The notes beneath the pieces are model-generated. The model saw only the letters and a program-made list of their open reading frames with translations. It was not told where the DNA came from and made no database searches. From Pelagibacterium luteolum (GTDB taxonomy: Bacteria; Pseudomonadota; Alphaproteobacteria; Rhizobiales; Devosiaceae), in assembly GCF_900100665.1 (NCBI RefSeq), contig NZ_FNCS01000001.1, positions 603,119 through 667,118 of the forward strand: a stretch of 64,000 nt of DNA, read 5' to 3'. The position numbers and the translations under genes are program-made. Below, piece by piece: positions 1-64,000 of the stretch (the first letter of the stretch is position 1; each line of letters opens with the position of its first letter).

Positions 1-274
1 CCCAGGTGGAGGACGACCCAAGATCGCGCCCGTAATAGACGACGATGCCTGCAACGGCGACGCCGCCGATCAGCAGCATCGTAAAGCAGAAATAGGCAAG
101 GCCGACGATGAACTTCATGCCGCCTGAGCGCTTGCGCCGGACCTTTTGCGATTTGGGTCGGCGCGGCTTGGAATTCCGCGGTGGCTGGCCCGAGCCGGAT
201 TGGGCGCGCTGAGCCTTGGGCTTGCGCTGAGCGCCGGAATCGACGCGATCATCGGGAGAGAGGCGAAGATCCAT
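1..274 (-). CDS. Membrane-anchored protein, N-terminal fragment (truncated by window edge)
   Basis: An open frame starts at an ATG at 274 and runs leftward off the window, giving about 91 residues. The first ~50 residues are very rich in Lys, Arg, Pro, Gln and Ser and should be cytoplasmic. A hydrophobic segment at about residues 53-80 follows (FIVGLAYFCFTMLLIGGVAV and onward), then VVYYGRDL, so the bulk of the protein would be periplasmic. This topology fits a cell-wall enzyme such as an MltG-type lytic transglycosylase or a class A penicillin-binding protein, but no catalytic part is in view. The ribosome-binding site is weak. It lies downstream of gyrB on the same strand. Confidence 0.55.
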   Translation of the reverse strand, partial: MDLRLSPDDRVDSGAQRKPKAQRAQSGSGQPPRNSKPRRPKSQKVRRKRSGGMKFIVGLAYFCFTMLLIGGVAVAGIVVYYGRDLGSSSTW

Positions 275-494
275 CAAAGGTCACTTTCGGGCCGTCTGCG
301 GAAATGGTTGATACGCAACACGATCTAATGGGTTCCCATACCGAATGATATCCATTCCGGGCGGCGGAAACATCAGGGCAAAAAACCCTTTGCTGCGTCA
401 TCGACGCTTTACGCTATCGCGGCCAATTGTGGCCGGTTTATGTGGGTTTTCCCACTCTTGCCGGCGGTTGTGACCCATGTGCAACACGTTTAAG

Positions 495-517
495 TGACGC
501 GATCGGCGATCGCGTCA
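495..517. repeat. Perfect 11-bp inverted repeat downstream of gyrB (possible terminator)
   Basis: TGACGCGATCG and its exact reverse complement are separated by one base, 25 bp beyond the gyrB stop codon. It could fold as the gyrB terminator on the minus strand, but only a poor T-tract (CTTAAAC) follows. The perfect symmetry would also suit a protein-binding site. The rest of the 275-541 gap shows nothing else I recognise. Confidence 0.4.
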
Positions 518-541
518 ACAGCACTTTAATTTGCACGCGCG

Positions 542-3010
<2,469 letters not shown>

Positions 3011-3089
3011 TCAGCCTTGTTGGGAATAGGATTGTTGTACCTGATCGGGGGCTTATGCCCAAGCAATTTGGCCCTTTTTCGCCATCTGA

Positions 3090-4214
3090 TCAGGCCATTG
3101 GGTGCACCTGGCCGGCATGAACGGCAAATTGCTGCGCCCGCGCGCCCAGATCGGCGAAAAGCATGGGATCGGTGCCGGTCATCCAGCACTGACTCCCAAG
3201 CCTGTCGAGGGCATCAAACAGAGCCCGGCGCCGGATCGGATCGAGATGGGCAGCGATCTCGTCGAGCAGGAGAACGGGCGCAATTGCGGTCATCTGCATG
3301 ACCAGCCGTGCGTGAACGAGGATCAACCCGATCAGCAGCGCCTTCTGCTCGCCGGTGGAACAGAGCCCCGCCGGCATTGCCTTGGGCGCGTGGGTTACGA
3401 ACAAGTCCACTCTATGTGGCCCTAATGTGGTGCGTCCGGCGGCGCGATCAAGGGCGCGATTGGCGCGCCAGCGCGCCATTAGCGCGGCTTCGAGCTCGCT
3501 TGCGGTCGCTGGCATCTCGCCTTCCAAGATCGGCGTGATATCAAGCCGCGCGCCGGGAAAACCGGTGTCGGTGACGCTGGTTTCCATCAGCGCCTGCAAA
3601 TGGGACAGAGAATCGGCGCGCCCGAAATAGAGCGCGCTCGCCAGTTCCGCCATCTGCGCTTCAACGGCCGTGATCCAGGCCGGATCGCCATTGTCGGCCA
3701 AGAGCCTGTTGCGCTGGCGCATGGCGTTCTCGAAATCGTTGACGGCGCTCGAATGGCCCGGATGGAGCGTCGTCACCAGCCGGTCCAAAAACCGCCGCCG
3801 CTCGCTGGCCGGGCCGGTGAACAAGCCGTCCATGGCCGGCGTGAGCCAGAGCACGCGCAGATGCTCGCTCATCTGCTCGACGCTTTTCGCATTGGCGCCA
3901 TTGATCCGCACGCGGCGCGCACTGGCATCCGCGCTGGCCCCGGTGCCGATATCGACGGGTCCGAATTCGGTTTCGACGGTCGCGGCAACCGCCCACATTC
4001 CGTCGCCGCCCGCCGTGCCCAGCGTATCGAATCCAGCCCGTCGCAACCCCCGCCCCGGCGCCAGGAGCGATATCGCCTCGATCAGATTGGTCTTGCCCGC
4101 CCCATTCTCGCCCACCAGCACTACATGGCGCCGATCGAGATCGAGCGCTGCGGTCGCATAATTGCGATAGGCCGAGAGCCTAAGCCGGGAAATGTAGCGT
4201 TGCGGTGGGGTCAT
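3090..4214 (-). CDS. recF: DNA replication and repair protein RecF
   Basis: RecF is an SMC-like ATPase that loads RecA at gaps together with RecO and RecR. The 374-residue protein has Walker A GENGAGKTNLIEAISLL near residue 34, an ABC-type signature around STGEQKALL, and Walker B VLLLDEIAAHLD near 315. The reading frame extends further upstream into a palindromic repeat. The ATG at 4214 (MTPPQRYISRLRL) fits the family N-terminus, where the conserved strand and AYRNY follow directly. It lies between dnaN and gyrB, its standard alphaproteobacterial place, but is separated from dnaN by about 220 bp of repeat. Confidence 0.95.
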   Translation of the reverse strand: MTPPQRYISRLRLSAYRNYATAALDLDRRHVVLVGENGAGKTNLIEAISLLAPGRGLRRAGFDTLGTAGGDGMWAVAATVETEFGPVDIGTGASADASARRVRINGANAKSVEQMSEHLRVLWLTPAMDGLFTGPASERRRFLDRLVTTLHPGHSSAVNDFENAMRQRNRLLADNGDPAWITAVEAQMAELASALYFGRADSLSHLQALMETSVTDTGFPGARLDITPILEGEMPATASELEAALMARWRANRALDRAAGRTTLGPHRVDLFVTHAPKAMPAGLCSTGEQKALLIGLILVHARLVMQMTAIAPVLLLDEIAAHLDPIRRRALFDALDRLGSQCWMTGTDPMLFADLGARAQQFAVHAGQVHPMA

Positions 4215-4268
4215 TTGCGGCTCGTGCGCTTCGGACCATTGCAAACGGCGTTGATGAGCGCCACCACT

Positions 4269-4402
4269 GCGCACCCCTCATCCCGGCCCTCTTCCGCAAG
4301 GGGAGAAGGGGCTTTTCTGGCAGCGCCGACGCCAGACTTTCCTTCTCCCCTTGAGAGGGAAGGTGGATTGGGCCAGCGGCCCAAGACGGATGAGGGGTGC
4401 GC
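4269..4402. repeat. Large imperfect palindrome between dnaN and recF (RIME-like intergenic repeat)
   Basis: The outer arms GCGCACCCCTCAT (4269-4281) and ATGAGGGGTGCGC (4390-4402) are perfect complements. Inside, AAGGGGAGAAGG and CCTTCTCCCCTT pair again, so the whole 134 bp can fold as one long hairpin. The style matches the CCTTCTCCCC-rich mosaic elements common between genes in Rhizobiales. Related shorter pieces occur at 45711-45756 and 61141-61205 in this window. It fills most of the dnaN-recF gap and could attenuate read-through into recF-gyrB. Confidence 0.75.
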
Positions 4403-4434
4403 TGCGCTGGCCGAACTCTCGAAATTACGCGAGG

Positions 4435-5553
4435 TCACACCCGCATCGGCATCAAAACGAACAGCGCGTGGGTTTCGCCTTCTTCCTTGACGAGCGTCGG
4501 AGAGCCGGCGTCGTTAAAGAGGAACAGGGCATTTTCCGAGCGGATCTGGGAGATGATCTCCAAAAGATAGCGCGCGTTAAACCCGATCTCGAACCCGTCG
4601 ACCTCGAAATCGACAGCCAGTTCTTCGTTCGCCGTGCCGTGGTCGGGATTGGTGACAGAAAGCTCGAGCTGGCCCTGGGTCAAAGACAGCTTGACCGCCT
4701 TGCCGCCCCGCTCGGACGCGATCGTCGAAACGCGGTCGACGGCGCGCGACAGGCTGGCGCGATCGACCGACAGAAGCTTGTCGTTGTTTTTCGGCGTCAC
4801 GCGCTCGTAATCGGGAAAGCTGCCCTCGATCAGTTTCGAAAGCAGGATGACCCCGCCCAGCGTGAAACGGATTTTGGTATCGGACAATTCGACGTGGACG
4901 GTGTCTTCGATCCCATCGAGCAGTTTTAGAACTTCAGCGACGGTCTTGCGCGGAATGATGATCCCCGGCATGCCGGCCGAGCCCTGCGGCGCTTCGGCCT
5001 CGACGCGCGCCAGACGGTGCCCGTCCGTCGCGACCGCCCGCATCACGACCCCTTCGGGGCCATCGACGGTGTGAACGAAAATGCCGTTGAGATAATAGCG
5101 GGTTTCCTCATTCGAGATCGCAAACTGTGTGCGCTCGATGAGATCCTTGAGGGTCCCTACGGCGATATCGAAGGTATGGGTAAAGGCACCCGATTTGAGG
5201 TCCGGAAAGCCGTCGGGATTGAGGCAGGCAAGATGGAAGCGCGAGCGGCCCGATGAAATCTGCATCTGGTCATTGCCATCGGTCTCAAGCACCACGTCGG
5301 CACCATCGGACAATTTGCGCACGATTTCATAAAGTGTATGGGCGGGTACCGTCGTCGTGCCGGGCGTTCCGGTCATCGCTGGAACGGTTTCCGTCACCTC
5401 GATGTCGAGATCGGTAGCGCGCAGGTCCAGCCCATCGGGCGTGGCGCTCATCAGGACGTTGGCAAGGATGGGATAAGTGTTGCGCCGCTCGACGACACGA
5501 TGGACGTGGCCCAGCGATTTCAGCAGATGGTTGCGCTCGAGCGTGACCTTCAT
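4435..5553 (-). CDS. dnaN: DNA polymerase III sliding clamp (beta subunit)
   Basis: This is the ring-shaped processivity clamp that tethers the replicative polymerase and partners such as MutS and DnaE to DNA. The 372 residues match the family length. The start MKVTLERNHLLKSLGHVHRVVERRNTYPIL... is typical, as are FHLACLNPDGFPDL, RYYLNGIFVH, ATDGHRLARVE and the C-terminal LVLMPMRV-like end (HALFVLMPMRV). It lies about 200 bp downstream of dnaA on the same strand. Confidence 0.96.
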   Translation of the reverse strand: MKVTLERNHLLKSLGHVHRVVERRNTYPILANVLMSATPDGLDLRATDLDIEVTETVPAMTGTPGTTTVPAHTLYEIVRKLSDGADVVLETDGNDQMQISSGRSRFHLACLNPDGFPDLKSGAFTHTFDIAVGTLKDLIERTQFAISNEETRYYLNGIFVHTVDGPEGVVMRAVATDGHRLARVEAEAPQGSAGMPGIIIPRKTVAEVLKLLDGIEDTVHVELSDTKIRFTLGGVILLSKLIEGSFPDYERVTPKNNDKLLSVDRASLSRAVDRVSTIASERGGKAVKLSLTQGQLELSVTNPDHGTANEELAVDFEVDGFEIGFNARYLLEIISQIRSENALFLFNDAGSPTLVKEEGETHALFVLMPMRV

Positions 5554-5760
5554 CGCGTAAATTTACCCCTGATCTTCATGCATATCTTTGGCGCTGCCCA
5601 GGACGGGCATCCGGCCCAAAAGCCGGGCAGAGACCCTGCCCCGACCGACACGAAAACGCAAGGCCCCTGCCTGTAACAGGAGCCCGAATGCGTGATAAAT
5701 CCGTGAATTTGTGTGCCGGCTGTTGGGCAATATCGCGCGGCCCGAAAGCCGCGCCATAGC

Positions 5761-7302
5761 CTATTCTTCCAACATACGGCGCAGGAGTTCGATTTCCTGG
5801 GTCAGATCGCCGTCCTGGCTCATGAGCTGCTCCACCTTGCGCACCGAATGGAGCACCGTGGTGTGATCGCGCCCACCGAATTTGCGTCCGATCTCCGGCA
5901 AGGACCGCGACGTGAGGGCCTTGGCCAGATACATGGCGATCTGGCGCGGGCGCACGACGTCGCGCGATCGGCGCGAGGACAGGATTTCGTTACGCGGCAC
6001 CTTGTAGTGACGGGCGACGATTTTCAGAATGTCCTCGATCCGAACCCGGGGCGTATCCCGGTTGCGCATCAGATCCTGAAGTGTCTTTTCGGCCAGGGGC
6101 ACCGTGATGGGTTCGCCCGTCAGCTGGTTGGCGGCCACGAGGCGATTGACGGCGCCATCGAGATCACGGCCATGGCTGACGATCGAGCGCGCCACGTAAT
6201 CGATTACCGCGGGCGGAAAGTTCATGCCGGTAAACCGGCTCGTCGCCTGGTCGGCCCGCTTCTGGACGATGGCACGGCGCAGTTCGGGATCGAACGGCGC
6301 GATGGGGATTACAAGGCCGCCTGAGAGCCGCGAGCGCACGCGGTCGTCGAGCATTTCGAGATCGCGGGGCGGCGCATCGCCAGCCACGACCACCTGCTTG
6401 GTGCCCGAAATCAGTGTCGAAAGCGTATGGCCGAATTCGGTGGCGGACTTCCCCTGCAGGAACTGCATGTCATCGATCAGCAAGAGATCGACGCGCCGCA
6501 GCCATTCCTTGAAGGCCAGCGCCGACTGGTGCTTCACCGCGGTGATGAAGTGGTACATGAAATGATCGGCGGTGAGATAAACGATGTTGCGCGAGGTGTC
6601 GGATGCGCCCGCCGCCCATGCGATGGCGTTCAGAAGGTGCGTTTTGCCGAGCCCAACCGAGGAATGAATATAAACGGGGTTGAAGGTCACCACATTGTTG
6701 GCAGCAGCCGAGGCGACCTGTTTGGCAACCCCGAGCGCCATCTCGTTGGCACCGCCGACGACGAAGGTGTCAAAGGTCAACTTGCGATCGAGCGAGGAGC
6801 CCGAAAGCGCATCGATGGGTGTCGCTGGTGCCGATTGGCCCTGGCTTGAAACCAGTGCCGGCATTGGGCGCGGCTCGAGGGGCGCGGCGGGTGCCTCAAG
6901 CTCCCCGCTGGTGTCATTGGAGCTCACAAGGCGTGGACGGGCCTGGCCATTGATCCGCACGGTCAGATGGAGCCTGCCGATGGTCTCATCCTCGGTGCGG
7001 AACGCCTCGAGAATCTTTTCGACATAATTGGACTGAATCCACGAGCACAGGAACCGGGTCGGCACCGACAAATGCGCGAGGTCGCCAACGACCTCTTCGA
7101 GTTCCAGTCGCGCGAACCAGGATGTGAACACATCCTCGCCTACAGCGACCCGCAACCGTGCACGCACCCTGAGCCAGATCTGATCGGCGTCGAGTGCCAT
7201 GTCCTGCCCCCCCTTCTTGAGCTCCTTTTTAAGCGGATCTGTGTCCGCCTGTCTCCCCTTTGTACCCCAATTCACGCGCTCCGCAGCCGCGATCGAATCC
7301 AT
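5761..7302 (-). CDS. dnaA: Chromosomal replication initiator protein DnaA
   Basis: DnaA is the AAA+ initiator that melts the origin and also acts as a transcription factor. From an ATG at 7302 it has 513 residues. It comprises an N-terminal domain ([29 protein letters not shown]), a Pro/Ala-rich linker, an ATPase with Walker [12 protein letters not shown] near residue 212 and Walker [13 protein letters not shown] near 272, and the C-terminal DNA-binding helix-turn-helix [18 protein letters not shown] near 473. Start choice is uncertain. The ATG at 7302 has AAGAGG about 8 bases upstream, while the ATG at 7200 (MALDADQIW) begins exactly at the conserved domain after a G-rich stretch. The frame stays open to 7404. 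Confidence 0.96.
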
Positions 7303-7988
7303 ATGTTCAGCCTCTTGTTGTCTCCGCGTCATCCGTCCCCGATGCCGCGTGTTGTTGCCCAGTTCTGCCCCTGTCACGAGACAATAAAGTGCGCTTCCGC
7401 ACAAATTAATGAGTGCGGTTCCATATCTGTTACAAACTGAAATCGACGCGCGTGGCGTCTAGGGAAAAGACAGCAAGGTGTCTTTAAAAGTTGTTTGGGC
7501 GTGCCCGCGGGCATGTCTGCGATAAAGGACTGTGTTCAGGCCCATGATCGGACCGTTCCATTCCATCCATCGCTTACATACCCCCAAATTTGCCCGGGAG
7601 AGTTTGGCTAAAGACTTGTCTTTGGCCGCCCTCTTTCTGATCCAACGAGGCCATTTTAGACAGCCAAATTTTTGCGCACAACCGCCATTTTCGTCAAATT
7701 TAGGCTTGACTCATCGCCCCTGTGCCGGGCCTCCGAGTCCATGTGAGGGCACAAAAAATTAAGGCTATGGGACTCCTTGCAGATTCACGTTGGGTCCGTT
7801 TTGAGTCCCATCGAATTATTTTTTCCAGGCCGTTAATTTCGCACAGTCAGGACCCGTTCGGGTGACAAAAACGTGACGGAAATGTCACGCGAAATTGCAA
7901 CACCGATTTAAAGCAAAACGGCCCCCGATCGGGAGCCGTGAAAACTTGTTCTCAACCCTGCCGACCCGAGGGCCGCAATGGGTGAGAT
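7303..7988. other. Long intergenic region between rpsT and dnaA
   Basis: About 690 bp without a convincing gene. It holds the rpsT terminator and presumably the dnaA promoter region. The central part (about 7590-7870) is more AT-rich than its surroundings, with runs such as AAATTTTTG and TTATTTTTT. I looked for TTATCCACA-type DnaA boxes and TTAA-N7-TTAA CtrA sites on both strands and found none that are convincing, so I do not call an origin here. A 76-codon open frame at 7532-7762 looks like chance. Confidence 0.5.
7911..7939 (-). terminator. Rho-independent terminator of rpsT
   Basis: Read on the minus strand, ACGGCTCCCGATCGGGGGCCGT forms a GC-rich hairpin followed by TTTGCTTT. It lies about 50 bp after the rpsT stop codon. 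Confidence 0.75.
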
Positions 7989-8255
7989 TTAGGCGCCGAG
8001 TGCCTTGACGCGCTTGGCAAGGCGCGAAACCTTGCGGTCGGCCATGTTCTTGTGGAACACGCCCTTGCCGGCGGCGCGCTGCAGTTCGGGCTGGGCCACG
8101 CGCAGGGCTTCTGCTGCGGCCTTCTGGTCACCCGAAGCGATTGCTTCTTCGACCTTGCGCAGGAAGGTGCGGACGCGCGAGCGACGCGCTGTGTTCTTGG
8201 CCGTACGGGCTTCGATCTTGCGGGCGGCCTTCTTGGCCGATGGGGTATTTGCCAT
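7989..8255 (-). CDS. rpsT: 30S ribosomal protein S20
   Basis: This small basic protein binds the 5' domain of 16S rRNA early in 30S assembly. The 88 residues start [19 protein letters not shown], the usual S20 opening. They also contain [15 protein letters not shown] and end with the conserved [19 protein letters not shown] helix. It has its own strong promoter (8422-8450) and terminator (7911-7939), so it is probably a single-gene unit. Its position upstream of dnaA is the standard arrangement in Alphaproteobacteria. Confidence 0.97.
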
Positions 8256-8293
8256 TTTTAAAATTTCCTCGTGGCGATCTGGAGTGGTGTTTG

Positions 8294-8320
8294 GAAAAAG
8301 CGGGTCCCACTTTTTCGCTT
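8294..8320. repeat. Single AAAAGTGGG-type palindromic repeat in the rpsT leader
   Basis: GAAAAAGCGGGTCCCACTTTTTCG is a near-perfect palindrome of the same family as the three-unit array at 35144-35319 and the copy near 32696. It lies within the predicted rpsT 5' untranslated region, where it could form a hairpin in the mRNA about 40-65 nt before the start codon. Confidence 0.7.
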
Positions 8321-8421
8321 CGACATCGCGACCAGATCTAAAGTTTGCCTTGCGCGCTCGACTCCGAAAATGGCGAGCGCAACCGGAAGGGGCGATCCTG
8401 CGACCGCCCGGTGAAGGCCGC

Positions 8422-8450
8422 TCTATAAGGAGCGCGCTTCAATGAGTCAA
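8422..8450 (-). promoter_or_regulatory. Sigma-70 promoter of rpsT
   Basis: On the minus strand TTGACT (8450-8445) and TATAGA (8427-8422) are separated by exactly 17 bp, close to the housekeeping consensus. It predicts a leader of about 160 nt before rpsT. Confidence 0.75.
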
Positions 8451-8455
8451 TCGAT

Positions 8456-9319
8456 CTAGTGCTGGCAGGTCGGGCAAAAGAATGTCGAGCGCCCCGCCTG
8501 GACGATCCTTTCGATCACGCCGCCGCACCCTTCTCGTGGGCATGGGTCGCCTTCATGGCCATAAACCGCAAAGCTGTGCTGGAAATAGCCGGGCTTGCCA
8601 TCGGCATTGGCAAAGTCTCGCAAAGTCGAGCCGCCGGCAGTAATCGCGGCCAGAAGCACCTCGCGGATCGCGACGACAAGTCGACCGATATCGACCTCAC
8701 TCAAACTGCCGGCCGCGCGTCGCGGATCGATCCCGCTCATAAACAAAGCCTCGCACACATAGATGTTGCCGAGCCCGGCGATGACACGCTGGTCGAGCAG
8801 CACGGTCTTGATCGGCCCCTTTTTGCCTTTCATCGCCGCGGCGAGATAGAGCGCGTCAAGCGTATTGCTCAACGGTTCGGGCCCCAGCGGATCGAGATAT
8901 GGGTTGGCGGCACCCGCTGCAAAAAGGTCCATGAACCCGAACCGGCGCGGATCGCTATAAGATAGACTCACGCGCCCGCGCGAGGGATGGATCAGCTCTG
9001 CCCGCATGTGAACATGCTTGCCGCTCTGGTCACCAGGGTTGAGCCGGCTCGGTTCCTCCATCGCTTCATCATTGACGATAAAGGCGCCTGTCATGCCCAG
9101 ATGCGACAGCCACACACCGCCATCCGACAGCGTCGCGACAAGATATTTCGCCCGCCGGCCCAGATGGGCGATCGTCTGTCCCTCTAACCGCTTGGCGAAC
9201 CCTTTTGGAAATGGAAAGCGAAGGTCGGGGCGGTTGAGCGTGACGCTTTTGATCGTCGCACCTTCGATGAAGGGCGAGAGGCCGCGTCGTACGGTTTCGA
9301 CTTCGGGCAGTTCGGGCAT
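8456..9319 (-). CDS. mutM: Formamidopyrimidine-DNA glycosylase (MutM/Fpg)
   Basis: This is a base-excision repair glycosylase/AP lyase that removes 8-oxoguanine and formamidopyrimidines. The mature enzyme starts PELPEVETVRRGL, where Pro1 after Met removal is the catalytic nucleophile. The ATG at 9319 places that proline correctly, although the frame stays open further upstream. Also visible are the QRVIAGLGNIYVCEALF helix-two-turn-helix and the C-terminal zinc finger. The finger is made of Cys residues in DPCPREGCGG and FFCPTCQH. The 287 residues match the family. It is divergent from ubiE, a conserved pairing in the order. Confidence 0.96.
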   Translation of the reverse strand: MPELPEVETVRRGLSPFIEGATIKSVTLNRPDLRFPFPKGFAKRLEGQTIAHLGRRAKYLVATLSDGGVWLSHLGMTGAFIVNDEAMEEPSRLNPGDQSGKHVHMRAELIHPSRGRVSLSYSDPRRFGFMDLFAAGAANPYLDPLGPEPLSNTLDALYLAAAMKGKKGPIKTVLLDQRVIAGLGNIYVCEALFMSGIDPRRAAGSLSEVDIGRLVVAIREVLLAAITAGGSTLRDFANADGKPGYFQHSFAVYGHEGDPCPREGCGGVIERIVQAGRSTFFCPTCQH

Positions 9320-9446
9320 GATGACCACTTTACGTCGGGCACTGTGGAGCCATGTGCGACAGGCTTGCGCTTGCGTTATAAGCGCCCCAAGCCCATAACC
9401 GGCAAGCTGTAATCGGAAAGCGTTATCGCAAACAAGAGAGGCGTCG

Positions 9447-10211
9447 ATGACCCAGACCGCTGAGACCACTCATTTCGGCACGAGGACCGTCCCGCTCGGC
9501 GAAAAGCAGAGCCTTGTCAATGATGTGTTCCACAAGGTCGCGTCCCGCTATGATCTGATGAACGATCTGATGAGCGGTGGGATCCACAGGCTCTGGAAGG
9601 ACCAGATGGTCGCCCGTCTTGCGCCCCCGCGCGGTGGTGCGCGCGACTATACCGTCCTCGACATGGCCGGCGGCACCGGCGATGTCGCCATGCGCATTCT
9701 CGATGCCAGCCACGGCTTTGCCAAGGTGACCGTCTCCGACATCAACGCCGATATGCTTGCTGTCGGCGCCGAGCGCGCCAAGTCCTGGCGCTACCCCGCC
9801 AATGTCGATTTCGTCGAAGCCAACGCCGAAGACCTGCCGTTTGAAGACGCCAGTTTTGACGCCTATACGATAGCCTTTGGCATCCGGAACGTGCCCCGCA
9901 TCGATAAGGCACTCAGCGAAGCGCATCGGGTCTTGAAGCGCGGCGGCCGCCTTCTGGTTCTTGAATTTTCCAAGGTCGATATGCCGGTTCTCGATAAGGT
10001 CTATGACCTTTTTTCCGATCACCTCATCCCACCCATGGGCAAGATGGTGACCGGCGACGCCGAGCCCTATCGCTATCTCGTGGAATCGATCCGCAACTTC
10101 CCTGAGCCACAGGCTTTCTCGACGATGATCGAAGCCGCAGGCTTCAAGCGTGTCACCCACACCGCCATGAGCGGCAATATCGCGGCCCTGCATGGGGGCT
10201 GGAAGCTCTGA
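9447..10211 (+). CDS. ubiE: Ubiquinone/menaquinone C-methyltransferase UbiE
   Basis: This SAM-dependent enzyme methylates the ring carbon of the demethoxy-ubiquinol intermediate in ubiquinone biosynthesis. The 254 residues contain the family motifs [17 protein letters not shown], the SAM-binding [35 protein letters not shown] and [12 protein letters not shown]. The start has AGAGAGG 5 bases upstream. ubiB begins 2 bases after its stop codon and coaBC overlaps ubiB, so ubiE-ubiB-coaBC is one operon. Confidence 0.97.
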
Positions 10212-10213
10212 GC

Positions 10214-11761
10214 ATGGGTGTGGCGACCTATATTCGTCTCGCTCGCGCGGGCTATGTTCTGGCGCGGGAAGGAGCCTTTTCGCTAGCCGAGGGCCAGCCC
10301 ATTCCGCCATCGGCCAGGCTGCTGGTCGGTCTTGCACGGCTGATCGAAAAACGTGATGTGCGCAAGACCGGGCGTGTCACGCGCCTTGCCAATGCGCTGA
10401 CGCGCCTCGGCCCTGTCTATGTCAAGCTCGGCCAGGTCCTCGCCACCCGTCGCGACGTGATTGGGTTCGAAGTGGCCTCCGATCTGGCAACGCTTCAGGA
10501 CGCGCTTCCCCCCTTCGATGCCAAGCTCGTACCCGGCCTTCTGGCCGAGGCGCTAGGCCCCAATGCCGATCGCTTGACCGACATTTCCCCACCCTTGGCC
10601 GCGGCATCGATTGCCCAAGTGCATAAGGCAGTTCTGCAGACCCCATCCGGGCCCAAGACTGTCGCCATCAAGCTCTTGCGCCCCGGCATCAAGGAGCGCT
10701 TTGCCAGCGATCTGGATGGCCTTTACGCGCTGGCTGGGGTTGCCGAACGGTTCCTGCCATCGGCGAAGCGGTTCAATGGCCGCATGGTCGTCGATGCCCT
10801 GGCCCGGTCCGCGCAGCTCGAAATGGATCTGCGCATGGAAGCGGCGGCCATTTCCGAGCTTGGCGAAAACCTCAAAGACGATACCGGCTTTGAGGTCCCC
10901 GATGTTTATTGGGAGCAGACCGGCCGCTCGGTCCTCACCACGAGCTGGATCGAGGCCATACCGGTGCGCGACACCGACCGCCTCGATGCCGCCGGCATCG
11001 ATCGCCCCAAGCTCGCGCTCACGCTCATCCGCTCTTTTCTGCTTCAGGCCATTCGCGATGGCTATTTCCACGCCGACATGCACCCGGGCAATCTCTTCGC
11101 CGACCCCGCGACGGGTGGCATCATCGCCGTCGATTTCGGCATCATGGGCCGTATCGGCAAGCGCGAGCAGCGCTTTCTGGCCGAAATTCTCTATGGCTTC
11201 ATCACCCGCGACTACCGACGTGTGGCCGAGCGCCATATCGATATCGGCTATGTCCCCGACACTCACACCATCGACGATTTCGCCCAGGCCATCCGCGCCA
11301 TCGGCGAACCGCTGGTCGGACGCGGCGCCGATGAAATTTCCATGGCGCGGGTTCTCGCCCAGTTGATCGAGGTGACCGAGCTTTTCGACATGCGGGCACG
11401 CCCCGAACTGGTGCTGCTCCAAAAAAACATGGTGCTGGTCGAAGGTACCGCCCGCATTCTCGATCCCCAGTTCAACATGTGGACCGCCGCCGAGCCCGTC
11501 GTCACCCAATGGGTCACGCGCGCCATCGGTCCGCAGGGCAAGCTCGACCTGGCCCGAGAGGCCGTGGACGAGGCGGTCGATCTGGTCAAACGCGTGCCCG
11601 CTCTCGCCCGTCGCGCCGAGGTGGTCCTGACGCGCATCGAGGCCGACCAGATCCGCCAGACCCGCCGCGACCCATTGATCGAAACCCTCAAATGGGGGAC
11701 CTTGGCCACAATGGGCCTGGCGATCATCGCCCTGGTCATCAACATTGCGGGGGCGCTGTGA
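10214..11761 (+). CDS. ubiB: UbiB/ABC1-family atypical kinase for ubiquinone biosynthesis
   Basis: This is a member of the ABC1/ADCK protein-kinase-like family required for ubiquinone production, probably acting as a membrane-associated ATPase that helps lipid intermediates reach the Ubi complex. In its 515 residues I see the family KxGQ motif (VYVKLGQVLATR), ASIAQVHKA, the HADMHPGNLF catalytic-loop equivalent and AVDFGIMG (DFG-like). A C-terminal hydrophobic anchor (TMGLAIIALVINIAGAL) completes it. It is coupled to ubiE upstream, and its TGA overlaps the GTG start of coaBC. Confidence 0.95.
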   Translation: MGVATYIRLARAGYVLAREGAFSLAEGQPIPPSARLLVGLARLIEKRDVRKTGRVTRLANALTRLGPVYVKLGQVLATRRDVIGFEVASDLATLQDALPPFDAKLVPGLLAEALGPNADRLTDISPPLAAASIAQVHKAVLQTPSGPKTVAIKLLRPGIKERFASDLDGLYALAGVAERFLPSAKRFNGRMVVDALARSAQLEMDLRMEAAAISELGENLKDDTGFEVPDVYWEQTGRSVLTTSWIEAIPVRDTDRLDAAGIDRPKLALTLIRSFLLQAIRDGYFHADMHPGNLFADPATGGIIAVDFGIMGRIGKREQRFLAEILYGFITRDYRRVAERHIDIGYVPDTHTIDDFAQAIRAIGEPLVGRGADEISMARVLAQLIEVTELFDMRARPELVLLQKNMVLVEGTARILDPQFNMWTAAEPVVTQWVTRAIGPQGKLDLAREAVDEAVDLVKRVPALARRAEVVLTRIEADQIRQTRRDPLIETLKWGTLATMGLAIIALVINIAGAL

Positions 11762-12981
11762 CCCTATCCGGCAAGCACATTCTTCTCGTTATTTCAGGCG
11801 GCATCGCCGCTTATAAATCCATCCAGCTGATCCGCCTGATCCAGAAGGCCGGCGGAACGGTGCAGGCAATCCTGACCCAAAGCGCCACAGAGTTCGTGAC
11901 CCCGCTGACCATTTCAACATTGTGCGGCCGCCCGGCGCTGACGGAAATGTTCGATCTCACACAGGAAACCGAGATCGGCCATATCGAACTCTCGCGCTCC
12001 GCCGATCTGATCGTCGTCGCTCCCGCTACGGCCCATATTCTGGCCCGCATGGCCAATGGCCTCGCCGACGATCTGGCAACGACCTGTCTTCTGGCCACCG
12101 ACACCGACATCCTCGCCGCCCCGGCTATGAATGTCCGCATGTGGCAGGCACCCGCAACGGTGCGCAATCTCGAAACCCTCCGCCGCGACGGCGTTAAATT
12201 CGTGGGTCCCGATGAGGGCGACATGGCGTGCGGTGAATATGGTCCCGGACGTCTCGCCGAACCAGACGCCATTCTCGATGCCATAACCGATTATTTCGCC
12301 CGAGCTGCCGGCCCTCTGCCCCTCGATGGCAAGACGGCGATCGTCACCTCCGGCCCCACCCGCGAGCCCATCGATCCGGTGCGCTACATCTCCAACGCTT
12401 CCTCGGGCCGCCAGGGCGTCGCCATTGCCGAAGCCCTCGCCGCACGTGGCGCGCTGGTCAAGTTCGTGACCGGCCCCGCCGAACATGCGCGGCCCAAGGG
12501 GTGCCAGATCATTCCGGTCGAGACGGCGCTCGAAATGGAAGCAGCGGTCAATGCCGCCCTCCCCGCCGATATCGCGATCTTTACCGCTGCCGTTGCCGAT
12601 TGGCGCGTTGCCGAACCTGCCGACGCCAAGCTCAAAAAGGACGCATCGGGCACCCCGCCCGAACTCAGTTTCATCGCCAATCCCGACATCCTCGCCGGCG
12701 TCTCCCACCTGCCCGCGGGCGAGCGCCCCGGCCTTGTCATCGGCTTTGCTGCCGAAACGGGCAATCTCTTGACCCACGCTCGCAACAAGCTGGCCCGCAA
12801 GGGCTGCGACTGGCTCTTGGCCAATGACGTGAGCCCCGAGAGCGGCGTCTTTGGCGGCACAGATACAGAAATTGTCTTCCTTGATGGCCAGGACGCCGAG
12901 GACTGGGGACCGATGAGCAAGGTCGAGGTTGCCGAACGGCTTGCCGAGCGCATCGCCACCCGGCTTGAAGCCCTCACATAG
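11758..12981 (+). CDS. coaBC: Bifunctional phosphopantothenoylcysteine decarboxylase/phosphopantothenate-cysteine ligase
   Basis: CoaBC carries out two steps of coenzyme A biosynthesis: ligation of 4'-phosphopantothenate to cysteine, then decarboxylation. The 407 residues have the flavin-dependent CoaC domain first. It shows SGGIAAYKS, the catalytic His in HIELSRSADLIVVAPATA, APAMNVRMW, and the active-site Cys in DMACGEYGPGRL. The CoaB domain follows with TSGPTREPIDPVRYISN, SSGRQG, AAVADWR and a KLKK motif. Translation must start at the GTG at 11758 (VTLSGKHILLVISGG), which overlaps the ubiB stop codon in GTGA, implying translational coupling. Confidence 0.95.
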   Translation: MTLSGKHILLVISGGIAAYKSIQLIRLIQKAGGTVQAILTQSATEFVTPLTISTLCGRPALTEMFDLTQETEIGHIELSRSADLIVVAPATAHILARMANGLADDLATTCLLATDTDILAAPAMNVRMWQAPATVRNLETLRRDGVKFVGPDEGDMACGEYGPGRLAEPDAILDAITDYFARAAGPLPLDGKTAIVTSGPTREPIDPVRYISNASSGRQGVAIAEALAARGALVKFVTGPAEHARPKGCQIIPVETALEMEAAVNAALPADIAIFTAAVADWRVAEPADAKLKKDASGTPPELSFIANPDILAGVSHLPAGERPGLVIGFAAETGNLLTHARNKLARKGCDWLLANDVSPESGVFGGTDTEIVFLDGQDAEDWGPMSKVEVAERLAERIATRLEALT

Positions 12982-13045
12982 CCGTGCCGCGCTTGCCAGC
13001 GCACCCATTTCCCACCACAGTGCGCCGTTCACGGAGACAGTTTTC

Positions 13046-13639
13046 ATGACGCCATCTTCCTTCATCCGCATGGCCGGCGCCGCCGCGCTGACCTTGGCGC
13101 TGGGCGCATGCATGGATATCGACATGGAGGTGGATATCCTTTCGGAAACCGAGGCCGAAGCCACCATGGTCACCTCCACGGCCGCCGATATGTACGAGAT
13201 GATGCAGGCCCAGGCCGTCGAGGGCGACGAAGAATTCTGCGCCGAAGGTGAGATCGTCGCAAATGGCGACATGATCGACTGCACGATGATTCAGTCCGGC
13301 CCCTTTGCCGAGCTCGATTTCAATACCGCCGAAGAAGGTGGTCCCTCGATCGAAGCCATCGGCGATGGTCAGGTTCGCGTCACGTTCCCGACCGGTGAAT
13401 TGGCGGACGCTATGGCCGAAGATACCGGCGCCACCGACGATCCCCAGATGCAGGCGATGATCACGGCGATGTTTGAGGATCGCGCCATCACCATGACCGT
13501 GACCGGTGGTCCGATCGTCGACACCAATATGGAGATGGCGGCCGACGGCATGTCCGCGACCTATGAAATCCCCTTCACGACGCTGTTTGAAGGCGATACG
13601 GGCCTGCCGCCCGAGCTTTACGCTGTCGTGCAGAAGTAG
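13046..13639 (+). CDS. Predicted lipoprotein of unknown function
   Basis: 197 residues. The N-terminus MTPSSFIRMAGAAALTLALGAC is a lipoprotein signal with the lipobox LGAC and the lipid-acceptor Cys at residue 22. The mature part is strongly acidic and Met/Glu-rich, with a two-cysteine pair (EFCAEG, IDCTM) that could form a disulfide. I do not recognise a named domain. The start ATG at 13046 has GGAGA upstream; the frame extends into the end of coaBC but that part does not look coding. It sits between coaBC and dut and is probably co-transcribed. Confidence 0.85.
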   Translation: MTPSSFIRMAGAAALTLALGACMDIDMEVDILSETEAEATMVTSTAADMYEMMQAQAVEGDEEFCAEGEIVANGDMIDCTMIQSGPFAELDFNTAEEGGPSIEAIGDGQVRVTFPTGELADAMAEDTGATDDPQMQAMITAMFEDRAITMTVTGGPIVDTNMEMAADGMSATYEIPFTTLFEGDTGLPPELYAVVQK

Positions 13640-13645
13640 CGCCCG

Positions 13646-14095
13646 ATGACCGTCAAATTCAAATGGCTCGATCACGGCAAGGGCCTGCCGATGCCTCAGC
13701 GCCAGTCGCGGGCCGCAGCCGGCCATGATCTTGCCGCCGCCTTGGACAATGGTGAGGTGCTGGTTCTCTCGCCGGGCACATTCGAAATGGTCCCGTGCGG
13801 ATTTTCGATCGCCCTGCCCGAGGGGTTTGAGGCGCAGATCCGTCCGCGCTCGGGGCTGGCCGCCAAATTCGGTGTCACCGTGCTCAATACGCCGGGGACG
13901 GTGGACGCCGACTATCGCGGCGAGGTCAAGGTGATCTTGATCAATCACGGGTCGGCGCCCTTTGAGATCAGGCGCGGCGACCGCATTGCCCAGATGGTCA
14001 TCGCGTCGGTCCCCGATCTGGCGCTTGAGGAAGTCATCGATCTCGAGGAGACAGACCGTGGCACTAAGGGATTTGGTTCGACCGGTATTGGCTAG
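13646..14095 (+). CDS. dut: dUTP diphosphatase
   Basis: This trimeric dUTPase hydrolyses dUTP to dUMP, keeping uracil out of DNA and feeding thymidylate synthesis. The 149 residues show all five motifs: [47 protein letters not shown] and the C-terminal glycine-rich arm [11 protein letters not shown] that closes over the nucleotide. It begins 6 bases after the upstream lipoprotein gene, and its last 38 bases overlap the next gene. Confidence 0.97.
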
Positions 14096-14777
14096 CCTCG
14101 CTCTGGGGCTGGCCCTGCCGGCTTTTGCCGGGGACAGCGCCGAGTTCGATGCCATAGGCTATTCCCAGGATCATCGTTATTTCGCCTTCGAACAGTTCGG
14201 CATCCAGGATGGCTCGGGCTTTGCCTATGCCGATCTCTTTGTGATCGATCTGGAAACCGACAGCTTCACCGCTGGCTCCCCATTCAGAGTCCGCGTCGAT
14301 GAGGACAGCTCCAACGTCGCCGACGCTCGTGCCCTGGTGCATGAAGAAGCTGAGACGGCTCTGGACGAGTTCGACATCTCCACCCCCGCCCGGCCCATCG
14401 CTTTACGCGGGGATGGCGAACTGGGCGATGACGGGCTGTCGATCACCTATGGCATACCCAGCTATGGTCTCGCGCAGGTCGAGGGCGAGTATGCGCTCAG
14501 CCTCGACATCTTCAGGGCGCCCTCCAATCAGGATTGCGAGATCTTTGAGGGCGATCCGATGGGCTTTGCGATGTATCGGGATAGCGACACTGAAATCTAT
14601 CGCGACGAGCGCGTGCCCACCTCGCGGCGTTGCGTCATCACCTATAAATTCTACGGTATCTTCACGCCCTTCGGATCGTGGGACAATGCGGCGAGCGTAG
14701 CGGTATTGTCGGTCTGGTCGCACGGCTTCGAAGGCCCCGATCGCCGGTTCCTCGCCGTACCCGTGGGCGAGCGCTGA
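14058..14777 (+). CDS. DUF2259 family predicted secreted protein
   Basis: 239 residues starting at a GTG at 14058, with GAGGAG 7 bases upstream. The start lies inside the 3' end of dut in another frame. The N-terminus [23 protein letters not shown] is a signal peptide ending at AFAGDS. The mature region contains [21 protein letters not shown] and ends [20 protein letters not shown], which I recognise as the DUF2259 type. Function is unknown; it is presumably periplasmic. Confidence 0.85.
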
Positions 14778-14778
14778 G

Positions 14779-15519
14779 ATGGCGCTGACGCCAGCCCAGT
14801 CCGCACGCTATGCCCGCCATATCGTCCTGAAAGATCTCGGCGGCAGCGGACAGCAAAAGCTCAGTGCAGCGCACGTGGTGATCGTGGGGGCCGGTGGCCT
14901 TGGAGCCCCGGTGATCGCCTATCTGGCCGGCGCCGGTATCGGGAGGCTGACGATCATCGACCCCGATAGCGTCTCGATCTCGAATCTTGCCCGCCAGGTG
15001 ATCTATCAGGAAGCCGATCTCGGCCAACCGAAAGTCGAAGCCGCTGCTCGCTTCATCGAAGCCCTCAATCCGGAAATCGTCACCCAGCCCCTCGCCCAGT
15101 CGCTCGATGAAAGCAATGTCGGCGCCCTCCTTGCCGGTGCCGATGTGGTGATCGAAGGAACCGACAGCTTCCCCGTAAAGCGCCTCGTGGCCGCGAGCTG
15201 TCTCGACGCGAAAATCCCTCTGGTGATGGGCGCCTTGGGACCATTCGACGGCTCGCTGACCGTCTTTGCGCCGTTTCGCGCCCGCCGGAGCGGTGGCGAT
15301 TATCCGCGCTTTGAAGCGCTCTACCCCCGCGATCCGCGCCCCGAAGACAGCCCGCCCTGCGAACTGGTCGGCGTCCTCAACGTCCTTCCCGGCATCGTCG
15401 GTACCATGATGGCCAATGAGGCCATCAAATGGATCGCCGGCTATGGCGAACCCTTGCTGGGCAAGCTTTTGATCTACTCCGCCCGCACCGGCGAAAGCCG
15501 CGTCATGAGCTATCGGTGA
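14779..15519 (+). CDS. moeB: HesA/MoeB/ThiF-family E1-like adenylyltransferase
   Basis: A ubiquitin-activating-enzyme-like protein of the kind that adenylates the C-terminus of a sulfur carrier (MoaD or ThiS). The 246 residues have the nucleotide-binding VIVGAGGLGAPVIAYLAGAG, the IDPDSVSISNLARQVIY loop and DVVIEGTDSFPVKRLV. SPPCELVGVLNVLPGIVG contains a Cys at the usual catalytic position. The zinc-binding CxxC pairs normally found in MoeB are absent; only two cysteines exist in the protein. The MoeB assignment is therefore a family guess. It starts one base after the DUF2259 gene stop codon. Confidence 0.85.
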   Translation: MALTPAQSARYARHIVLKDLGGSGQQKLSAAHVVIVGAGGLGAPVIAYLAGAGIGRLTIIDPDSVSISNLARQVIYQEADLGQPKVEAAARFIEALNPEIVTQPLAQSLDESNVGALLAGADVVIEGTDSFPVKRLVAASCLDAKIPLVMGALGPFDGSLTVFAPFRARRSGGDYPRFEALYPRDPRPEDSPPCELVGVLNVLPGIVGTMMANEAIKWIAGYGEPLLGKLLIYSARTGESRVMSYR

Positions 15520-15552
15520 TTGGGCGCTTGCTGAATGCGATTTGCCCTATTG

Positions 15553-15664
15553 GACGAGCATAGCGGGGACCTCGACCGACGTTTCGGCCGCCCCGTCGGA
15601 GGTACAGCTTAGGGCATAGGCGCGGTTAGCGCCGTCATGCCCGTTGCGGTACGCGCCGTGAGCC
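15553..15664 (-). repeat. Two-hairpin dispersed element (copy next to the fabB stop codon)
   Basis: It shares with the copies at 38497-38608, 46482-46600 and 47037-47412 the blocks GACGAG, GCCCCGTCGGAGG, CATAGGCGC, GCCGTCATGCCCG and CGCCGTGAG. Between these blocks two short hairpins vary in sequence but retain pairing. Read on the minus strand, the element begins 4 bases after the fabB stop codon. It fills the whole gap between the convergent fabB and moeB-like genes. Confidence 0.8.
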
Positions 15665-15668
15665 GGAC

Positions 15669-16895
15669 CTAAGCATCCATGTGCTTGAAAACGAGGCTCG
15701 CATTGGTCCCGCCGAACCCGAAGCTGTTCGAGAGCACGATGCCCAGATCCACATTGTCGCGCCGCTGGCGCAGGATGGGCATGTCCTCGAATTCGGGGTC
15801 GAGCGTTTCGATATTGGCGCTCTCGCAGATGAACCGGTTCTGCATCATCAACAGCGAATAGATGCATTCCTGAACGCCTGTTGCGCCAAGCGAGTGCCCG
15901 GTCAGCGATTTAGTCGCCGACAAGGGTGGGCACTTGTCTTCATTGCCAAAGACGGCGCGCAGGGCTTCGATTTCCTTGCGGTCACCGACCGGTGTCGAGG
16001 TCGCATGGGGGTTGATGTAGTCGACCTTACCCTTGACCGTTTCGAGCGCCATGTTCATGCAGCGGATCGCGCCTTCGCCCGATGGCGCCACCATGTCATA
16101 GCCGTCCGAAGTCGCGCCATAGCCGATCAATTCGGCAATAATGTTCGCGCCGCGCGCCTTGGCGTGCTCGTATTCTTCCAGCACCAGGACGCCCGCACCG
16201 CCGGCGATGACGAAACCGTCGCGGTCCTTGTCATAGGCGCGGGAGGCTTTGGATGGCGTGTCGTTGAAGTTCGAGCTCATCGCGCCCATGGCGTCGAACA
16301 GGTTCGACATCGACCAGTCGAGATCTTCGTGCCCGCCCGCAAAGACGATGTCCTGCTTGCCGAGCTGGATCTGTTCGTACGCGTTGCCGATGCAATGCTT
16401 TGACGTCGCGCACGCCGACGAGATCGAATAATTGACGCCCAGGATACCATAGATCGTGGCCAGTGTTGCCGACGCCGTCGAGCTCATGGCTTTGGGTACC
16501 GCAAGCGGCCCGATGCGCTTGGGGCTCTTCTTTTCGCGGGTGATGTCGGCGGCTTCGACGACGGCGCGCGTCGACGGTCCGCCCGAACCCATGACGATCC
16601 CGGTGCGCGGGTTCTTGATGTCCTTGTCTTCAAGCCCCGACATCTTCAGCGCTTCGGCCATGGCGATATAGTTCCAGGCAGCGCCCTTGGCCATGAACCG
16701 CGTCGTACGGCGATCCAGCACTTCGAAGGGGTCGAGATTGGGGGCGCCGTGCACCTGGCACCGGAAGCCCAGATCGACATAATCCTGAGCCGTGGTTATG
16801 CCCGGACGCGCCAGTTTCAGGCTCTCGAGCACCTCGTCGAGATTGTTCCCGATTGAGGACACGATCCCCATGCCGGTGACGACAACGCGCTTCAT
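15669..16895 (-). CDS. fabB: Beta-ketoacyl-ACP synthase I
   Basis: A condensing enzyme that elongates acyl-ACP with malonyl-ACP and is essential for the unsaturated branch opened by FabA. The 408 residues carry the Cys-His-His triad: Cys in [11 protein letters not shown] (near residue 163), His in [11 protein letters not shown] and His in [11 protein letters not shown], plus the C-terminal [14 protein letters not shown]. The [18 protein letters not shown] start is standard for FabB. It follows fabA by about 100 bp on the same strand. In many rhizobia fabI comes next, but here the gene is followed by a repeat element and an opposing gene. Confidence 0.96.
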
Positions 16896-16993
16896 ATCTG
16901 CCTCTTGGTCTCTCTTGGTCTTGTCTTATCGCGAGATCGAACCGAAAAAGTCTGCGACGTTTTCTGATCCCGCTCTACGGATGAATGCGCGTT

Positions 16994-17509
16994 TTAAAGC
17001 GCGCCCATGTCCGTAAAAAGGCCGACTCGCAAATCCTTGGCCTCATAAATGGTCTTGCCATCGGCTTTTACAAAGCCGTCGGCGATCCCCAGCGTCAATC
17101 GCGAACGCATGACCCGCTTGATGTCGATGCCGTATTCGACGAGTTTGACGTCGTTGGTAATCTGACCTGTGAACTTGATTTCACCCGCCAGCGCGCGACC
17201 CCGCCCGGGCGAGCCGCCCCAGCCCAGGAAAAACCCGGTCATCTGCCACAGCGCATCAAGCCCAAGGCATCCCGGCATCACCGGATCGCCATGGAAGTGG
17301 CACGAAAAGAACCAAAGGTCGGGCGTCACGTCCAGCTCTGCGCGCACCATGCCCTTGCCATGCGGCCCGGAGGTGTCGTCGATCTGAGTAATGCGGTCGA
17401 ACATGAGCATGGGCGGGAGCGGCAACTGCGCGTTTCCCGGTCCGAATAACTCACCGCGCCCACAGGCCAGCAACTGGTCGTAATCGTAAGAATGGGCGCG
17501 GTCGGCCAT
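16994..17509 (-). CDS. fabA: 3-hydroxydecanoyl-ACP dehydratase/isomerase
   Basis: FabA dehydrates 3-hydroxydecanoyl-ACP and isomerises the product to the cis-3 form, the entry to anaerobic unsaturated fatty-acid synthesis. The 171 residues show the catalytic His in [19 protein letters not shown] and the Asp in [25 protein letters not shown] near the N-terminus is also typical. The ATG at 17509 has GAGGGGAGTCC just upstream. Together with fabB it forms the usual two-gene unit. Confidence 0.97.
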
Positions 17510-17535
17510 GGACTCCCCTCAAAGCGGTCAAAGTC

Positions 17536-17565
17536 TGTGTAGAAGGCATTTGCCTGAGGGGTCAA
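17536..17565 (-). promoter_or_regulatory. Candidate promoter of fabA-fabB
   Basis: On the minus strand TTGACC (17565-17560) is followed after 18 bp by TACACA (17541-17536), with a small palindrome AGGCAAATGCCT in the spacer. The -10 box is poor, but the position 27 bp before fabA is right, and the palindrome could be an operator. Confidence 0.4.
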
Positions 17566-17615
17566 TAGACCATTTGGCGGCGATTGCGCCATTTGGAACT
17601 TGCGCGCGCCGGCGT

Positions 17616-19115
17616 TTAAGCCATCTGCGCCTTCTTCTGGCGCCGGCGCACCACAGAAGAGGCGATTCCCATCCCCTCGCGATATTTGGCGACGGTGCGG
17701 CGCGCGACGTCGATGCCCTGCTCGCCCTTGAGCATTTCGGCGATCGTATCGTCCGAGAGAATGGCGCTAGGCTTTTCAGCATCGATCAATTGCCGGATCC
17801 GGTGACGTACGGCTTCGGCCGAATGATCCTCGCCGCCTGACGAAGAATTGAGCGCGGTGGTGAAGAAATATTTCATTTCGAACAGCCCACGCGGCGTCGA
17901 AATATATTTGTTCGCCGTTACCCGGCTGACCGTCGATTCGTGCATCTCGATTTCGGTCGCTACGGTCTTGAGCGTCATTGGCCGGAGATGAGACACGCCG
18001 TGGTTCAAAAACCCGTCCTGGAGTTTGACGATTTCGGTCGCCACTTTCAGGATTGTCTGCGCGCGCTGGTCGAGGCTCTTGGTCAGCCAGTTGGCCGTGT
18101 TGAGGCAATCGACGAGGAAACTCTTTTCACTCGCATCGCGCGTCTTTTTCGTCACCGAAGCGTAATAGGTCCGGTTGACCAGCACGCGTGGCAAAATTTC
18201 GGAATTGAGCTCGATCTGCCAGTCGCCACCCTGCCCGCGCCGCACATAGACGTCGGGAACGACCGCCTGCACCGGTGCCCCGTCGAACGCCCGCCCCGGC
18301 TTGGGATCGAGTTCGCGCAATTCGGCCAGCATGTCGAATATGTCTTCCCGATCCGCTCCGATCCGCCGCCCGAGCGTTACGAGGTCATGGCTGGCCACGA
18401 GATCGAGATTGTCGAGCAAGCCCGCCATCATTGGGTCGAGCCGGTTCTTGTCGCGCAACTGGATGGCAAGGCATTCCGGCAGGTCCCGCGCGAAAACCCC
18501 GATGGGATCGCACCCCTGAACCCGCGCCAGAACCGCCGAGATCGTTTCTGCGTCAGCCCCCAATTGCTCGGCGATCTGATCGATATCTGCAACCAGATAG
18601 CCGCGCTCGTCGAGATTATCGATCAGATTGCGCCCGATGATCCGCTCGATAGGGTCCTTGAGGATCAGATTGACCTGTTCGGCCAAATGTTCGGCCAGCG
18701 AAATCTGCGCGGAGACATATTGATCGATATCGGGCACTTCCGCACCCATCGGCCCGCTCTTGCCTTCGGGCCAGGAACTCGATTGGCTGAGCGAATCCTG
18801 CCCCGACTGTTCGGGAAAGACGTTTGCCACATCGGTATCGAAACTGTCTGCGATCGTCGTCGCGCTGCCCAGATGGTCTGAATGATCAACGACATCGCGA
18901 TAAGGATCGATTTCTTCGGCCCGTTCGCGCTCCATCGGCGTATCGCCGTCCGGCGCGTCCTCGCGCTCAAGCAGCGGATTGCGCATCATTTCGGCGTCTA
19001 CGAACGCGCTCAACTCGAGATGGCTCAATTGCAACAGCCGGATCGACGCCATCAATTGTGGCGTCAGGGTCAGACTTTGGGTCTGCCGAACATCGAGCCG
19101 TGGCGAAAGCGCCAT
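17616..19115 (-). CDS. rpoN: RNA polymerase sigma-54 factor
   Basis: Sigma-54 directs polymerase to -24/-12 promoters that need an AAA+ activator, typically for nitrogen and carbon assimilation or motility genes. The 499 residues have the Gln/Leu-rich activator-interaction region (LTLTPQLMASIRLLQLSHLEL) and an acidic second region. The core-binding domain is followed by the helix-turn-helix and the near-invariant RpoN box ARRTVAKYREGM at about residue 470. It lies downstream of lptC-lptA-lptB as in relatives. The usual downstream partners hpf and ptsN are not here but at 37.0-38.2 kb. Confidence 0.96.
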   Translation of the reverse strand: MALSPRLDVRQTQSLTLTPQLMASIRLLQLSHLELSAFVDAEMMRNPLLEREDAPDGDTPMERERAEEIDPYRDVVDHSDHLGSATTIADSFDTDVANVFPEQSGQDSLSQSSSWPEGKSGPMGAEVPDIDQYVSAQISLAEHLAEQVNLILKDPIERIIGRNLIDNLDERGYLVADIDQIAEQLGADAETISAVLARVQGCDPIGVFARDLPECLAIQLRDKNRLDPMMAGLLDNLDLVASHDLVTLGRRIGADREDIFDMLAELRELDPKPGRAFDGAPVQAVVPDVYVRRGQGGDWQIELNSEILPRVLVNRTYYASVTKKTRDASEKSFLVDCLNTANWLTKSLDQRAQTILKVATEIVKLQDGFLNHGVSHLRPMTLKTVATEIEMHESTVSRVTANKYISTPRGLFEMKYFFTTALNSSSGGEDHSAEAVRHRIRQLIDAEKPSAILSDDTIAEMLKGEQGIDVARRTVAKYREGMGIASSVVRRRQKKAQMA

Positions 19116-19228
19116 ACCGAGAAGATCCCCCTGTGAAACGAAGCGGTCCCATGCGCTTCGTGGCGGAACCTAACCAGTTTTTCCGGGGGCGACAAGCGGG
19201 CTATACAATTTCCGTGCCAGTCGGCAGG

Positions 19229-19969
19229 CTACATCGAAAAACTTTCACCCAAATAGACGCGGCGTGCGTCGGGGTCGGCCATGATGGTTTCGGGCCGGCC
19301 CTGGATCATCACCTTGCCCCCATGGATCAGATAGGCGCGGTCGACGAGCCCGAAGGTTTCGCGCACCTGATGGTCGGTGATCAACACCCCGATCCCGCGC
19401 GCCGTCAATTGCCGCACCAGCGCCTGGATATCGGCAACGGCGATCGGATCGACGCCTGCGAAGGGCTCGTCGAGCAGCATGAATTTGGGATCGGCCGCCA
19501 GCGCGCGGGCAATTTCAACGCGTCGCCGCTCGCCCCCCGACAGCGCAAGCGCATCGGAATCGCGCAAATGCGAGACGGAAAATTCCTCGAGCAGTTCATC
19601 GAGCCGCGCATTGCGTTCCGCGCGGTTCTTGATGTGGCCCTCGAGCACGGCCAGCACATTGTCCTTGACCGTCAGTCCACGAAAAATCGAGGCTTCCTGC
19701 GGCAGATAGCCAATCCCCAGACGCCCGCGCTGATAGAGCGGCAGATGGGTGATCGGCAGCCCGTCGAGCAGCACCTGTCCGCCATCGGGCCGCACCAGCC
19801 CCATGATCATTGTAAAGACCGTGGTCTTGCCCGCGCCGTTCGGCCCGAGCAGGCCAACGGCTTCGCCGCGCCGCACCGCGATCGAAACATCGCGCACCAC
19901 GGCGCGTTTCTTGAAGCTCTTGGCAAGACCATGGGCAACGAGCCAGCCGGTCTGATCGATACCCGCCAT
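19229..19969 (-). CDS. lptB: LPS export ABC transporter ATP-binding protein LptB
   Basis: LptB is the cytoplasmic ATPase that powers extraction of lipopolysaccharide from the inner membrane by LptFG and its push across the LptCAD bridge. The 246 residues contain Walker A GLLGPNGAGKTTVFTMIMGL near residue 38, a Q-loop at YLPQEASIFRGL, the signature LSGGERRRVEIARALA, Walker B FMLLDEPFAGVDP near 161, and ITDHQV for the H-loop. Its ATG overlaps the stop codon of lptA by one base. Confidence 0.96.
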   Translation of the reverse strand: MAGIDQTGWLVAHGLAKSFKKRAVVRDVSIAVRRGEAVGLLGPNGAGKTTVFTMIMGLVRPDGGQVLLDGLPITHLPLYQRGRLGIGYLPQEASIFRGLTVKDNVLAVLEGHIKNRAERNARLDELLEEFSVSHLRDSDALALSGGERRRVEIARALAADPKFMLLDEPFAGVDPIAVADIQALVRQLTARGIGVLITDHQVRETFGLVDRAYLIHGGKVMIQGRPETIMADPDARRVYLGESFSM

Positions 19970-20481
19970 CAGCCCCCCGGGGTGAAGGTCGATTGCACCC
20001 GCCCGCCACCGCCACCCTCGGATGAGAACGACGAGGTACCGGCCCGTGTGTCGATCACCAGCCGCTGGGCATTGACGGTCCCGCTGGCATTGACCACCAC
20101 CACGTCCCCGGTGAACGTCAGGACGCGCGAGCCGAAATCATAAAATGCCTGGTTGCCTTCGACCGTCTGATCGTCGAATTCCATAAACACCCGCCCGCCC
20201 GAAGCGGTGAAGCTTTCGAGGTCGGACGGTCCGCCCTCGCCATAAACAGTGCGCAACTCTGGTGCTGTCAGCCGCATCGTGCCCTGGGTGATTTCGACAT
20301 TGCCGGTAAAGAGCGCCGTCGATTCGTTTTCGTCGACATCGAGATTGTCGGCAGTGACGTTGACCTGCTCATCGGCGCTCTCGGCCAATCCTCCGAACCC
20401 GGCCGGATCGGAAACTGTCGTCTGCGCAAAGGCGGGGGCACCCAGCAATAAGGCGGCGACAAACACACTAGTTCTCAGCAT
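19969..20481 (-). CDS. lptA: Lipopolysaccharide transport periplasmic protein LptA
   Basis: LptA forms the periplasmic bridge carrying LPS from LptC to the outer-membrane LptDE complex. From the ATG at 20481 it has 170 residues with a signal peptide MLRTSVFVAALLLGAPAFAQ. The OstA/LptA beta-jellyroll follows (VTADNLDVDENESTALFTGN, ITQGTMRLTAPELRTVYGEG, LTFTGDVVVVNASGTVNAQR). The C-terminal tail is glycine-rich. It overlaps lptC by 14 bases and lptB by 1 base, so the three genes are translationally coupled. Confidence 0.92.
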   Translation of the reverse strand: MLRTSVFVAALLLGAPAFAQTTVSDPAGFGGLAESADEQVNVTADNLDVDENESTALFTGNVEITQGTMRLTAPELRTVYGEGGPSDLESFTASGGRVFMEFDDQTVEGNQAFYDFGSRVLTFTGDVVVVNASGTVNAQRLVIDTRAGTSSFSSEGGGGGRVQSTFTPGG

Positions 20482-21142
20482 CGGGCGCCTCCACGGCAAA
20501 GGGATCACGTTCGGCTCCGCTATCGTCCTGCGGCACCATGTCGAGCGAAACGCGGGTAAACTGCCAGCGGGCAGCGTCAATATCGTGAACCATCGTATCG
20601 GCAACAAGTTGCGCGCCGCTATCGAAATTGAACCGGATGGGCCCATCGGATGTGATCATCTGATTGGGCCAATCGACCTCGACCCCGGCCAGAATGCCGC
20701 GCGCGCCGGTCGAATCCGACACCGCGACATCCTCATTGGACGTCAGATATTCGGTGCTCATCGTCCAGGTCGCTGTCGTAAATTCGACCTCGGCTTCATA
20801 GCCTGCATTGCCGGCCAGATCGATGCGCAGCCCGAAGAGATCGACGGTATCGAGATCCCCGACCCGGGTTTCGGCCCGGTCCGACACCATTGCGTAATTC
20901 GTGCCCGTCGCCGTACGGCCCTCAAAGGTCGGGCCATCGATCACCAGCGTATCGTTTTCGAGCCGTATCCCTTCAATGGGAATCGCATCGGCGGCCATCG
21001 ACAAAGCCAGTTGAATGGCCGGCACCGCAAGGATCAACAGCCCGCCGACCGGCACCACCCAGCGCAGCATAGCAACGCGCCGGTTGTGCCCGGCAAAACG
21101 CTTGTAGGTTTCAAGCCTGACGCTGGCCGTCGGCGGGGTCAC
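20468..21142 (-). CDS. lptC: LPS export protein LptC
   Basis: LptC is the bitopic inner-membrane component that receives LPS from LptB2FG and passes it to LptA. The 224 residues have a short basic cytoplasmic start, one transmembrane segment at about 26-46 (LRWVVPVGGLLILAVPAIQL), then a periplasmic LptC-type beta fold (IEGIRLENDTLVIDGPTFEG). The start appears to be GTG at 21142; a downstream ATG would cut into the membrane segment. The assignment rests on topology and position ahead of lptA-lptB. Confidence 0.85.
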   Translation of the reverse strand: MTPPTASVRLETYKRFAGHNRRVAMLRWVVPVGGLLILAVPAIQLALSMAADAIPIEGIRLENDTLVIDGPTFEGRTATGTNYAMVSDRAETRVGDLDTVDLFGLRIDLAGNAGYEAEVEFTTATWTMSTEYLTSNEDVAVSDSTGARGILAGVEVDWPNQMITSDGPIRFNFDSGAQLVADTMVHDIDAARWQFTRVSLDMVPQDDSGAERDPFAVEAPDAEN

Positions 21143-21157
21143 GACGCGTGTCCGATC

Positions 21158-21775
21158 CTAGCTGTGCGCGAAAATGTCGATCTCGGGCCAGCCGGCCAGA
21201 TCGAGTTTCGTGCGCGTGGGCAGGAAGTCAAAGCACGCCTTGGCCATCTCCATCCGGGCTTCACGGCCAAGCATGCGATCGAGATGGCGGCGCAGATCGT
21301 GAAGATAGAGAACGTCCGAGGCTGCATAATCGAGCTGTGCCTGGCTCAGCGTTTCCGCGCCCCAGTCCGACGATTGCTGCTGCTTGCTCATATCGACGTT
21401 CAACAGTTCGCGCGAAAGATCTTTCAGCCCGTGCCGGTCGGTATAGGTCCGCACGAGTTTTGAGGCGATCTTGGTGCAATAGACCGGGGTCGGCATCACG
21501 CCAAACGCCGCATAAAGCGCCGCCATGTCGAAACGCGCGAAATGAAACAGCTTGGTTTTGCTCTCGTCCGCCAGAAGCGCCTTGAGATTGGGGGCGTCGG
21601 TCTGGCCGGGCGCGATCTGCACAACATCGGCCGTTCCGTCACCGGGCGAAAGCTGCACAACACACAGCCTGTCGCGTGCCGGGTTGAGCCCCATGGTCTC
21701 GGTATCGATCGCCACTTGCCGGCCGGAATAGCGGGAGAGATCGGGCAGATCGCCCTTGTGCAGTCGAACGCTCAT
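21158..21775 (-). CDS. rnd: Ribonuclease D (single-domain form)
   Basis: A DEDD-family 3'-5' exoribonuclease involved in tRNA 3' maturation. The 205 residues hold only the exonuclease domain: ExoI AIDTETMGLN, ExoII LFHFARFDMAALYA and ExoIII DYAASDVLYLHDL. The C-terminal HRDC domains of the E. coli enzyme are missing, as is common in Rhizobiales. The start is the ATG at 21775 (MSVRLHKGDLPDL). The frame upstream runs toward a tRNA gene and looks non-coding. It precedes lptC by 15 bases and may lead the lpt operon. Confidence 0.92.
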   Translation of the reverse strand: MSVRLHKGDLPDLSRYSGRQVAIDTETMGLNPARDRLCVVQLSPGDGTADVVQIAPGQTDAPNLKALLADESKTKLFHFARFDMAALYAAFGVMPTPVYCTKIASKLVRTYTDRHGLKDLSRELLNVDMSKQQQSSDWGAETLSQAQLDYAASDVLYLHDLRRHLDRMLGREARMEMAKACFDFLPTRTKLDLAGWPEIDIFAHS

Positions 21776-21942
21776 CGTGGTCCTGTCTTTAAGGCCGGCA
21801 CAACCGGATGGAGAAAAACAAAGGCGAGCGTGTGGCCACGCCACAGCAACCGCCAGGGTCAGGCGTTGATGCCACAGGAGCACGCGCGCTGCAAAGGCCA
21901 AAGCCCGCACAAGGCGACAATCGCTTAAAATCTAAGGGGGGA

Positions 21943-22029
21943 TGGTGCCCAGAAGAAGACTCGAACTTCCACTTCCTTTCGGAAACTAGCACCTGAAGCT
22001 AGCGCGTCTACCAATTCCGCCATCTGGGC
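21943..22029 (-). tRNA. tRNA-Leu (anticodon CAG)
   Basis: The minus strand reads GCCCAGA at the 5' end, pairing with TCTGGGC before A and an encoded CCA. The D-arm GCGGAATTGGTAGACGC is typical of leucine tRNAs. The anticodon stem CTAGC/GCTAG holds the loop TTCAGGT (anticodon CAG, reading CUG). A long variable arm follows, then the T-arm GGTTCGA-like GTTCGAGTC. Length is 87 nt including CCA, right for a class II tRNA. Confidence 0.95.
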
Positions 22030-22040
22030 AACGGGGGCAG

Positions 22041-22069
22041 GCAATAGAGCGCGCCAAACCCTTTGTCAA
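22041..22069 (-). promoter_or_regulatory. Sigma-70 promoter of tRNA-Leu
   Basis: TTGACA (22069-22064) and TATTGC (22046-22041) on the minus strand are 17 bp apart. The -10 ends 11 bp before the mature tRNA. The perfect -35 box makes this one of the best promoters in the window. Confidence 0.8.
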
Positions 22070-22090
22070 TGCACTCCGGAACGAGCGCTG

Positions 22091-22465
22091 CTAGAAATCG
22101 GCGCCGTTGAAATGGGTGATGGCGTTCTTGTCGTACACAGCGCCCTCGAGGCAATGGACATTGACCACATACATTGCGTTTCCGTCCCGATCGGCGCCCT
22201 GTGCGAACGGCTCGATCCCGCATTCTGGACAGAAATTATGCGCGATCGTATGCGAGTTGAATCGAAACGTCTTGAGCGTGTCAGCGCCGCGCAGCAACGT
22301 AAAGTCCGAGCCCGCGACCGACGCCATCACCGCGTTGAGCCGCCTACAGCGCGAACAATTGCACTGGAAGGGCGCATCGAGCGCCAAAGTCGCCCGAAAG
22401 GCAATGGCGCCGCATTGGCAACTGCCCTCGTAACTGGCCTTCTCACTCTTGTCTGTCGTCGTCAT
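22091..22465 (-). CDS. GFA-family (CENP-V/GFA zinc-binding) protein
   Basis: 124 residues with the cysteine pattern of the glutathione-dependent formaldehyde-activating (GFA) fold: GSCQCGAIAF, FQCNCSRCRRLN and HNFCPECGIEPF, which bind structural and catalytic zinc. Family members are often annotated as formaldehyde-activating enzymes, but most have no tested activity. The ATG at 22465 has GAGGTG at good distance; an in-frame GTG at 22474 is less likely. It stands alone, about 60 bp upstream of the tRNA-Leu gene on the same strand. Confidence 0.9.
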   Translation of the reverse strand: MTTTDKSEKASYEGSCQCGAIAFRATLALDAPFQCNCSRCRRLNAVMASVAGSDFTLLRGADTLKTFRFNSHTIAHNFCPECGIEPFAQGADRDGNAMYVVNVHCLEGAVYDKNAITHFNGADF

Positions 22466-22630
22466 CGCACTCACCTCATTTTTGAGAACAAAAATAGAAC
22501 AAACTTTTGCGTTGAGTCAATTCCGATGTGCGCATGAATTCCTCGCTCCCGCAAACCGATTGCCAATGCGAGCGCACTGGGGCTAGAACGGGCCAAATCC
22601 CTTTACTGCGACCCCACGGGAGCGATTTTA

Positions 22631-23611
22631 ATGACGGTCAAGACCCGGAAACTGGCAACCATCTTCGGCGGCTCGGGCTTTGTCGGCACGCAATTGACAC
22701 AGGAGCTGGCCCGTCGCGGTTATTCGGTGCGCGTTGCCGTGCGCCGCCCCGACTTGGCCGGCGATGTGCGCATGTTCGGCTTTCCAGGCCAGATCCAGCC
22801 CATCCAGGCCAATCTCCGCTATCCTGAATCCGTTGCGGCCGCTGTGCGCGGCGCTGACGTGGTCATCAACCTCGTCGGCATCCTCTTTGAAAAGGGCAAG
22901 CAGCGCTTTTCCGCCGTCCAGACGCAAGGGGCGAAAACCGTTGCCGAAGCGGCCCGCGCGGCCGGTGTCGAGCGCCTCGTCCACATGTCGGCCATCGGTG
23001 CCGATCCCCAATCGCCCTCCGCCTATGCCCGCGCCAAGGCGCTGGGCGAAGCGGAAGTGAAAAAAGCTTTTCCGAGCGCCATAATCATCCGCCCCTCGCT
23101 GATTTTTGGTCAGCACGACGGGTTCTTCAACATGTTCGGCACGCTGGCCCGCATGTCGCCGGTTATGCCGGTGATCGGGGGCAAGACCCGCTTCCAGCCC
23201 ATCTATGTTGGCGATGTCGCCGAAGCCATTGCCAAGGCCGTCGACGGCGAAGTGAGCCCGGGTAAGACCTATGAACTGGGCGGCCCCGAAATTCTCACCA
23301 TGGACGAGATCATCGATCGCGTCCTCGAGGAAACCCGTCGCAAGCGGCTCAAGCTCCCCCTGCCGTTCGCTCTGGCAAAACCTCTCGCCAGCGTCATGTC
23401 GATTCTGCCCAAGCCCATGCTCACCCCCGATCAGGTCGTCCAGCTCGGCATCGACAACGTCGTCTCCGAAGAGGCGAAAAAGCAAAAGCGCACGCTCGAA
23501 GCCTTCGCCATCGCGCCCACCACGCTCGATGCGGTTCTGCCCACCTATATGTGGCGGTTCAGAAAGCATGGCGAGTTCGACCGCCATACAAATCCATTGA
23601 CCGGCAACTGA
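22631..23611 (+). CDS. NAD(P)-binding atypical SDR, complex I NDUFA9-like
   Basis: 326 residues of an atypical short-chain dehydrogenase. The N-terminal Rossmann motif is TIFGGSGFVGTQLTQEL (GxxGxxG type), followed by DVVINLVGILFEKGKQ and an AYARAKALGEAEV segment. The latter has the YxxxK-like spacing (Y..AK). IIIRPSLIFGQHDGFFNMF is typical of the family related to mitochondrial complex I subunit NDUFA9. In Alphaproteobacteria such proteins are often linked to quinone or respiratory-chain maintenance, but the substrate is unknown. It appears to be transcribed alone. Confidence 0.88.
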   Translation: MTVKTRKLATIFGGSGFVGTQLTQELARRGYSVRVAVRRPDLAGDVRMFGFPGQIQPIQANLRYPESVAAAVRGADVVINLVGILFEKGKQRFSAVQTQGAKTVAEAARAAGVERLVHMSAIGADPQSPSAYARAKALGEAEVKKAFPSAIIIRPSLIFGQHDGFFNMFGTLARMSPVMPVIGGKTRFQPIYVGDVAEAIAKAVDGEVSPGKTYELGGPEILTMDEIIDRVLEETRRKRLKLPLPFALAKPLASVMSILPKPMLTPDQVVQLGIDNVVSEEAKKQKRTLEAFAIAPTTLDAVLPTYMWRFRKHGEFDRHTNPLTGN

Positions 23612-23698
23612 AGACGCAGAAGGTTGGGTTAACATTGCGTTGACCGATTAACCCGAAACTGCGGCAAACGCTCTGCCAAGGGCACAAAAACACCTTGA

Positions 23699-23726
23699 TT
23701 GACCGCCAGTTTGCGCGGCCTATTGT
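23699..23726 (+). promoter_or_regulatory. Candidate promoter of the GST-queG-SDR unit
   Basis: TTGACC at 23699-23704 and TATTGT at 23721-23726 are separated by 16 bp, about 65 bp upstream of the GST-like gene. Confidence 0.45.
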
Positions 23727-23792
23727 ATGGGCTCTCCCGCGTTTGCGGCGCGGGACAGTCAAATCCTTGCGCATCGCTAATTCGATTGGTCC

Positions 23793-24473
23793 ATGCCCCA
23801 GCTTTTGCACCACAAGCTCGATCCCGCCTCGCGCCTCGTTCGCCTGATGTTTGCCGAATACGGCATCGAGGTGGAACTGGTGGATGTTGCGCCCTGGCGC
23901 CGCGATCCCGATTTCCTGGAGATCAACCCGGCCGCCACAGTGCCGGTCATGCTCGATGAGCCGTTTCCGCCCGTTGTCGGCCTTCTGGCCTCGATCGCCC
24001 ATATCGAAGCCAATTTCGGCCCCGACGCCCATATCGAGGCCCTGCTTCCAGAAAACGGCACGCAGCGCAACGAAGTCTGGCGGCTGATCGAATGGGTGAT
24101 CTTAAAACTCGGCCCCGAGGTCACGTCCTATCTTTTGGAAGAAAAGCTGATCAAACGCGATCTGCGCTCTGGCGCCCCTGAGCCCGCAACGATCCGGATC
24201 GCCAAGGCAAACCTTGCCGAGCACCTTGCCTATTTCAACTGGATTTTCGCCACCCGCCGCTGGCTGGCCGGCGATACGCTGACGCTGGCCGATTTCGCCT
24301 TGGCCGCCCACATTTCGATCCTCGATTATATGGGCGATATCGCCTGGGAAAAGGCGGGCGAGTTGAAGGATTGGTACGCGCGCATCAAGTCGCGGCCCGC
24401 CTTTCGACCGCTCCTGACAGACCGTATCGTGGGCATGCCCGCTTCCTCGACCTATGCGGACCTCGATTTTTGA
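23793..24473 (+). CDS. Glutathione S-transferase family protein
   Basis: 226 residues with an N-terminal thioredoxin-like half (QLLHHKLDPASRLVRLMFAEYGIEV, the ...INPAATVPVMLD turn carrying the cis-proline) and a helical C-terminal half with LAGDTLTLADFALAAHIS. This TLADF motif (usually Asp) is the capping box of GST folds. The substrate cannot be told. The queG start codon overlaps its stop codon, suggesting coupled expression with that gene. Confidence 0.9.
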   Translation: MPQLLHHKLDPASRLVRLMFAEYGIEVELVDVAPWRRDPDFLEINPAATVPVMLDEPFPPVVGLLASIAHIEANFGPDAHIEALLPENGTQRNEVWRLIEWVILKLGPEVTSYLLEEKLIKRDLRSGAPEPATIRIAKANLAEHLAYFNWIFATRRWLAGDTLTLADFALAAHISILDYMGDIAWEKAGELKDWYARIKSRPAFRPLLTDRIVGMPASSTYADLDF

Positions 24474-25585
24474 GCGCAGACGGAAACACTATCGTTTCCG
24501 AACTGCGCGCCCGCGCCAAAACCCTGGGTTTCGATAGCGTCGGGATCACGTCGGCCGATGCCCGTCCCGATCTCTCCCAAAAACTCGCTTCCGCGCTCGA
24601 CCAGCACTGGCACGCCGGCATGGAGTGGATGGAAGAGACGCGCGAGCGCCGCCAGCAGCCCAAAGCGCTCTGGCCCGACGTCAAATCCATCATCATGGTC
24701 GGCGCCAATTATGGCCCCGCCGAAAACCCGCTCGATCGGCTCGTGGATAAAAATCTCGCGAATGTCTCGGTCTATGCCCAGATGCGCGACTATCACGAGG
24801 TCATCAAAGGGCGTCTGAAAGACCTAGCCGGTTTCCTCGCCCGCCGCACCGGCGCCGAGGTCAAGGTCTTCGTCGATACGGCCCCCGTTATGGAAAAACC
24901 CCTCGCCGAAGCCGCGGGGCTGGGCTGGCAGGGCAAGCACACGGTGCTTTTATCGCGAGACGCGGGCTCCTGGCTGTTCCTCGGCGCGATCTTCACCTCC
25001 GCCGATCTCCCCGCCGACGCGCCCGAGCCGGAAAAATGCGGCAGTTGCACCCGCTGCCTCGATATCTGCCCGACCAACGCGTTCCCGGCCCCATTCCGCC
25101 TCGATGCCCGCAAATGCCTCGCCTATTATTCCGTTGAGCATAAGGGCCAAATTCCGATCGAATTCCGCAAACCGATGGGCAACCGCGTCTTTGGCTGCGA
25201 CGACTGCCTCGCCGTCTGCCCGTGGAACAAGTTCGCCCGCCAGACCCGCGACGACAAACTTGCCGCGCGCGAAACCATCCGCGATGCGCAGCTCTCCGAC
25301 ATGCTGGCGCTAGACGACCCGGCCTTTCGAGACTTCTTCGCCCAGACCCCGGTCAAGCGCCTCGGCGCGGCGCGCTTTTTGCGCAATTGCCTCGTTGCCG
25401 CGGGAAACTCCGGCGATCACACGCATATTCCAGCCGTAAGCCGCGCGCTGGCGCATGAAAGCCCGCTTGTGCGCGGCATGGCGGTCTGGGCCCTACGTCA
25501 GCTCGCCGAGCCGGATGAGGCCGCCGGCTACCGGCACCATACGATAGAAACCGATCTCGAGGTGCTCGCCGAATGGAGCCACTAA
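24470..25585 (+). CDS. queG: Epoxyqueuosine reductase
   Basis: QueG is a cobalamin- and iron-sulfur-dependent enzyme making queuosine from epoxyqueuosine in the wobble position of GUN-decoding tRNAs. The 371 residues include AKTLGFDSVGITSADAR, the RNMFVD-like DTAPVMEKPLAEAAGLGW cobalamin-binding region, and two 4Fe-4S motifs, CGSCTRCLDICPTNAF near residue 190 and GCDDCLAVCPWNKF. A HEAT-like C-terminus follows. No ATG fits. The TTG at 24470 overlaps the GST stop codon (TTGA) and gives the family N-terminus. It overlaps the next gene by 13 bases. Confidence 0.94.
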   Translation: MSADGNTIVSELRARAKTLGFDSVGITSADARPDLSQKLASALDQHWHAGMEWMEETRERRQQPKALWPDVKSIIMVGANYGPAENPLDRLVDKNLANVSVYAQMRDYHEVIKGRLKDLAGFLARRTGAEVKVFVDTAPVMEKPLAEAAGLGWQGKHTVLLSRDAGSWLFLGAIFTSADLPADAPEPEKCGSCTRCLDICPTNAFPAPFRLDARKCLAYYSVEHKGQIPIEFRKPMGNRVFGCDDCLAVCPWNKFARQTRDDKLAARETIRDAQLSDMLALDDPAFRDFFAQTPVKRLGAARFLRNCLVAAGNSGDHTHIPAVSRALAHESPLVRGMAVWALRQLAEPDEAAGYRHHTIETDLEVLAEWSH

Positions 25586-26448
25586 ACCTTTTCGTCTTCG
25601 GCGCCGGCTATTCCTCGCGCGCCGCCATCGCCGACCTCAAATCTCGGGGCGCCAAGATCGCCGCGACCACGCGCAGCGCCGATAAGGCCGAGTCGCTGTC
25701 GCATGACGGCATCGCCGCGCATATCTTTACCGGCTCGGAACCCGGGCTGACTCTGAAGGGCGCACTCGCCCAAGCCACCCATCTTCTCGTCTCCATCGCC
25801 CCCGATGCAGATGGCGATCCCGTTCTTATCCATCATGCCGCCGATATTCTCAAAGCGCCCCGGCTCCTATGGATCGGCTATTATTCAACCATCGGGGTTT
25901 ATGGCGATGCCGATGGCGCCTGGATCGACGAGAGCGCTCCCACCGAACCCCTTTCGGCGCGCAATCGCTACCGGCTTGACGCCGAAGCCGGCTGGCAGGC
26001 ATTGGCCGCGCAAAAATCGATCCCCCTCGCCATCCTTCGCCTCGCCGGCATTTACGGACCCGGCCGCTCTCCGTTCGAAAAGCTGCGCGCCGGCACAGCC
26101 CGCCGCATCAACAAGCCCGGCCAGGTCTTTAACCGCATCCATGTCGAAGATATCGGAGCGATTACCGCGAAAGCCGCCATGGCCCGCCTCGACGGCATCT
26201 TCAACATCTGCGACGACGAGCCCGCCCCGCCCCAGGACGTTATCGCCCACGCCGCGCAACTGATCGGCATGGACCTGCCCCCCGAAATCGATTTCGACAC
26301 CGCCGACCTCTCGCCCATGGCCCGCACCTTTTACGCCGGCAACCGCCGCGTCTCGAACGCCGCCATCAAATCGGCGCTCGGCTATTCCTTCCGCCATACG
26401 ACCTATCGCGAAGGCCATGCCGCCATTCTGGCGCAACACCACGATTGA
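25573..26448 (+). CDS. SDR-family NAD(P)-dependent epimerase/dehydratase-like protein
   Basis: 291 residues with an N-terminal dinucleotide-binding motif LFVFGAGYSSRAAIADL and the extended-SDR features YYSTIGVYGD, AILRLAGIYGPGRSPFEKL and FNRIHVEDIGAITAKA. It resembles the YeeZ-like NAD-dependent epimerases, whose reaction is undefined. It overlaps queG and ends about 30 bp before rbfA. Confidence 0.88.
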   Translation: MEPLNLFVFGAGYSSRAAIADLKSRGAKIAATTRSADKAESLSHDGIAAHIFTGSEPGLTLKGALAQATHLLVSIAPDADGDPVLIHHAADILKAPRLLWIGYYSTIGVYGDADGAWIDESAPTEPLSARNRYRLDAEAGWQALAAQKSIPLAILRLAGIYGPGRSPFEKLRAGTARRINKPGQVFNRIHVEDIGAITAKAAMARLDGIFNICDDEPAPPQDVIAHAAQLIGMDLPPEIDFDTADLSPMARTFYAGNRRVSNAAIKSALGYSFRHTTYREGHAAILAQHHD

Positions 26449-26479
26449 CGCGGGACCGTTTGCACCCTATCTCGCTGCA

Positions 26480-26893
26480 ATGGCAAAAAAGGCAACATCA
26501 TCGGCGCCCTCTCAGCGCATGCTCCGCGTTGGCGAACGCGTGCGTCACGAACTCTCGGCGCTCCTTGCGCGCGGCGAAATCATCGATCCGCTCATCGAAA
26601 CCGTGACCATCACGGTGCCCGAAGTCCGCATGTCGACAGATCTGCGGCTCGCCAATTGCTATGTCATGCCGCTTGGTGGCGGCAATGCCGAGGACGTTGC
26701 CAAAGCGCTCAACACCCATGCGAAATTCATTCGCGGCCGCATCACCCCGGCCCTCGGTCTGAAATTTGCGCCGGAATTCCGCTTTCTGGTCGACCAGACC
26801 TTTGACGAATATGGCCGTATCGACGCCATCCTGCGCTCAGATCGCGTCCAGCGCGATCTGGCCCGCGACGACGAAGACGACACCGAACAATAA
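26480..26893 (+). CDS. rbfA: 30S ribosome-binding factor RbfA
   Basis: RbfA binds immature 30S subunits and helps 16S rRNA 5'-end maturation, especially in the cold. The 137 residues from ATG 26480 begin MAKKATSSAPSQRMLRVGERVRHELSALL. They show the KH-like VTITVPEVRMSTDLRLANCYVMPLG, RGRITPALGLKFAPEFRFL and DEYGRIDAIL. It precedes truB as usual. The normal upstream neighbours infB and nusA are not in the window; an SDR gene stands there instead. Confidence 0.95.
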   Translation: MAKKATSSAPSQRMLRVGERVRHELSALLARGEIIDPLIETVTITVPEVRMSTDLRLANCYVMPLGGGNAEDVAKALNTHAKFIRGRITPALGLKFAPEFRFLVDQTFDEYGRIDAILRSDRVQRDLARDDEDDTEQ

Positions 26894-26909
26894 TCTAAAG
26901 GACTGCGCC

Positions 26910-27827
26910 GTGAGCGAAGCTCGAGAAAAGCGCGTCAAGCGCGACCTGTCCGGCTGGCTGGTGTTTACCAAGCCCTACGACATGAGCTCGACCGAAGCGG
27001 TGGGCAAATTGCGCTGGCTGTTCGGCGCGAAAAAGGCCGGCCACGCCGGCACGCTCGATCCCCTCGCCACCGGCATCCTCCCCATCGCCTTTGGCGAAGC
27101 GACAAAGACAGTGCCCGCCGTCCAGGACGGCACCAAAGTCTATCACTTCGACATCGTCTGGGGCGCTGCAACTGCGACCGACGATATCGAGGGCGAGGTG
27201 ATCGCCACCTCCAATGTGCGCCCGACCCGCGAGGCGCTCGAAGCGATTTTGCCGCAATTCACTGGCGTCATCACCCAGATCCCGCCGGCCTTTTCCGCCA
27301 TCAAGATCGGCGGCGAGCGCGCCTATGACCTGGCTCGGGCCGGTGAAAAACCCGACATGCCACCCCGCGAGGTCGAAATCGACGCACTTTCGATCGTCGA
27401 GCATACAACTGAGCGCTCGCGCCTGTCGGTGACGTGTGCCAAGGGCACCTATGTCCGCGCCATGGCGCGCGACATCGCTGAGGCGTTGGGCACCAGGGGC
27501 CATGTGGGCGGCCTGCACCGCGCCCAGGTCGGCGGTTTTACCGATGCCGATGCGATAAGCCTTGCCGACGTCGAAGCCGTTGAAGGTCCCAACCGGGACG
27601 CCCTTTTGCGCCCCGTGGCATCCGGCCTTGCCGATGTGCCGGAAATCCGCATCGACGCCCGTCAGGCTGCGACGATCCGGCTGGGCAACCCCGTTTTGCT
27701 CACCGGACGCGACGCGCCAGTGGAACTCGATGAGGCCTGGGCCAGTTTAAAGGGCGAAGCGGTGGCCATCGGCATTGTCGAACATGGCCAGTTCAAGCCC
27801 AGGCGTGTCATCCTCGCCCACCCATAA
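26910..27827 (+). CDS. truB: tRNA pseudouridine(55) synthase
   Basis: TruB converts U55 in the T-loop of nearly all tRNAs to pseudouridine. The 305 residues contain the catalytic Asp in HAGTLDPLATGILPIAFGEA (near residue 48), the KVYHFDIVWGAATATDD region, PPAFSAIKIGGERAYDLAR and CAKGTYVRAMARDIAEALG. The start is GTG at 26910 with AAAGGA 7 bases upstream; the longer open frame lies inside rbfA. It starts 16 bp after rbfA. Confidence 0.95.
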   Translation: MSEAREKRVKRDLSGWLVFTKPYDMSSTEAVGKLRWLFGAKKAGHAGTLDPLATGILPIAFGEATKTVPAVQDGTKVYHFDIVWGAATATDDIEGEVIATSNVRPTREALEAILPQFTGVITQIPPAFSAIKIGGERAYDLARAGEKPDMPPREVEIDALSIVEHTTERSRLSVTCAKGTYVRAMARDIAEALGTRGHVGGLHRAQVGGFTDADAISLADVEAVEGPNRDALLRPVASGLADVPEIRIDARQAATIRLGNPVLLTGRDAPVELDEAWASLKGEAVAIGIVEHGQFKPRRVILAHP

Positions 27828-27965
27828 GGCTGGCGGGACCGATGCGTCATTGCTTGACGCGCCTTCGCTTTGCCGGTCTCATGGCACAACGGGACTGTGT
27901 TCGCGCGTGAGCGATCGCGACCCTCACACAGGCTGCGCGACGACAAGAGGATCGGCCACATCTCT

Positions 27966-29696
27966 ATGCCCACGACCGCTCCCTCATCGGCCCATCACTC
28001 CGATCCCGTCGCCGCAGGACCACTCAAGCGCAAGCCGCGCTCATTCCCGATCATGTTCTACTTGGCGTTTCTCGTCGTGGTTATCGTTCTGCCCGCCACG
28101 GCGTTTACCGCGGTGCTGCTCTCGCGTCACAACATCGCACAGGAAGAAACCGTGCAGACCTTTACGGTCGCCACTACCCGTTCGGTCCTCCAGGAGGTCG
28201 AGCGCGAAATCTCGGGCATGATCACTACCCAGCGCGTGCTGATGAGCATCGAAGCGCTCAATGCCGGCAATCTCGCGACCTTCCACGAGCATGCCCGCAC
28301 CGCGCTCTCGGGAACCGGATCGTTCTTCATCATCGCCGATGCCCAATTCAATCAGCTTTTGAACACTCGTGTGGATTTCGGAACGCCCCTGGGTGCGCTG
28401 TCGGATACAGAAGCGGCGTCGCGCGCCCTCCAGACGCCCGATGCGGTGGTCTCCAACGTCTTTTACGGCCAGACCGCGGAGCAATATGTCTTCAACGTCG
28501 TCCGCCAGCGCCCCGGCATCCTCCCGCCCCAGCTGGCCATACTGACCCAGAATGCCGCGACGCTCTCCAACGCACTGGTCACCCGCGAATTGCCGCAGGG
28601 CTGGAACGTTGCCGTGGTGGACGCCAACAACACGGTGATCGCGGCTTCAGAAAGCGCGGCGCGCATCGGCGAACCTCTTTTTATGCCGTTGAGCGAAGGC
28701 GCCGCGTCGGGTCGCTGGCGCGATGAAACCATTTCGGGCGAAACCTATAAGACCATCACCCAGCACTCGATCCTCACGGGCTGGTATGTCATCGCCTGGG
28801 CACCCGATTCCGTGGTGTCCGGCCCGTTGCGCAACACCTTGCTGTGGCTCCTGCTGGGGGCCGCGACCATCGTGAGCATCGCCGTCCTTGCCGCTGCGCT
28901 CATCGCCCGCGAAATCGCGCGTTCAGTGCGGGGCCTCGCGCGGCAGGCCCACGCCATGGGGGCGGGCACCGATATCGTCCCGGTCGCCTATTCGGTGAGC
29001 GAATTGGCCGATGTCTCGCGCGCCATGTCCGACGCGGCCGCCAAGCGCAAGGAGGCGGAAACCGAGGCGCGCTTCCTGATGCGCGAAGTCGCCCATCGGT
29101 CCAAAAACCAGTTGACCGTTATCTCGTCCATGGCCAAGCAGACGGCCCGCGGCGCAGACAATGTCGAAAAGTTCGTGGAAAGCTTCCAGTACCGCATCTA
29201 TGGCCTGGCGCGATCGACCGATCTGCTGCTGGCCCATGGCACCCAAGGGATCGGGTTGCGCGATCTCTTCCGCACCCAGATCGACCCCTTCCGCCCTGAA
29301 GATCCCTCGCGGGTCACAAAAACCGGCACCAATGTCTATCTCAACGTCCAGGCCGCGCAGGTGCTCGGCATGGCGGCGCACGAACTGGCCACCAATGCCT
29401 CCAAATATGGCGCCTTTTCGCGCGACGGCGGCAAGCTGACCGTCAGTTGGAACCGGGCCGGCGGCGGGCGGCTGCATCTCGTCTGGCGCGAATACGTTCC
29501 CGATTTCGAACCCCCCTCCGATCGCAAGGGGTTCGGCACCGTCGTGCTCCAGACCATGGTGGCCGGCGCGCTCAAGGCCGATGTCGAACGCATCGTCCAT
29601 CCCGACGGAATCGAATGGGTGTTTTCCATACCCGGCGAACAGATCGATCCCGACCGCGATACCCCCACGCCCGAAGAGCTCAAACCCGAGGCGTGA
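27966..29696 (+). CDS. HWE-type membrane sensor histidine kinase
   Basis: 576 residues. A transmembrane segment at about 26-50 (FPIMFYLAFLVVVIVLPATA) is followed by a ~240-residue extracytoplasmic sensor region. A second membrane segment lies at about 290-312, with a short HAMP-like linker after it. The kinase has the phosphorylatable His in EVAHRSKNQLTVISSMAKQT (near 376), an N-box HELATNASKYGAF (near 470) and the WRE element of HWE kinases (LVWREYVP, near 506). No response regulator is adjacent. The ligand is unknown. The ATG at 27966 is chosen because upstream residues are not membrane-protein-like. Confidence 0.9.
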   Translation: MPTTAPSSAHHSDPVAAGPLKRKPRSFPIMFYLAFLVVVIVLPATAFTAVLLSRHNIAQEETVQTFTVATTRSVLQEVEREISGMITTQRVLMSIEALNAGNLATFHEHARTALSGTGSFFIIADAQFNQLLNTRVDFGTPLGALSDTEAASRALQTPDAVVSNVFYGQTAEQYVFNVVRQRPGILPPQLAILTQNAATLSNALVTRELPQGWNVAVVDANNTVIAASESAARIGEPLFMPLSEGAASGRWRDETISGETYKTITQHSILTGWYVIAWAPDSVVSGPLRNTLLWLLLGAATIVSIAVLAAALIAREIARSVRGLARQAHAMGAGTDIVPVAYSVSELADVSRAMSDAAAKRKEAETEARFLMREVAHRSKNQLTVISSMAKQTARGADNVEKFVESFQYRIYGLARSTDLLLAHGTQGIGLRDLFRTQIDPFRPEDPSRVTKTGTNVYLNVQAAQVLGMAAHELATNASKYGAFSRDGGKLTVSWNRAGGGRLHLVWREYVPDFEPPSDRKGFGTVVLQTMVAGALKADVERIVHPDGIEWVFSIPGEQIDPDRDTPTPEELKPEA

Positions 29697-29852
29697 CGGG
29701 GCCAGTTTTGAGAAAAACCTTCTCATTTGCCCCATCTTACCCTATATGAGCGCCAGCGAAGCCACTGTGCTTACGTTGAAAAACGGCCACTCCTGGACGG
29801 CATCCCGGTACTGGCGTCACTCAACTCCTTGTTTCTCGAAAGGAAATTTACG

Positions 29853-30122
29853 ATGTCGATTACTGCTGAGCGCAAAGCTGAGCTGATCAAGGATTACGCG
29901 ACCAAGGCGGGCGACACCGGTTCTCCGGAAGTCCAGGTCGCCATCCTGACCGAACGTATCAACAACCTCACCGGCCACTTCAAATCCCACGGCAAGGACA
30001 ATCACTCCCGCCGCGGCCTTCTGAAGATGGTTGCGACCCGCCGCTCGCTTCTCGACTATGTCAAGCGCGGCGACGAAGCGCGGTATCAGAGCCTGATCGA
30101 ACGGCTCGGCATCCGCCGCTAG
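29853..30122 (+). CDS. rpsO: 30S ribosomal protein S15
   Basis: S15 binds the three-way junction of 16S rRNA helices 20-22 and nucleates the platform. The 89 residues [20 protein letters not shown]..., [20 protein letters not shown] and [22 protein letters not shown] are near-invariant. AAAGGA lies just upstream of the ATG. It precedes pnp as in most Proteobacteria, separated by a hairpin-bearing spacer. Confidence 0.98.
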
Positions 30123-30426
30123 TGTTTTGAACTTCGGTGCGGGGCCGGCGACCAGTAAGGATCGCTGGCCCCGCATCGCATCGGCACAGGGCAATGGGGC
30201 TCTGTGCTGCTTCTGCCGGAAGCGCCCTTGATCCAAAGGGGGCATGGCAGGATCGCCGGACACTCAGGCCGCTTTCGAGCGCGACCAACGAAAAGACTGA
30301 GTGTCTCGCCATCTTGTCCATGTTCCGGAATTTGAGGGTCGCCTCTGGCGCCACTCGCGGACACGCCGCACCGATGCCGCTCTCCAGCGCGTCGGAGCCC
30401 GTCCGCACAAGAAGGAATTGTTATAA
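30123..30426 (+). promoter_or_regulatory. rpsO-pnp intergenic region with long hairpin
   Basis: The 304-bp gap contains TGCGGGGCC and GGCCCCGCA arms at 30138-30175, forming a roughly 15-bp stem with one or two imperfect pairs and no T-tract after it. In E. coli the pnp leader carries an RNase III-cut hairpin through which PNPase represses itself. Position and shape here fit a similar role, but that is an inference. The remaining 250 bp show no gene I trust. Confidence 0.5.
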
Positions 30427-32568
30427 ATGACAATCAATTTCGACCACCATACAGTCGAACTCGACTGGGGCGGACAGCCCTTGACGCTCGAGACCGGCAA
30501 GGTTGCCCGTCAGGCCGATGGCGCCGTCGTCGCCACCCTGGGTGAAACCGTCGTTCTCGCCACTGTCGTCTCCGCCAAGCAGCCCAAGCCGGGCATCGAC
30601 TTCTTCCCGCTGACCGTCAACTATCAGGAAAAGTATTTTGCCGCCGGCAAGATCCCCGGTGGTTACTTCAAGCGTGAAGGTCGCCCGACCGAAGCCGAAA
30701 CCCTGACATCGCGCCTGATCGACCGTCCGATCCGCCCGCTGTTTCCGGCTGGCTACAAGCACGAGACCCAGGTCATCATCACCGTGCTGCAGCACGATAT
30801 GGAAAACCAGCCCGACGTGCTCGCCATGGTCGCAGCCTCCGCGGCTCTGACCATTTCCGGCGTGCCCTTCATGGGCCCGATCGGCGCGGCCCGCGTCGGT
30901 TATGTCGATGGTGAATACGTCCTCAATTTGCCGATCGATCGCCGCGACGACTCCAAGCTCGACCTCGTGATGGCCGGCACTGCCGACGCCGTTCTGATGG
31001 TGGAATCGGAAGCCAAGGAGCTTTCGGAAGAGGTCATGCTCGGCGCCGTGATGTTTGGTCACCAGCAGAGCCAGAAGGTCATCGACGCGATCATCAAGCT
31101 CGCCGAACTGGCCGCCAAGGAGCCCCGTGATTTCGAGCCTGCCGATATGAGCGCGCTCGAAGGCGAAATGCTCTCGCTGATCGAAACCGAACTGCGCGAC
31201 GCCTACAAGAACACCGACAAGATGGCCCGCTACGACGCCGTCGACGCGGTCAAGGCAAAGGTTAAGGCTCACTTTACGCCTGAAGAGGGCGAAGCCAAGT
31301 ACACGCCCGAACAGGTCGGCGCTGTGTTCAAGTCCCTGCAGGCCAAGGTGGTCCGCTGGAATATTCTCGACACCAAGACCCGTATCGACGGTCGTGATCT
31401 CGAAACCGTTCGCCCGATCGTGTCCGAGGTCGGCGTCCTGCCCCGCACCCACGGTTCGGCGCTCTTTACGCGCGGCGAAACCCAGGCGCTGGTCGTGGCT
31501 ACCCTCGGCACCGCGGATGACGAGCAGTTCATCGACTCGCTCGAAGGCACCTACAAGCAGAACTTCCTGCTGCACTATAACTTCCCGCCATATTCGGTCG
31601 GTGAAGCCGGTCGCATGGGTTCGCCCGGTCGCCGCGAAATCGGTCACGGCAAGCTCGCATGGCGCGCCATCAACCCGGTTCGCCCCTCGGCTGAAGAATT
31701 CCCCTACACATTGCGTGTGGTTTCGGAAATCACCGAGTCCAACGGCTCGTCCTCGATGGCAACCGTTTGCGGCACTTCGCTCGCTCTGATGGATGCAGGC
31801 GTTCCCATGAAGAAGGCCGTTGCCGGCATCGCCATGGGCCTGATCCTGGAAGGCGAAAAGTTTGCCGTCCTCTCCGACATTCTGGGTGACGAAGATCACC
31901 TCGGCGACATGGACTTCAAGGTTGCCGGCACCCATGACGGCGTCACCTCGCTGCAGATGGACATCAAGATCGCCGGTATCACCGAGGAGATCATGAAGAT
32001 CGCTCTTGGCCAGGCCAAGGACGGGCGCAAGCATATCCTCGACGAAATGGCCAAGGCCATCGACACGGCCCGTTCGGAAGTTGGTGAATTCGCTCCGCGC
32101 ATCGAAACGATCAAGATCCCGACCGACAAGATCCGTGAAGTGATCGGCACCGGCGGCAAGGTCATCCGCGAAATCGTCGAAAAGACCGGCGCCAAGGTCA
32201 ACATCGAGGACGACGGCACCGTCAAGATTTCATCCTCGGACGGCAAGCAGATCGATGCGGCCATCAAGTGGATCAAGTCGATCACCGACGAGCCCGAAGT
32301 TGGCGAAATCTACCAGGGCACAGTGGTCAAGACCGCCGATTTCGGCGCGTTCGTGAACTTCTTTGGCGCCAAGGACGGTCTGGTCCACATTTCCCAGCTC
32401 GCCGAACAGCGCGTGGGCAAGACCACAGACGTCGTCAAGGAAGGCGACAAGGTCTGGGTCAAGCTCCTGGGCTTTGACGAGCGCGGCAAGGTCCGCCTGT
32501 CGATGAAGATCGTCGATCAGGAAACCGGCCAGGAAAAGGCCAAGGAAGAAGGCGACGCCGCCGAGTAA
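30427..32568 (+). CDS. pnp: Polyribonucleotide nucleotidyltransferase (PNPase)
   Basis: PNPase degrades RNA phosphorolytically from the 3' end and is a degradosome component. The 713 residues hold two RNase PH domains ([60 protein letters not shown]). They are followed by the KH domain ([20 protein letters not shown], near 563) and the S1 domain ([20 protein letters not shown], near 626). The length is typical. A strong terminator lies just downstream. Confidence 0.98.
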
Positions 32569-32598
32569 TCGGGCCGTCACTGATCTTTAAATTCAAGA

Positions 32599-32633
32599 CC
32601 CGGCGCTCCACGATACGGAGCGCCGGGTTTTTT
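32599..32633 (+). terminator. Rho-independent terminator of pnp
   Basis: CCCGGCGCTCC and GGAGCGCCGGG form a perfect 11-bp stem with a 7-base loop, followed by TTTTTTATTT. It lies 30 bp after the pnp stop codon. Confidence 0.9.
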
Positions 32634-32695
32634 ATTTGCCATTTTTTCCCGAAATGATCTGATTGCTGTGTCGGGATGGGGAGGTCCCATGCGTC

Positions 32696-32745
32696 CTAGA
32701 GCAAGTGCGGAAAAGTGGGATCCGGTTTTCCGAACAAGACTTGCG
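32696..32745. repeat. AAAAGTGGG-type palindromic repeat, single copy
   Basis: GCGGAAAAGTGGGATCCGGTTTTCCG with flanking GCAAGT and ACTTGC gives nested inverted symmetry. It belongs to the same family as 35144-35319 and 8294-8320, and lies in the promoter region of the YciI-like gene. Confidence 0.65.
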
Positions 32746-32787
32746 CCAAAACGGGACAATCCATCCAGCGACCACGGGAGAGAAACG

Positions 32788-33213
32788 ATGCGCTTCATGG
32801 TGATGATCAAGGCCTCCGAGGACAGCGAGGCTGATGTCGAGCCGCAGGAAGGCCTGCTGCTCGAAATGGGCAAATACAACGAGCAATTGGTTGCCGCTGG
32901 CATCATGCGAGACGGAGCCGGCCTCATGTCGAGCGCCAAGGGCGCCCGCGTCACCATCGAGAATGGTGAGGCCATCGTCACCGACGGCCCGTTCGCCGAG
33001 ATCAAGGAAGTGATCGCCGGCTTCTGGATATGGGAGTGTAAATCGCTGCAGGAAGCCATCGACTGGGTCGCCAAATGCCCGGTCGCTCACGGCCAGAACC
33101 ATTTCGAAGTCCGTCAGATGCACGAACTCGAAGATTTCGCGACCGAAGGCGAAGGCTATGAGCAGCATAAAAAGGTCGAAGCCCAGCTCGCCGCGCAGAA
33201 AGCGGGAGCGTAA
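32788..33213 (+). CDS. YciI-family (YCII-related domain) protein
   Basis: 141 residues from ATG 32788 (GGGAGAG upstream). MRFMVMIKASEDSEADVEPQ, AKGARVTIENGEAIVTDGPFAE and VIAGFWIWECKSLQEAIDWV match the YCII-related/DGPF-type domain, a ferredoxin-like fold often found alone or beside sigma factors. The biochemical role is unknown. The next gene starts 3 bases after its stop, so the two are an operon. Confidence 0.9.
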   Translation: MRFMVMIKASEDSEADVEPQEGLLLEMGKYNEQLVAAGIMRDGAGLMSSAKGARVTIENGEAIVTDGPFAEIKEVIAGFWIWECKSLQEAIDWVAKCPVAHGQNHFEVRQMHELEDFATEGEGYEQHKKVEAQLAAQKAGA

Positions 33214-33215
33214 TC

Positions 33216-34016
33216 ATGGCCAGCGTCACATCGGCCGATGGAACGGCCATTGCCTACGAAACCCATGGCGCAGGGCCGCTCATAATCTTTGTGCCCGGCG
33301 CGCTGCAACATCGCGCTGTCGACCCCCAGAGCCCGAGACTGGCGGGAATGCTCGCCGACAGTTTTAGATCGGTCATCTACGATCGGCGCGGGCGCGGCGA
33401 AAGCACCGAGGGCGGAGCCTATGCCGTCGCCCGCGAAATCGAGGATATCGCGGCGCTGATCGACGCCGAGGGCGGCCCGGCCCTGTTGTTCGGGTTGAGT
33501 TCAGGCGCCGTTCTCGCGCTCGAGGCCGCCGCCGCCCTGCAAGACAAGGTCGCAAGCGTTCTCGCCTACGAGCCGCCCATCGACATGTCCCACTCAAGGG
33601 ACAAGGCGCTGGCCGAACTCGAAGTCATGGAAAACTACAAATCGGCCGGGGACGGTGCCGGAGCGCTCGAAACCTTCATGCGCGGCGTCGGCGCATCCGA
33701 CGACGATATCGCCGGCCTCCGCACCAGTCCATTCGGGGATGGGTTTGCCGCGGCCGGCACCACCCTCGCCCATGATTACCGCATCATGTTCGAGGCGACC
33801 GAGGATATGAAAACGCGCTGGCAGGCGGTCCGCCAGCCCGTTCTGATCGTCGATGGCGACCAAAGCTGGGATTTCATGCACGCCGGCGCCGATGCCGCAG
33901 CGTCCGCCCTCCATAACGCCCAACGCGAAACGCTGGCCGGGCAGACCCATGAAGTGGCACCCGAAGCCATCGCGCCAGTGCTCAAGCGATTTTTTGCAAA
34001 AGGTTCGGCGCACTAG
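33216..34016 (+). CDS. Alpha/beta hydrolase
   Basis: 266 residues. The oxyanion region is IIFVPGALQHR, a SVIYDRRGRGEST turn follows, and the nucleophile elbow GLSSG sits near residue 92. The acid is probably Asp in VLIVDGDQSWDF and the catalytic His lies in AGQTHEVAPEA. The substrate is unknown. It is coupled to the YciI-like gene, so both may act on the same small molecule. Confidence 0.88.
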   Translation: MASVTSADGTAIAYETHGAGPLIIFVPGALQHRAVDPQSPRLAGMLADSFRSVIYDRRGRGESTEGGAYAVAREIEDIAALIDAEGGPALLFGLSSGAVLALEAAAALQDKVASVLAYEPPIDMSHSRDKALAELEVMENYKSAGDGAGALETFMRGVGASDDDIAGLRTSPFGDGFAAAGTTLAHDYRIMFEATEDMKTRWQAVRQPVLIVDGDQSWDFMHAGADAAASALHNAQRETLAGQTHEVAPEAIAPVLKRFFAKGSAH

Positions 34017-34053
34017 GCGTCCACGGCCCTGCCCGGGATTGCCCGAAGCGCCC

Positions 34054-35061
34054 TCAGATCGGCGACCGCCCCTCGGGCAAAACCCTGTGCGGCGGCGTAT
34101 GCCCATCGAGAAACGTGCGGATATTGACGATCACCGTCTCGCCCATCTCGATCCGCGCCTCGAGCGTCGCCGATCCCATATGGGGGGTAAGGATCACCTT
34201 ATTGGCCCGCGCCAATTCCAGAAGCCTCGGATTGACGCCCTTCTTGTGCTCGAAGACATCGAGCGCAGCCCCCGACAGATGCCCTGATGCCACCAGATCG
34301 GCCAGCGCGTCCTCGTCCACGAGATCGGGCCGCGAGATATTGACCAGAAACGCCCCCGGTTTCATCGCCGCCAGACGCTCGGCGGAAAGAATGTTGAACG
34401 TGTCGCGCGTGTGCGGCGTGTGCAGTGAAACGATATCGACATGAGCCAGCATCTCTTCGATGGTCGGCCACCATGTAGCACCAAGCGGTTCTTCGATCTG
34501 CGGCGCCTTACGCGACCGCCCGCAATAATGGATCGAGAGCCCGAACGCCTTGGCCCGCCGTGCCACGGCAGTCCCGATGCGGCCCAGCCCGACGATGCCC
34601 AGCGCCTTGCCGCCCAAACGGCGCCCCAGCATCCAAGTCGGCGACCAGCCCGGCCATGTACCGTCGCCCAAAAGCACCTGCGCCCCTTCGGTCAGCCGCC
34701 GCGGCACGCTCAGCATCAGCGCCATCGCCATGTCGGCGGTGTCCTCGGTCAGAACCGATGGCGTATTAGTGACGGTAATCCCGGCCGCGTGCGCCGCCTC
34801 GACGTCGATATTGTCGAACCCATTGCCGAACTGGGCGATGAGTTTGACCGATTCGGGCAATTGCCCAATCAGCGTGGAATCGATCCGGTCGGTGATCGAA
34901 GACACCAGCACGTCCGCCCCACGGACGGCGTTCACTAGCCCCGTCGAATCGAGTTGTGTATCGCTTGTGTTGAAATCGACGTTGAAGAGCGCCGCCATGC
35001 GGGTTTCCACAGGCTCAGGCAAACGTCGGGACACTATGATTTTTGCCCGGTCGCGGGTCAC
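34054..35061 (-). CDS. D-isomer-specific 2-hydroxyacid dehydrogenase
   Basis: 335 residues with the glyoxylate/hydroxypyruvate reductase pattern: IAQFGNGFDNIDVEAAHAAG, NAD-binding ALGIVGLGRIGTAVARRAKA, catalytic Arg in NISRPDLVDEDAL, Glu in DVFEHKKGVNPRL and His in LTPHMGSATLEAR. No ATG fits the beginning. GTG at 35061 (VTRDRAKIIVSRRLPEPV) gives the usual family length, while a second GTG at 35103 would add 14 residues. The exact substrate (glyoxylate, hydroxypyruvate or another 2-keto acid) cannot be decided. Confidence 0.92.
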   Translation of the reverse strand: MTRDRAKIIVSRRLPEPVETRMAALFNVDFNTSDTQLDSTGLVNAVRGADVLVSSITDRIDSTLIGQLPESVKLIAQFGNGFDNIDVEAAHAAGITVTNTPSVLTEDTADMAMALMLSVPRRLTEGAQVLLGDGTWPGWSPTWMLGRRLGGKALGIVGLGRIGTAVARRAKAFGLSIHYCGRSRKAPQIEEPLGATWWPTIEEMLAHVDIVSLHTPHTRDTFNILSAERLAAMKPGAFLVNISRPDLVDEDALADLVASGHLSGAALDVFEHKKGVNPRLLELARANKVILTPHMGSATLEARIEMGETVIVNIRTFLDGHTPPHRVLPEGRSPI

Positions 35062-35143
35062 ACGATCACCATTTTTGCGCCCTAGCCCTGCCTCGCCATT
35101 CACCGCTTTCAGCGACCATTAATATCGCAAGGATACTGTCGGA

Positions 35144-35319
35144 GCGCTTCCAGCAAAAGTGGGTACCACTTTTGCGGTTCGGAAGCGCGATAAAACAGGA
35201 AAGTTCTCCAGCGCTTCCAGCAAAAGTGGGTACCACTTTGGTGGTTCGGAAGCGCGACAAACAAGACGGTTTCCAGCGCTACCGGTAAAAGCGGGTATCA
35301 CTTTTGTGGCTGAGGCGCT
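35144..35319. repeat. Three-unit array of 44-46 bp palindromes
   Basis: The units at 35144-35189, 35211-35256 and 35276-35319 each start GCGCTTCC (or GCGCTACC), contain CAAAAGTGGGTACCACTTTTG-like symmetry and end GGAAGCGC (or GAGGCGCT). Each is therefore a palindrome inside a palindrome, spaced about 65 bp apart. They fill the divergent gap between the dehydrogenase (starting 35061) and the SH3 gene (35419). Single copies occur at 8294 and 32696. Nothing else is evident in the 35062-35418 gap. Confidence 0.85.
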
Positions 35320-35418
35320 ACCAAGCGATGGGACCGGGCCGAAGCCAAGTCGAACTACACTACCGTCGCGCCAAACGCCTCAAGAGAGCCTTTTGCGGTG
35401 CGACGTCCAACAGGGTGC

Positions 35419-35991
35419 ATGGGTATTGCGTTGCATTTGAAAGCTGTCTTCCGTTCGCTGATCGGGTTGGTCCTTGTGCTTGCCCCCCTCGTCGTGCCCG
35501 TCGCTCCAGTCGTGGCACAAGGCGCGCAGGTCGGCCAGTCCAGTGGCTTGCCCATTCCGCGGTTTGTGTCCATCCGCAACGCCCCGACCAATGTCCGCGT
35601 CGGCCCCGGCACCAATTACATGGTCGTCTTCACCTTTCTGCGCCCGGGCGTTCCCGTTGAAATCACCGCCGAGTTCGACACCTGGCGCCGCATTCGCGAT
35701 GTCGAAGGCGACGAGGGCTGGGTCCATCAGAACCTCGTTGTGGGCGAGCGCTCGGCGCTGATCACTCCCTGGCAGACCGATGGCACCATCGCCCTGCGTA
35801 CTGCCGCATCCGCTACTGCACCTGTCCGCGCGTGGTTGTCGCCCAATATGCTGGTCACCCTGCGTCAATGCGACGGCCAGTTCTGCGAAATCCGCTTCAC
35901 CCATGCCGATGAAGCGCGGAACACCACCTATCAGGGCTTTGTCGGCCAGGAATATCTCTGGGGCGCCTATGAAGGCGAAGTTTTCAACTGA
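35419..35991 (+). CDS. Secreted SH3-domain protein
   Basis: 190 residues. The N-terminus GIALHLKAVFRSLIGLVLVL... is a signal peptide likely cleaved after VVAQG. Two bacterial SH3-like segments follow: IRNAPTNVRVGPGTNYMVVF with GDEGWVHQNLV, and TIALRTAASATAPVRAWL with TYQGFVGQEYLWG. Such domains usually bind peptidoglycan or partner proteins in the periplasm. The ATG at 35419 is favoured; an in-frame GTG at 35398 would add seven polar residues. Confidence 0.88.
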   Translation: MGIALHLKAVFRSLIGLVLVLAPLVVPVAPVVAQGAQVGQSSGLPIPRFVSIRNAPTNVRVGPGTNYMVVFTFLRPGVPVEITAEFDTWRRIRDVEGDEGWVHQNLVVGERSALITPWQTDGTIALRTAASATAPVRAWLSPNMLVTLRQCDGQFCEIRFTHADEARNTTYQGFVGQEYLWGAYEGEVFN

Positions 35992-36053
35992 CCGCGCTGC
36001 CCATTGCAAACCTCTCCATTCGGGCGAAAGGCATTCCCAACGGCCTTTCAAAG

Positions 36054-36084
36054 CAAAAAACCCGCCACACACAGGGTGACGGGT
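36054..36084 (-). terminator. Rho-independent terminator of irr
   Basis: On the minus strand ACCCGTCAC and GTGGCGGGT pair over 9 bp with one G-U pair, followed by TTTTTTGC. It lies 26 bp past the irr stop codon. In the other direction it could also end the SH3 transcript. Confidence 0.8.
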
Positions 36085-36109
36085 CCAAGTACCGATTCTG
36101 CGATAGCGC

Positions 36110-36550
36110 CTAGTTGGTGCGCTTGACCCTAACGATCACGTCCACATGGGTCACTTTCATGCCCTCGGGCGCTTCGGGAATACCGGCGATCTTGATCGAA
36201 TCGGTCGGAATGTCCTCGATCCGCTGCTCGTCCTCGATAAAGAAGTGGTGATGGTCGGTCGTGTCGGTGTCGAAATAGGACCGCGCCGCGTCGACCGAAA
36301 TTTCGCGCAATAGCCCGGCCTGCCGAAACTGGTGCAGCGAATTATAGATCGTCGCCAGCGACACCTGAACGCCCGAACGCTCCGCCTCGCCGTGCAATTG
36401 CTCGGCGTTGACGTGACGATGTGGGCCGGAAAACAGCAATTCGGCCAGCGCCAGGCGCTGGCGCGTGGGTCTCAGGCCCGCCATGCGCAGCACGGCCATG
36501 AGGCAGGGGCCGCGTGAGGGATGCGCTTCGGCCCGATGGAGTTCGGTCAT
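36110..36550 (-). CDS. irr: Iron response regulator Irr (Fur family)
   Basis: Irr is the rhizobial Fur-family regulator that responds to haem availability and represses haem synthesis genes while activating iron uptake. The 146 residues show the helix-turn-helix GLRPTRQRLALAELLF, VSLATIYNSLHQFRQAGLL, and the DHHHFF stretch (His 100-102), a haem-linked motif in this family. The Bradyrhizobium-type N-terminal haem motif (GCPWHD) is not present; a GPCLMAVL sequence with Cys16 stands there instead. In many relatives irr lies next to fabA-fabB, but here those genes are 19 kb away. Confidence 0.88.
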   Translation of the reverse strand: MTELHRAEAHPSRGPCLMAVLRMAGLRPTRQRLALAELLFSGPHRHVNAEQLHGEAERSGVQVSLATIYNSLHQFRQAGLLREISVDAARSYFDTDTTDHHHFFIEDEQRIEDIPTDSIKIAGIPEAPEGMKVTHVDVIVRVKRTN

Positions 36551-36986
36551 GCGATCGTGTCGATCCAGTTTTCTATGCGTTGGCGGGACTATAGCGGCAA
36601 AGGCATGCCCCTTACAAGAACCGAGCCCGTCACAAGCGCGCCAGACCGTCCTGCACGGATCGCTGAACCAGGCGAGAGCCGAAGAGCCGCCAGGTCAGTC
36701 GCCACGACGTCAACGCCAGTTCTTGCCCGACCGCCAGTGCGACACCAGATACGATCCCGGCGAAAAAATTGCTAACGCCTTGCCCGGAAACGCCATTTGC
36801 AAAACGACTCCATCACCGGAACGCAAATGACAGGCCGGTTGTTATTCACCGTCACGAGTCCAAGCCGCCCGGCCGAACCGGTTCTGATTGCCAGCCCGGT
36901 TCAAGGGGGCTAGACTCAAAACCCTGCCCGGACCAACCATGGGCGCGTCCCAGACCGGGTATCTGAAACCAGATCGAGAGGCCAAT
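36551..36986. other. Divergent intergenic region between irr and hpf
   Basis: About 436 bp containing the promoters of irr and hpf. I find no repeat, no convincing open frame and no clear -24/-12 sigma-54 site. The codon pattern of the short frames here is not gene-like. Confidence 0.4.
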
Positions 36987-37559
36987 ATGAGCTTGCGTGT
37001 TTCTGGCAAGAATATGGATGTGGGAGACGCCCTTCGCGGCAAGGCAACGGATCGTTTCGATGCCGTCGTGGGCAAATATTTCGATGGAGGCTATGACGGA
37101 CATCTGACCCTCGAGCCCGAGGGAATCGGCTTTAAGGCCGATTGCATGATCCATCTGGACACCGGCGTCGTGCTGCAGGCTTCGGCCAAGGCCAATGACG
37201 CCACCTCGGCCTATGAGGACATGGCCGAGCACATCGAAAAACGCTTGCGTCGCTATAAGCGCAAGCTCAAGAACCATCGCCGCAACGTCAATGGCAACGG
37301 CACCGAGGGCGATTATTCGTCCTATATCCTGGCCGCTCCGGGCGATGAGGAGATGGAGGATGACTCCGCTCCCCCCGTCATTGCCGAAACCACCCAGAAC
37401 CTGCGCACCATGAGCGTTGGCGAGGCCGTAATGGAGCTCGACCTGGCACAATCTGACGTAATTGTGTTCCGCCATGCTGGACACGGCGGCATGAATGTGG
37501 TTTACCGCCGCACCGACGGGAACATCGGATGGATCGATCCGGCCCTGTCAGGAACATGA
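36987..37559 (+). CDS. hpf: Ribosome hibernation promoting factor, long form
   Basis: The 190 residues start MSLRVSGKNMDVGDALRGKA and contain the N-terminal ribosome-binding domain (HLTLEPEGIGFKADCMIHL, TSAYEDMAEHIEKRLRRYKR). An acidic linker leads to the C-terminal dimerisation domain (NLRTMSVGEAVMELDLAQSD, FRHAGHGGMNVVYRRTDGNI). Long HPF alone makes 100S ribosome dimers in stationary phase. The ATG at 36987 has GAGAGG upstream; frames further upstream are not conserved-looking. ptsN follows by 150 bp. Confidence 0.94.
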   Translation: MSLRVSGKNMDVGDALRGKATDRFDAVVGKYFDGGYDGHLTLEPEGIGFKADCMIHLDTGVVLQASAKANDATSAYEDMAEHIEKRLRRYKRKLKNHRRNVNGNGTEGDYSSYILAAPGDEEMEDDSAPPVIAETTQNLRTMSVGEAVMELDLAQSDVIVFRHAGHGGMNVVYRRTDGNIGWIDPALSGT

Positions 37560-37709
37560 CGCGCCTCGGCGCGTCCCTTGGGAGATGGTTCCCGGGGGCG
37601 CGCCAGCCACACTGCCCCCAGACCATTGTATAGGACAATCGGAATGGTGCGGGCTTGAGACGAGATAGTCGGCCGTCATCGATGCAAACGACACCCAAAG
37701 GTTTTCTCT

Positions 37710-38177
37710 ATGGAACTTGCTGACATTCTGTCGCAGGACTCGGTTATCGCTTGTGCCAAGGTGGCGAGTAAGCGCCAGCTCCTCCAGTTGCTGGCCGACC
37801 GCGCATCCGATCGGGTCGGGATCGACTCCCAGTTGATCTTCGAAACGCTCCAGGGCCGCGAACAGCTCGGATCGACGGGCCTGGGCAATGGCATCGCCAT
37901 CCCCCACGGCAAGATTAAGGGCCTGCCCGCCGTCACTGCCGTGTTTGCCAAGCTGGCCCAGCCCATCGATTTCGATGCGGTGGACGACCAGCCGGTCGAT
38001 CTTGTCGTCATGCTCTTGGCCCCCGAGGGCTCGGGCGCCGATCATTTGAAGGCCCTCAGCCGCGTCGCCCGCCTCCTGCGCGCCGACGGCGTCGTCGACA
38101 AGCTTCGCAACACCAAGGATGAAGCGAAAATCCGCGACATCCTCACCACCCCCGTCGAAGCCACCCACGCCGCCTAA
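37710..38177 (+). CDS. ptsN: Nitrogen-regulatory PTS IIA component (EIIA-Ntr)
   Basis: EIIA-Ntr is the output protein of the nitrogen phosphotransferase chain (PtsP-NPr-EIIANtr) that links nitrogen and carbon status to potassium transport and other targets. The 155 residues show the phospho-accepting His in GNGIAIPHGKIKGL, with LGSTGLGN before it and PIDFDAVDDQPVDLVVMLLA after. It is paired with hpf; in most relatives both genes sit directly after rpoN. Confidence 0.95.
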   Translation: MELADILSQDSVIACAKVASKRQLLQLLADRASDRVGIDSQLIFETLQGREQLGSTGLGNGIAIPHGKIKGLPAVTAVFAKLAQPIDFDAVDDQPVDLVVMLLAPEGSGADHLKALSRVARLLRADGVVDKLRNTKDEAKIRDILTTPVEATHAA

Positions 38178-38209
38178 CGCGCTCGCGTCACACGCTTCCG
38201 GAATCAAAA

Positions 38210-38234
38210 AAAGGCCGCTGCAAAGCGGCCTTTA
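38210..38234 (+). terminator. Hairpin terminator of ptsN
   Basis: AAAGGCCGCT and AGCGGCCTTT pair perfectly around a GCAA tetraloop, 33 bp after the ptsN stop codon. The preceding A-run would allow termination in the other direction as well. Confidence 0.75.
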
Positions 38235-38287
38235 CCATTGGCACCATGCCCCGCAGGTCCGGCCCTCCCCGTTTCCCCAACCCACCA

Positions 38288-38414
38288 CCGTCACCCTCGG
38301 GCTTGACCCGAGGGCCCAAGCCGCTCGCCCGCGCGAACGCTTGTAGAAAGCGTCATATCGGGTCGCTGCGCCAGCAACAGATGGGTCCTCGGGGCAAGCC
38401 CGAGGATAACGATG
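38288..38414. repeat. Large intergenic palindrome (CCTCGGG type)
   Basis: The outer parts GTCACCCTCGGGCTTGACCC and GGGGCAAGCCCGAGGATAAC are complementary, and each arm carries its own small hairpin (CCTCGGGCTTGACCCGAGG). This is the GTCATCC(T/C)CGGGCTTG type found in many alphaproteobacterial genomes. A related copy lies at 46929-47030. With the terminator and the two-hairpin element it fills the 38178-38610 gap, and I see no gene there. Confidence 0.7.
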
Positions 38415-38454
38415 GAGATGGATTGGCCGCGCCGGACAACCGCCAGGCAATCCT

Positions 38455-38608
38455 GGCGCATTATGCCCGCAGCGGTGCGCACCCTCAGACAGACTGGACG
38501 AATTCTGCGAGGACCCCGGCGATCGTTCGCCGCCCCGTCGGAGGGCCAGTGGAAACCATAGCGCGGGTTTAGCGCGTCATGGTTTTCACGGTGCGGCCCG
38601 CGAGACAG
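38455..38608 (-). repeat. Two-hairpin dispersed element (one full copy plus a fragment)
   Basis: The full copy spans 38497-38608 with GAGGACCCCGGC, GCCCCGTCGGAGG and a right end of GCGAGACAG. Hairpin cores are GGCGATCGTTCGCC and GCGCGGGTTTAGCGC. The right-hand end of a second copy (ATGCCCGCAGCGGTGCGC...CAGACAG) precedes it at 38455-38493. On the minus strand the element starts 2 bases after the DUF1150 stop codon. Confidence 0.75.
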
Positions 38609-38610
38609 AA

Positions 38611-38910
38611 CTAGTGCAACGTCGCCAGCCGCACTTCGTGGCCGTCGATCCAGTCCATGATCGCCTCACGCGAATCCGCGATCAGCACGGGGGCGCCGTC
38701 GGCGCTCATCAGGAGTTCGAGTTCCTGTTCGGCGGGTGCCATCGCGGCCTGGGGGATGAATTCGGCCAGGTCCCCGGCCACCATCTTTTTCCAGAATACG
38801 ATATCGCCGGCGCCGAGCGCCGCGAACTGGGCGGCGGTCAGGGTCTTGAGCGGTTCGGCCGATCCGCCCAGATGGGCGTCAGTGAACGCAGTTTTTTCAA
38901 TAGGCTTCAT
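38611..38910 (-). CDS. DUF1150 family protein
   Basis: 99 residues, MKPIEKTAFTDAHLGGSAEP, YxxD-like ALGAGDIVFWKKMVAGDL and ending SREAIMDWIDGHEVRLATLH. I recognise the small DUF1150 family, regularly found beside a small heat-shock gene in this order. Its function is unknown. It lies 13 bp downstream of the hsp20 gene and is probably co-transcribed, sharing the heat-shock promoter. Confidence 0.88.
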   Translation of the reverse strand: MKPIEKTAFTDAHLGGSAEPLKTLTAAQFAALGAGDIVFWKKMVAGDLAEFIPQAAMAPAEQELELLMSADGAPVLIADSREAIMDWIDGHEVRLATLH

Positions 38911-38923
38911 AACGCATACCTCT

Positions 38924-39343
38924 CTACTCGACCGACCTGATGTCGATACGGCGGGTCACAGGCTCTGTGACGGGCCGGTACACGGTGATAACGAGGAGAC
39001 CGTCTTTCAGTTCGGCGCCCTCTATCCTCATGCCGTCGGCAAGCAGGAAGGTGCGCTGAAACTGCCTGGCGGCGATGCCGCGATGCAGATATTGGCGCTG
39101 ACCTTCGTCGTTCTGCCGGCCCCGCACGATGAGCTGATTATCCTCCCCAATCACTTCCAGATCGTTACGAGAGAACCCCGCCACGGCAATGGCAATCAAA
39201 AAGCTCTCCCCGCCTTGGGCGGAGATGCGTTCGATATTGTAGGGGGGATAGCCCTCGGTGGCTTTGGCGAGGCGGTCGAACCGCTCCTCGAAAGCATCGA
39301 ATCCCAAAAGGAAAGGCGCTGAAAACAGCGATACACGTGTCAT
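38924..39343 (-). CDS. Small heat-shock protein, Hsp20/alpha-crystallin family
   Basis: This ATP-independent chaperone of the IbpA/HspH type holds unfolding proteins for later refolding. The 139 residues begin with FDAFEERFDRLAKATEGYPP and PYNIERISAQGGESFLIAIA. They contain the alpha-crystallin core IAVAGFSRNDLEVIGEDNQL with GRQNDEGQRQYLHRGIAARQ and FQRTFLLADGMRIEGAELKD. The usual A-x-x-x-n-G-v-L segment appears as AELKDGLLVI. Its leader carries a probable RNA thermometer and an RpoH-type promoter. Confidence 0.95.
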   Translation of the reverse strand: MTRVSLFSAPFLLGFDAFEERFDRLAKATEGYPPYNIERISAQGGESFLIAIAVAGFSRNDLEVIGEDNQLIVRGRQNDEGQRQYLHRGIAARQFQRTFLLADGMRIEGAELKDGLLVITVYRPVTEPVTRRIDIRSVE

Positions 39344-39472
39344 CGGTCGTTATGTCCTTGGTCACAAGCAACATGTCCACGATGACCCATCTACGCAGCG
39401 GATCGCTCAAAAGGTTCAAACCCTTGCTCGAAAAAGCTGCGCAGTCGATAAGAGCGGCTTCATCGTAGATTG
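39344..39472 (-). ncRNA. ROSE-like RNA thermometer in the hsp20 leader
   Basis: On the minus strand TGTTGCTT (39373-39366) faces AAGGACA (39359-39353), which holds the Shine-Dalgarno AAGGA 11 bases before the hsp20 ATG. Pairing is complete if one G of the TTGCT motif is bulged, the hallmark of ROSE elements. Further upstream ATCTACG (39470-39464) and CGTAGAT (39397-39391) close a larger domain. The location before an Hsp20 gene in a rhizobial-type genome is exactly where ROSE elements occur. I have not run a folding program. Confidence 0.65.
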
Positions 39473-39478
39473 ACTATG

Positions 39479-39506
39479 ATATGGGTCTGGGGCCCGTCCG
39501 TTCAAG
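39479..39506 (-). promoter_or_regulatory. RpoH (sigma-32)-type promoter of hsp20-DUF1150
   Basis: CTTGAAC (39506-39500) and CCCATAT (39485-39479) on the minus strand, with 17 bp after CTTG, fit the alphaproteobacterial heat-shock consensus CTTG-N17/18-CYTATNT with about one mismatch in the -10. The predicted start near 39472 gives a leader of about 130 nt. Confidence 0.65.
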
Positions 39507-39521
39507 GTCGAGAGTGCCGCA

Positions 39522-40367
39522 ATGTCGAGCCCTTGCGTTTCCATCGTCATGCCCGCCTATCGCGCCGAAAAAACCATTGCGCGCGCCGTCTCATCGGTGC
39601 TGTCGGGCACCTATTCTCACTTTGAAGTGATCGTGGTCGCAGACGACGGCGTCGATTATGAAGTCGTTCTAGGCCGCGCAGGCATCGCAGATCCACGCAT
39701 CCGCCATTTCGAAAGCGGCCTTTCGGGCGGCGGCTCTCCCCCGGCCCGCAATGTCGGCCTCGACAATGCACGCTACGATATCGCCGCCATCCTTGATGCC
39801 GACGACGCGTTCATGCCCGAAAAACTGAGCGTCATGGCGCCTCTCGCTGCCAAGCATGGCCTTGCCTCCTGCGCCTTGGACATAACCCTGCCAAACGGCA
39901 CCCATCTGCGCCACGTGGCCACAGGTCCCGACCGCATCCTGTCTCCCGCGGCCTACAAATTCACAAACTTCTCAATGGATTCCATGCTGGTCCACGACCG
40001 TCGCCGCGCCGATCCGCGCTACGATCCGGCCCTCCCCTGCATGACCGACCTCGATTTCCTTATGAAAATCTTTGCGACGGTCCCGGCGTGCTTTCATGTC
40101 GGCACGCCCCTGCACGATTATGTGAAATTGCCCGTCTCGGTCTCCAACGGCCCCGGCGTCACCGAAAAAATGGTTGCCACAAAGACCCTGCTCCGACAGC
40201 GCCTCGCAGCCGGACATTATCCGCTCGCCGACCCGGCCGGCGTGGAGGGCATGGATCGGTTTCTTGCCCTGTCTCTCGAAGCCGAAAAGACCTTCGCCCC
40301 GCGCCCGGGCACCAATCCGCCGGATTTGTTCGAAGACCACATCGAACCGCGCCTCGCCGCCCGCTAG
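39522..40367 (+). CDS. Family 2 glycosyltransferase
   Basis: 281 residues of a GT-A fold enzyme: VSIVMPAYRAEKTIARAVSS at the N-terminus, SPPARNVGLDNARYDIAAIL, and the metal/sugar-nucleotide DxD as LDADDAFMPEKL. A later acidic pair, PCMTDLDFLMKIF, could supply the catalytic base. Donor and acceptor are unknown, and no polysaccharide cluster surrounds it. It starts only about 15 bp from the divergent hsp20 promoter and ends overlapping the stop codon of the opposing Sel1 gene. Confidence 0.9.
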   Translation: MSSPCVSIVMPAYRAEKTIARAVSSVLSGTYSHFEVIVVADDGVDYEVVLGRAGIADPRIRHFESGLSGGGSPPARNVGLDNARYDIAAILDADDAFMPEKLSVMAPLAAKHGLASCALDITLPNGTHLRHVATGPDRILSPAAYKFTNFSMDSMLVHDRRRADPRYDPALPCMTDLDFLMKIFATVPACFHVGTPLHDYVKLPVSVSNGPGVTEKMVATKTLLRQRLAAGHYPLADPAGVEGMDRFLALSLEAEKTFAPRPGTNPPDLFEDHIEPRLAAR

Positions 40368-41371
40368 TCCGCAAGTGCGGCGAGAGCCTCCTGCGATGCG
40401 GCATCATCAAGATCGGCGCCTGCTTGATATTGCGCCCGCGCCTCCTCGATATTGATAGCACCGGCAAGTCCCAGTTCAGCGATCTGCCCCAAGACGAAAT
40501 GCCCGAACCCATCCTCAGCTGCGATGGCTTTTTCGGCGAGCCGCCTTGCCGCGTCGAGATCCCGTTCGCTCCCATCCTTGCCGAGATAGAGGAGCGCCGC
40601 AAACCCCGCCGCGTTCGATTCCCCCGCAGCATCGGCATCCAGATACCATGCGAGCGCCCGCTGCCTATCGCCGTCCACGAGATCACCGTCATAATAGAGG
40701 TGTCCGAGCTGGAGCATGGCAAAGCTCTCCCGGTCGGCAGCGGCGTCCCTAAGAAGCGCGAGCCCGCCTGCCACATCGGCATCCACGCCCTCGCCATAGA
40801 CCTTGAGCAGGCCCAACTCGGTCTTGGCGTGTGAAAATCCTTGTGCGGCCGAGAAGCCGAACAATTCTGCGGCCCGGTCCGGATCGGCGTCGACCCCCTC
40901 GCCATAGAGATAGCTTAGGCCGAGGCTGTACTGTCCCGGTGCATATCCCTGCTCGGCGGACCCCATCAGAAACGGAACCGAGCGCGGCCAATCGGGCTCG
41001 ATCGCGTGCCCGGCGACCAGCGCATCGCCAAACAATTGCTGCGCCAGCGCATTACCCGCCTCCGCGGCGATCTCGACATGGGGATACATCGCGTCGAACT
41101 GCCGACCTACAAAATAAGCGCGCGCCAGCCATGCCCGTACATCGATATCGCTAGGATTGGCCGCAAGCGCGGCGGTACAGGCGTCGACCGCCGCAGCGAC
41201 ATCGAGATCACGCTGATCCACCCCCGTCCGCTCATAGCCGGGCTGAAACGGGTTGGCCGCCAAATCGGCGCAGCGCGCAATCTCATTGGCCAGGACCGGA
41301 CCCGTCGTCACCGCGACCGCCAAGACACAGCCCCCCACCCATCTCGCAATCATCATCGCTTCCCGCTTCAT
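40364..41371 (-). CDS. Secreted Sel1/TPR-repeat protein
   Basis: 335 residues with a signal peptide (MIARWVGGCVLAVAVTTGPV, cleavage near LANEIA). A TPR-like unit follows (VDACTAALAANPSDIDVRAW), then several Sel1 units such as APGQYSLGLSYLYGEGVDAD, AKTELGLLKVYGEGVDADVA and AMLQLGHLYYDGDLVDGDRQ. Sel1 proteins scaffold protein complexes in the envelope. The ATG at 41371 has GAGGAC upstream; a GTG one codon earlier is possible. Its stop codon overlaps that of the convergent glycosyltransferase. Confidence 0.88.
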   Translation of the reverse strand: MKREAMMIARWVGGCVLAVAVTTGPVLANEIARCADLAANPFQPGYERTGVDQRDLDVAAAVDACTAALAANPSDIDVRAWLARAYFVGRQFDAMYPHVEIAAEAGNALAQQLFGDALVAGHAIEPDWPRSVPFLMGSAEQGYAPGQYSLGLSYLYGEGVDADPDRAAELFGFSAAQGFSHAKTELGLLKVYGEGVDADVAGGLALLRDAAADRESFAMLQLGHLYYDGDLVDGDRQRALAWYLDADAAGESNAAGFAALLYLGKDGSERDLDAARRLAEKAIAAEDGFGHFVLGQIAELGLAGAINIEEARAQYQAGADLDDAASQEALAALAD

Positions 41372-41387
41372 CACGTGTCCTCGTCAA

Positions 41388-41819
41388 TTATTGTGCTGCG
41401 GTGACCCGGAGGATCGCCGTGTTCGACGTCGCATGGACTGTGGCCCCGCGCGCTACGACCCTGAAAAGGCTCTGATCCATCCACGGCTCGACCGCCGGGA
41501 CCACGAGTTCAGCCCCTACCGCCACATCCCGAAACGTCGCCCCGTCATCGGTGCTCACCTGCCAGAGGTAGTCGAATTCTTCAGCCCCGCTGACGCTGAA
41601 CCGGGCAGCGTATCCCGCGATGGTGACGATTTCGGCTGGAGCAATCGCGACGAATTGGTCAATCGCGGTGGCACCGTCCATGTGCTGGCTTCTCACGCTC
41701 GAAGCGCCACCGGTGGCAACCCACAAGAGCGAGGACAAAAGCGCTCCGCACCCGACCAACCCAATGATTCCCGGCCCCAATGTGAAATGGCCCTCGCGCT
41801 CGGATATCGCCATCATCAC
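41388..41819 (-). CDS. Hypothetical membrane-anchored protein with an Ig-like fold region
   Basis: 143 residues. A hydrophobic stretch near residues 14-38 (LGPGIIGLVGCGALLSSLLW) should be a membrane anchor. The exported part contains FSVSGAEEFDYLWQVSTDDG and SLFRVVARGATVHATSNTAI, reminiscent of the Ig-like segments that read YQWQVSTDGG in adhesins. AAGGAGG lies 9 bases before a GTG start at 41819; ATG codons at 41816 and 41813 are alternatives. It is upstream of the Sel1 gene by 16 bp, probably in the same operon. The function is unknown. Confidence 0.7.
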   Translation of the reverse strand: MMMAISEREGHFTLGPGIIGLVGCGALLSSLLWVATGGASSVRSQHMDGATAIDQFVAIAPAEIVTIAGYAARFSVSGAEEFDYLWQVSTDDGATFRDVAVGAELVVPAVEPWMDQSLFRVVARGATVHATSNTAILRVTAAQ

Positions 41820-42009
41820 AAACCGCCGCCTCCTTGCGTGTCTCCGATCAAAATACCGGCGCCAGCGGCGCTGGCGTTATCCACTCCGTCTCAAATTGGT
41901 GCACCAACTTGCCCGACAGTCTCAAAAGTGCGGCATCGGACCCCGCAGATGACTTGACCGCGTGCCATGTTGCCGAAATATGCAAAATGCGGACGGGATG
42001 GGAGACGAC

Positions 42010-43047
42010 ATGAGCCAGGCGGGGGAGACCGACTACAGCGGTGGGGTGATCCCGGCCGCCATGATCCGGTTCTGCACCAGCCAAGTGGTGCCGCCCGAGC
42101 GCTATCCAGCCTTCAAGATCCGCATCAACACCATGTTCGACATGGATCCCGACGCCGAGCGCGCCCCTGCCGATTTTGCCGGCCGCATCACCAGCACGCA
42201 CACCGGCCAGATGCTGGTCAGCGCCATGGAAACCGAAACCTTCCGCTTCGAGCGTTCCCGCAAGCGTCTGATGATCGACCATCTCGATCATATGATGGTC
42301 CGCGTCGATCTCGATGGCCCATGGGATCGTGGTGGCGCGGCGCATGCGCTCACCATCATCGATCTCGGCCAGGTGACTGAGACCGCCGATATCGCCTGCC
42401 ATAACATTTCACTCGTCGTGCCCCGGCGGGCCTTGGCCGAATCCCTGCCCGGCATGGACCGCCTGCATGCGAACCGGCTCACATCGCCTTCCGCGCTCAT
42501 CCTTGCCGATCATATCGTCTCGCTCATGCGCCATGCCGATGGTCTCGACCCCGATGTCGTTGGCGCGCTCTCCGATATCACCCCGGCCCTGATTGCCGCA
42601 TGCCTGCGGCCGCAATTGCGGGCCGAAGGGCTGGCGCAGCGCGAGTTCGACATCATGATGCTCGAACGCGTCCGCGCGTGCCTGCGCGCCAATCTCTACA
42701 ATCCCGCCCTCGACCCCGATTTCCTTCAAAAGACCGCCGGGGTCTCCCGCGCTACGCTATACCGCCTGTTCGAGCCCATGGGCGGTGTCGCCGCCGCCAT
42801 TCGCACGGCAAGGCTGCGCCAGGCGTTGCGCGATATCGCCCGGACCGGCCCGGACGCAAAAATCGCAGACATTTCCCACGCGCTCGGCTTTTCCTCCGAC
42901 GCCCATTTCAGCCGGAGCTTCAAGGCTCATTTCGGCTGCTCGCCGCGCGACGCCCGCACCATGATGGCAAGTGGCCCGCCCCTGCCGCTAACCCCCGCCC
43001 TCTCCGGTGCCCAGCGTCGCTTTCCCGAATGGCTCAACACGCTCTGA
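42010..43047 (+). CDS. AraC-family transcriptional regulator
   Basis: 345 residues. The N-terminal ~220 residues resemble the AraC-binding-like domain of many AraC regulators (RITSTHTGQMLVSAMETETF, HLDHMMVRVDLDG). The C-terminus has two helix-turn-helices, FLQKTAGVSRATLYRLFEPM and IADISHALGFSSDAHFSRSF, ending KAHFGCSPRDART. The ATG at 42010 has GGGAG about 6 bases upstream and is preferred over earlier in-frame starts. No obvious target gene is adjacent, and the inducer is unknown. Confidence 0.92.
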   Translation: MSQAGETDYSGGVIPAAMIRFCTSQVVPPERYPAFKIRINTMFDMDPDAERAPADFAGRITSTHTGQMLVSAMETETFRFERSRKRLMIDHLDHMMVRVDLDGPWDRGGAAHALTIIDLGQVTETADIACHNISLVVPRRALAESLPGMDRLHANRLTSPSALILADHIVSLMRHADGLDPDVVGALSDITPALIAACLRPQLRAEGLAQREFDIMMLERVRACLRANLYNPALDPDFLQKTAGVSRATLYRLFEPMGGVAAAIRTARLRQALRDIARTGPDAKIADISHALGFSSDAHFSRSFKAHFGCSPRDARTMMASGPPLPLTPALSGAQRRFPEWLNTL

Positions 43048-43152
43048 ACCACTTGCGGCACGAATCACGCCCCATGCAACCTCTTGAACCCATTGCGCGT
43101 TATGGTGAGGTCCATGGGGACTGAACACTCAACTGCTGTTGTGGGGATCAAA

Positions 43153-43404
43153 ATGGAAGACGCAGGTATCGGCTGGATTGCAGCCATCATCATCGGGGGT
43201 CTCGCTGGTTGGATCGCATCTGCGATCATGAAGACCGGCACCGGTATTTTTCTCAACATCGTGCTCGGCATCGTCGGTGCCGCCATCGCCAGCTTCCTGT
43301 TTGGCCTGATCGGCGTCTCGTTCGGTGGCTGGTTCGGCTATCTCATCGCCGGCCTGATCGGTGCGTGTATCCTGATTGCGCTCGTCCGCGCCATCCGAAG
43401 GTAG
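43153..43404 (+). CDS. GlsB/YeaQ/YmgE-family stress-response membrane protein
   Basis: 83 residues with three hydrophobic segments, GWIAAIIIGGLAGWIASAIM, IFLNIVLGIVGAAIASFLFG and WFGYLIAGLIGACILIALVR. The IIGGLAGWIAS and NIVLGIVGA motifs define this small inner-membrane family, often induced by osmotic or general stress. The ATG at 43153 follows GGGGATCAAA. It is a single-gene unit. Confidence 0.92.
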   Translation: MEDAGIGWIAAIIIGGLAGWIASAIMKTGTGIFLNIVLGIVGAAIASFLFGLIGVSFGGWFGYLIAGLIGACILIALVRAIRR

Positions 43405-43582
43405 CGCCGACGACAATCTCTATCATGGAGCCCCGGTGGATCACCCGATCCGCCGGGGCTTTGCATTTATCCCAAACGGAAAGACCCCAATCGCAGCACT
43501 GCGCATACGACCGCTAACTCTTGTCTTGGCGCCGTCCGCCTATCCTCGCCCCGTCCACGTGCTATTGCAGAGGGGAACGAGC

Positions 43583-44017
43583 ATGGCCCGGCGCGGTTGT
43601 CGGCAGAGATTTGGGACTGATCGGGCGGGCTCCTCCGCCGTCGAATTTGCCTTGCTCGCGCCGGTCTTCCTGCTCCTTGTGCTCGGCGCGCTCGCTTACG
43701 GCATATATTTCGGCGCCGCTCATTCGGTCCAGCAACTGGCTGCCGACGCCGCCCGGGCCGCCGTGGCCGGCCTATCCTCTACCGAGCGCACCACGCTCGC
43801 CGAAGGGTTTATCACCGCCAACGGTGCCAGCTACGTCCTCATCGATCCCGCGCGCCTCGCGATCGAAGCGACCCCCAGCCCGTACGATCCAGACCAGTTT
43901 CTCGTGCGCCTGTCCTATGATGCCGGCAATCTGCCCATCTGGAACCTCTATCCGCCCATCCCGCTCCCCGATCAGATCATCGTTTTCGCCTCCACCATCC
44001 GCAATGGCGGGGTCTGA
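43583..44017 (+). CDS. TadE-like pilus assembly/pseudopilin protein
   Basis: 144 residues with the TadE-type N-terminus: a short basic stretch, then RAGSSAVEFALLAPVFLLLV, where the Glu inside the hydrophobic segment is the hallmark of Flp/TadE prepilin-like proteins. The remaining ~90 residues are exported. AGAGGGG precedes the ATG at 43583. It is followed 3 bases later by a TadG-like gene, but no TadA, TadB, TadC or Flp genes are in the window. Confidence 0.88.
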   Translation: MARRGCRQRFGTDRAGSSAVEFALLAPVFLLLVLGALAYGIYFGAAHSVQQLAADAARAAVAGLSSTERTTLAEGFITANGASYVLIDPARLAIEATPSPYDPDQFLVRLSYDAGNLPIWNLYPPIPLPDQIIVFASTIRNGGV

Positions 44018-44020
44018 TCC

Positions 44021-45676
44021 ATGCCCGGCCTTTTCGCCCGCTGGCTTGCCGACGAGGCCGCCAACATGGCGACGCTCTTTGCGCTGGTGTCTCCGGTGCT
44101 GATCGGCGTCGCCGCCTTTGCCGTCGATGAAGCCTCGCTCCACCTCGAACGCCGACAGCTCCAGTCGGTTGCCGATCTCGCCGCCATCCACGCTGCCGGC
44201 GATCCCCAAAACGCAGAGGCGCGCATCGCCACTGTCCTTTCAGATTTCGGCTATACCCTCCCGCCTGACGCCGTCACCGTCACACCGGGCCGCTACAGCA
44301 CCGATCCGGCCCAGCCCGCCCACACGCGGTTCATGCCCGCCGCCACCCCCGCCAATGCTGTCTCCGTCGCCCTCACCCATCCGGGGCAATTGCATTTCGC
44401 CTCGATCTTTAACATGGCCCCGCCCGATATCGGTGTTTCGGCGATTGCCGCCGCCACGCCCCGCGCCGCCTATTCCATCGGCTCGCGCCTTGCCAGCCTC
44501 AATGGCGGCGTGCTGAACGCCGTCCTCGGCGGCCTTCTGGGCACCGAGCTTTCCCTTTCGCTGGTCGATTATCAAGCGATAGCCAGCCTCGATATCGAGC
44601 TTTTGGATTTCCTCGATGCCCTGGCCGGCCATCTCGACCTCACCGCCGGCACCTATGGCGATCTTCTGGCCAGCGATATCGCGCTCTCCGACATCGCCAT
44701 CGCCCTCTCCGGCGCTGCGGGCGGCAACGCCGTGCTGCTGCGCCTCGCCGGGCTGATCGACGATGAGATCGCCATCGAAATGGCCCGCCTCATCGCCGCC
44801 GATGGCCTGGCCCACCTTGCGATCGGTACCTCCGCTGCCATCGTTGCCGACCTCAATGCCCTGCAACTGCTCTCCGCCGCAGCTTTGGTCGCCGATGGCA
44901 ATCGCCACATCACCCTGGGGCTCGGCGCAAACGTTCCTGGCCTTGTCGGCATCGATGTCGCCCTCGTCATCGGCGAGCCCCCGCAGGGCGGGTTTTTCAC
45001 CCTGGCTGGAGAAGGCAGCTATGTCCGCACCGCCCAGACCCGCCTGCGCCTCGATCTCGACATCGCCGGCAATACCTCGGGGCTGGGTCTTCTTTCGATC
45101 CGTCTGCCCGTCTATGCCGAACTCGCCCCCGCCGAAGCGCGCCTCGCTGCCGTCTCGTGTCCCCCCGGACGCCCCGAGGCCGCTTCGGCAATCCTTGCCG
45201 TGACCCCCGGCACCCTCCGCCTGGCGATCGGACACACGGCCCCGGCCAGCTTTCTCGACACCGATCGTCCGCTGGTGGTCAACAAAACCCCCCTCGTCTC
45301 GCTTTTAGGCGGCATCGCGCGCGTCAACGCCCATGTCGATATCGCCATGGCCCAAACGCAGCCCGTTTCGGTCGGATTTACCCATGCCGATATCGCCGCC
45401 CGCACGGTCCGGACGGTTTCGACCACCACGCCCCTCGCCAGCCTCACCGGCTCGCTCCTCGGCAACCTCGATCTCGAACTTGAAGTCCTGCGCTTAAATC
45501 TTTTGGGCGGCCTGCTCTCGGGCGCCACCGGCGCCGTCCGCGGCCTCATCGCCCCGGTCATCCCCGCCCTTGATCAGACCCTCATCGCGCTTTTCGACGT
45601 CCTCGGCCTGGGCCTCGGCCAGGCCGACCTCCGCATCCACGGCTTCGACTGCCGCAACGCCGCACTTGTCGGGTGA
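44021..45676 (+). CDS. TadG-like envelope protein
   Basis: 551 residues. The start DEAANMATLFALVSPVLIGVAAFAVDEASL matches the TadG-type membrane N-terminus, followed by LHLERRQLQSVADLAAIHAAG. The rest is extremely rich in Ala, Leu, Gly and Asp with recurring segments such as LDIELLDFLDALAGHLDLTA and LLASDIALSDIAIAL. These look like an irregular repeat fold rather than the von Willebrand domain of many TadG proteins. It forms an operon with the TadE-like gene. Confidence 0.82.
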   Translation: MPGLFARWLADEAANMATLFALVSPVLIGVAAFAVDEASLHLERRQLQSVADLAAIHAAGDPQNAEARIATVLSDFGYTLPPDAVTVTPGRYSTDPAQPAHTRFMPAATPANAVSVALTHPGQLHFASIFNMAPPDIGVSAIAAATPRAAYSIGSRLASLNGGVLNAVLGGLLGTELSLSLVDYQAIASLDIELLDFLDALAGHLDLTAGTYGDLLASDIALSDIAIALSGAAGGNAVLLRLAGLIDDEIAIEMARLIAADGLAHLAIGTSAAIVADLNALQLLSAAALVADGNRHITLGLGANVPGLVGIDVALVIGEPPQGGFFTLAGEGSYVRTAQTRLRLDLDIAGNTSGLGLLSIRLPVYAELAPAEARLAAVSCPPGRPEAASAILAVTPGTLRLAIGHTAPASFLDTDRPLVVNKTPLVSLLGGIARVNAHVDIAMAQTQPVSVGFTHADIAARTVRTVSTTTPLASLTGSLLGNLDLELEVLRLNLLGGLLSGATGAVRGLIAPVIPALDQTLIALFDVLGLGLGQADLRIHGFDCRNAALVG

Positions 45677-45710
45677 TGAACAAGACCACAGTTTCGCAAT
45701 CAGCCGCTGC

Positions 45711-45756
45711 CAGCCCCCTCTCCCTTTGAGGGAGGGGGTTGGGGGTGAGGGGGGGC
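45711..45756. repeat. CCCTCTCCC-type hairpin repeat between convergent genes
   Basis: CCCCCTCTCCCTTTGAGGGAGGGGG is a strong hairpin followed by GTTGGGGGTGAGGGGGG. It lies between the TadG-like gene and the convergent YdeI gene and could end both transcripts. It is related in composition to 4269-4402 and 61141-61205. Confidence 0.65.
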
Positions 45757-45784
45757 TTGCTGCGCTCGTCGCTGCCTCGTCCGC

Positions 45785-46387
45785 CTATTTCCCCCGCCCA
45801 TTGGGATAGAGCGTCTTTCCCTCGGCCAGCATGGCCACGAACTTCTCGATATTACGCGCCCGCGTCTCGGCCCGCTTGACCCCGTTGATCCGAAACATCA
45901 GCGCATAAAGATTGGCGCGGTTCAGCGTCTCATACGTCGCAAGCGCTTGCGGGTTCACCCGCACCGCCGCCAGAAAATCCTCCGGCATCACGAACTCCGC
46001 CCCCGAAGCGTATGCAGCATCCCAGCGTCCATCGGCCTTGGCGGCTTCCACCTGCGCCAGCCCGGGATCGCGCATCAGCCCCTTTTCGATCAGATCGCCC
46101 ACATGGCGCGTATTGATCTGGCTCCAGATCGATTTCTTCCGCCGCGGCGTAAATCGCAAAAGATAGGAGGCCTCATCGTGGGTTTTCTTGATCCCGTCGA
46201 TCCACCCCCAGCACAACCCGGCCCGCACCGCCTCCTCATAAGAGATCGTCGCCACCCCCGACCCCTTCTTGAAGAACTGCACCCAAACTTCGTCCCACTC
46301 CGCCCCATGCTGGGCCAGCCATGCGTAAAACGTCTCGAAATCGGCAAACGGACGAATCTTTTCAGGATCGGGAACAACAGGCGGCAT
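45785..46387 (-). CDS. YdeI/OmpD-associated family protein
   Basis: 200 residues from the ATG at 46387. WDEVWVQFFKKGSGVATISY, GLCWGWIDGIKKTHDEASYL, LRFTPRRKKSIWSQINTRHV and DGRWDAAYASGAEFVMPEDF are the characteristic blocks of this family, sometimes annotated as bacteriocin protection proteins. The molecular role is not established. The frame extends 53 codons further upstream through a repeat element; that part is not coding. Confidence 0.92.
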   Translation of the reverse strand: MPPVVPDPEKIRPFADFETFYAWLAQHGAEWDEVWVQFFKKGSGVATISYEEAVRAGLCWGWIDGIKKTHDEASYLLRFTPRRKKSIWSQINTRHVGDLIEKGLMRDPGLAQVEAAKADGRWDAAYASGAEFVMPEDFLAAVRVNPQALATYETLNRANLYALMFRINGVKRAETRARNIEKFVAMLAEGKTLYPNGRGK

Positions 46388-46481
46388 GAGCGTCTCCAGG
46401 CACTGCCGCAAACCTAGCTCAACCTCTAAATGCTGGAAAGCTGTCCTGTGGCGGGGCGTCTGGGGTTGGAGGTGGCCGCCG

Positions 46482-46600
46482 GACGAGGCAAAGCCGAGGA
46501 CCCCGCGCGATTTCTCGCGCCCCGTCGGAGGCGCAGTGAAGGACATAGGCGCCGCTTTTTGGTGCCGTCATGCCCGCAACGGTACGCGCCGTGAGACAGA
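46482..46600 (-). repeat. Two-hairpin dispersed element (copy downstream of tRNA-Ala)
   Basis: Blocks GACGAGGCAAAGCCGAGGAC, GCCCCGTCGGAGGCGCAG, ACATAGGCGCC, GTGCCGTCATGCCCG and CGCCGTGAGACAG match the tandem copies at 47037-47412. The internal hairpins are GCGCGATTTCTCGCGC and GGCGCCGCTTTTTGGTGCC. On the minus strand it starts 54 bases after the 3' end of tRNA-Ala. Confidence 0.8.
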
Positions 46601-46654
46601 GAAAACCATTCGTTGCCCGAATGCCAACGAAGACCAAATTTTTGTAAAGACGAA

Positions 46655-46730
46655 TGGTGGAGCCAAGCGGGATCGAACCGCTGACCTCCTGCATGCCATG
46701 CAGGCGCTCTCCCAGCTGAGCTATGGCCCC
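46655..46730 (-). tRNA. tRNA-Ala (anticodon GGC)
   Basis: The minus strand reads GGGGCCA...TGGCTCC, a 7-bp acceptor stem with one G-U pair, then A and encoded CCA. The D-arm is AGCTCAGCTGGGAGAGC. The anticodon stem CCTGC/GCAGG holds the loop ATGGCAT (anticodon GGC), and the T-arm is GCGGTTCGATCCCGC. It is 76 nt with CCA. No clear promoter was found immediately upstream. Confidence 0.96.
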
Positions 46731-46928
46731 ATCGTTTCGGTACGCTCAAGGCGTCCCTGGGTGGTTCGCCAGGACCCCTGCCGAACCGGCGCGAACCTAT
46801 GTGAGACTGTTTTGCGACGCAAGTACAAATCTCACCCCGCATCGCACTTTTTTCCATGCGCTCGACGGCCCTGCCCGGAGCACTGCAAGCGCGGACGAAA
46901 TCAGATCAGCGACCGCGCCACCCTCCCC

Positions 46929-47030
46929 CGTCATCCCGGCCTTGCGCCGGGACCCAGTATGCTCCGTGTTCGAGGCGACCCTGGGCTTTCACCATTACGT
47001 CCGAGCGTACTGGGCCCCGGGGTGACAGCG
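46929..47030. repeat. Large intergenic palindrome (GTCATCCCGG...GGGGTGAC type)
   Basis: CCGTCATCCCGG...GGGACCCAGTATGCTC on the left and GAGCGTACTGGGCCCCGGGG on the right are complementary over about 30 bp with some mismatches. The left arm forms its own hairpin (CCCGGCCTTGCGCCGGG). It is related to 38288-38414. The 46731-47036 stretch holds no gene I support. Confidence 0.7.
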
Positions 47031-47036
47031 GTGGGT

Positions 47037-47412
47037 GGCGAGGCTGAAGTGGGTTCTCGGGTGCGCCGCGCCGTCGCAAGGGACAACGCAGGGCATAGAC
47101 GCGCAGGCCGGCGGCGCGAGGCAGAAGGACCAAGCGCCGTCATGCCCGAAGCGGTTCGCCCCGTGAGACAATCGGACGAGGCAAAGCCGAGGACCCCGGC
47201 CAACTTTTTGGCCGCGCGGTTGCAGGGGCAGCGCAGGGCGTAGGCGCGGTCTTAGCGCCGTCATGCCCGAAGCGGTTCGCCCCGTGAGACAATCGGACGA
47301 GGCAAAGCCGAGGACCCCGGCCAACTTTTTGGCCGCGCCGTCGCAGGGGCAGCGCAGGGCGTAGGCGCGGCCTTAGCGCCGTCATGCCCGAAGCGGTGCG
47401 CCCCGTGAGACA
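47037..47412 (-). repeat. Tandem array of the two-hairpin dispersed element (three copies)
   Basis: Two near-identical copies, 47175-47291 and 47296-47412, repeat with a 121-bp period and differ at only a few positions. A more divergent third copy at 47037-47170 precedes them. Each contains GAGGACCCCGGC, a GGCCAACTTTTTGGCC-type hairpin, GCAGGGCGTAGGCGC, a GGCGCGG.CTTAGCGCC hairpin and the end GCCGTCATGCCCGAAGCGG. On the minus strand the array begins right behind the terminator of the TIGR02300 gene. Confidence 0.9.
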
Positions 47413-47413
47413 G

Positions 47414-47436
47414 AAAAACGAGCGCCTTAGCGCTCG
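47414..47436 (-). terminator. Terminator overlapping the TIGR02300 stop codon
   Basis: On the minus strand CGAGCGC-TAAG-GCGCTCG-TTTTT is a perfect 7-bp hairpin with a T-tract. The TAA stop codon sits in the loop, so the last two codons of the gene form the left arm. Confidence 0.85.
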
Positions 47437-47888
47437 TCCTCATCAACTTCGACATCGAAATCGATGTCGTCTTCGTCGTCGTCGCTTTCAAGGAACGTGT
47501 CCTCGTCATCGCCGCCCAGTTCGTCGTCGACCTCGACGTCTTCGACATCGGGAATGTCGTCGGCGCTGTCGTCGTCGTCATCATCATCGTCGTCCGATTT
47601 CTCGGCGTCGTTGATGGAGATGACTTCGGCGCCCGCTTCTTCTGCGGCCACATCGACGTCGGCTTCCTCGATTTCGTCCTCTTCTTCCTTCTCGACCTTG
47701 CGTTCCTTGGCGCTGAACTTGGCAGCGTTCTTTTCCTGCAGGGTTTCGAAAAAGCTCAAGGGATAGGATTTGCCCGTATAGGGCGAAACCACAGGATCCT
47801 TGTTGAGGTCATAAAATTTCCGGCCTGTCACCGGGCAAGTCCGCTTGATACCGCGTTCGTCAGTGGCCAAGGCAAAGTTCCCATTCAT
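47427..47888 (-). CDS. TIGR02300 family (FYDLN-acid) protein
   Basis: 153 residues. The N-terminal half has GIKRTCPVTGRKFYDLNKDP and VVSPYTGKSYPLSFF, the signature of this alphaproteobacterial family. The C-terminal 80 residues are nearly all Asp, Glu, Val and Ser, including a run of nine Asp. The acidic tail is a family trait. The function is unknown; such tails suggest binding to basic proteins or to metal ions. It is a single gene with its own terminator. Confidence 0.92.
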   Translation of the reverse strand: MNGNFALATDERGIKRTCPVTGRKFYDLNKDPVVSPYTGKSYPLSFFETLQEKNAAKFSAKERKVEKEEEDEIEEADVDVAAEEAGAEVISINDAEKSDDDDDDDDDSADDIPDVEDVEVDDELGGDDEDTFLESDDDEDDIDFDVEVDEDER

Positions 47889-48103
47889 CGTAATGCTGTC
47901 GGGTTGGTCTATGGGCGCATAGCCGCTTGTGCACGGCGGTCGGGCCTCTTTGACGTCCGGTTACCTTGATTATTTCCATACTGTCAAACGCAAAATGCGC
48001 GGGGCCGCGCGCGCGTCGTATCGCTTTTGCGCCCGCCCGGCTGGCCATGGCCCGTGAGAGGACTTATAGCTGGGGCGAAACGCCCACCATATCGACTGCA
48101 TCC

Positions 48104-48802
48104 ATGTCTCCCCCCTTAGCTCCTTTTCGCACCGGCGCCCGCACGTCCATGCCGATCGCCATCGGCTATGTTCCGGTCGGCATTGCGTTCGGCATTGCAG
48201 CGGTCAAGGCCGGGCTTTCGCCCTTCGAGGCCGGGCTGCTCTCGGCTGTGGTCTATGCCGGGGCCAGCCAGTTTCTGATCCTGGCTCTGGTCGGTGGCGG
48301 CGCGCCCATCATCGTCACCGCCCTCTCGATCATCGTCACCAATGTGCGCCATGTCTTTTATGGCCCCGCAATCATCGAGAAGGCGCGCGAATACGCATCA
48401 AAGCGCCATGCCTGGGCGTGGAGCTTTTTCCTCTCCGATGGCGCCTTCGCCTCGGCGGTGATCGGGCTTAACGCCAATCGCGCCAATTTCTCGCCCCGCT
48501 TCATGTTCGGCATAGCCACCGGACCCTATCTTGCGTGGTTTTCCGGCACGATGATCGGCGCGCTGTTCGGCGGCGCTCTGGGCGCCTACCCGGCAGTCGA
48601 TGCGGCGATGGGCTTTTTGATGCCCGCCCTGTTTTTGGCGATGGTGCTGCAATTGCTCACCCGTGAGCACATTCCCGTGGTCATCGTCACCATTCTGGTC
48701 GCCGTCCCACTCATCGTTCTGGTCTCGCCCACGGTCGGCATCATCGGCGCCATGGTCGTGGGCGCTTTGTCCAGCCTCGTCCCATGGCGGAGGGCGCCAT
48801 GA
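48104..48802 (+). CDS. azlC: Branched-chain amino acid exporter large subunit (AzlC)
   Basis: 232 residues with six or more hydrophobic segments: the AzlC opening SMPIAIGYVPVGIAFGIAAV, LLSAVVYAGASQFLILALVG, ALSIIVTNVRHVFYGPAI and FFLSDGAFASAVIGLN. With AzlD it forms a two-component permease that exports leucine, valine or analogues. The ATG at 48104 starts just before the first membrane helix; the open frame upstream is not conserved-looking. Its stop codon overlaps the azlD start. Confidence 0.93.
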   Translation: MSPPLAPFRTGARTSMPIAIGYVPVGIAFGIAAVKAGLSPFEAGLLSAVVYAGASQFLILALVGGGAPIIVTALSIIVTNVRHVFYGPAIIEKAREYASKRHAWAWSFFLSDGAFASAVIGLNANRANFSPRFMFGIATGPYLAWFSGTMIGALFGGALGAYPAVDAAMGFLMPALFLAMVLQLLTREHIPVVIVTILVAVPLIVLVSPTVGIIGAMVVGALSSLVPWRRAP

Positions 48803-49119
48803 ATACCGAACTCATCATCGTCACCCTGCTGGTCGGGCTGGGGACCTATCTCATTCGCTTCCTGCCGACATTTTTCATGCGCGGCACCGGCAATCCCCAG
48901 GCGCCACTCTCGCGCTTTCTGGCCGCCACCGGCCCGGCAGCCATCGCCGCGCTTTATGTCGGCGCCGTGCTGCCCATGCTCTCGCCCGATCTTGCGGCGA
49001 TTGCGCCCCTGCTTTTGGGCTCCATCGCCGTCGTCGCCATCTACCTTTGGCGCCGCGACGTCACCATCGCCACCCTCGGCGGCGCGCTGGTTTATGGCGT
49101 TGTCTTTGCGCTCTTGTGA
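48799..49119 (+). CDS. azlD: Branched-chain amino acid exporter small subunit (AzlD)
   Basis: 106 residues, four hydrophobic segments. NTELIIVTLLVGLGTYLIRF, FLAATGPAAIAALYVGAVLP and the final TIATLGGALVYGVVFALL are typical of AzlD. The ATG at 48799 overlaps the azlC TGA (ATGA) and has GGAGGGC upstream, so the subunits are translationally coupled. Confidence 0.93.
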   Translation: MNTELIIVTLLVGLGTYLIRFLPTFFMRGTGNPQAPLSRFLAATGPAAIAALYVGAVLPMLSPDLAAIAPLLLGSIAVVAIYLWRRDVTIATLGGALVYGVVFALL

Positions 49120-49193
49120 TCGCTCCGGCCATGGTCCTGCCATGCGGGCGGTGTTACGATTCGCCTCACAGGTGATTTGCAAGGAGGATCGCG

Positions 49194-49562
49194 ATGAAAG
49201 CCGGTTTGCTAGCAGCAGCACTCACGCTGGGAGCCCTCCCGGCCCTCGCCGTCGAAACCTCAATGCAATTGGTGCTCGAGCTCGAAGGCAACGCCCAGCG
49301 CGATGTCACCAGCTACACCTGCGACGGCATCGACGACCTTTTGACCGTCGAATACATCAACGCCCATCCGATTTTTCTCGGCATCGTGCCGGTCGATGGC
49401 GAAAGCCTGGTTTTCGTCAACGTCATCTCGGCCTCGGGTGCGCGCTATGTCTCGGGCCAGTATGAATGGTGGACCCAAGGCAATAACGCCACATTGACCG
49501 ACGCCACAGCCGATGACGACGCCGACCCCATCGAATGCGTCGCCGCCGAAGACATCCCCTGA
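49194..49562 (+). CDS. MliC-like periplasmic lysozyme-inhibitor family protein
   Basis: 122 residues with a signal peptide [19 protein letters not shown]. The mature region has [20 protein letters not shown] and the conserved [20 protein letters not shown] followed by ATLTDA, the signature of the C-type lysozyme inhibitor (MliC/COG3895) family. The two Cys residues can pair. An AGGAGG precedes the ATG closely. It is not a lipoprotein, since no lipobox is present. Confidence 0.87.
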
Positions 49563-49614
49563 TCATGGCCTGCTTTTTGCAAGATTTGCTGCCGTCATCG
49601 CACGGGAGATAAAA

Positions 49615-50088
49615 ATGCGCGCAACGGGCATCGAACACAAAGGCCATTGGCAGGGCGCCATCGCCGGACGCGCCGTCCTGCCCCATGATCAGCGCGCCGT
49701 CCGCCGCAAGCTGATCACCCTCGATAATGGCCTCGACGTGCTTGTCGATCTCCCCGAGACCACCGCGCTCGATACCGGCGATGCGCTGAAACTCGAAGAC
49801 GGCCGCTTTGCCGAAATCGTCGCCGCCAAAGAACCCCTTTATGCGATAACCGGCCGTTCGGTCGGCCATTTGGCTGAACTCGTCTGGCACATCGGCAACC
49901 GCCATCTCCCTTGCCAGATCGAAACGAAATCGGGCACCCCGCAACGCCTGTTCATCGGCCGTGACCATGTGATCAAGGAGATGCTCGAAGGCCTCGGCGC
50001 CGCCGTCACCGAGGTTTCGGCCCCCTTCTCTCCCTTGCGCGGCGCCTATGCCGGCCACGCGCACGGTCACGCCCATCATCATGGCTGA
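49615..50088 (+). CDS. ureE: Urease accessory protein UreE
   Basis: UreE is the nickel metallochaperone that delivers Ni to UreG during urease activation. The 157 residues contain [25 protein letters not shown]-type [20 protein letters not shown] (RH and NRH metal-site region) and the His-rich C-terminus [10 protein letters not shown]. The ATG at 49615 has GGGAG upstream. It overlaps ureF by 8 bases. No urease structural gene is upstream; the neighbour is the MliC-like gene. Confidence 0.94.
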
Positions 50089-50758
50089 CACGGCGCTCAT
50101 CCGCCTGTTTTCCTGGCTCTCACCAGCCTTCCCCATTGGCGGTTTTGCCTATTCCCAAGGCCTCGAAACCGCCATCGCCGATGGCCGCATCCGCACGGCA
50201 GAAACGCTGTCCGCCTGGATCGCCGGCCAGCTCCATCGCGGCCCGTTGCGCAACGATGCCTATTTCCTCGCCATCGCTGCCCGCGCCGTAAGCAGTGCCG
50301 ACCCCAAAGCCCTCGCCGACGCCAATGCCTACGCGCTCGCTCTGCAGATTTCCGCCGAGCGCGACAAGGAAACCCGCGAGCAGGCCCGCTCCTTTCTCGA
50401 TGCCGCCGCAGCATGGCCCGTCGAGACCCCCGATTGGCTGGCCGAAATCCTTGGCAACCCCATTGCCCTCCCCATCGCCTTCGGCGCCATGGCGGCCCTG
50501 CACGGGCTTGCGCCCACCGCCGCCATCGCGGGCTTTGCCAATGCCGCCATCGGTCAACAGATTTCCGTCGGCGTCCGCCTGATCCCTTTGGGCCAAACCG
50601 CGGGCCTTCACGTCCTCGCCAGCCTCGAACCCAAGATCGCAGTCCTCGCCGAAACCGCCCTCACAGCCAACCTCGAAGACATTTCGGGCTTGTCCTATGG
50701 CACCGATATTGCAAGCCTTCGCCACGAAGATCTCAGCGTCAGGATATTTCGCTCATGA
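50081..50758 (+). CDS. ureF: Urease accessory protein UreF
   Basis: UreF joins UreD (UreH) and UreG on apo-urease and acts as a gate for carbamylation and nickel insertion. The 225 residues show [20 protein letters not shown] near the N-terminus, then an all-helical body with GISVGVRL-type [20 protein letters not shown]. Its stop codon overlaps the ureG start (ATGA), coupling the two. Confidence 0.94.
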
Positions 50759-51390
50759 GCCAGTCGAAAAACGGTCCCCTCCGCGTCGGCATCGGCGGCC
50801 CGGTCGGTTCGGGCAAGACCACCCTGACCGAAAAGCTCTGCAAGGCGCTCCGCGACCATTATTCGGTCGGCGTCGTCACCAACGACATCTACACAAAAGA
50901 AGACGCCATGATGCTGGCGCGCCTCCAGGCCTTGCCTGAAGAGCGCATTTTAGGCGTCGAAACCGGCGGCTGCCCCCACACCGCCATTCGCGAAGACGCC
51001 TCGATCAATCTGCGCGCCATTGCCGAATTGTCTGCTCGCATCCCCGATCTCGACATCGTCTTTATCGAATCGGGCGGCGACAATCTCGCCGCCACCTTCT
51101 CCCCCGATCTGGCCGACGTGACGCTCTATGTCATTTCGGTCTGCCAGGGCGAGGAAATCCCGAGAAAGGGCGGCCCCGGCATTACGCGCTCGGACATGCT
51201 GGTCATCAACAAATCCGACCTCGCCCCTTATGTCGAAGTCGATCTCTCGGTGATGGACGCCGACGCCACTCGCATGCGCGATGGTGGTCCCCACGTCTTC
51301 ACCGATCTTAAACGCGGCAAAGGCGTCGACGACATCGTCGCCTTCCTCGAACGCCAGGGCGGTCTCGTGCGGTCTGAACTGGCGCTGTGA
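50755..51390 (+). CDS. ureG: Urease accessory GTPase UreG
   Basis: This SIMIBI-class GTPase drives nickel transfer into urease. The 211 residues carry the P-loop [17 protein letters not shown] near residue 12, [10 protein letters not shown], the nickel-binding [18 protein letters not shown] (Cys-Pro-His), [17 protein letters not shown] and NKSDLAPYV (G4). It is the last gene of ureEFG. Confidence 0.96.
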
Positions 51391-51422
51391 ACCACTAGCC
51401 CCTCAAGCCCGTTCAATCGGGC

Positions 51423-52979
51423 ATGACCCAGCCCGTCTCCGCTCTCCGCCTCATCCTGGGCGACCAGCTTTCGCGCAGCCTTGCCTCGCTCAGAGATTGC
51501 GACAAGACCAACGACCTCGTCGTCCTTGCCGAGGTGATGGAAGAGGCCAGCTATGTGCCTCATCACAAAAAGAAGCTGGTCTTTGTCTTTTCCGCCATGC
51601 GCCATTTCGCGTCCGAGCTGGAAAAATCGGGCTACCGCGTCCGTTATTATAAGCTCACCGATCCAGACGGCGCCGACAGCCTGACCGACATCGTCGAAAC
51701 GTTGGTCAAAACCCACGCCCCGGACCGTCTGGTCCTCACCGCGCCGGGCGAATACCGGGTGCGCAACATGATGGAGGACTGGCGCGAAACCCTCGACTGC
51801 TCCGTCGTCATCCTGGAGGATGATCGCTTCATCGCCAGCCACGCCGATTTCGAGGCCTGGGCAGGCCCCGACCCGAAATCGCTCCGCATGGAATATTTCT
51901 ACCGCGAGATGCGCAAGCGCACCGGTTATCTCATGGAAGACGGCAAGCCCATCGGCGGCAAATGGAATTTCGATGCCGAAAACCGCAAGGCGATCCCAGC
52001 GGCCATCCAGCCTCCGCCTCGCCCGCACACACCGCCCGACGCGATCACCAGCGATATCATCGCCATGGTCGGCGAGAAATTTCCCGACAACTTCGGCGAT
52101 CTCGAACCCTTTGACTACCCGGTCACGCGCCGCGCCGCGCTCCATGCCCTCGACTGGTTCATCGACGCGGCCCTCCCCGATTTCGGCACCTATCAGGACG
52201 CCATGCGCACGGGCGATCCGCTATTGTTTCACAGCCACATTTCCGCGCTGATCAATATCGGCCTGCTCGATCCGCGCGAGGTCTGCGAAAAAGCCATCGC
52301 CGCCTATGAAAACGGTAAGGCCCCGATCAACGCCGTCGAAGGCTTCGTGCGGCAGGTCATCGGCTGGCGTGAATTCATCCGTGGCGTCTATTGGCTCAAA
52401 ATGCCTGGATATGGCGAGGAAAACGCCCTCAACGCCAAAGCTCCGCTGCCCGATTTCTTCTGGACCGCCGAAACCGATATGAACTGCCTCGCCCAGTCGA
52501 TCGGCGATACCAAACGCTTAGCCTTTGCCCATCACATCCAGCGCCTGATGGTCATCGGCAATTTCTCGCTCCTGGCCGGGCTCGATCCCAAACAGGTCCA
52601 GCACTGGTTCCTGCTTGTTTATTTCGACGCCTATGAATGGGTCGAAATGCCCAACGTTGTGGGCATGGCGCTGTTCGCCGATGGCGGTTTTTTCGCCTCA
52701 AAGCCCTACGCCGCCGCCGGCGCGTACATCAATCGCATGTCCGATTATTGCTCGGGCTGCGTTTACGATCCCAAAAAGCGCACCGGCACGGGCGCCTGCC
52801 CCTTTAACGCGCTCTATTGGGAGTTCCTCGATCGGCACCGTCAGCGCTTTGCCTCAAATCGGCGCATGAGTGTCATTCTCGCCAATCTCGACCGCTTCGA
52901 GCCCGAGGACCTCAAAGCGATCCGGACAGAGGCAAAACGCTTTCGCGAAAGCCTCACATCCGCATACGCCGCACCCTAG
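51423..52979 (+). CDS. Cryptochrome/photolyase-family protein of the FeS-BCP (PhrB) type
   Basis: 518 residues, LRLILGDQLSRSLASLRDCD at the start and the FAD-binding helical domain in the C-terminal half (GFVRQVIGWREFIRGVYW, FAHHIQRLMVIGNFSLLAGL, DAYEWVEMPNVVGMALFADG). Cysteines near residues 354, 442, 445 and 458 (in MNCLAQ, YCSGC and GACPFN) fit the 4Fe-4S site of the bacterial (6-4) photolyase PhrB group. It should repair UV (6-4) photoproducts with light or act as a photoreceptor. It begins 32 bp after ureG. Confidence 0.93.
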   Translation: MTQPVSALRLILGDQLSRSLASLRDCDKTNDLVVLAEVMEEASYVPHHKKKLVFVFSAMRHFASELEKSGYRVRYYKLTDPDGADSLTDIVETLVKTHAPDRLVLTAPGEYRVRNMMEDWRETLDCSVVILEDDRFIASHADFEAWAGPDPKSLRMEYFYREMRKRTGYLMEDGKPIGGKWNFDAENRKAIPAAIQPPPRPHTPPDAITSDIIAMVGEKFPDNFGDLEPFDYPVTRRAALHALDWFIDAALPDFGTYQDAMRTGDPLLFHSHISALINIGLLDPREVCEKAIAAYENGKAPINAVEGFVRQVIGWREFIRGVYWLKMPGYGEENALNAKAPLPDFFWTAETDMNCLAQSIGDTKRLAFAHHIQRLMVIGNFSLLAGLDPKQVQHWFLLVYFDAYEWVEMPNVVGMALFADGGFFASKPYAAAGAYINRMSDYCSGCVYDPKKRTGTGACPFNALYWEFLDRHRQRFASNRRMSVILANLDRFEPEDLKAIRTEAKRFRESLTSAYAAP

Positions 52980-52996
52980 CCAGAGCCCTCCGCGCG

Positions 52997-53011
52997 GAAT
53001 AAAATGAGAAC
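52997..53011 (+). promoter_or_regulatory. LexA (SOS) box-like site before mmcB
   Basis: GAAT-AAAATGA-GAAC, the reverse complement of GTTC-N7-ATTC, matches the alphaproteobacterial LexA operator GTTC-N7-GTTC at 7 of 8 specified bases. It ends directly against the mmcB ATG, so bound LexA would block either transcription from the short gap or ribosome access. Confidence 0.5.
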
Positions 53012-53503
53012 ATGAGCGACATCGATTCCGCCCTTCAGCCCATCCTGACCGATGGCCGTCAGTCTCCCACCGCGCTCCGCGTCCAGCGCGGCGTCATGCG
53101 CTATCTGCGCTCGGTGCACGATATGACGTGCTTTGCCGAAGTGCCGCTCAGCAATGGCCGCCGCGCCGATGTCATCGCGCTCGGCTGCAAGGGCGAAATC
53201 TGGATCGTGGAAATCAAATCCAGCCTCATCGATTTCAAAATCGATTCCAAATGGCACCACTACAAGGATTTCTGCGACAGGTTCTTTTTCTGTAAGCCGC
53301 CCGAGCTCGATGCCGGGATTTTCCCCGACACCGAAGGCTTGATGGTGGCCGACGGCCATTGGGGCGATATCGTGCGCCATGCCGGCCATGATCCGCTGGC
53401 CGGTGCCCGCCGCAAGGCGATGCTGCTAAAGCTCGCCCGCCTCGGCGCAGACAGGGTTCACGGCCTCATGGACCCCGAAACCCGCCGCGAAGACATCTAC
53501 TGA
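53012..53503 (+). CDS. mmcB: MmcB-type DNA repair nuclease-like protein
   Basis: 163 residues of the MmcB/COG5321 family with a PD-(D/E)xK-like core: RRADVIALGCKGEIWIVEIK gives the Asp and the E-x-K pair, followed by SSLIDFKIDSKWHHYKDFCD. A Caulobacter homologue contributes to mitomycin C resistance and is SOS-regulated. The gene starts 32 bp after the photolyase and is preceded by a LexA-like site. Confidence 0.9.
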   Translation: MSDIDSALQPILTDGRQSPTALRVQRGVMRYLRSVHDMTCFAEVPLSNGRRADVIALGCKGEIWIVEIKSSLIDFKIDSKWHHYKDFCDRFFFCKPPELDAGIFPDTEGLMVADGHWGDIVRHAGHDPLAGARRKAMLLKLARLGADRVHGLMDPETRREDIY

Positions 53504-53528
53504 TCCGGGCGCCACGCTCAGCCTGCCG

Positions 53529-54689
53529 TCATTCGACCCGGATGAACTCTGCCAGGACGGCACCCGACTCATCCAGAAGCGACAGCGTCGCTCCGTCCGT
53601 CTCATAGCGTGCAGCATTGGTGTAAGCGTCAAAAAGCGCCCGCTCCTGCGCGCCGATGGGGTCCGCGCAGCCGCGCTGTGTCGCAACGAAATCGCCCATG
53701 GCGATCGATCCGTCCTCTCCCAGAGTCACGGGCCCGCCATAGCCATTGCAACCCGAATTGCCGCCCGCCGTGCCGTCGGTCTCGAACTCGAGCGTCGTCT
53801 CCACGCCTTCGGCCACCGCCTCCCCGCCAAGCATAGTGGCGCGCCATTGGCTGCCACTAAGGTCGGGCAGGACAGCGCCCGTCTCTTGCGGGTTGGCCAC
53901 CAGCGTCGCCACGCCGTTGCCCTCCGCATCCAGCAGCGTCAGCGTCTCGCCTTCAAGGCCATAGGTTGCCGCGGCATCCAGCGCGGCAAAAAAGTCGCGC
54001 TCCTGGCTCATCGCCGGTTCGGCGCACGCCATCATTGTCGAAAACACCTCCGAAAAATCGAAAGTGCCGGCCTCTTCAAAGGTGATGGTGCCGCCATAGG
54101 AATTGCACCCGCCATTGCCGCCCACACCGCCGTCCTCGGCGTTGAAGGTCAATGTGGTGTCCACATCGTCTACCGCCTGGTTTTCGCCCAGCGCGGTCAA
54201 AAGCCAGGTCGTGCCGGCCAAATCCGCCGGCATCGCGGCCGTGTTGTCACCCACCTCGGCGTCATCCGCGCCAGATGGCGCATCCCCACTTCGGGCATTG
54301 ACCAGCGCCACAGCCACAGGCTCGGTCTGGTTCAGAGGATCGACGGCAATCCGCGTATCGTTGATGAACCAAAGCTCGCCCTCCACCTCGATCCGCGCCG
54401 AGATCGCATAAGACCGGCCGTCTTCGATCGCGCTTTCATCGACATCGAGCACGAACCCGATCGGAACCTGCCCGGCCGGGTCGATCACCTGTTCGGCCAG
54501 CGTCACCGCCGGCGCGTCGGCCAGCGACACATCGAGCAGCGAAACCGTTGCAATGGCGGTCTCGGGCAGCGCAATTCGCTCGCGATAGGCAATGTCGCCG
54601 GTAATCGTATGGCTCTGTGCCAGTGCGGACGTGGCCATCAGGACACTGGCCAGCGTGGCAAGCGATAGGGTGCGGGCGGAAAACAACAT
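53529..54689 (-). CDS. Secreted YbaY/double-META domain protein
   Basis: 386 residues with a signal peptide (LATLASVLMATSALAQ). The first ~110 mature residues resemble the YbaY-type lipoprotein domain (ITGDIAYRERIALPETAIAT, IPIGF-like VPIGFVLDVDE, YAISARIEVEGELWFIND). Two META (HslJ-like) domains follow, each with the GCNSYGG or GCNGYGG turn and an MMAC or QRGC cysteine: FSEVFSTMMACAEPAMSQER and MGDFVATQRGCADPIGAQER. META proteins are linked to stress or novobiocin resistance, but their chemistry is unknown. Confidence 0.9.
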   Translation of the reverse strand: MLFSARTLSLATLASVLMATSALAQSHTITGDIAYRERIALPETAIATVSLLDVSLADAPAVTLAEQVIDPAGQVPIGFVLDVDESAIEDGRSYAISARIEVEGELWFINDTRIAVDPLNQTEPVAVALVNARSGDAPSGADDAEVGDNTAAMPADLAGTTWLLTALGENQAVDDVDTTLTFNAEDGGVGGNGGCNSYGGTITFEEAGTFDFSEVFSTMMACAEPAMSQERDFFAALDAAATYGLEGETLTLLDAEGNGVATLVANPQETGAVLPDLSGSQWRATMLGGEAVAEGVETTLEFETDGTAGGNSGCNGYGGPVTLGEDGSIAMGDFVATQRGCADPIGAQERALFDAYTNAARYETDGATLSLLDESGAVLAEFIRVE

Positions 54690-54918
54690 GGCGAAAACTC
54701 CATTCTCTACCGTCTCAAGCTCGGTACGTCCTTTTCGGTTCCCACCCCTGAATGCCCGCTGAACGCCCCCGCGTGGCTAACGCCATGCGTTAATTTGCGC
54801 GCCTTTCGCGCATATCGCGCATCGAACGCATAATAACATGGTTAACCATTGATGAACGGCAGAGCGGCCCGTTTTCTCCTGTGTGTCGAAGGGCTTAACC
54901 CCGCCAAAGGAGGCGAAC

Positions 54919-55233
54919 ATGAAAATCTTGGTAACCGCAACGCTCATCTCTGCACTGGCCTTTGCCGCTCCGGCTCAGGCCCAGCTCTTCAAGTCCGGAA
55001 ATTCCGGCCTTCTGGGCATCGCCAACAACCTTGTCGGCCTGCAGACCGGCCACATCTCGGTGCTCAATGGCGGCATCCTCAATGGTTCGAACGTCCTCTC
55101 GGGCATCGGCCTCGGATCGTCCGCCCAGACCTCGAACAACTCCACAAACGTCACCGGCTCGGGCCATGCCCTCGGTAACCAGTGGGGCTCGAACTACTCG
55201 CATTCGTTCAACCGCCGCGGCTTCGGCTGGTAA
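54919..55233 (+). CDS. Small secreted Gly/Asn/Ser-rich protein
   Basis: 104 residues from the ATG at 54919 with the strong Shine-Dalgarno AAAGGAGG 6 bases upstream. The signal peptide is MKILVTATLISALAFAAPAQ with cleavage near AQAQ. The mature ~80 residues have repeating hydrophobic/Asn/Gly segments (GLLGIANNLVGLQTGHISVL, NGGILNGSNVLSGIGLGSSA) and an Asn/Ser/His-rich tail ending in an aromatic Trp. I do not recognise a family. Composition suggests a surface or matrix protein that may self-assemble. Confidence 0.78.
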   Translation: MKILVTATLISALAFAAPAQAQLFKSGNSGLLGIANNLVGLQTGHISVLNGGILNGSNVLSGIGLGSSAQTSNNSTNVTGSGHALGNQWGSNYSHSFNRRGFGW

Positions 55234-55464
55234 CACCTCCACGGCTGGCAGGGCCCGCGCCCCCGGACTCCGCCAGCCGCACCAGCCTTCCGCTGGACAT
55301 GCGAGTACCGTCGCCCGGCCCGGACGCTGCACCGGGCCGGGTTGCACGCCTCCCAGCCCCTTTCGTTGCTGCAAACGCCCACCGTCTCCCTGGTGCGATA
55401 AGGTGGCCGCGAAGCGGTCGGATAAGAGGGGCCTTGAGCGCGAAAGACTTTACCCCACCGCACC

Positions 55465-56034
55465 CTATGCCCCAATCACCCCCACCTCGATCGCCCTCAC
55501 CCGCTCTTTATCATCCCGCACAAAACTCAACTCCCCCAGCGCATAAAGCGCCCCGCCGATCCGGGTGAGCGTCAGCCGCCCTTTGCACGCCCAGGGCCGG
55601 TCCTCATGGCTGAACGGAATAGCGAGCGCCAGAACGGCCGCGCTCTCGGCCAGCCCCCGCATCCGCGCGGCCATCGCTGGCAGGGCCGGGTTGATGTCAC
55701 AATCGAACAGCCAGCCAAATGTCTTGAGCGGCCCGCCACGCAACCTCAAGAACGCGCTGGCCTCAACGATAGCCAATTGGTCGTCGAACAAAACGAGCGG
55801 CGCCTGCGCCCCGCGCACGAACATCGCCAGCGCCTCGATCTCGGCCCGCCGTCGTCCCCAGATCAGCGCCGCGATCGCTTCGATATTGTGCGGCCGCGGC
55901 GTATCGCGACCGCTTTCCCAGCGCGACACCTGGCTTTGCGACACCCCGAGCGTCTGCGCCATGGCGCCCTGATTGATCCGCGCCCCGATCCGGAACCGTC
56001 GCAATGCCTGCCCGATATCGCCAGTGCCGTCCAT
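55465..56034 (-). CDS. XRE-type helix-turn-helix regulator
   Basis: 189 residues. The N-terminal ~65 residues form an XRE/Cro domain: ALRRFRIGARINQGAMAQTL followed by GVSQSQVSRWESGRDTPRPH. The rest (VRGAQAPLVLFDDQLAIVEA... CDINPALPAMAARM) is a possible PAS-like ligand domain, which I cannot name. No target is evident. Neighbours are a small secreted protein and a divergent outer-membrane-like gene. The 230 bp to the previous gene shows nothing clear. Confidence 0.85.
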   Translation of the reverse strand: MDGTGDIGQALRRFRIGARINQGAMAQTLGVSQSQVSRWESGRDTPRPHNIEAIAALIWGRRRAEIEALAMFVRGAQAPLVLFDDQLAIVEASAFLRLRGGPLKTFGWLFDCDINPALPAMAARMRGLAESAAVLALAIPFSHEDRPWACKGRLTLTRIGGALYALGELSFVRDDKERVRAIEVGVIGA

Positions 56035-56148
56035 GCCGCCTCCGGAAAACCCCTCATGGGTAGCGCATGGCCCTGTTCACCACGCCGCCGCCATTCTCGA
56101 TGCCATCAGACCACCGCGTTGGTGAACATCGTTTGAGAGGCCATATCC

Positions 56149-57294
56149 GTGATCGCCCTGAGGCTGACATTTTTCGCATGCGCCGTGATCGCCGCGATGC
56201 CGGCCCTTGCCCAGCCCCAGATCACCTCCGTCATCGAAACCGGTTGGACCTCCAACGCCTTGGGCAGTGCAGGTCAAAATGACGACGCCTACCTCACCCA
56301 GTCCCACACGATCGCGCTGGTCGGGGGCGACGAGACGATAGCGCTGCGTGCAGCAATTACCTTCGAGGACACGCGCTATCTCGCCTTTTACCGCGAGAAC
56401 GATTTTCAGGCCCGGATCGAGATCACCCCCGAAATCGCCCTTTCGGACACGGCCCGCCTGCGCGGCCGCTTCGCTCTCCTTTACGGCGAAGACGGCACCC
56501 AGCTCGCCCCCGGCCTCGGCGCGCGCGAACAGACGCTGGCCGGCTCCGCCGCCCTTCGCTACGAAACGCGTGTCGGCGATGGCATGTGGGGCCTTGATCT
56601 CGGCTATGAGGCCGGCCGCCCGCATCTTACCCATATCGAAGCCGATCTCGTGCCGCCCGCGCGCGCTTCGGCCCGCACCGATGGTGTCACCGCAGGCATC
56701 GATTTCGCCTTTCCCCTGTCCGAAACGATGGCGCTCCTGGCCGCCGCCCAATGGCAAAGCCTCGCCGTGCCGCCCGACAACCAGGCCCAGTTCGGCCGCC
56801 TCCCGCTTCACCATCTGCGCCTCGCCGCCGGTGGCGAAATCGCCGATGGCGCGGGATCGGCCTTTACCCTGCGCGGCGGCGTCGATGCTCTTTTCCCCGC
56901 CATCGATGGCCTCGATACGTTCTGGCGCGCCTATGGCGAGGCCCAGGTCCGCATCGCGATCTCCCCGCATCTGGCCCTGCGCGGCTCGCTCCTTATGGGT
57001 GCCGATATCGTTGACCCCGCCGATGGCTATGCTGACGCTCTGGTCTCCGGCCGCGCCGGCCTCATTGTTACGCCAGCCGAGGGCTGGGAACTCGATTTCG
57101 GCCCCTTCGCCAAAACCCGCGGCAGCATCGCTTTGGCCACGTCCATCGAGCGCCAACTCGGCTTTGAAGTGGCGCTCACCCGATCCTGGGCGCGCTATTC
57201 CCTCGCCGCGCGCCTCTCGCACAGCGCCGTCACCGGCCTCAACCCAAGCTACGAAGAAACCCGCCTCGGCTTACGCGTTGCGGTCAGTCTTTGA
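56149..57294 (+). CDS. Predicted outer-membrane beta-barrel protein
   Basis: 381 residues from a GTG at 56149 (AGAGG upstream). The signal peptide is IALRLTFFACAVIAAMPALA with cleavage near AQPQ. The mature part alternates short amphipathic strands rich in aromatic and Arg/Glu residues (AAITFEDTRYLAFYRENDFQ, RGRFALLYGEDGTQL, ARYSLAARLSHSAVTGLNPS). It ends YEETRLGLRVAVSL, a C-terminal strand with a hydrophobic terminus, as in barrels. No specific porin family is recognised. Confidence 0.72.
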   Translation: MIALRLTFFACAVIAAMPALAQPQITSVIETGWTSNALGSAGQNDDAYLTQSHTIALVGGDETIALRAAITFEDTRYLAFYRENDFQARIEITPEIALSDTARLRGRFALLYGEDGTQLAPGLGAREQTLAGSAALRYETRVGDGMWGLDLGYEAGRPHLTHIEADLVPPARASARTDGVTAGIDFAFPLSETMALLAAAQWQSLAVPPDNQAQFGRLPLHHLRLAAGGEIADGAGSAFTLRGGVDALFPAIDGLDTFWRAYGEAQVRIAISPHLALRGSLLMGADIVDPADGYADALVSGRAGLIVTPAEGWELDFGPFAKTRGSIALATSIERQLGFEVALTRSWARYSLAARLSHSAVTGLNPSYEETRLGLRVAVSL

Positions 57295-57359
57295 CAATTA
57301 TCCATTGAGTTCCCTCCCGGCCCTTGGCACAAGGAGCCCACACTTGGAGGGGAACCCAC

Positions 57360-58274
57360 ATGATCGTCGTTTTCGGCTCGATCAATATCGATCTCATCGG
57401 GCACGCCCCGACCCTGATGCGCCCCGGCGAAACCGTGCTTGGCTCCAGCCTTGAATTTTCCCCCGGCGGCAAGGGGGCCAATCAGGCCCTCGCGGCCAGC
57501 CGCGCCGGCGCTGAAGTGAAAATGGTCGGCTGCGTCGGCTCCGACGATTTCGCCAACCGCGCTTTGGCCCTCCTCAGCGAAGCGGAAATCGATCTCTCCG
57601 GCGTGCGCCGCATGGACCGCCATACCGGCACGGCCCTCATCATCGTCGACGACGAGGGTGAGAACATGATCACCGTCCTTCCCGGCGCCAATTCGCGCCT
57701 CACCGCCATGGCGCTGGAACAGGCCGGCATCGCAGAGGGCGACTATCTCCTCCTCCAGCTCGAAACCCCCATCGACGGCGTCATCGGCGCCGCGCGACAC
57801 GCACGCAAGGTCGGCGCCAAGGTGATCCTCAACCTCGCGCCCATCATGGATTTCGATCTCGCCCTGCTCGAAACCATAGACATCCTCGTCGTCAACGAAA
57901 CCGAGCTCGCCGGCGTCCTCACTCTGCTCAAGGCGCCAAAGTTAGAAGAAGCCGCGTCCGTCGCCTGGCTGGCCGAACGCCTCGGCATCACCGTCGTCGC
58001 CACCCTCGGCGCGCGCGGGGCCATCGCCGTGGCCGAAGAGACCCCCACCACGGTCCCCGCCCTCAAGATCAAACCCGTCGACACCGTCGGCGCCGGCGAT
58101 ACCTTCGTGGGCTATCTCGCTGCCGGTCTTGCCGAAGAGATCGATCTCACCTCCGCCATGGCGCGCGCTTCGGTTGCCGCTGGCCTTGCCTGCCTCACCC
58201 CGGGCGCCCAGCCCTCCATTCCCGAGCGCTATGCCGTCGAAGACCGCATCGCCGCCGACCTCTTAGGCCGATGA
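57360..58274 (+). CDS. rbsK: Ribokinase (PfkB family)
   Basis: This sugar kinase phosphorylates ribose at O5. The 304 residues have VVFGSINIDLIGHAPTLMRP, PGGKGANQALAASRAGAEVK (first PfkB signature) and DTVGAGDTFVGYLAAGL (second signature with the catalytic Asp near residue 247). NLAPIMDFDLALLETIDILV and VNETEL are also typical. GGAGGGG lies before the ATG at 57360. No ribose transporter is beside it, so another PfkB substrate is possible. The next gene overlaps by 4 bases. Confidence 0.9.
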   Translation: MIVVFGSINIDLIGHAPTLMRPGETVLGSSLEFSPGGKGANQALAASRAGAEVKMVGCVGSDDFANRALALLSEAEIDLSGVRRMDRHTGTALIIVDDEGENMITVLPGANSRLTAMALEQAGIAEGDYLLLQLETPIDGVIGAARHARKVGAKVILNLAPIMDFDLALLETIDILVVNETELAGVLTLLKAPKLEEAASVAWLAERLGITVVATLGARGAIAVAEETPTTVPALKIKPVDTVGAGDTFVGYLAAGLAEEIDLTSAMARASVAAGLACLTPGAQPSIPERYAVEDRIAADLLGR

Positions 58275-59485
58275 CAGAAACCCTCACCATCGAACGCCTC
58301 GGCCATCGCGGCGAAGGCGTTGCCATGCGCCGCGACAAGCCAGTCTTTGTTCCCCTGACCCTGCCCGGCGAAACGATCACCGCCGAGATCGAGGGCAATC
58401 GCGGCCAGCTCGTCGACATCCTTACCCCCAGCCCCGATCGCCAGCCCGCCCCCTGCCCGCATTTCGGCGCCTGCGGCGGCTGCCAGCTCCAGCATCTGAC
58501 GCCCCCGGCCTATCTTGCCTTCAAGCGCGGCCTCGTCGTCGATGCGCTCTCGCGCGCCGGTGTCGAGGCCGAAGTCGCCGACCCCGTCATGGCCCACGGC
58601 GCTGGCCGCCGCCGCGCCACGCTGCACGCGGCCAGCGCGCGAGCGGGCCATAGCGCTGTCGCCGGGTTCATGGCGCTCCGCAGCCACGACATTCACGATC
58701 TCGATCGCTGCCCCATCCTCGTGCCGGCCCTCGCGCCGGCCCCCGATATCGCCCGCGCCATCGCGGCAACCCTCGGGCCCTGCGATATCGCCTTTACCGC
58801 CACAGATCTCGGCCTCGACATCGCCATCCGCGTGAAGGGCGGCAAGCCCAACTCTAGGCTCACCGCCATTGCACGCCAGTTCGATCTCGCCCGACTGTCG
58901 CTCAATGGCGAGCCGCTGATCGTCCACCGCCAGCCCTTCGTCACCATGGGGCCGTCCCTGGTGCCGGTCCCCGTATCGAGCTTTCTCCAAGCCACAGCCG
59001 AAGCCGAAAATATTCTTGCCGGTCTGGTGGTCGAAGCGGTCAAGAGCCGCAAGAAAATCGCCGACCTCTTTTGCGGCGTCGGACCCTTCGCCCTACGCCT
59101 GGCCCAGTCCGCACCGGTCTTTGCCGCCGATAGCGACGTCCCGGCCTTGGCCGCCCTCGACGCGGCTCGGCGCAACACAAAGGGCTTAAAGCCCATCACC
59201 GCCGAACGGCGCGATCTCTTCCGTGAACCCCTCGTCGATTTCGAACTCAAGCGCTTCGACGCCGTCGTCCTAGATCCACCCCGCGCCGGCGCCGAAGCCC
59301 AGATCGCCGAGCTGGCACGATCGAAGGTCAAAACAATCGCCTATGTCAGCTGCGATCCCCAGAGTTTCGCCCGCGACGCCGCTTCGCTGATCGCCGGTGG
59401 CTATAAAATCTCGACGGTCACGCCCGTCGACCAATTCGTCTTCTCCGCCCACATCGAACTCTTTGCAGTTTTCGACAGGCCGTAG
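58271..59485 (+). CDS. TrmA/RlmD-type SAM-dependent RNA (uracil-5-)methyltransferase
   Basis: 404 residues: an N-terminal TRAM-like beta domain (IERLGHRGEGVAMRRDKPVF), then CPHFGACGGCQLQH with a further Cys in DRCPI giving the 4Fe-4S cluster. The Rossmann methyltransferase domain has LFCGVGPFALRLAQS (near 266), VVLDPPRAGAEAQIAELA and the catalytic Cys in AYVSCDPQSFARD (near 361). DQFVFSAHIELFAVF completes it. It should methylate U in 23S rRNA or tRNA; the exact site cannot be read from sequence. Its start overlaps the ribokinase stop codon. Confidence 0.93.
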   Translation: MTETLTIERLGHRGEGVAMRRDKPVFVPLTLPGETITAEIEGNRGQLVDILTPSPDRQPAPCPHFGACGGCQLQHLTPPAYLAFKRGLVVDALSRAGVEAEVADPVMAHGAGRRRATLHAASARAGHSAVAGFMALRSHDIHDLDRCPILVPALAPAPDIARAIAATLGPCDIAFTATDLGLDIAIRVKGGKPNSRLTAIARQFDLARLSLNGEPLIVHRQPFVTMGPSLVPVPVSSFLQATAEAENILAGLVVEAVKSRKKIADLFCGVGPFALRLAQSAPVFAADSDVPALAALDAARRNTKGLKPITAERRDLFREPLVDFELKRFDAVVLDPPRAGAEAQIAELARSKVKTIAYVSCDPQSFARDAASLIAGGYKISTVTPVDQFVFSAHIELFAVFDRP

Positions 59486-59628
59486 CGCAAACGCAAATTC
59501 CTGTTGTGCATCGTGACGATAGTGTCACAATGTCGCACCCGTCACGCAAAAATGCGGACGGTCGGTCGCGCAATTGTGGCGTGAGGAGGAGGCAATGGGA
59601 GGCATCGCGACACCGTCGTTACAGAACG

Positions 59629-59654
59629 GCAAACCCTGACATGCAGGGTTTTGC
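59629..59654 (+). terminator. Hairpin downstream of the methyltransferase gene
   Basis: GCAAACCCTG and CAGGGTTTTGC form a 9-10 bp stem with a 5-base loop and a TTTT inside the right arm. It could end the ribokinase-methyltransferase transcript just before the ugp promoter region, though no T-tract lies after the stem. Confidence 0.4.
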
Positions 59655-59656
59655 AC

Positions 59657-59684
59657 CGTCACGCAAACGTCACGAGATCGTCAC
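59657..59684 (+). promoter_or_regulatory. Triple CGTCAC direct repeat, PhoB-box-like, upstream of ugpB
   Basis: CGTCAC occurs at 59657, 59668 and 59679, exactly 11 bp apart, with AT-containing 5-base spacers. PhoB boxes are 7-bp half sites with 11-bp periodicity (C-T/G-GTCAC-like), and ugp genes are classical phosphate-starvation targets. The site lies about 90 bp before the ugpB start. Confidence 0.6.
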
Positions 59685-59774
59685 CTGAGCTTTGCACGCC
59701 CCGATTAGGCATCTGGCCATGGCGCAAGCCATCGGCCGGGACGCGGTCGCAACGACTTTGATCGGGAGAACATC

Positions 59775-61100
59775 ATGTCTAAGACACTTCTGGCGACCGG
59801 CACCGCCCTCGCCACGCTTCTCGCTTCGACGGGCGCAAGCTTTGCCCAGACCGAAATCGCCTGGTGGCATGCCATGAGCGGCGAGCTCGGCGCCAAGCTC
59901 GAAGAAGTCGCCCAGGGCTTTAACGATACCCAGGACGACTACGAAATCGTCCCCGTCTATCGCGGCACCTATGGCGAAACGCTGACCGCCGCCATCGCCG
60001 CCTTCCGGGCCAACGAACAGCCGGCGATCGTTCAGGTCTATGAAGTGGGCACCGGTACAATGATGGCCGCCGAAGGCGCCGTCTATCCGGTCTATCAGCT
60101 CATGGCAGACAACGGCCTCGAATTCGATCCGGCCAATTATCTCTCCTCGGTCGTGGGCTATTATTCCGACACGGAAGGCAACATCCTCTCGCTACCGTTC
60201 AACTCGTCCACCCCGATCATGTACTACAACAAGGACGTGTTCGAAGAAGCCGGTCTCGACCCCGAAACACCCCCGGCCACCTGGGCCGAAATGGAAGCGG
60301 CGATGAACCAGATCGTCGACTCCGGCGCCGCCCCTTGCGGTCTCACCACAGCGTGGATTTCCTGGATCCACACCGAAAACTTCTCGGCCCTTCACGATCT
60401 GCCCTATGGCACGATGGAGAACGGCTTTGGCGGTCTGGGCACCGAGTTCGTCATGAACAACGAACACCTCGCCACCCATTGGGACAATCTCAAGCGCTGG
60501 CAGGACGAAGGCATCTTCCGTTACGGCGGCCCCGAAGGCGGCCCAGATGCGCAGCCCCTGTTCCTGGCCGGCGAATGCGGCCTGTTCATGAACTCCTCGG
60601 CCGGTCGCGCCGCCATCGTCGCCAATGCCGATTTCGAAGTCGGTTTCGCCCCGCTCCCCTATTATGACGACGTCATCGACAGCCCGATGAACTCGATCAT
60701 CGGCGGCGCCACCCTCTGGACGCTTCAGGGCCGCCCTGCCGAAGAATATGCAGGCGTCGCGGCGTTCTACGACTATCTCTCGAGCCCCGAAGTCCAGGCG
60801 GACTGGCACCAGTTCACCGGCTATCTCCCCATCACCAACGCGTCTTACGAGCTTGGCCAGGAACAGGGCTATTACGAAGAAAACCCCGGCTCGGACACCT
60901 CGATCCTGCAGATGACCCGCGTCGAGCCCAATGAAAATTCCAAGGGCATAAGGTTCGGCTCCTACACCCAGATCCGCGCCCTGATCGACGAAGAATTCGA
61001 AGCCGTCCTCGCGGGCGACAAAACCGCCCAGGAAGCCCTCGACTCCCTCGTCACCCGCGGCAACGCCCTTCTCCGCGAATTCGAAGCCGCCAACGGCTAA
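59775..61100 (+). CDS. ugpB: sn-Glycerol-3-phosphate ABC transporter substrate-binding protein
   Basis: This periplasmic binding protein delivers glycerol-3-phosphate or glycerophosphodiesters to the UgpAE permease. The 441 residues have a signal peptide (LATGTALATLLASTGASFAQ), then TEIAWWHAMSGELGAKLEEV, NDTQDDYEIVPVYRGTYGET and IVQVYEVGTGTMMAAEGAVY. These, with FNSSTPIMYYNKDVFEEAGL, are characteristic of UgpB rather than general sugar-binding proteins. GGGAGAA precedes the ATG. It is followed by a 271-bp gap holding hairpins before ugpA. Confidence 0.95.
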   Translation: MSKTLLATGTALATLLASTGASFAQTEIAWWHAMSGELGAKLEEVAQGFNDTQDDYEIVPVYRGTYGETLTAAIAAFRANEQPAIVQVYEVGTGTMMAAEGAVYPVYQLMADNGLEFDPANYLSSVVGYYSDTEGNILSLPFNSSTPIMYYNKDVFEEAGLDPETPPATWAEMEAAMNQIVDSGAAPCGLTTAWISWIHTENFSALHDLPYGTMENGFGGLGTEFVMNNEHLATHWDNLKRWQDEGIFRYGGPEGGPDAQPLFLAGECGLFMNSSAGRAAIVANADFEVGFAPLPYYDDVIDSPMNSIIGGATLWTLQGRPAEEYAGVAAFYDYLSSPEVQADWHQFTGYLPITNASYELGQEQGYYEENPGSDTSILQMTRVEPNENSKGIRFGSYTQIRALIDEEFEAVLAGDKTAQEALDSLVTRGNALLREFEAANG

Positions 61101-61140
61101 GTGGTTGGGGGCGGTGGCCGGTCTTTGATGACCCGGCCTT

Positions 61141-61277
61141 TCCCCATCCACCAGCCTGTCCCCTCTCCCCGCCGGGGAGAGGGCTAGGGTAAGGGGCTGC
61201 TGAGCGAGAGAAGGCCCCAGCACCCACCTCACCCACCCCCGTCACCCGGGATGCATTCCCGGGGCCCAGCAGCAGCG
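61141..61277. repeat. Hairpin repeats in the ugpB-ugpA gap
   Basis: CCCCTCTCCCCGCCGGGGAGAGGG (about 61158-61185) is an almost perfect palindrome of the CCCTCTCCC family. GTCACCCGGGATGCATTCCCGGGGCC (61240-61266) is a second one, resembling half of the palindromes at 38288 and 46929. They sit between the binding-protein gene and the permease genes, where they could stabilise the ugpB message end or attenuate read-through. The rest of the 61101-61371 gap shows no gene. Confidence 0.7.
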
Positions 61278-61371
61278 CCTGCCAAAAGCGCCGCGCCCAA
61301 AATCGCCCCAAGACGGCCCCAGCCGCCTCGGGGCCAAATCAAAAAGACCAACCGCACAGCCGGGGCCGAAT

Positions 61372-62256
61372 ATGCAGACCAAGCGAACGATCTTTTCCAA
61401 CAAGGGCCTGCCCTATCTGCTGCTCGCCCCCCAGCTTGCCGTCACCATCATCTTTTTCATCTGGCCCGCCGCCCAGGCCATCAAATCGAGCTTCGAGCGC
61501 GAAGATCCCTTCGGCCTGCGCACCACCTTTATCTGGTTCGATAATTACACGCGGCTTTTCGCCGACCCGACCTATCTGAACGCCTTCGGCCGCACCCTGA
61601 TCTTTGCCGTCGGCGTCACCTTCATCTCCATGGCGATCGCCCTTCTGATGGCCGTCGCCGTCAATCGCCTGCTGCGCACTGGAAAGATTTACACCACCCT
61701 TCTCGTCTGGCCCTACGCCGTTGCCCCGGTCGTTGCCGGCATCTTGTGGTGGTTCATGTTCAACCCCTCGATCGGCATCCTGCCCTATGTGCTCGGCCAG
61801 TTCGGCATCAACTGGAACCACAGGATCGTCGGCAACCACGCGATGATCCTTGTGATCATCGCCGCCGCGTGGAAGCAGATTTCCTATAATTTCCTGTTCT
61901 TTCTCGCGGGGCTGCAATCGATCCCTGCGTCGCTGAACGAAGCCGCCGCCATCGATGGCGCGGGCCCCTTCAAGCGCTTCTGGACGATCGTCTTCCCGCT
62001 CTTGTCGCCCACGACGTTCTTCCTCCTCATCATCAACGTCAATTACGCCATGTTCGACACGTTTGGGGTCATCGACGGCACCACCTCGGGCGGCCCGAAC
62101 CAGGCTACCAACATCCTCGTCTACAAGGTCTATGCCGACGGGTTCCTCGGGCTCAACATCGGCTCGTCAGCCGCCCAATCGGTCATTTTGATGCTCATCG
62201 TCATCGGTCTGGTCTTCGTCCAGTTCCGCTATGTCGAGCGGCGCGTGCAGTACTGA
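61372..62256 (+). CDS. ugpA: sn-Glycerol-3-phosphate ABC transporter permease UgpA
   Basis: 294 residues, six predicted membrane helices beginning LLLAPQLAVTIIFFIWPAAQ. The permease EAA loop is LNEAAAIDGAGPFKRFWTIV. NYAMFDTFGVIDGTTSGGPN with TNILVYKVYADGF is typical of UgpA-type proteins. It pairs with UgpE to form the membrane channel. The ATG at 61372 follows GGGGCCGAAT. Confidence 0.94.
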   Translation: MQTKRTIFSNKGLPYLLLAPQLAVTIIFFIWPAAQAIKSSFEREDPFGLRTTFIWFDNYTRLFADPTYLNAFGRTLIFAVGVTFISMAIALLMAVAVNRLLRTGKIYTTLLVWPYAVAPVVAGILWWFMFNPSIGILPYVLGQFGINWNHRIVGNHAMILVIIAAAWKQISYNFLFFLAGLQSIPASLNEAAAIDGAGPFKRFWTIVFPLLSPTTFFLLIINVNYAMFDTFGVIDGTTSGGPNQATNILVYKVYADGFLGLNIGSSAAQSVILMLIVIGLVFVQFRYVERRVQY

Positions 62257-62272
62257 GCCTGGAGAAACCCCA

Positions 62273-63121
62273 ATGGTTGAAAATCGCCCCTGGCTCAATG
62301 TCGCCACCCACCTGATCCTGATCATCGGCGTCGCGATCGTCGTCTTCCCGGTCTATATCGCGTTCATCGCCTCCACCCAGGCGCCCGGCACCTTCTACCG
62401 CTCGATCACCCCGCTCCTGCCGGGCCCCTCGATGATCGACAATTACTGGGAAATGCTGACAACCGGCATGTCCACGGCCGGCGCCCCGCCGCTCTGGCTG
62501 ATGCTCATCAACTCTACATGGATGGCCATCATCATAACGGTCGGCAAGATATCGATCTCGATCATCTCGGCCTATGCAATCGTCTATTTCAAATTCCCCT
62601 TTCGGACCTTTGCCTTCTGGATCATCTTCATCACCCTGATGCTGCCGGTCGAAGTGCGCATCATTCCAACCTTCGCCGTGGTGTCCGATCTGGGGCTTTT
62701 GAATTCCTATGTCGGCCTCACCCTGCCCCTGATCGCCTCGGCCACCGCCACCTTCCTCTTCCGCCAGTTCTTTCTGACGGTCCCCGACGAATTGATGGAA
62801 GCCGCTCGCGTCGATGGCGCCGGCCCGATCAAGTTCTTTAAAGATATCCTCTTGCCCCTGAGCCGCACCAACATCGCAGCGCTCTCGGTCATCATGTTCA
62901 TCTATGGCTGGGTGCAATATCTCTGGCCGCTGCTCGTCACCACCGACAGCCGCTATTACACGGTCGTCATGGGCATCAAGCGCCTTGCGGCGCGCGGCGA
63001 TACCGAGCCGCAATGGAATCTCATCATGGCCGCCGTGATCCTCGCCATGCTGCCCCCCGTCCTCGTCGTCATCTTCATGCAGCGCCTGTTCGTCAAGGGC
63101 CTGGTGGAAACGGAGAAATAA
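62273..63121 (+). CDS. ugpE: sn-Glycerol-3-phosphate ABC transporter permease UgpE
   Basis: 282 residues with six membrane helices ([60 protein letters not shown]) and the EAA loop [20 protein letters not shown]. The [12 protein letters not shown] and [14 protein letters not shown] segments are UgpE-like. The ATG at 62273 has CTGGAGAA upstream and lies 16 bases after ugpA. The frame extends upstream into ugpA. Confidence 0.94.
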
Positions 63122-63126
63122 CAACA

Positions 63127-64000
63127 ATGGCAACGATAAACCTTTCCCGTGTCACCAAGATTTATCCCGGCAATGTCGAAGCCATCAAAGGCATCGATCT
63201 TTCGATCGCCGATGGCGAACTCGTCGTGCTCGTGGGCCCCTCGGGCTGCGGCAAGTCCACCCTGTTGCGCATGATTGCCGGGCTCGAGACCATCACCGCC
63301 GGCGAAATTTCCATCGGCGAGCGCGTCGTCAACACCCTCGAGCCCGCGGACCGCGACATCGCCATGGTGTTCCAGAACTACGCGCTCTATCCCCACATGA
63401 CGGTGCGCGGAAATCTTGAATACGGGCTCAAAAACCGCAACACGCCCAAACCCGAAATCGAAGCGCGAGTAAACGAAGCCGCGCGCATTCTTGAAATCGA
63501 ACAATTCCTCGATCGCAAGCCGCGCCAGCTTTCGGGCGGCCAGCGCCAGCGCGTCGCCATGGGCCGTGCCATCGTGCGCAAGCCCAAGGCGTTCCTCTTC
63601 GACGAACCGCTCTCCAACCTCGATGCAAAACTGCGCGGCCAGATGCGGGTCGAAATCCGCCGTCTGCAGAAAACCCTGGGCACCACGTCGGTCTATGTCA
63701 CCCACGACCAGCTCGAAGCCATGACCCTCGCCGATAAGCTCGTCGTGATGAACGGCGGCGTCATCGAACAGGTCGGCAAGCCCCTCGATATCTATACCGA
63801 CCCCGCCTCGGTCTTCGTCGCCGGCTTCATGGGCTCGCCCGGCATGAACCTTGTGCCCGTCGAAACCCTAAAGACCCTCGCTGGCACCCTGCCCGACACC
63901 ATACCCACCGCGACCGGCACCATCGGCATCCGCCCCGAAGACATGTTGCTCGCAGCACCCTCGGCGCCGCACATCGCCTTCGACGTCATCCTCGATGCCA
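63127..64000 (+). CDS. ugpC: sn-Glycerol-3-phosphate ABC transporter ATP-binding protein UgpC (truncated by window edge)
   Basis: The first 291 residues of the ATPase of the Ugp importer. Visible are Walker [21 protein letters not shown], the Q-loop [13 protein letters not shown], the signature [20 protein letters not shown], Walker [15 protein letters not shown] and the H-loop [15 protein letters not shown]. The start of the C-terminal regulatory OB-like domain is reached ([10 protein letters not shown]). It begins 5 bases after ugpE. The downstream partner (often ugpQ) lies outside the window. Confidence 0.94.

What the first reader, a model, noticed from the sequence alone, without database searches (positions are those of the whole stretch)
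15553..47412. A dispersed two-hairpin element with covarying stems, always in one orientation behind minus-strand genes
I count six or more copies: 15553-15664, 38497-38608 (plus a fragment at 38455), 46482-46600, and three in 47037-47412. Conserved linear blocks flank two hairpins whose arms differ between copies while pairing is kept. Stem 1 examples are GGCGATCGTTCGCC, GCGCGATTTCTCGCGC and GGCCAACTTTTTGGCC; stem 2 examples are GGCGCGGTTAGCGCC, GGCGCCGCTTTTTGGTGCC and GCGCGGGTTTAGCGC. On the minus strand each locus begins with a (C)TGTCTCACGG-like end lying 2 to ~54 bases after a gene: fabB, DUF1150, tRNA-Ala and the TIGR02300 gene. Stem preservation and fixed placement argue for a functional 3' structured element or a mobile repeat targeting 3' ends. 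I do not recognise it as a named family.
Basis: partly seen in the sequence, partly recalled or inferred. Interest (0 to 1): 0.72.

Follow-up and report, generated by a model that had tools for sequence, protein, structure and literature searches.

The report
Two-hairpin repeat anchored at gene ends
A short, about 120-base DNA repeat that can fold into two hairpins is scattered between genes in the bacterium Pelagibacterium and some close relatives, usually sits with one particular end against the end of a gene, and looks more like a small piece of mobile DNA than a conserved regulatory RNA.

Summary
In detail: five full copies, one interrupted copy and a fragment, all in one orientation. A covariance model finds 8 copies in the 4.3-Mb genome and copies in all 13 searched genomes of the genus (Pelagibacterium, inferred). 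Rfam gives no match. Covariation far exceeds chance: 388 both-sided changes against 118 shuffled. Placement is polar. None of 128 copies overlaps a gene by more than 40 bases; 28 of 50 typed loci are convergent gaps, and in 26 of those the same element end lies nearer its gene end. In four Pelagibacterium chromosomes 13 of 13 loci lie on one strand.

A non-autonomous mobile repeat is favoured over a host 3'-UTR RNA: presence differs between related species at the same gap; the closest same-locus copies differ by pair-breaking changes (7 breaking, 0 compensatory), different-locus copies mostly by compensatory ones; half-copies recur. No target duplication was seen. No Y1 (REP-type) transposase was found in 23 genomes of the family, so the mover is unknown. 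In passing: sampled GC skew is almost one-sided around three Pelagibacterium chromosomes, possibly unidirectional replication; controls were few and not all clean.

The parts
15551..15667 (-). Full copy, T orientation (5' end at 15667), in the convergent gap between fabB (15669-16895, -) and a ThiF/MoeB-family gene (14779-15519, +)
   Evidence: 119.2 bits with model R1; 1 base from the fabB stop; gene families
38495..38609 (-). Full copy, T orientation, 1 base after the stop of the DUF1150 gene (38611-38910, -)
   Evidence: 109.2 bits; placement
38455..38494 (-). Truncated 5' part that follows the copy above head to tail and stops near the apex of hairpin 2 (boundaries read by eye)
   Evidence: sequence; the same kind of truncation at other loci
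46480..46600 (-). Full copy, T orientation, 54 bases after tRNA-Ala (46655-46730, -)
   Evidence: 122.0 bits; tRNA; placement
47035..47172 (-). Interrupted, degenerate copy with extra sequence in the hairpin-2 loop; last unit of the tandem array in T orientation
   Evidence: 56.3 bits; alignment
47173..47293 (-). Full copy, middle unit of the 121-base tandem array
   Evidence: 143.6 bits; 121-base direct repeat, 98% identity
47294..47414 (-). Full copy, first unit of the array in T orientation, 12 bases after the TIGR02300 gene (47427-47888, -) and just behind a terminator-like hairpin
   Evidence: 144.3 bits; placement; terminator-like hairpin
47318..47335 (-). Hairpin 1 (7 pairs) in the best-scoring copy
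   Evidence: pairs 25-31 with 36-42 of alignment A2; 97.1% of cells paired over 104 copies
47346..47404 (-). Hairpin 2 (18 pairs in four stacked helices) in the best-scoring copy
   Evidence: helices 2-5 paired in 88.8-98.2% of cells

Best explanation
This is a family of short (about 110-125 bases), non-coding, non-autonomous mobile intergenic repeats of Pelagibacterium and some related Devosiaceae (family name inferred). Each copy has a conserved 5' end (about TTYTGYCTCACGG in T orientation), a large hairpin of 18 pairs, a small hairpin of 7 pairs, and a conserved 3' end (about GGGGTCCTCGGCTTYGCCTCGTCC). New copies enter intergenic DNA with the T 5' end toward the 3' end of a gene, most often between convergent genes. 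Pairing of both stems is required while copies are being produced: among similar copies at different loci, stems change faster than loops and mostly in compensating pairs. It is not, or only weakly, held afterwards at the host site, where stems decay. Tandem arrays and half-copies then arise locally by recombination or slippage. Shown here: anatomy, covariation, distribution in the genomes searched, polarity, strand uniformity at the loci sampled in four chromosomes, presence/absence differences, pair-breaking changes in the closest same-locus copies. Inferred: that copies move, and that a hairpin-recognising enzyme acting on single-stranded DNA at the replication fork does it. No mover was identified.
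For: Compensatory pairs far above both controls (repeated on 86 distinct rows). 0 of 128 copies overlap a called gene or tRNA by more than 40 bases (7 distances are slightly negative, the largest overlap 33 bases in three copies at one locus); 50 of 95 unique gaps are convergent against 120 of 1011 element-free gaps. One T end is anchored: T 5' end nearer in 26 of 28 convergent locus groups, 23 of 25 without the groups made of inverted pairs; within 5 bases of a same-strand gene end in 31 of 99 copies, against 1 of 80 for the other end at a facing gene end. At the gap behind fabB the element is present in 6 and absent in 13 of 19 genomes, judged by eye, among the absentees one with a 3-base gap. 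Presence differs between related species behind groEL, a Fur-like gene, ccrM and two other loci. Same-locus pairs with loop divergence under 5% (7 pairs): stem divergence 0.031, loop 0.021, with 7 pair-breaking, 1 pair-keeping single and 0 compensatory changes; different-locus pairs at 5-12% (153 pairs): stem 0.191, loop 0.103, with 485 compensatory against 107 breaking changes. No target duplication signal. Half-copies lie next to full copies.
Against: No mobiliser found: Y1_Tnp has no match in the 23 genomes of the family searched. No insertion was dated or seen within one species. Some loci are occupied in several species and even across genera (behind purH in 7 genomes). In the next divergence bin (5-12%, 7 same-locus pairs) compensatory changes (7) are not rarer than breaking ones (5), with stems 0.099 and loops 0.102 divergent. 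At the groEL locus, copies in two species differ by a compensatory change scored (a second seen by eye), which selection at the site would also give. The decay result rests on 7 non-independent pairs, and few compensatory changes are expected at low divergence under any model. At higher divergence (above 0.2) stems and loops diverge about equally in both kinds of pair. For copies that have a same-locus copy elsewhere, the nearest relative in another genome is at a different locus in 47 and at the same locus in 28, which gene conversion could also cause.
Confidence: 0.66

Rival explanations
1. A functional 3'-UTR RNA element: transcribed behind fabB, purH, groEL and tRNA genes, it folds into two hairpins that set 3' ends, stability or termination, and selection at each site keeps the pairing.
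For: Strong covariation; the T 5' end is the one near gene ends; it lies between the groEL stop and a terminator-like hairpin (by eye) and between tRNA-Ile and tRNA-Ala in two genomes, an rRNA-spacer-like arrangement; occupied at some orthologous sites in several species; a compensatory change at groEL; same-locus pairs at 5-12% loop divergence show 7 compensatory against 5 breaking changes.
Against: Absent behind fabB in 13 of 19 genomes; half-copies and deletions at fixed sites; in the closest same-locus pairs stems drift as fast as loops; in 10 of 17 same-strand groups it runs against the genes; one copy lies just upstream of a start codon on the other strand; the wobble excess (59 G-U to 30 A-C) is in the orientation antisense to T.
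Confidence: 0.19
2. A REP/BIME-type repeat moved by a Y1 (RAYT or IS200/IS605-type) transposase that recognises single-stranded hairpins on the lagging-strand template.
For: Paired hairpins, no target duplication; strand uniformity in Pelagibacterium; inverted pairs with a constant 31-base spacer in G013, five, one of which rests on a weak truncated match.
Against: PF01797 found in 0 of 23 genomes of the family, while it rang in 5 of 14 control genomes; 8-30 copies in 7 genomes searched closely, not hundreds; the strand uniformity does not hold in G013 or G017.
Confidence: 0.1
3. A site-specific recombination array of the integron attC type, in which circles of one unit insert at a resident end and build head-to-tail arrays behind genes.
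For: Single orientation within arrays, imperfect hairpins, head-to-tail arrays, half-copies at array ends.
Against: In the 1.93 Mb searched, 14 of 14 outlying 5' halves lie within 75 bases of a full copy, though one solitary half-copy exists elsewhere in the window's genome; no attC core motif seen by eye (the motif is recalled); the neighbours are unrelated core genes, not cassettes. No integrase search was made.
Confidence: 0.04

Closest known systems
RIME1/RIME2 and ABC/Sm repeats of rhizobia (Osteras et al. 1995; paper not held, details recalled)
   Same: Short intergenic repeats of alphaproteobacteria with palindromes and unknown function; PMC2573895 (passages read) says rhizobial genomes have dozens of such intergenic sequences with conserved primary sequence and secondary structure.
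   Different: Sequence homology could not be tested (no RIME sequence at hand). In a sample of 199 genomes of the order only 6 matched, 4 of the window's family including its own genome.
Bru-RS1/Bru-RS2 of Brucella (seen only as a reference title in PMC2267715)
   Same: Repeated palindromic DNA elements of a related alphaproteobacterium, by title.
   Different: Not compared; sequences not at hand.
REP/BIME elements and RAYT transposases (PMC2817692: start of abstract, one passage)
   Same: Extragenic palindromes; inverted composites in one genome (G013); intergenic.
   Different: Two different hairpins per 120-base unit, low copy number, head-to-tail tandems, no Y1 transposase match in 23 genomes of the family.
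MITEs and RUP/Correia-type elements (recalled)
   Same: Short, non-coding, non-autonomous, intergenic.
   Different: No terminal inverted repeats seen by eye and no target-site duplication signal.
IS200/IS605-derived palindrome-associated elements (PMC7290912, search listing only)
   Same: Hairpins inside the element, no target duplication, possible strand preference (features of that family recalled).
   Different: No Y1 transposase match; no fixed target motif seen by eye when occupied and empty sites were compared.

Membership tests
REP/BIME with RAYT | Y1 (HUH) transposase gene in the same genome | tested here: not met
   PF01797: 0 of 23 genomes of the family; 5 of 14 control genomes rang. 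A divergent enzyme below the Pfam model's reach is not excluded
REP/BIME with RAYT | High copy number (usually more than 100 per genome, per the PMC2817692 abstract) | tested here: not met
   8-30 copies in 7 genomes searched closely
REP/BIME with RAYT | Alternating orientation with constant spacing | tested here: inconclusive
   Five inverted pairs with a 31-base spacer in G013, one with a weak truncated member (four); Pelagibacterium arrays are head to tail
MITE | Target-site duplication | tested here: not met
   Mean longest word shared by the two flanks 4.53 against 4.80 shuffled, 47 loci
MITE | Terminal inverted repeats | tested here: not met
   Ends TTYTGYCTCACGG and CTCGTCC are not complementary; by eye from the end profiles
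Rfam RNA family | Match to a curated covariance model | tested here: not met
   Only 2 tRNAs in the window at gathering threshold; in five copy-bearing loci at E up to 1, none of 6 matches overlaps a copy
RIME1 (rhizobia) | Sequence homology to RIME1 | not testable with these tools
   Paper not held; no sequence available
IS200/IS605-derived non-autonomous element | Ends shared with a Y1-coding element in the genome | tested here: not met
   No Y1 match; half-elements only near full copies in the 1.93 Mb sampled, which is a part of the genomes
Integron attC | RYYYAAC/GTTRRRY core sites (recalled) | tested here: inconclusive
   Not seen by eye in the end profiles; no dedicated search made
Cis-regulatory 3'-UTR RNA | Pairing maintained at fixed sites | tested here: inconclusive
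   Closest same-locus pairs: 7 breaking, 0 compensatory; next bin 5 breaking, 7 compensatory; one compensatory change at groEL

The most novel reading that the evidence does not exclude
The repeat is copied through single-stranded DNA at the replication fork by an unrecognised hairpin-dependent enzyme, with its T strand laid down in one replication polarity. On Pelagibacterium chromosomes, whose sampled GC skew does not reverse, the copies therefore all face the same way. The family would then be a natural record of unidirectional, single-replichore replication of a main bacterial chromosome.
Probability: 0.1. Interest if true: 0.85.

Novelty: new variant of a known kind. Interest (0 to 1): 0.5.

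Why it matters
Short palindromic repeats are common in bacteria, but what moves them is often unknown outside the RAYT system (recalled). This family is small and well aligned, shows strong compensatory evolution, a sharp insertion polarity and no known mover, so it offers a clean case for finding one. It also warns that covariation alone need not prove a host RNA: here pairing may be kept in transit and lost at the site. If the strand uniformity and the one-sided GC skew share a cause, both bear on how these chromosomes replicate.

Tried and rejected
RAYT/REP transposase: sought with PF01797, no match. Rfam: no match on a copy. Target-site duplications: no signal. Preference for intrinsic terminators: 28 of 93 sites have a terminator-like hairpin just upstream against 26 of 300 control positions, but the element's own T-rich end biases this test, so I do not rely on it. 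Solitary half-elements as recombination sites: in 1.93 Mb all 14 outlying 5' halves lie within 75 bases of a full copy, and 2 outlying 3' halves lie 33 and 247 bases from one; one solitary half-copy was found elsewhere in the window's genome. Wobble asymmetry as a test of the transcribed strand: 59 G-U against 30 A-C, of which 29 and 9 come from one helix; too weak, and opposite to T. Co-orientation with transcription as the rule: dropped, 7 to 10 by locus group. Literature, from listings: searches (20 of 63 papers listed; 6 of 6; 5 of 5) on RIME, (1 of 1; 4 of 4; 20 of 23; 10 of 651) showed nothing on this element; the Devosia genus paper PMC6981132 mentions palindromes only for CRISPR (passages), and PMC2267715 shows Brucella and Rickettsia as alphaproteobacteria in the table passage seen. 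Searches (9 of 9; 2 of 2), GC skew with Devosia or Pelagibacterium, listed no relevant paper. Only CC-licensed PMC papers are held, so absence from print is not shown.

Rows dropped or chosen: loci L058 and L065 (overlap L030 and L051); genome G012 wherever G009 was present, and pairs with fewer than 40 comparable loop columns, and within arrays the partner with the smallest loop divergence was taken, 7 of 128 copies lacked a neighbour on one side, 4 of 54 locus groups could not be typed, the distances of a group are the minimum over its copies, and 8 of 32 Pelagibacterium groups had local skew within 0.02 and were left out of the sign test. The 128 copies are those in fetched regions, not all copies of the genomes.
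Full report
WHAT IS THERE. The window holds five full copies, one interrupted copy and one truncated fragment of a repeat of about 120 bases, all in one orientation. Gene families at the four loci were confirmed.

HOW MANY AND WHERE. A covariance model R1 was built from five window copies. In the window's own genome (4.3 Mb, 50 contigs) it finds 8 copies at E below 1e-9, six of them in this window. In 61 genomes (own plus relatives) 25 have matches at E up to 0.01, among them all 13 genomes of the genus that were searched, with 1 to 21 matches each. A second model R2 from 88 copies matched 6 of 199 genomes of the order, four of them in the window's family including its own, and 1 of 142 of the class, the window's own; scans of more than 40 genomes use stricter filters that lose weak matches. 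A contig of 660,887 bases that bears the element is Pelagibacterium sediminicola, equal in length to contig C25 of G002, so the genus is inferred to be Pelagibacterium and the family Devosiaceae. Genome G013 is very likely the metagenome-derived chromosome CP051235.1 (Devosia sp. ih3; lengths differ by 100 bases).

COVARIATION. On 104 distinct copies 96.1% of pair cells are paired (75.9% shuffled), 388 cells changed on both sides (118.0 shuffled), and none of 500 shuffles reached either; sliding the partners by 1 to 3 columns drops pairing to 30-50%. The alignment was fitted to the structure, which favours it; the plain MAFFT alignment of five copies agrees in kind. Folding energies of single copies are not exceptional.

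PLACEMENT. Among 128 copies in fetched regions of 15 genomes, none overlaps a called gene or tRNA by more than 40 bases; seven distances are negative, the largest overlap being 33 bases in three copies at one locus. Of 95 unique gaps, 50 are convergent, 38 same-strand and 7 divergent, against 120, 667 and 224 of 1011 element-free gaps of at least 20 bases (Fisher p about 3e-19). By length too, convergent gaps make up only 24,613 of about 211,400 bases of element-free gap. Genes were called with a simple script trained on long reading frames, not with a standard gene finder. Copies fall into 54 locus groups by flanking-gene families, of which 50 could be typed: 28 convergent, 17 same-strand, 5 divergent. 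In 26 of the 28 convergent groups the T 5' end is the nearer end (p about 3e-6), 23 of 25 if groups of inverted pairs are left out; in 8 of 28 it lies within 5 bases, against 0 of 28 for the other end. In the 17 same-strand groups T runs with the genes in 7 and against them in 10. Counted over copies, the T 5' end is within 5 bases of a same-strand gene end in 31 of 99, the T 3' end of a facing gene end in 1 of 80. So the polarity is an anchoring of one element end toward a gene 3' end, not a rule of co-transcription. The neighbours anchored within about 10 bases include fabB, purH, groEL, lpd, a Fur-like gene and tRNA-Ala, with ccrM at about 55 bases; the names purH, groEL, lpd, ccrM and Fur-like were recognised from printed translations, without a family search.

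STRAND. In four Pelagibacterium genomes in one or two contigs (G001, G007, G008, G009) all 13 locus groups lie on one chromosome strand, T on the strand that is G-rich in the samples (p about 2.4e-4). By single matches: 10 of 10 in G007, 9 of 9 in G008, 11 of 11 in G009, 8 of 9 in G001; the odd one is weak (E 0.002) and was not among the 128 copies. Over all Pelagibacterium locus groups, 20 have T on the locally G-rich strand, 4 the opposite, and 8 have local skew within 0.02 (p about 0.0015 without the 8). The rule does not hold in G013, where both orientations occur and five inverted pairs have a constant 31-base spacer (one pair includes a truncated match of 27.1 bits, the other four are also), nor in G017.

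MOBILE OR FUNCTIONAL? Three tests were made. (1) Presence and absence, judged by eye. At the gap behind fabB the element is present in 6 of 19 genomes (G000, G007, G008, G009, G011, G012; degenerate in G008, 5'-deleted in G011) and absent in 13; G006 keeps the same gene pair with 3 bases between the stop codons. Behind groEL it is present in G001, G008 and G011 (and in G010), truncated in G007, absent in G000 and G009; behind a Fur-like gene it is full in G007 and G008, a remnant in G001, absent in G000, G009, G011 and G012; behind ccrM it is full in G001, G007 and G011, a half-copy in G008, G009 and G012, absent in G000. (2) Decay. Same-locus pairs with loop divergence under 5% (7 pairs): 7 pair-breaking, 1 pair-keeping single and 0 compensatory changes, stems 0.031 and loops 0.021 divergent. 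Different-locus pairs under 5% (10 pairs): 0 breaking, 5 pair-keeping single, 1 compensatory. Same-locus pairs at 5-12% (7 pairs): 5 breaking, 10 pair-keeping single, 7 compensatory, stems 0.099 and loops 0.102. Different-locus pairs at 5-12% (153 pairs): 107 breaking, 91 pair-keeping single, 485 compensatory, stems 0.191 and loops 0.103. Above 0.2 the two kinds of pair look alike. The pairs are not independent, and few compensatory changes are expected at low divergence. (3) Half-copies. Truncated 5' parts that end near the apex of hairpin 2 follow full copies or remain alone. Taken together, pairing seems to be kept while copies are produced and held weakly or not at all at the site. Against this stand some loci shared across species and genera, the compensatory changes in the 5-12% same-locus bin, and one at groEL (a second seen by eye).

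MECHANISM. No target duplication signal and no Y1 transposase match in 23 genomes of the family, with 5 of 14 control genomes ringing. I therefore propose, as inference only, an unrecognised enzyme that acts on the hairpins in single-stranded DNA. Anchoring to gene ends and strand uniformity would follow if single-stranded DNA at gene 3' ends and at the fork is the target. Tandem arrays could follow from recombination between direct repeats.

SIDE FINDING: ONE-SIDED GC SKEW. Samples of 20 kb spread round the chromosomes (about 10% of G007, G009 and G013, 5% of G008 and G001) show almost no reversal. The third-codon replication component is positive in 19 of 20 samples of G009, negative in 18 of 20 of G007, positive in 8 of 10 of G008, and positive in 19 of 20 of G013; G001 is mixed (8 of 10 negative). 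In G009 dnaA lies at 1.3 kb of the contig and the samples on both sides of it have the same sign. Whole-genome counts of GGGAGGNG, forward to reverse, are 170:319 in G007, 315:167 in G009 and 285:163 in G008, against 444:424 in G018; but G033, whose samples do change sign, also has 135:229, so these counts are not a clean test. Sample controls were few: G033 of the same family changes sign, G018 and G054 are mostly one-sided in 7 and 6 samples, and G324 of another family is mixed in 20 samples of 4 kb. A published survey (PMC7858055, passages read) predicted unidirectional replication by GC skew for 77 of 16,103 large replicons, some of them in Alphaproteobacteria; its list was not readable here, so these genomes may already be on it. 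SkewDB (PMC8941118, passages read) reports chromosomes with asymmetric skew.

VERDICT. On checking against the calls I lowered this from 0.68 to 0.66 and raised the 3'-UTR rival from 0.17 to 0.19, because the 5-12% same-locus bin had been left out. It is a new variant of a known kind, the short palindromic intergenic repeats of bacteria, not shown to be a REP/RAYT element or a MITE, with untested relation to RIME.

Noticed in passing
G007, G008, G009, G013 chromosomes; window 8001-64000 has negative skew on +: Sampled GC skew keeps almost one sign round the chromosome, on both sides of dnaA in G009 and also at third codon positions, as if there were a single replichore; whole-genome motif counts agree but are not a clean test.
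   Followed up: partly
window 5761-7302 (-): The window contains dnaA, and six of the genome's eight element copies lie within about 42 kb of it.
   Followed up: no
window 46931-47025 and 38285-38415: Other intergenic palindromic repeats (CCCGGCCTTGCGCCGGG-type and CCCTCGGGCTTGACCCGAGGG-type inverted repeats) share gaps with this element; similar ones occur in relatives' gaps (by eye).
   Followed up: no
window 35143-35326: Three neighbouring copies of about 52 bases (AGCGCTTCCAGCAAAAGTGGGTACCACTTTT...), with a diverged copy at 8284.
   Followed up: no
L113, L118, L120, L125 (G013): Five inverted pairs of the element with a 31-base spacer, a BIME-like composite; one pair includes a weak truncated match.
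   Followed up: partly
L036 and L222 (G006, G004): A copy sits between tRNA-Ile and tRNA-Ala, which looks like an rRNA-operon spacer.
   Followed up: no
L118:1304-1520 (G013): Cobalamin riboswitch, 118.9 bits.
   Followed up: no
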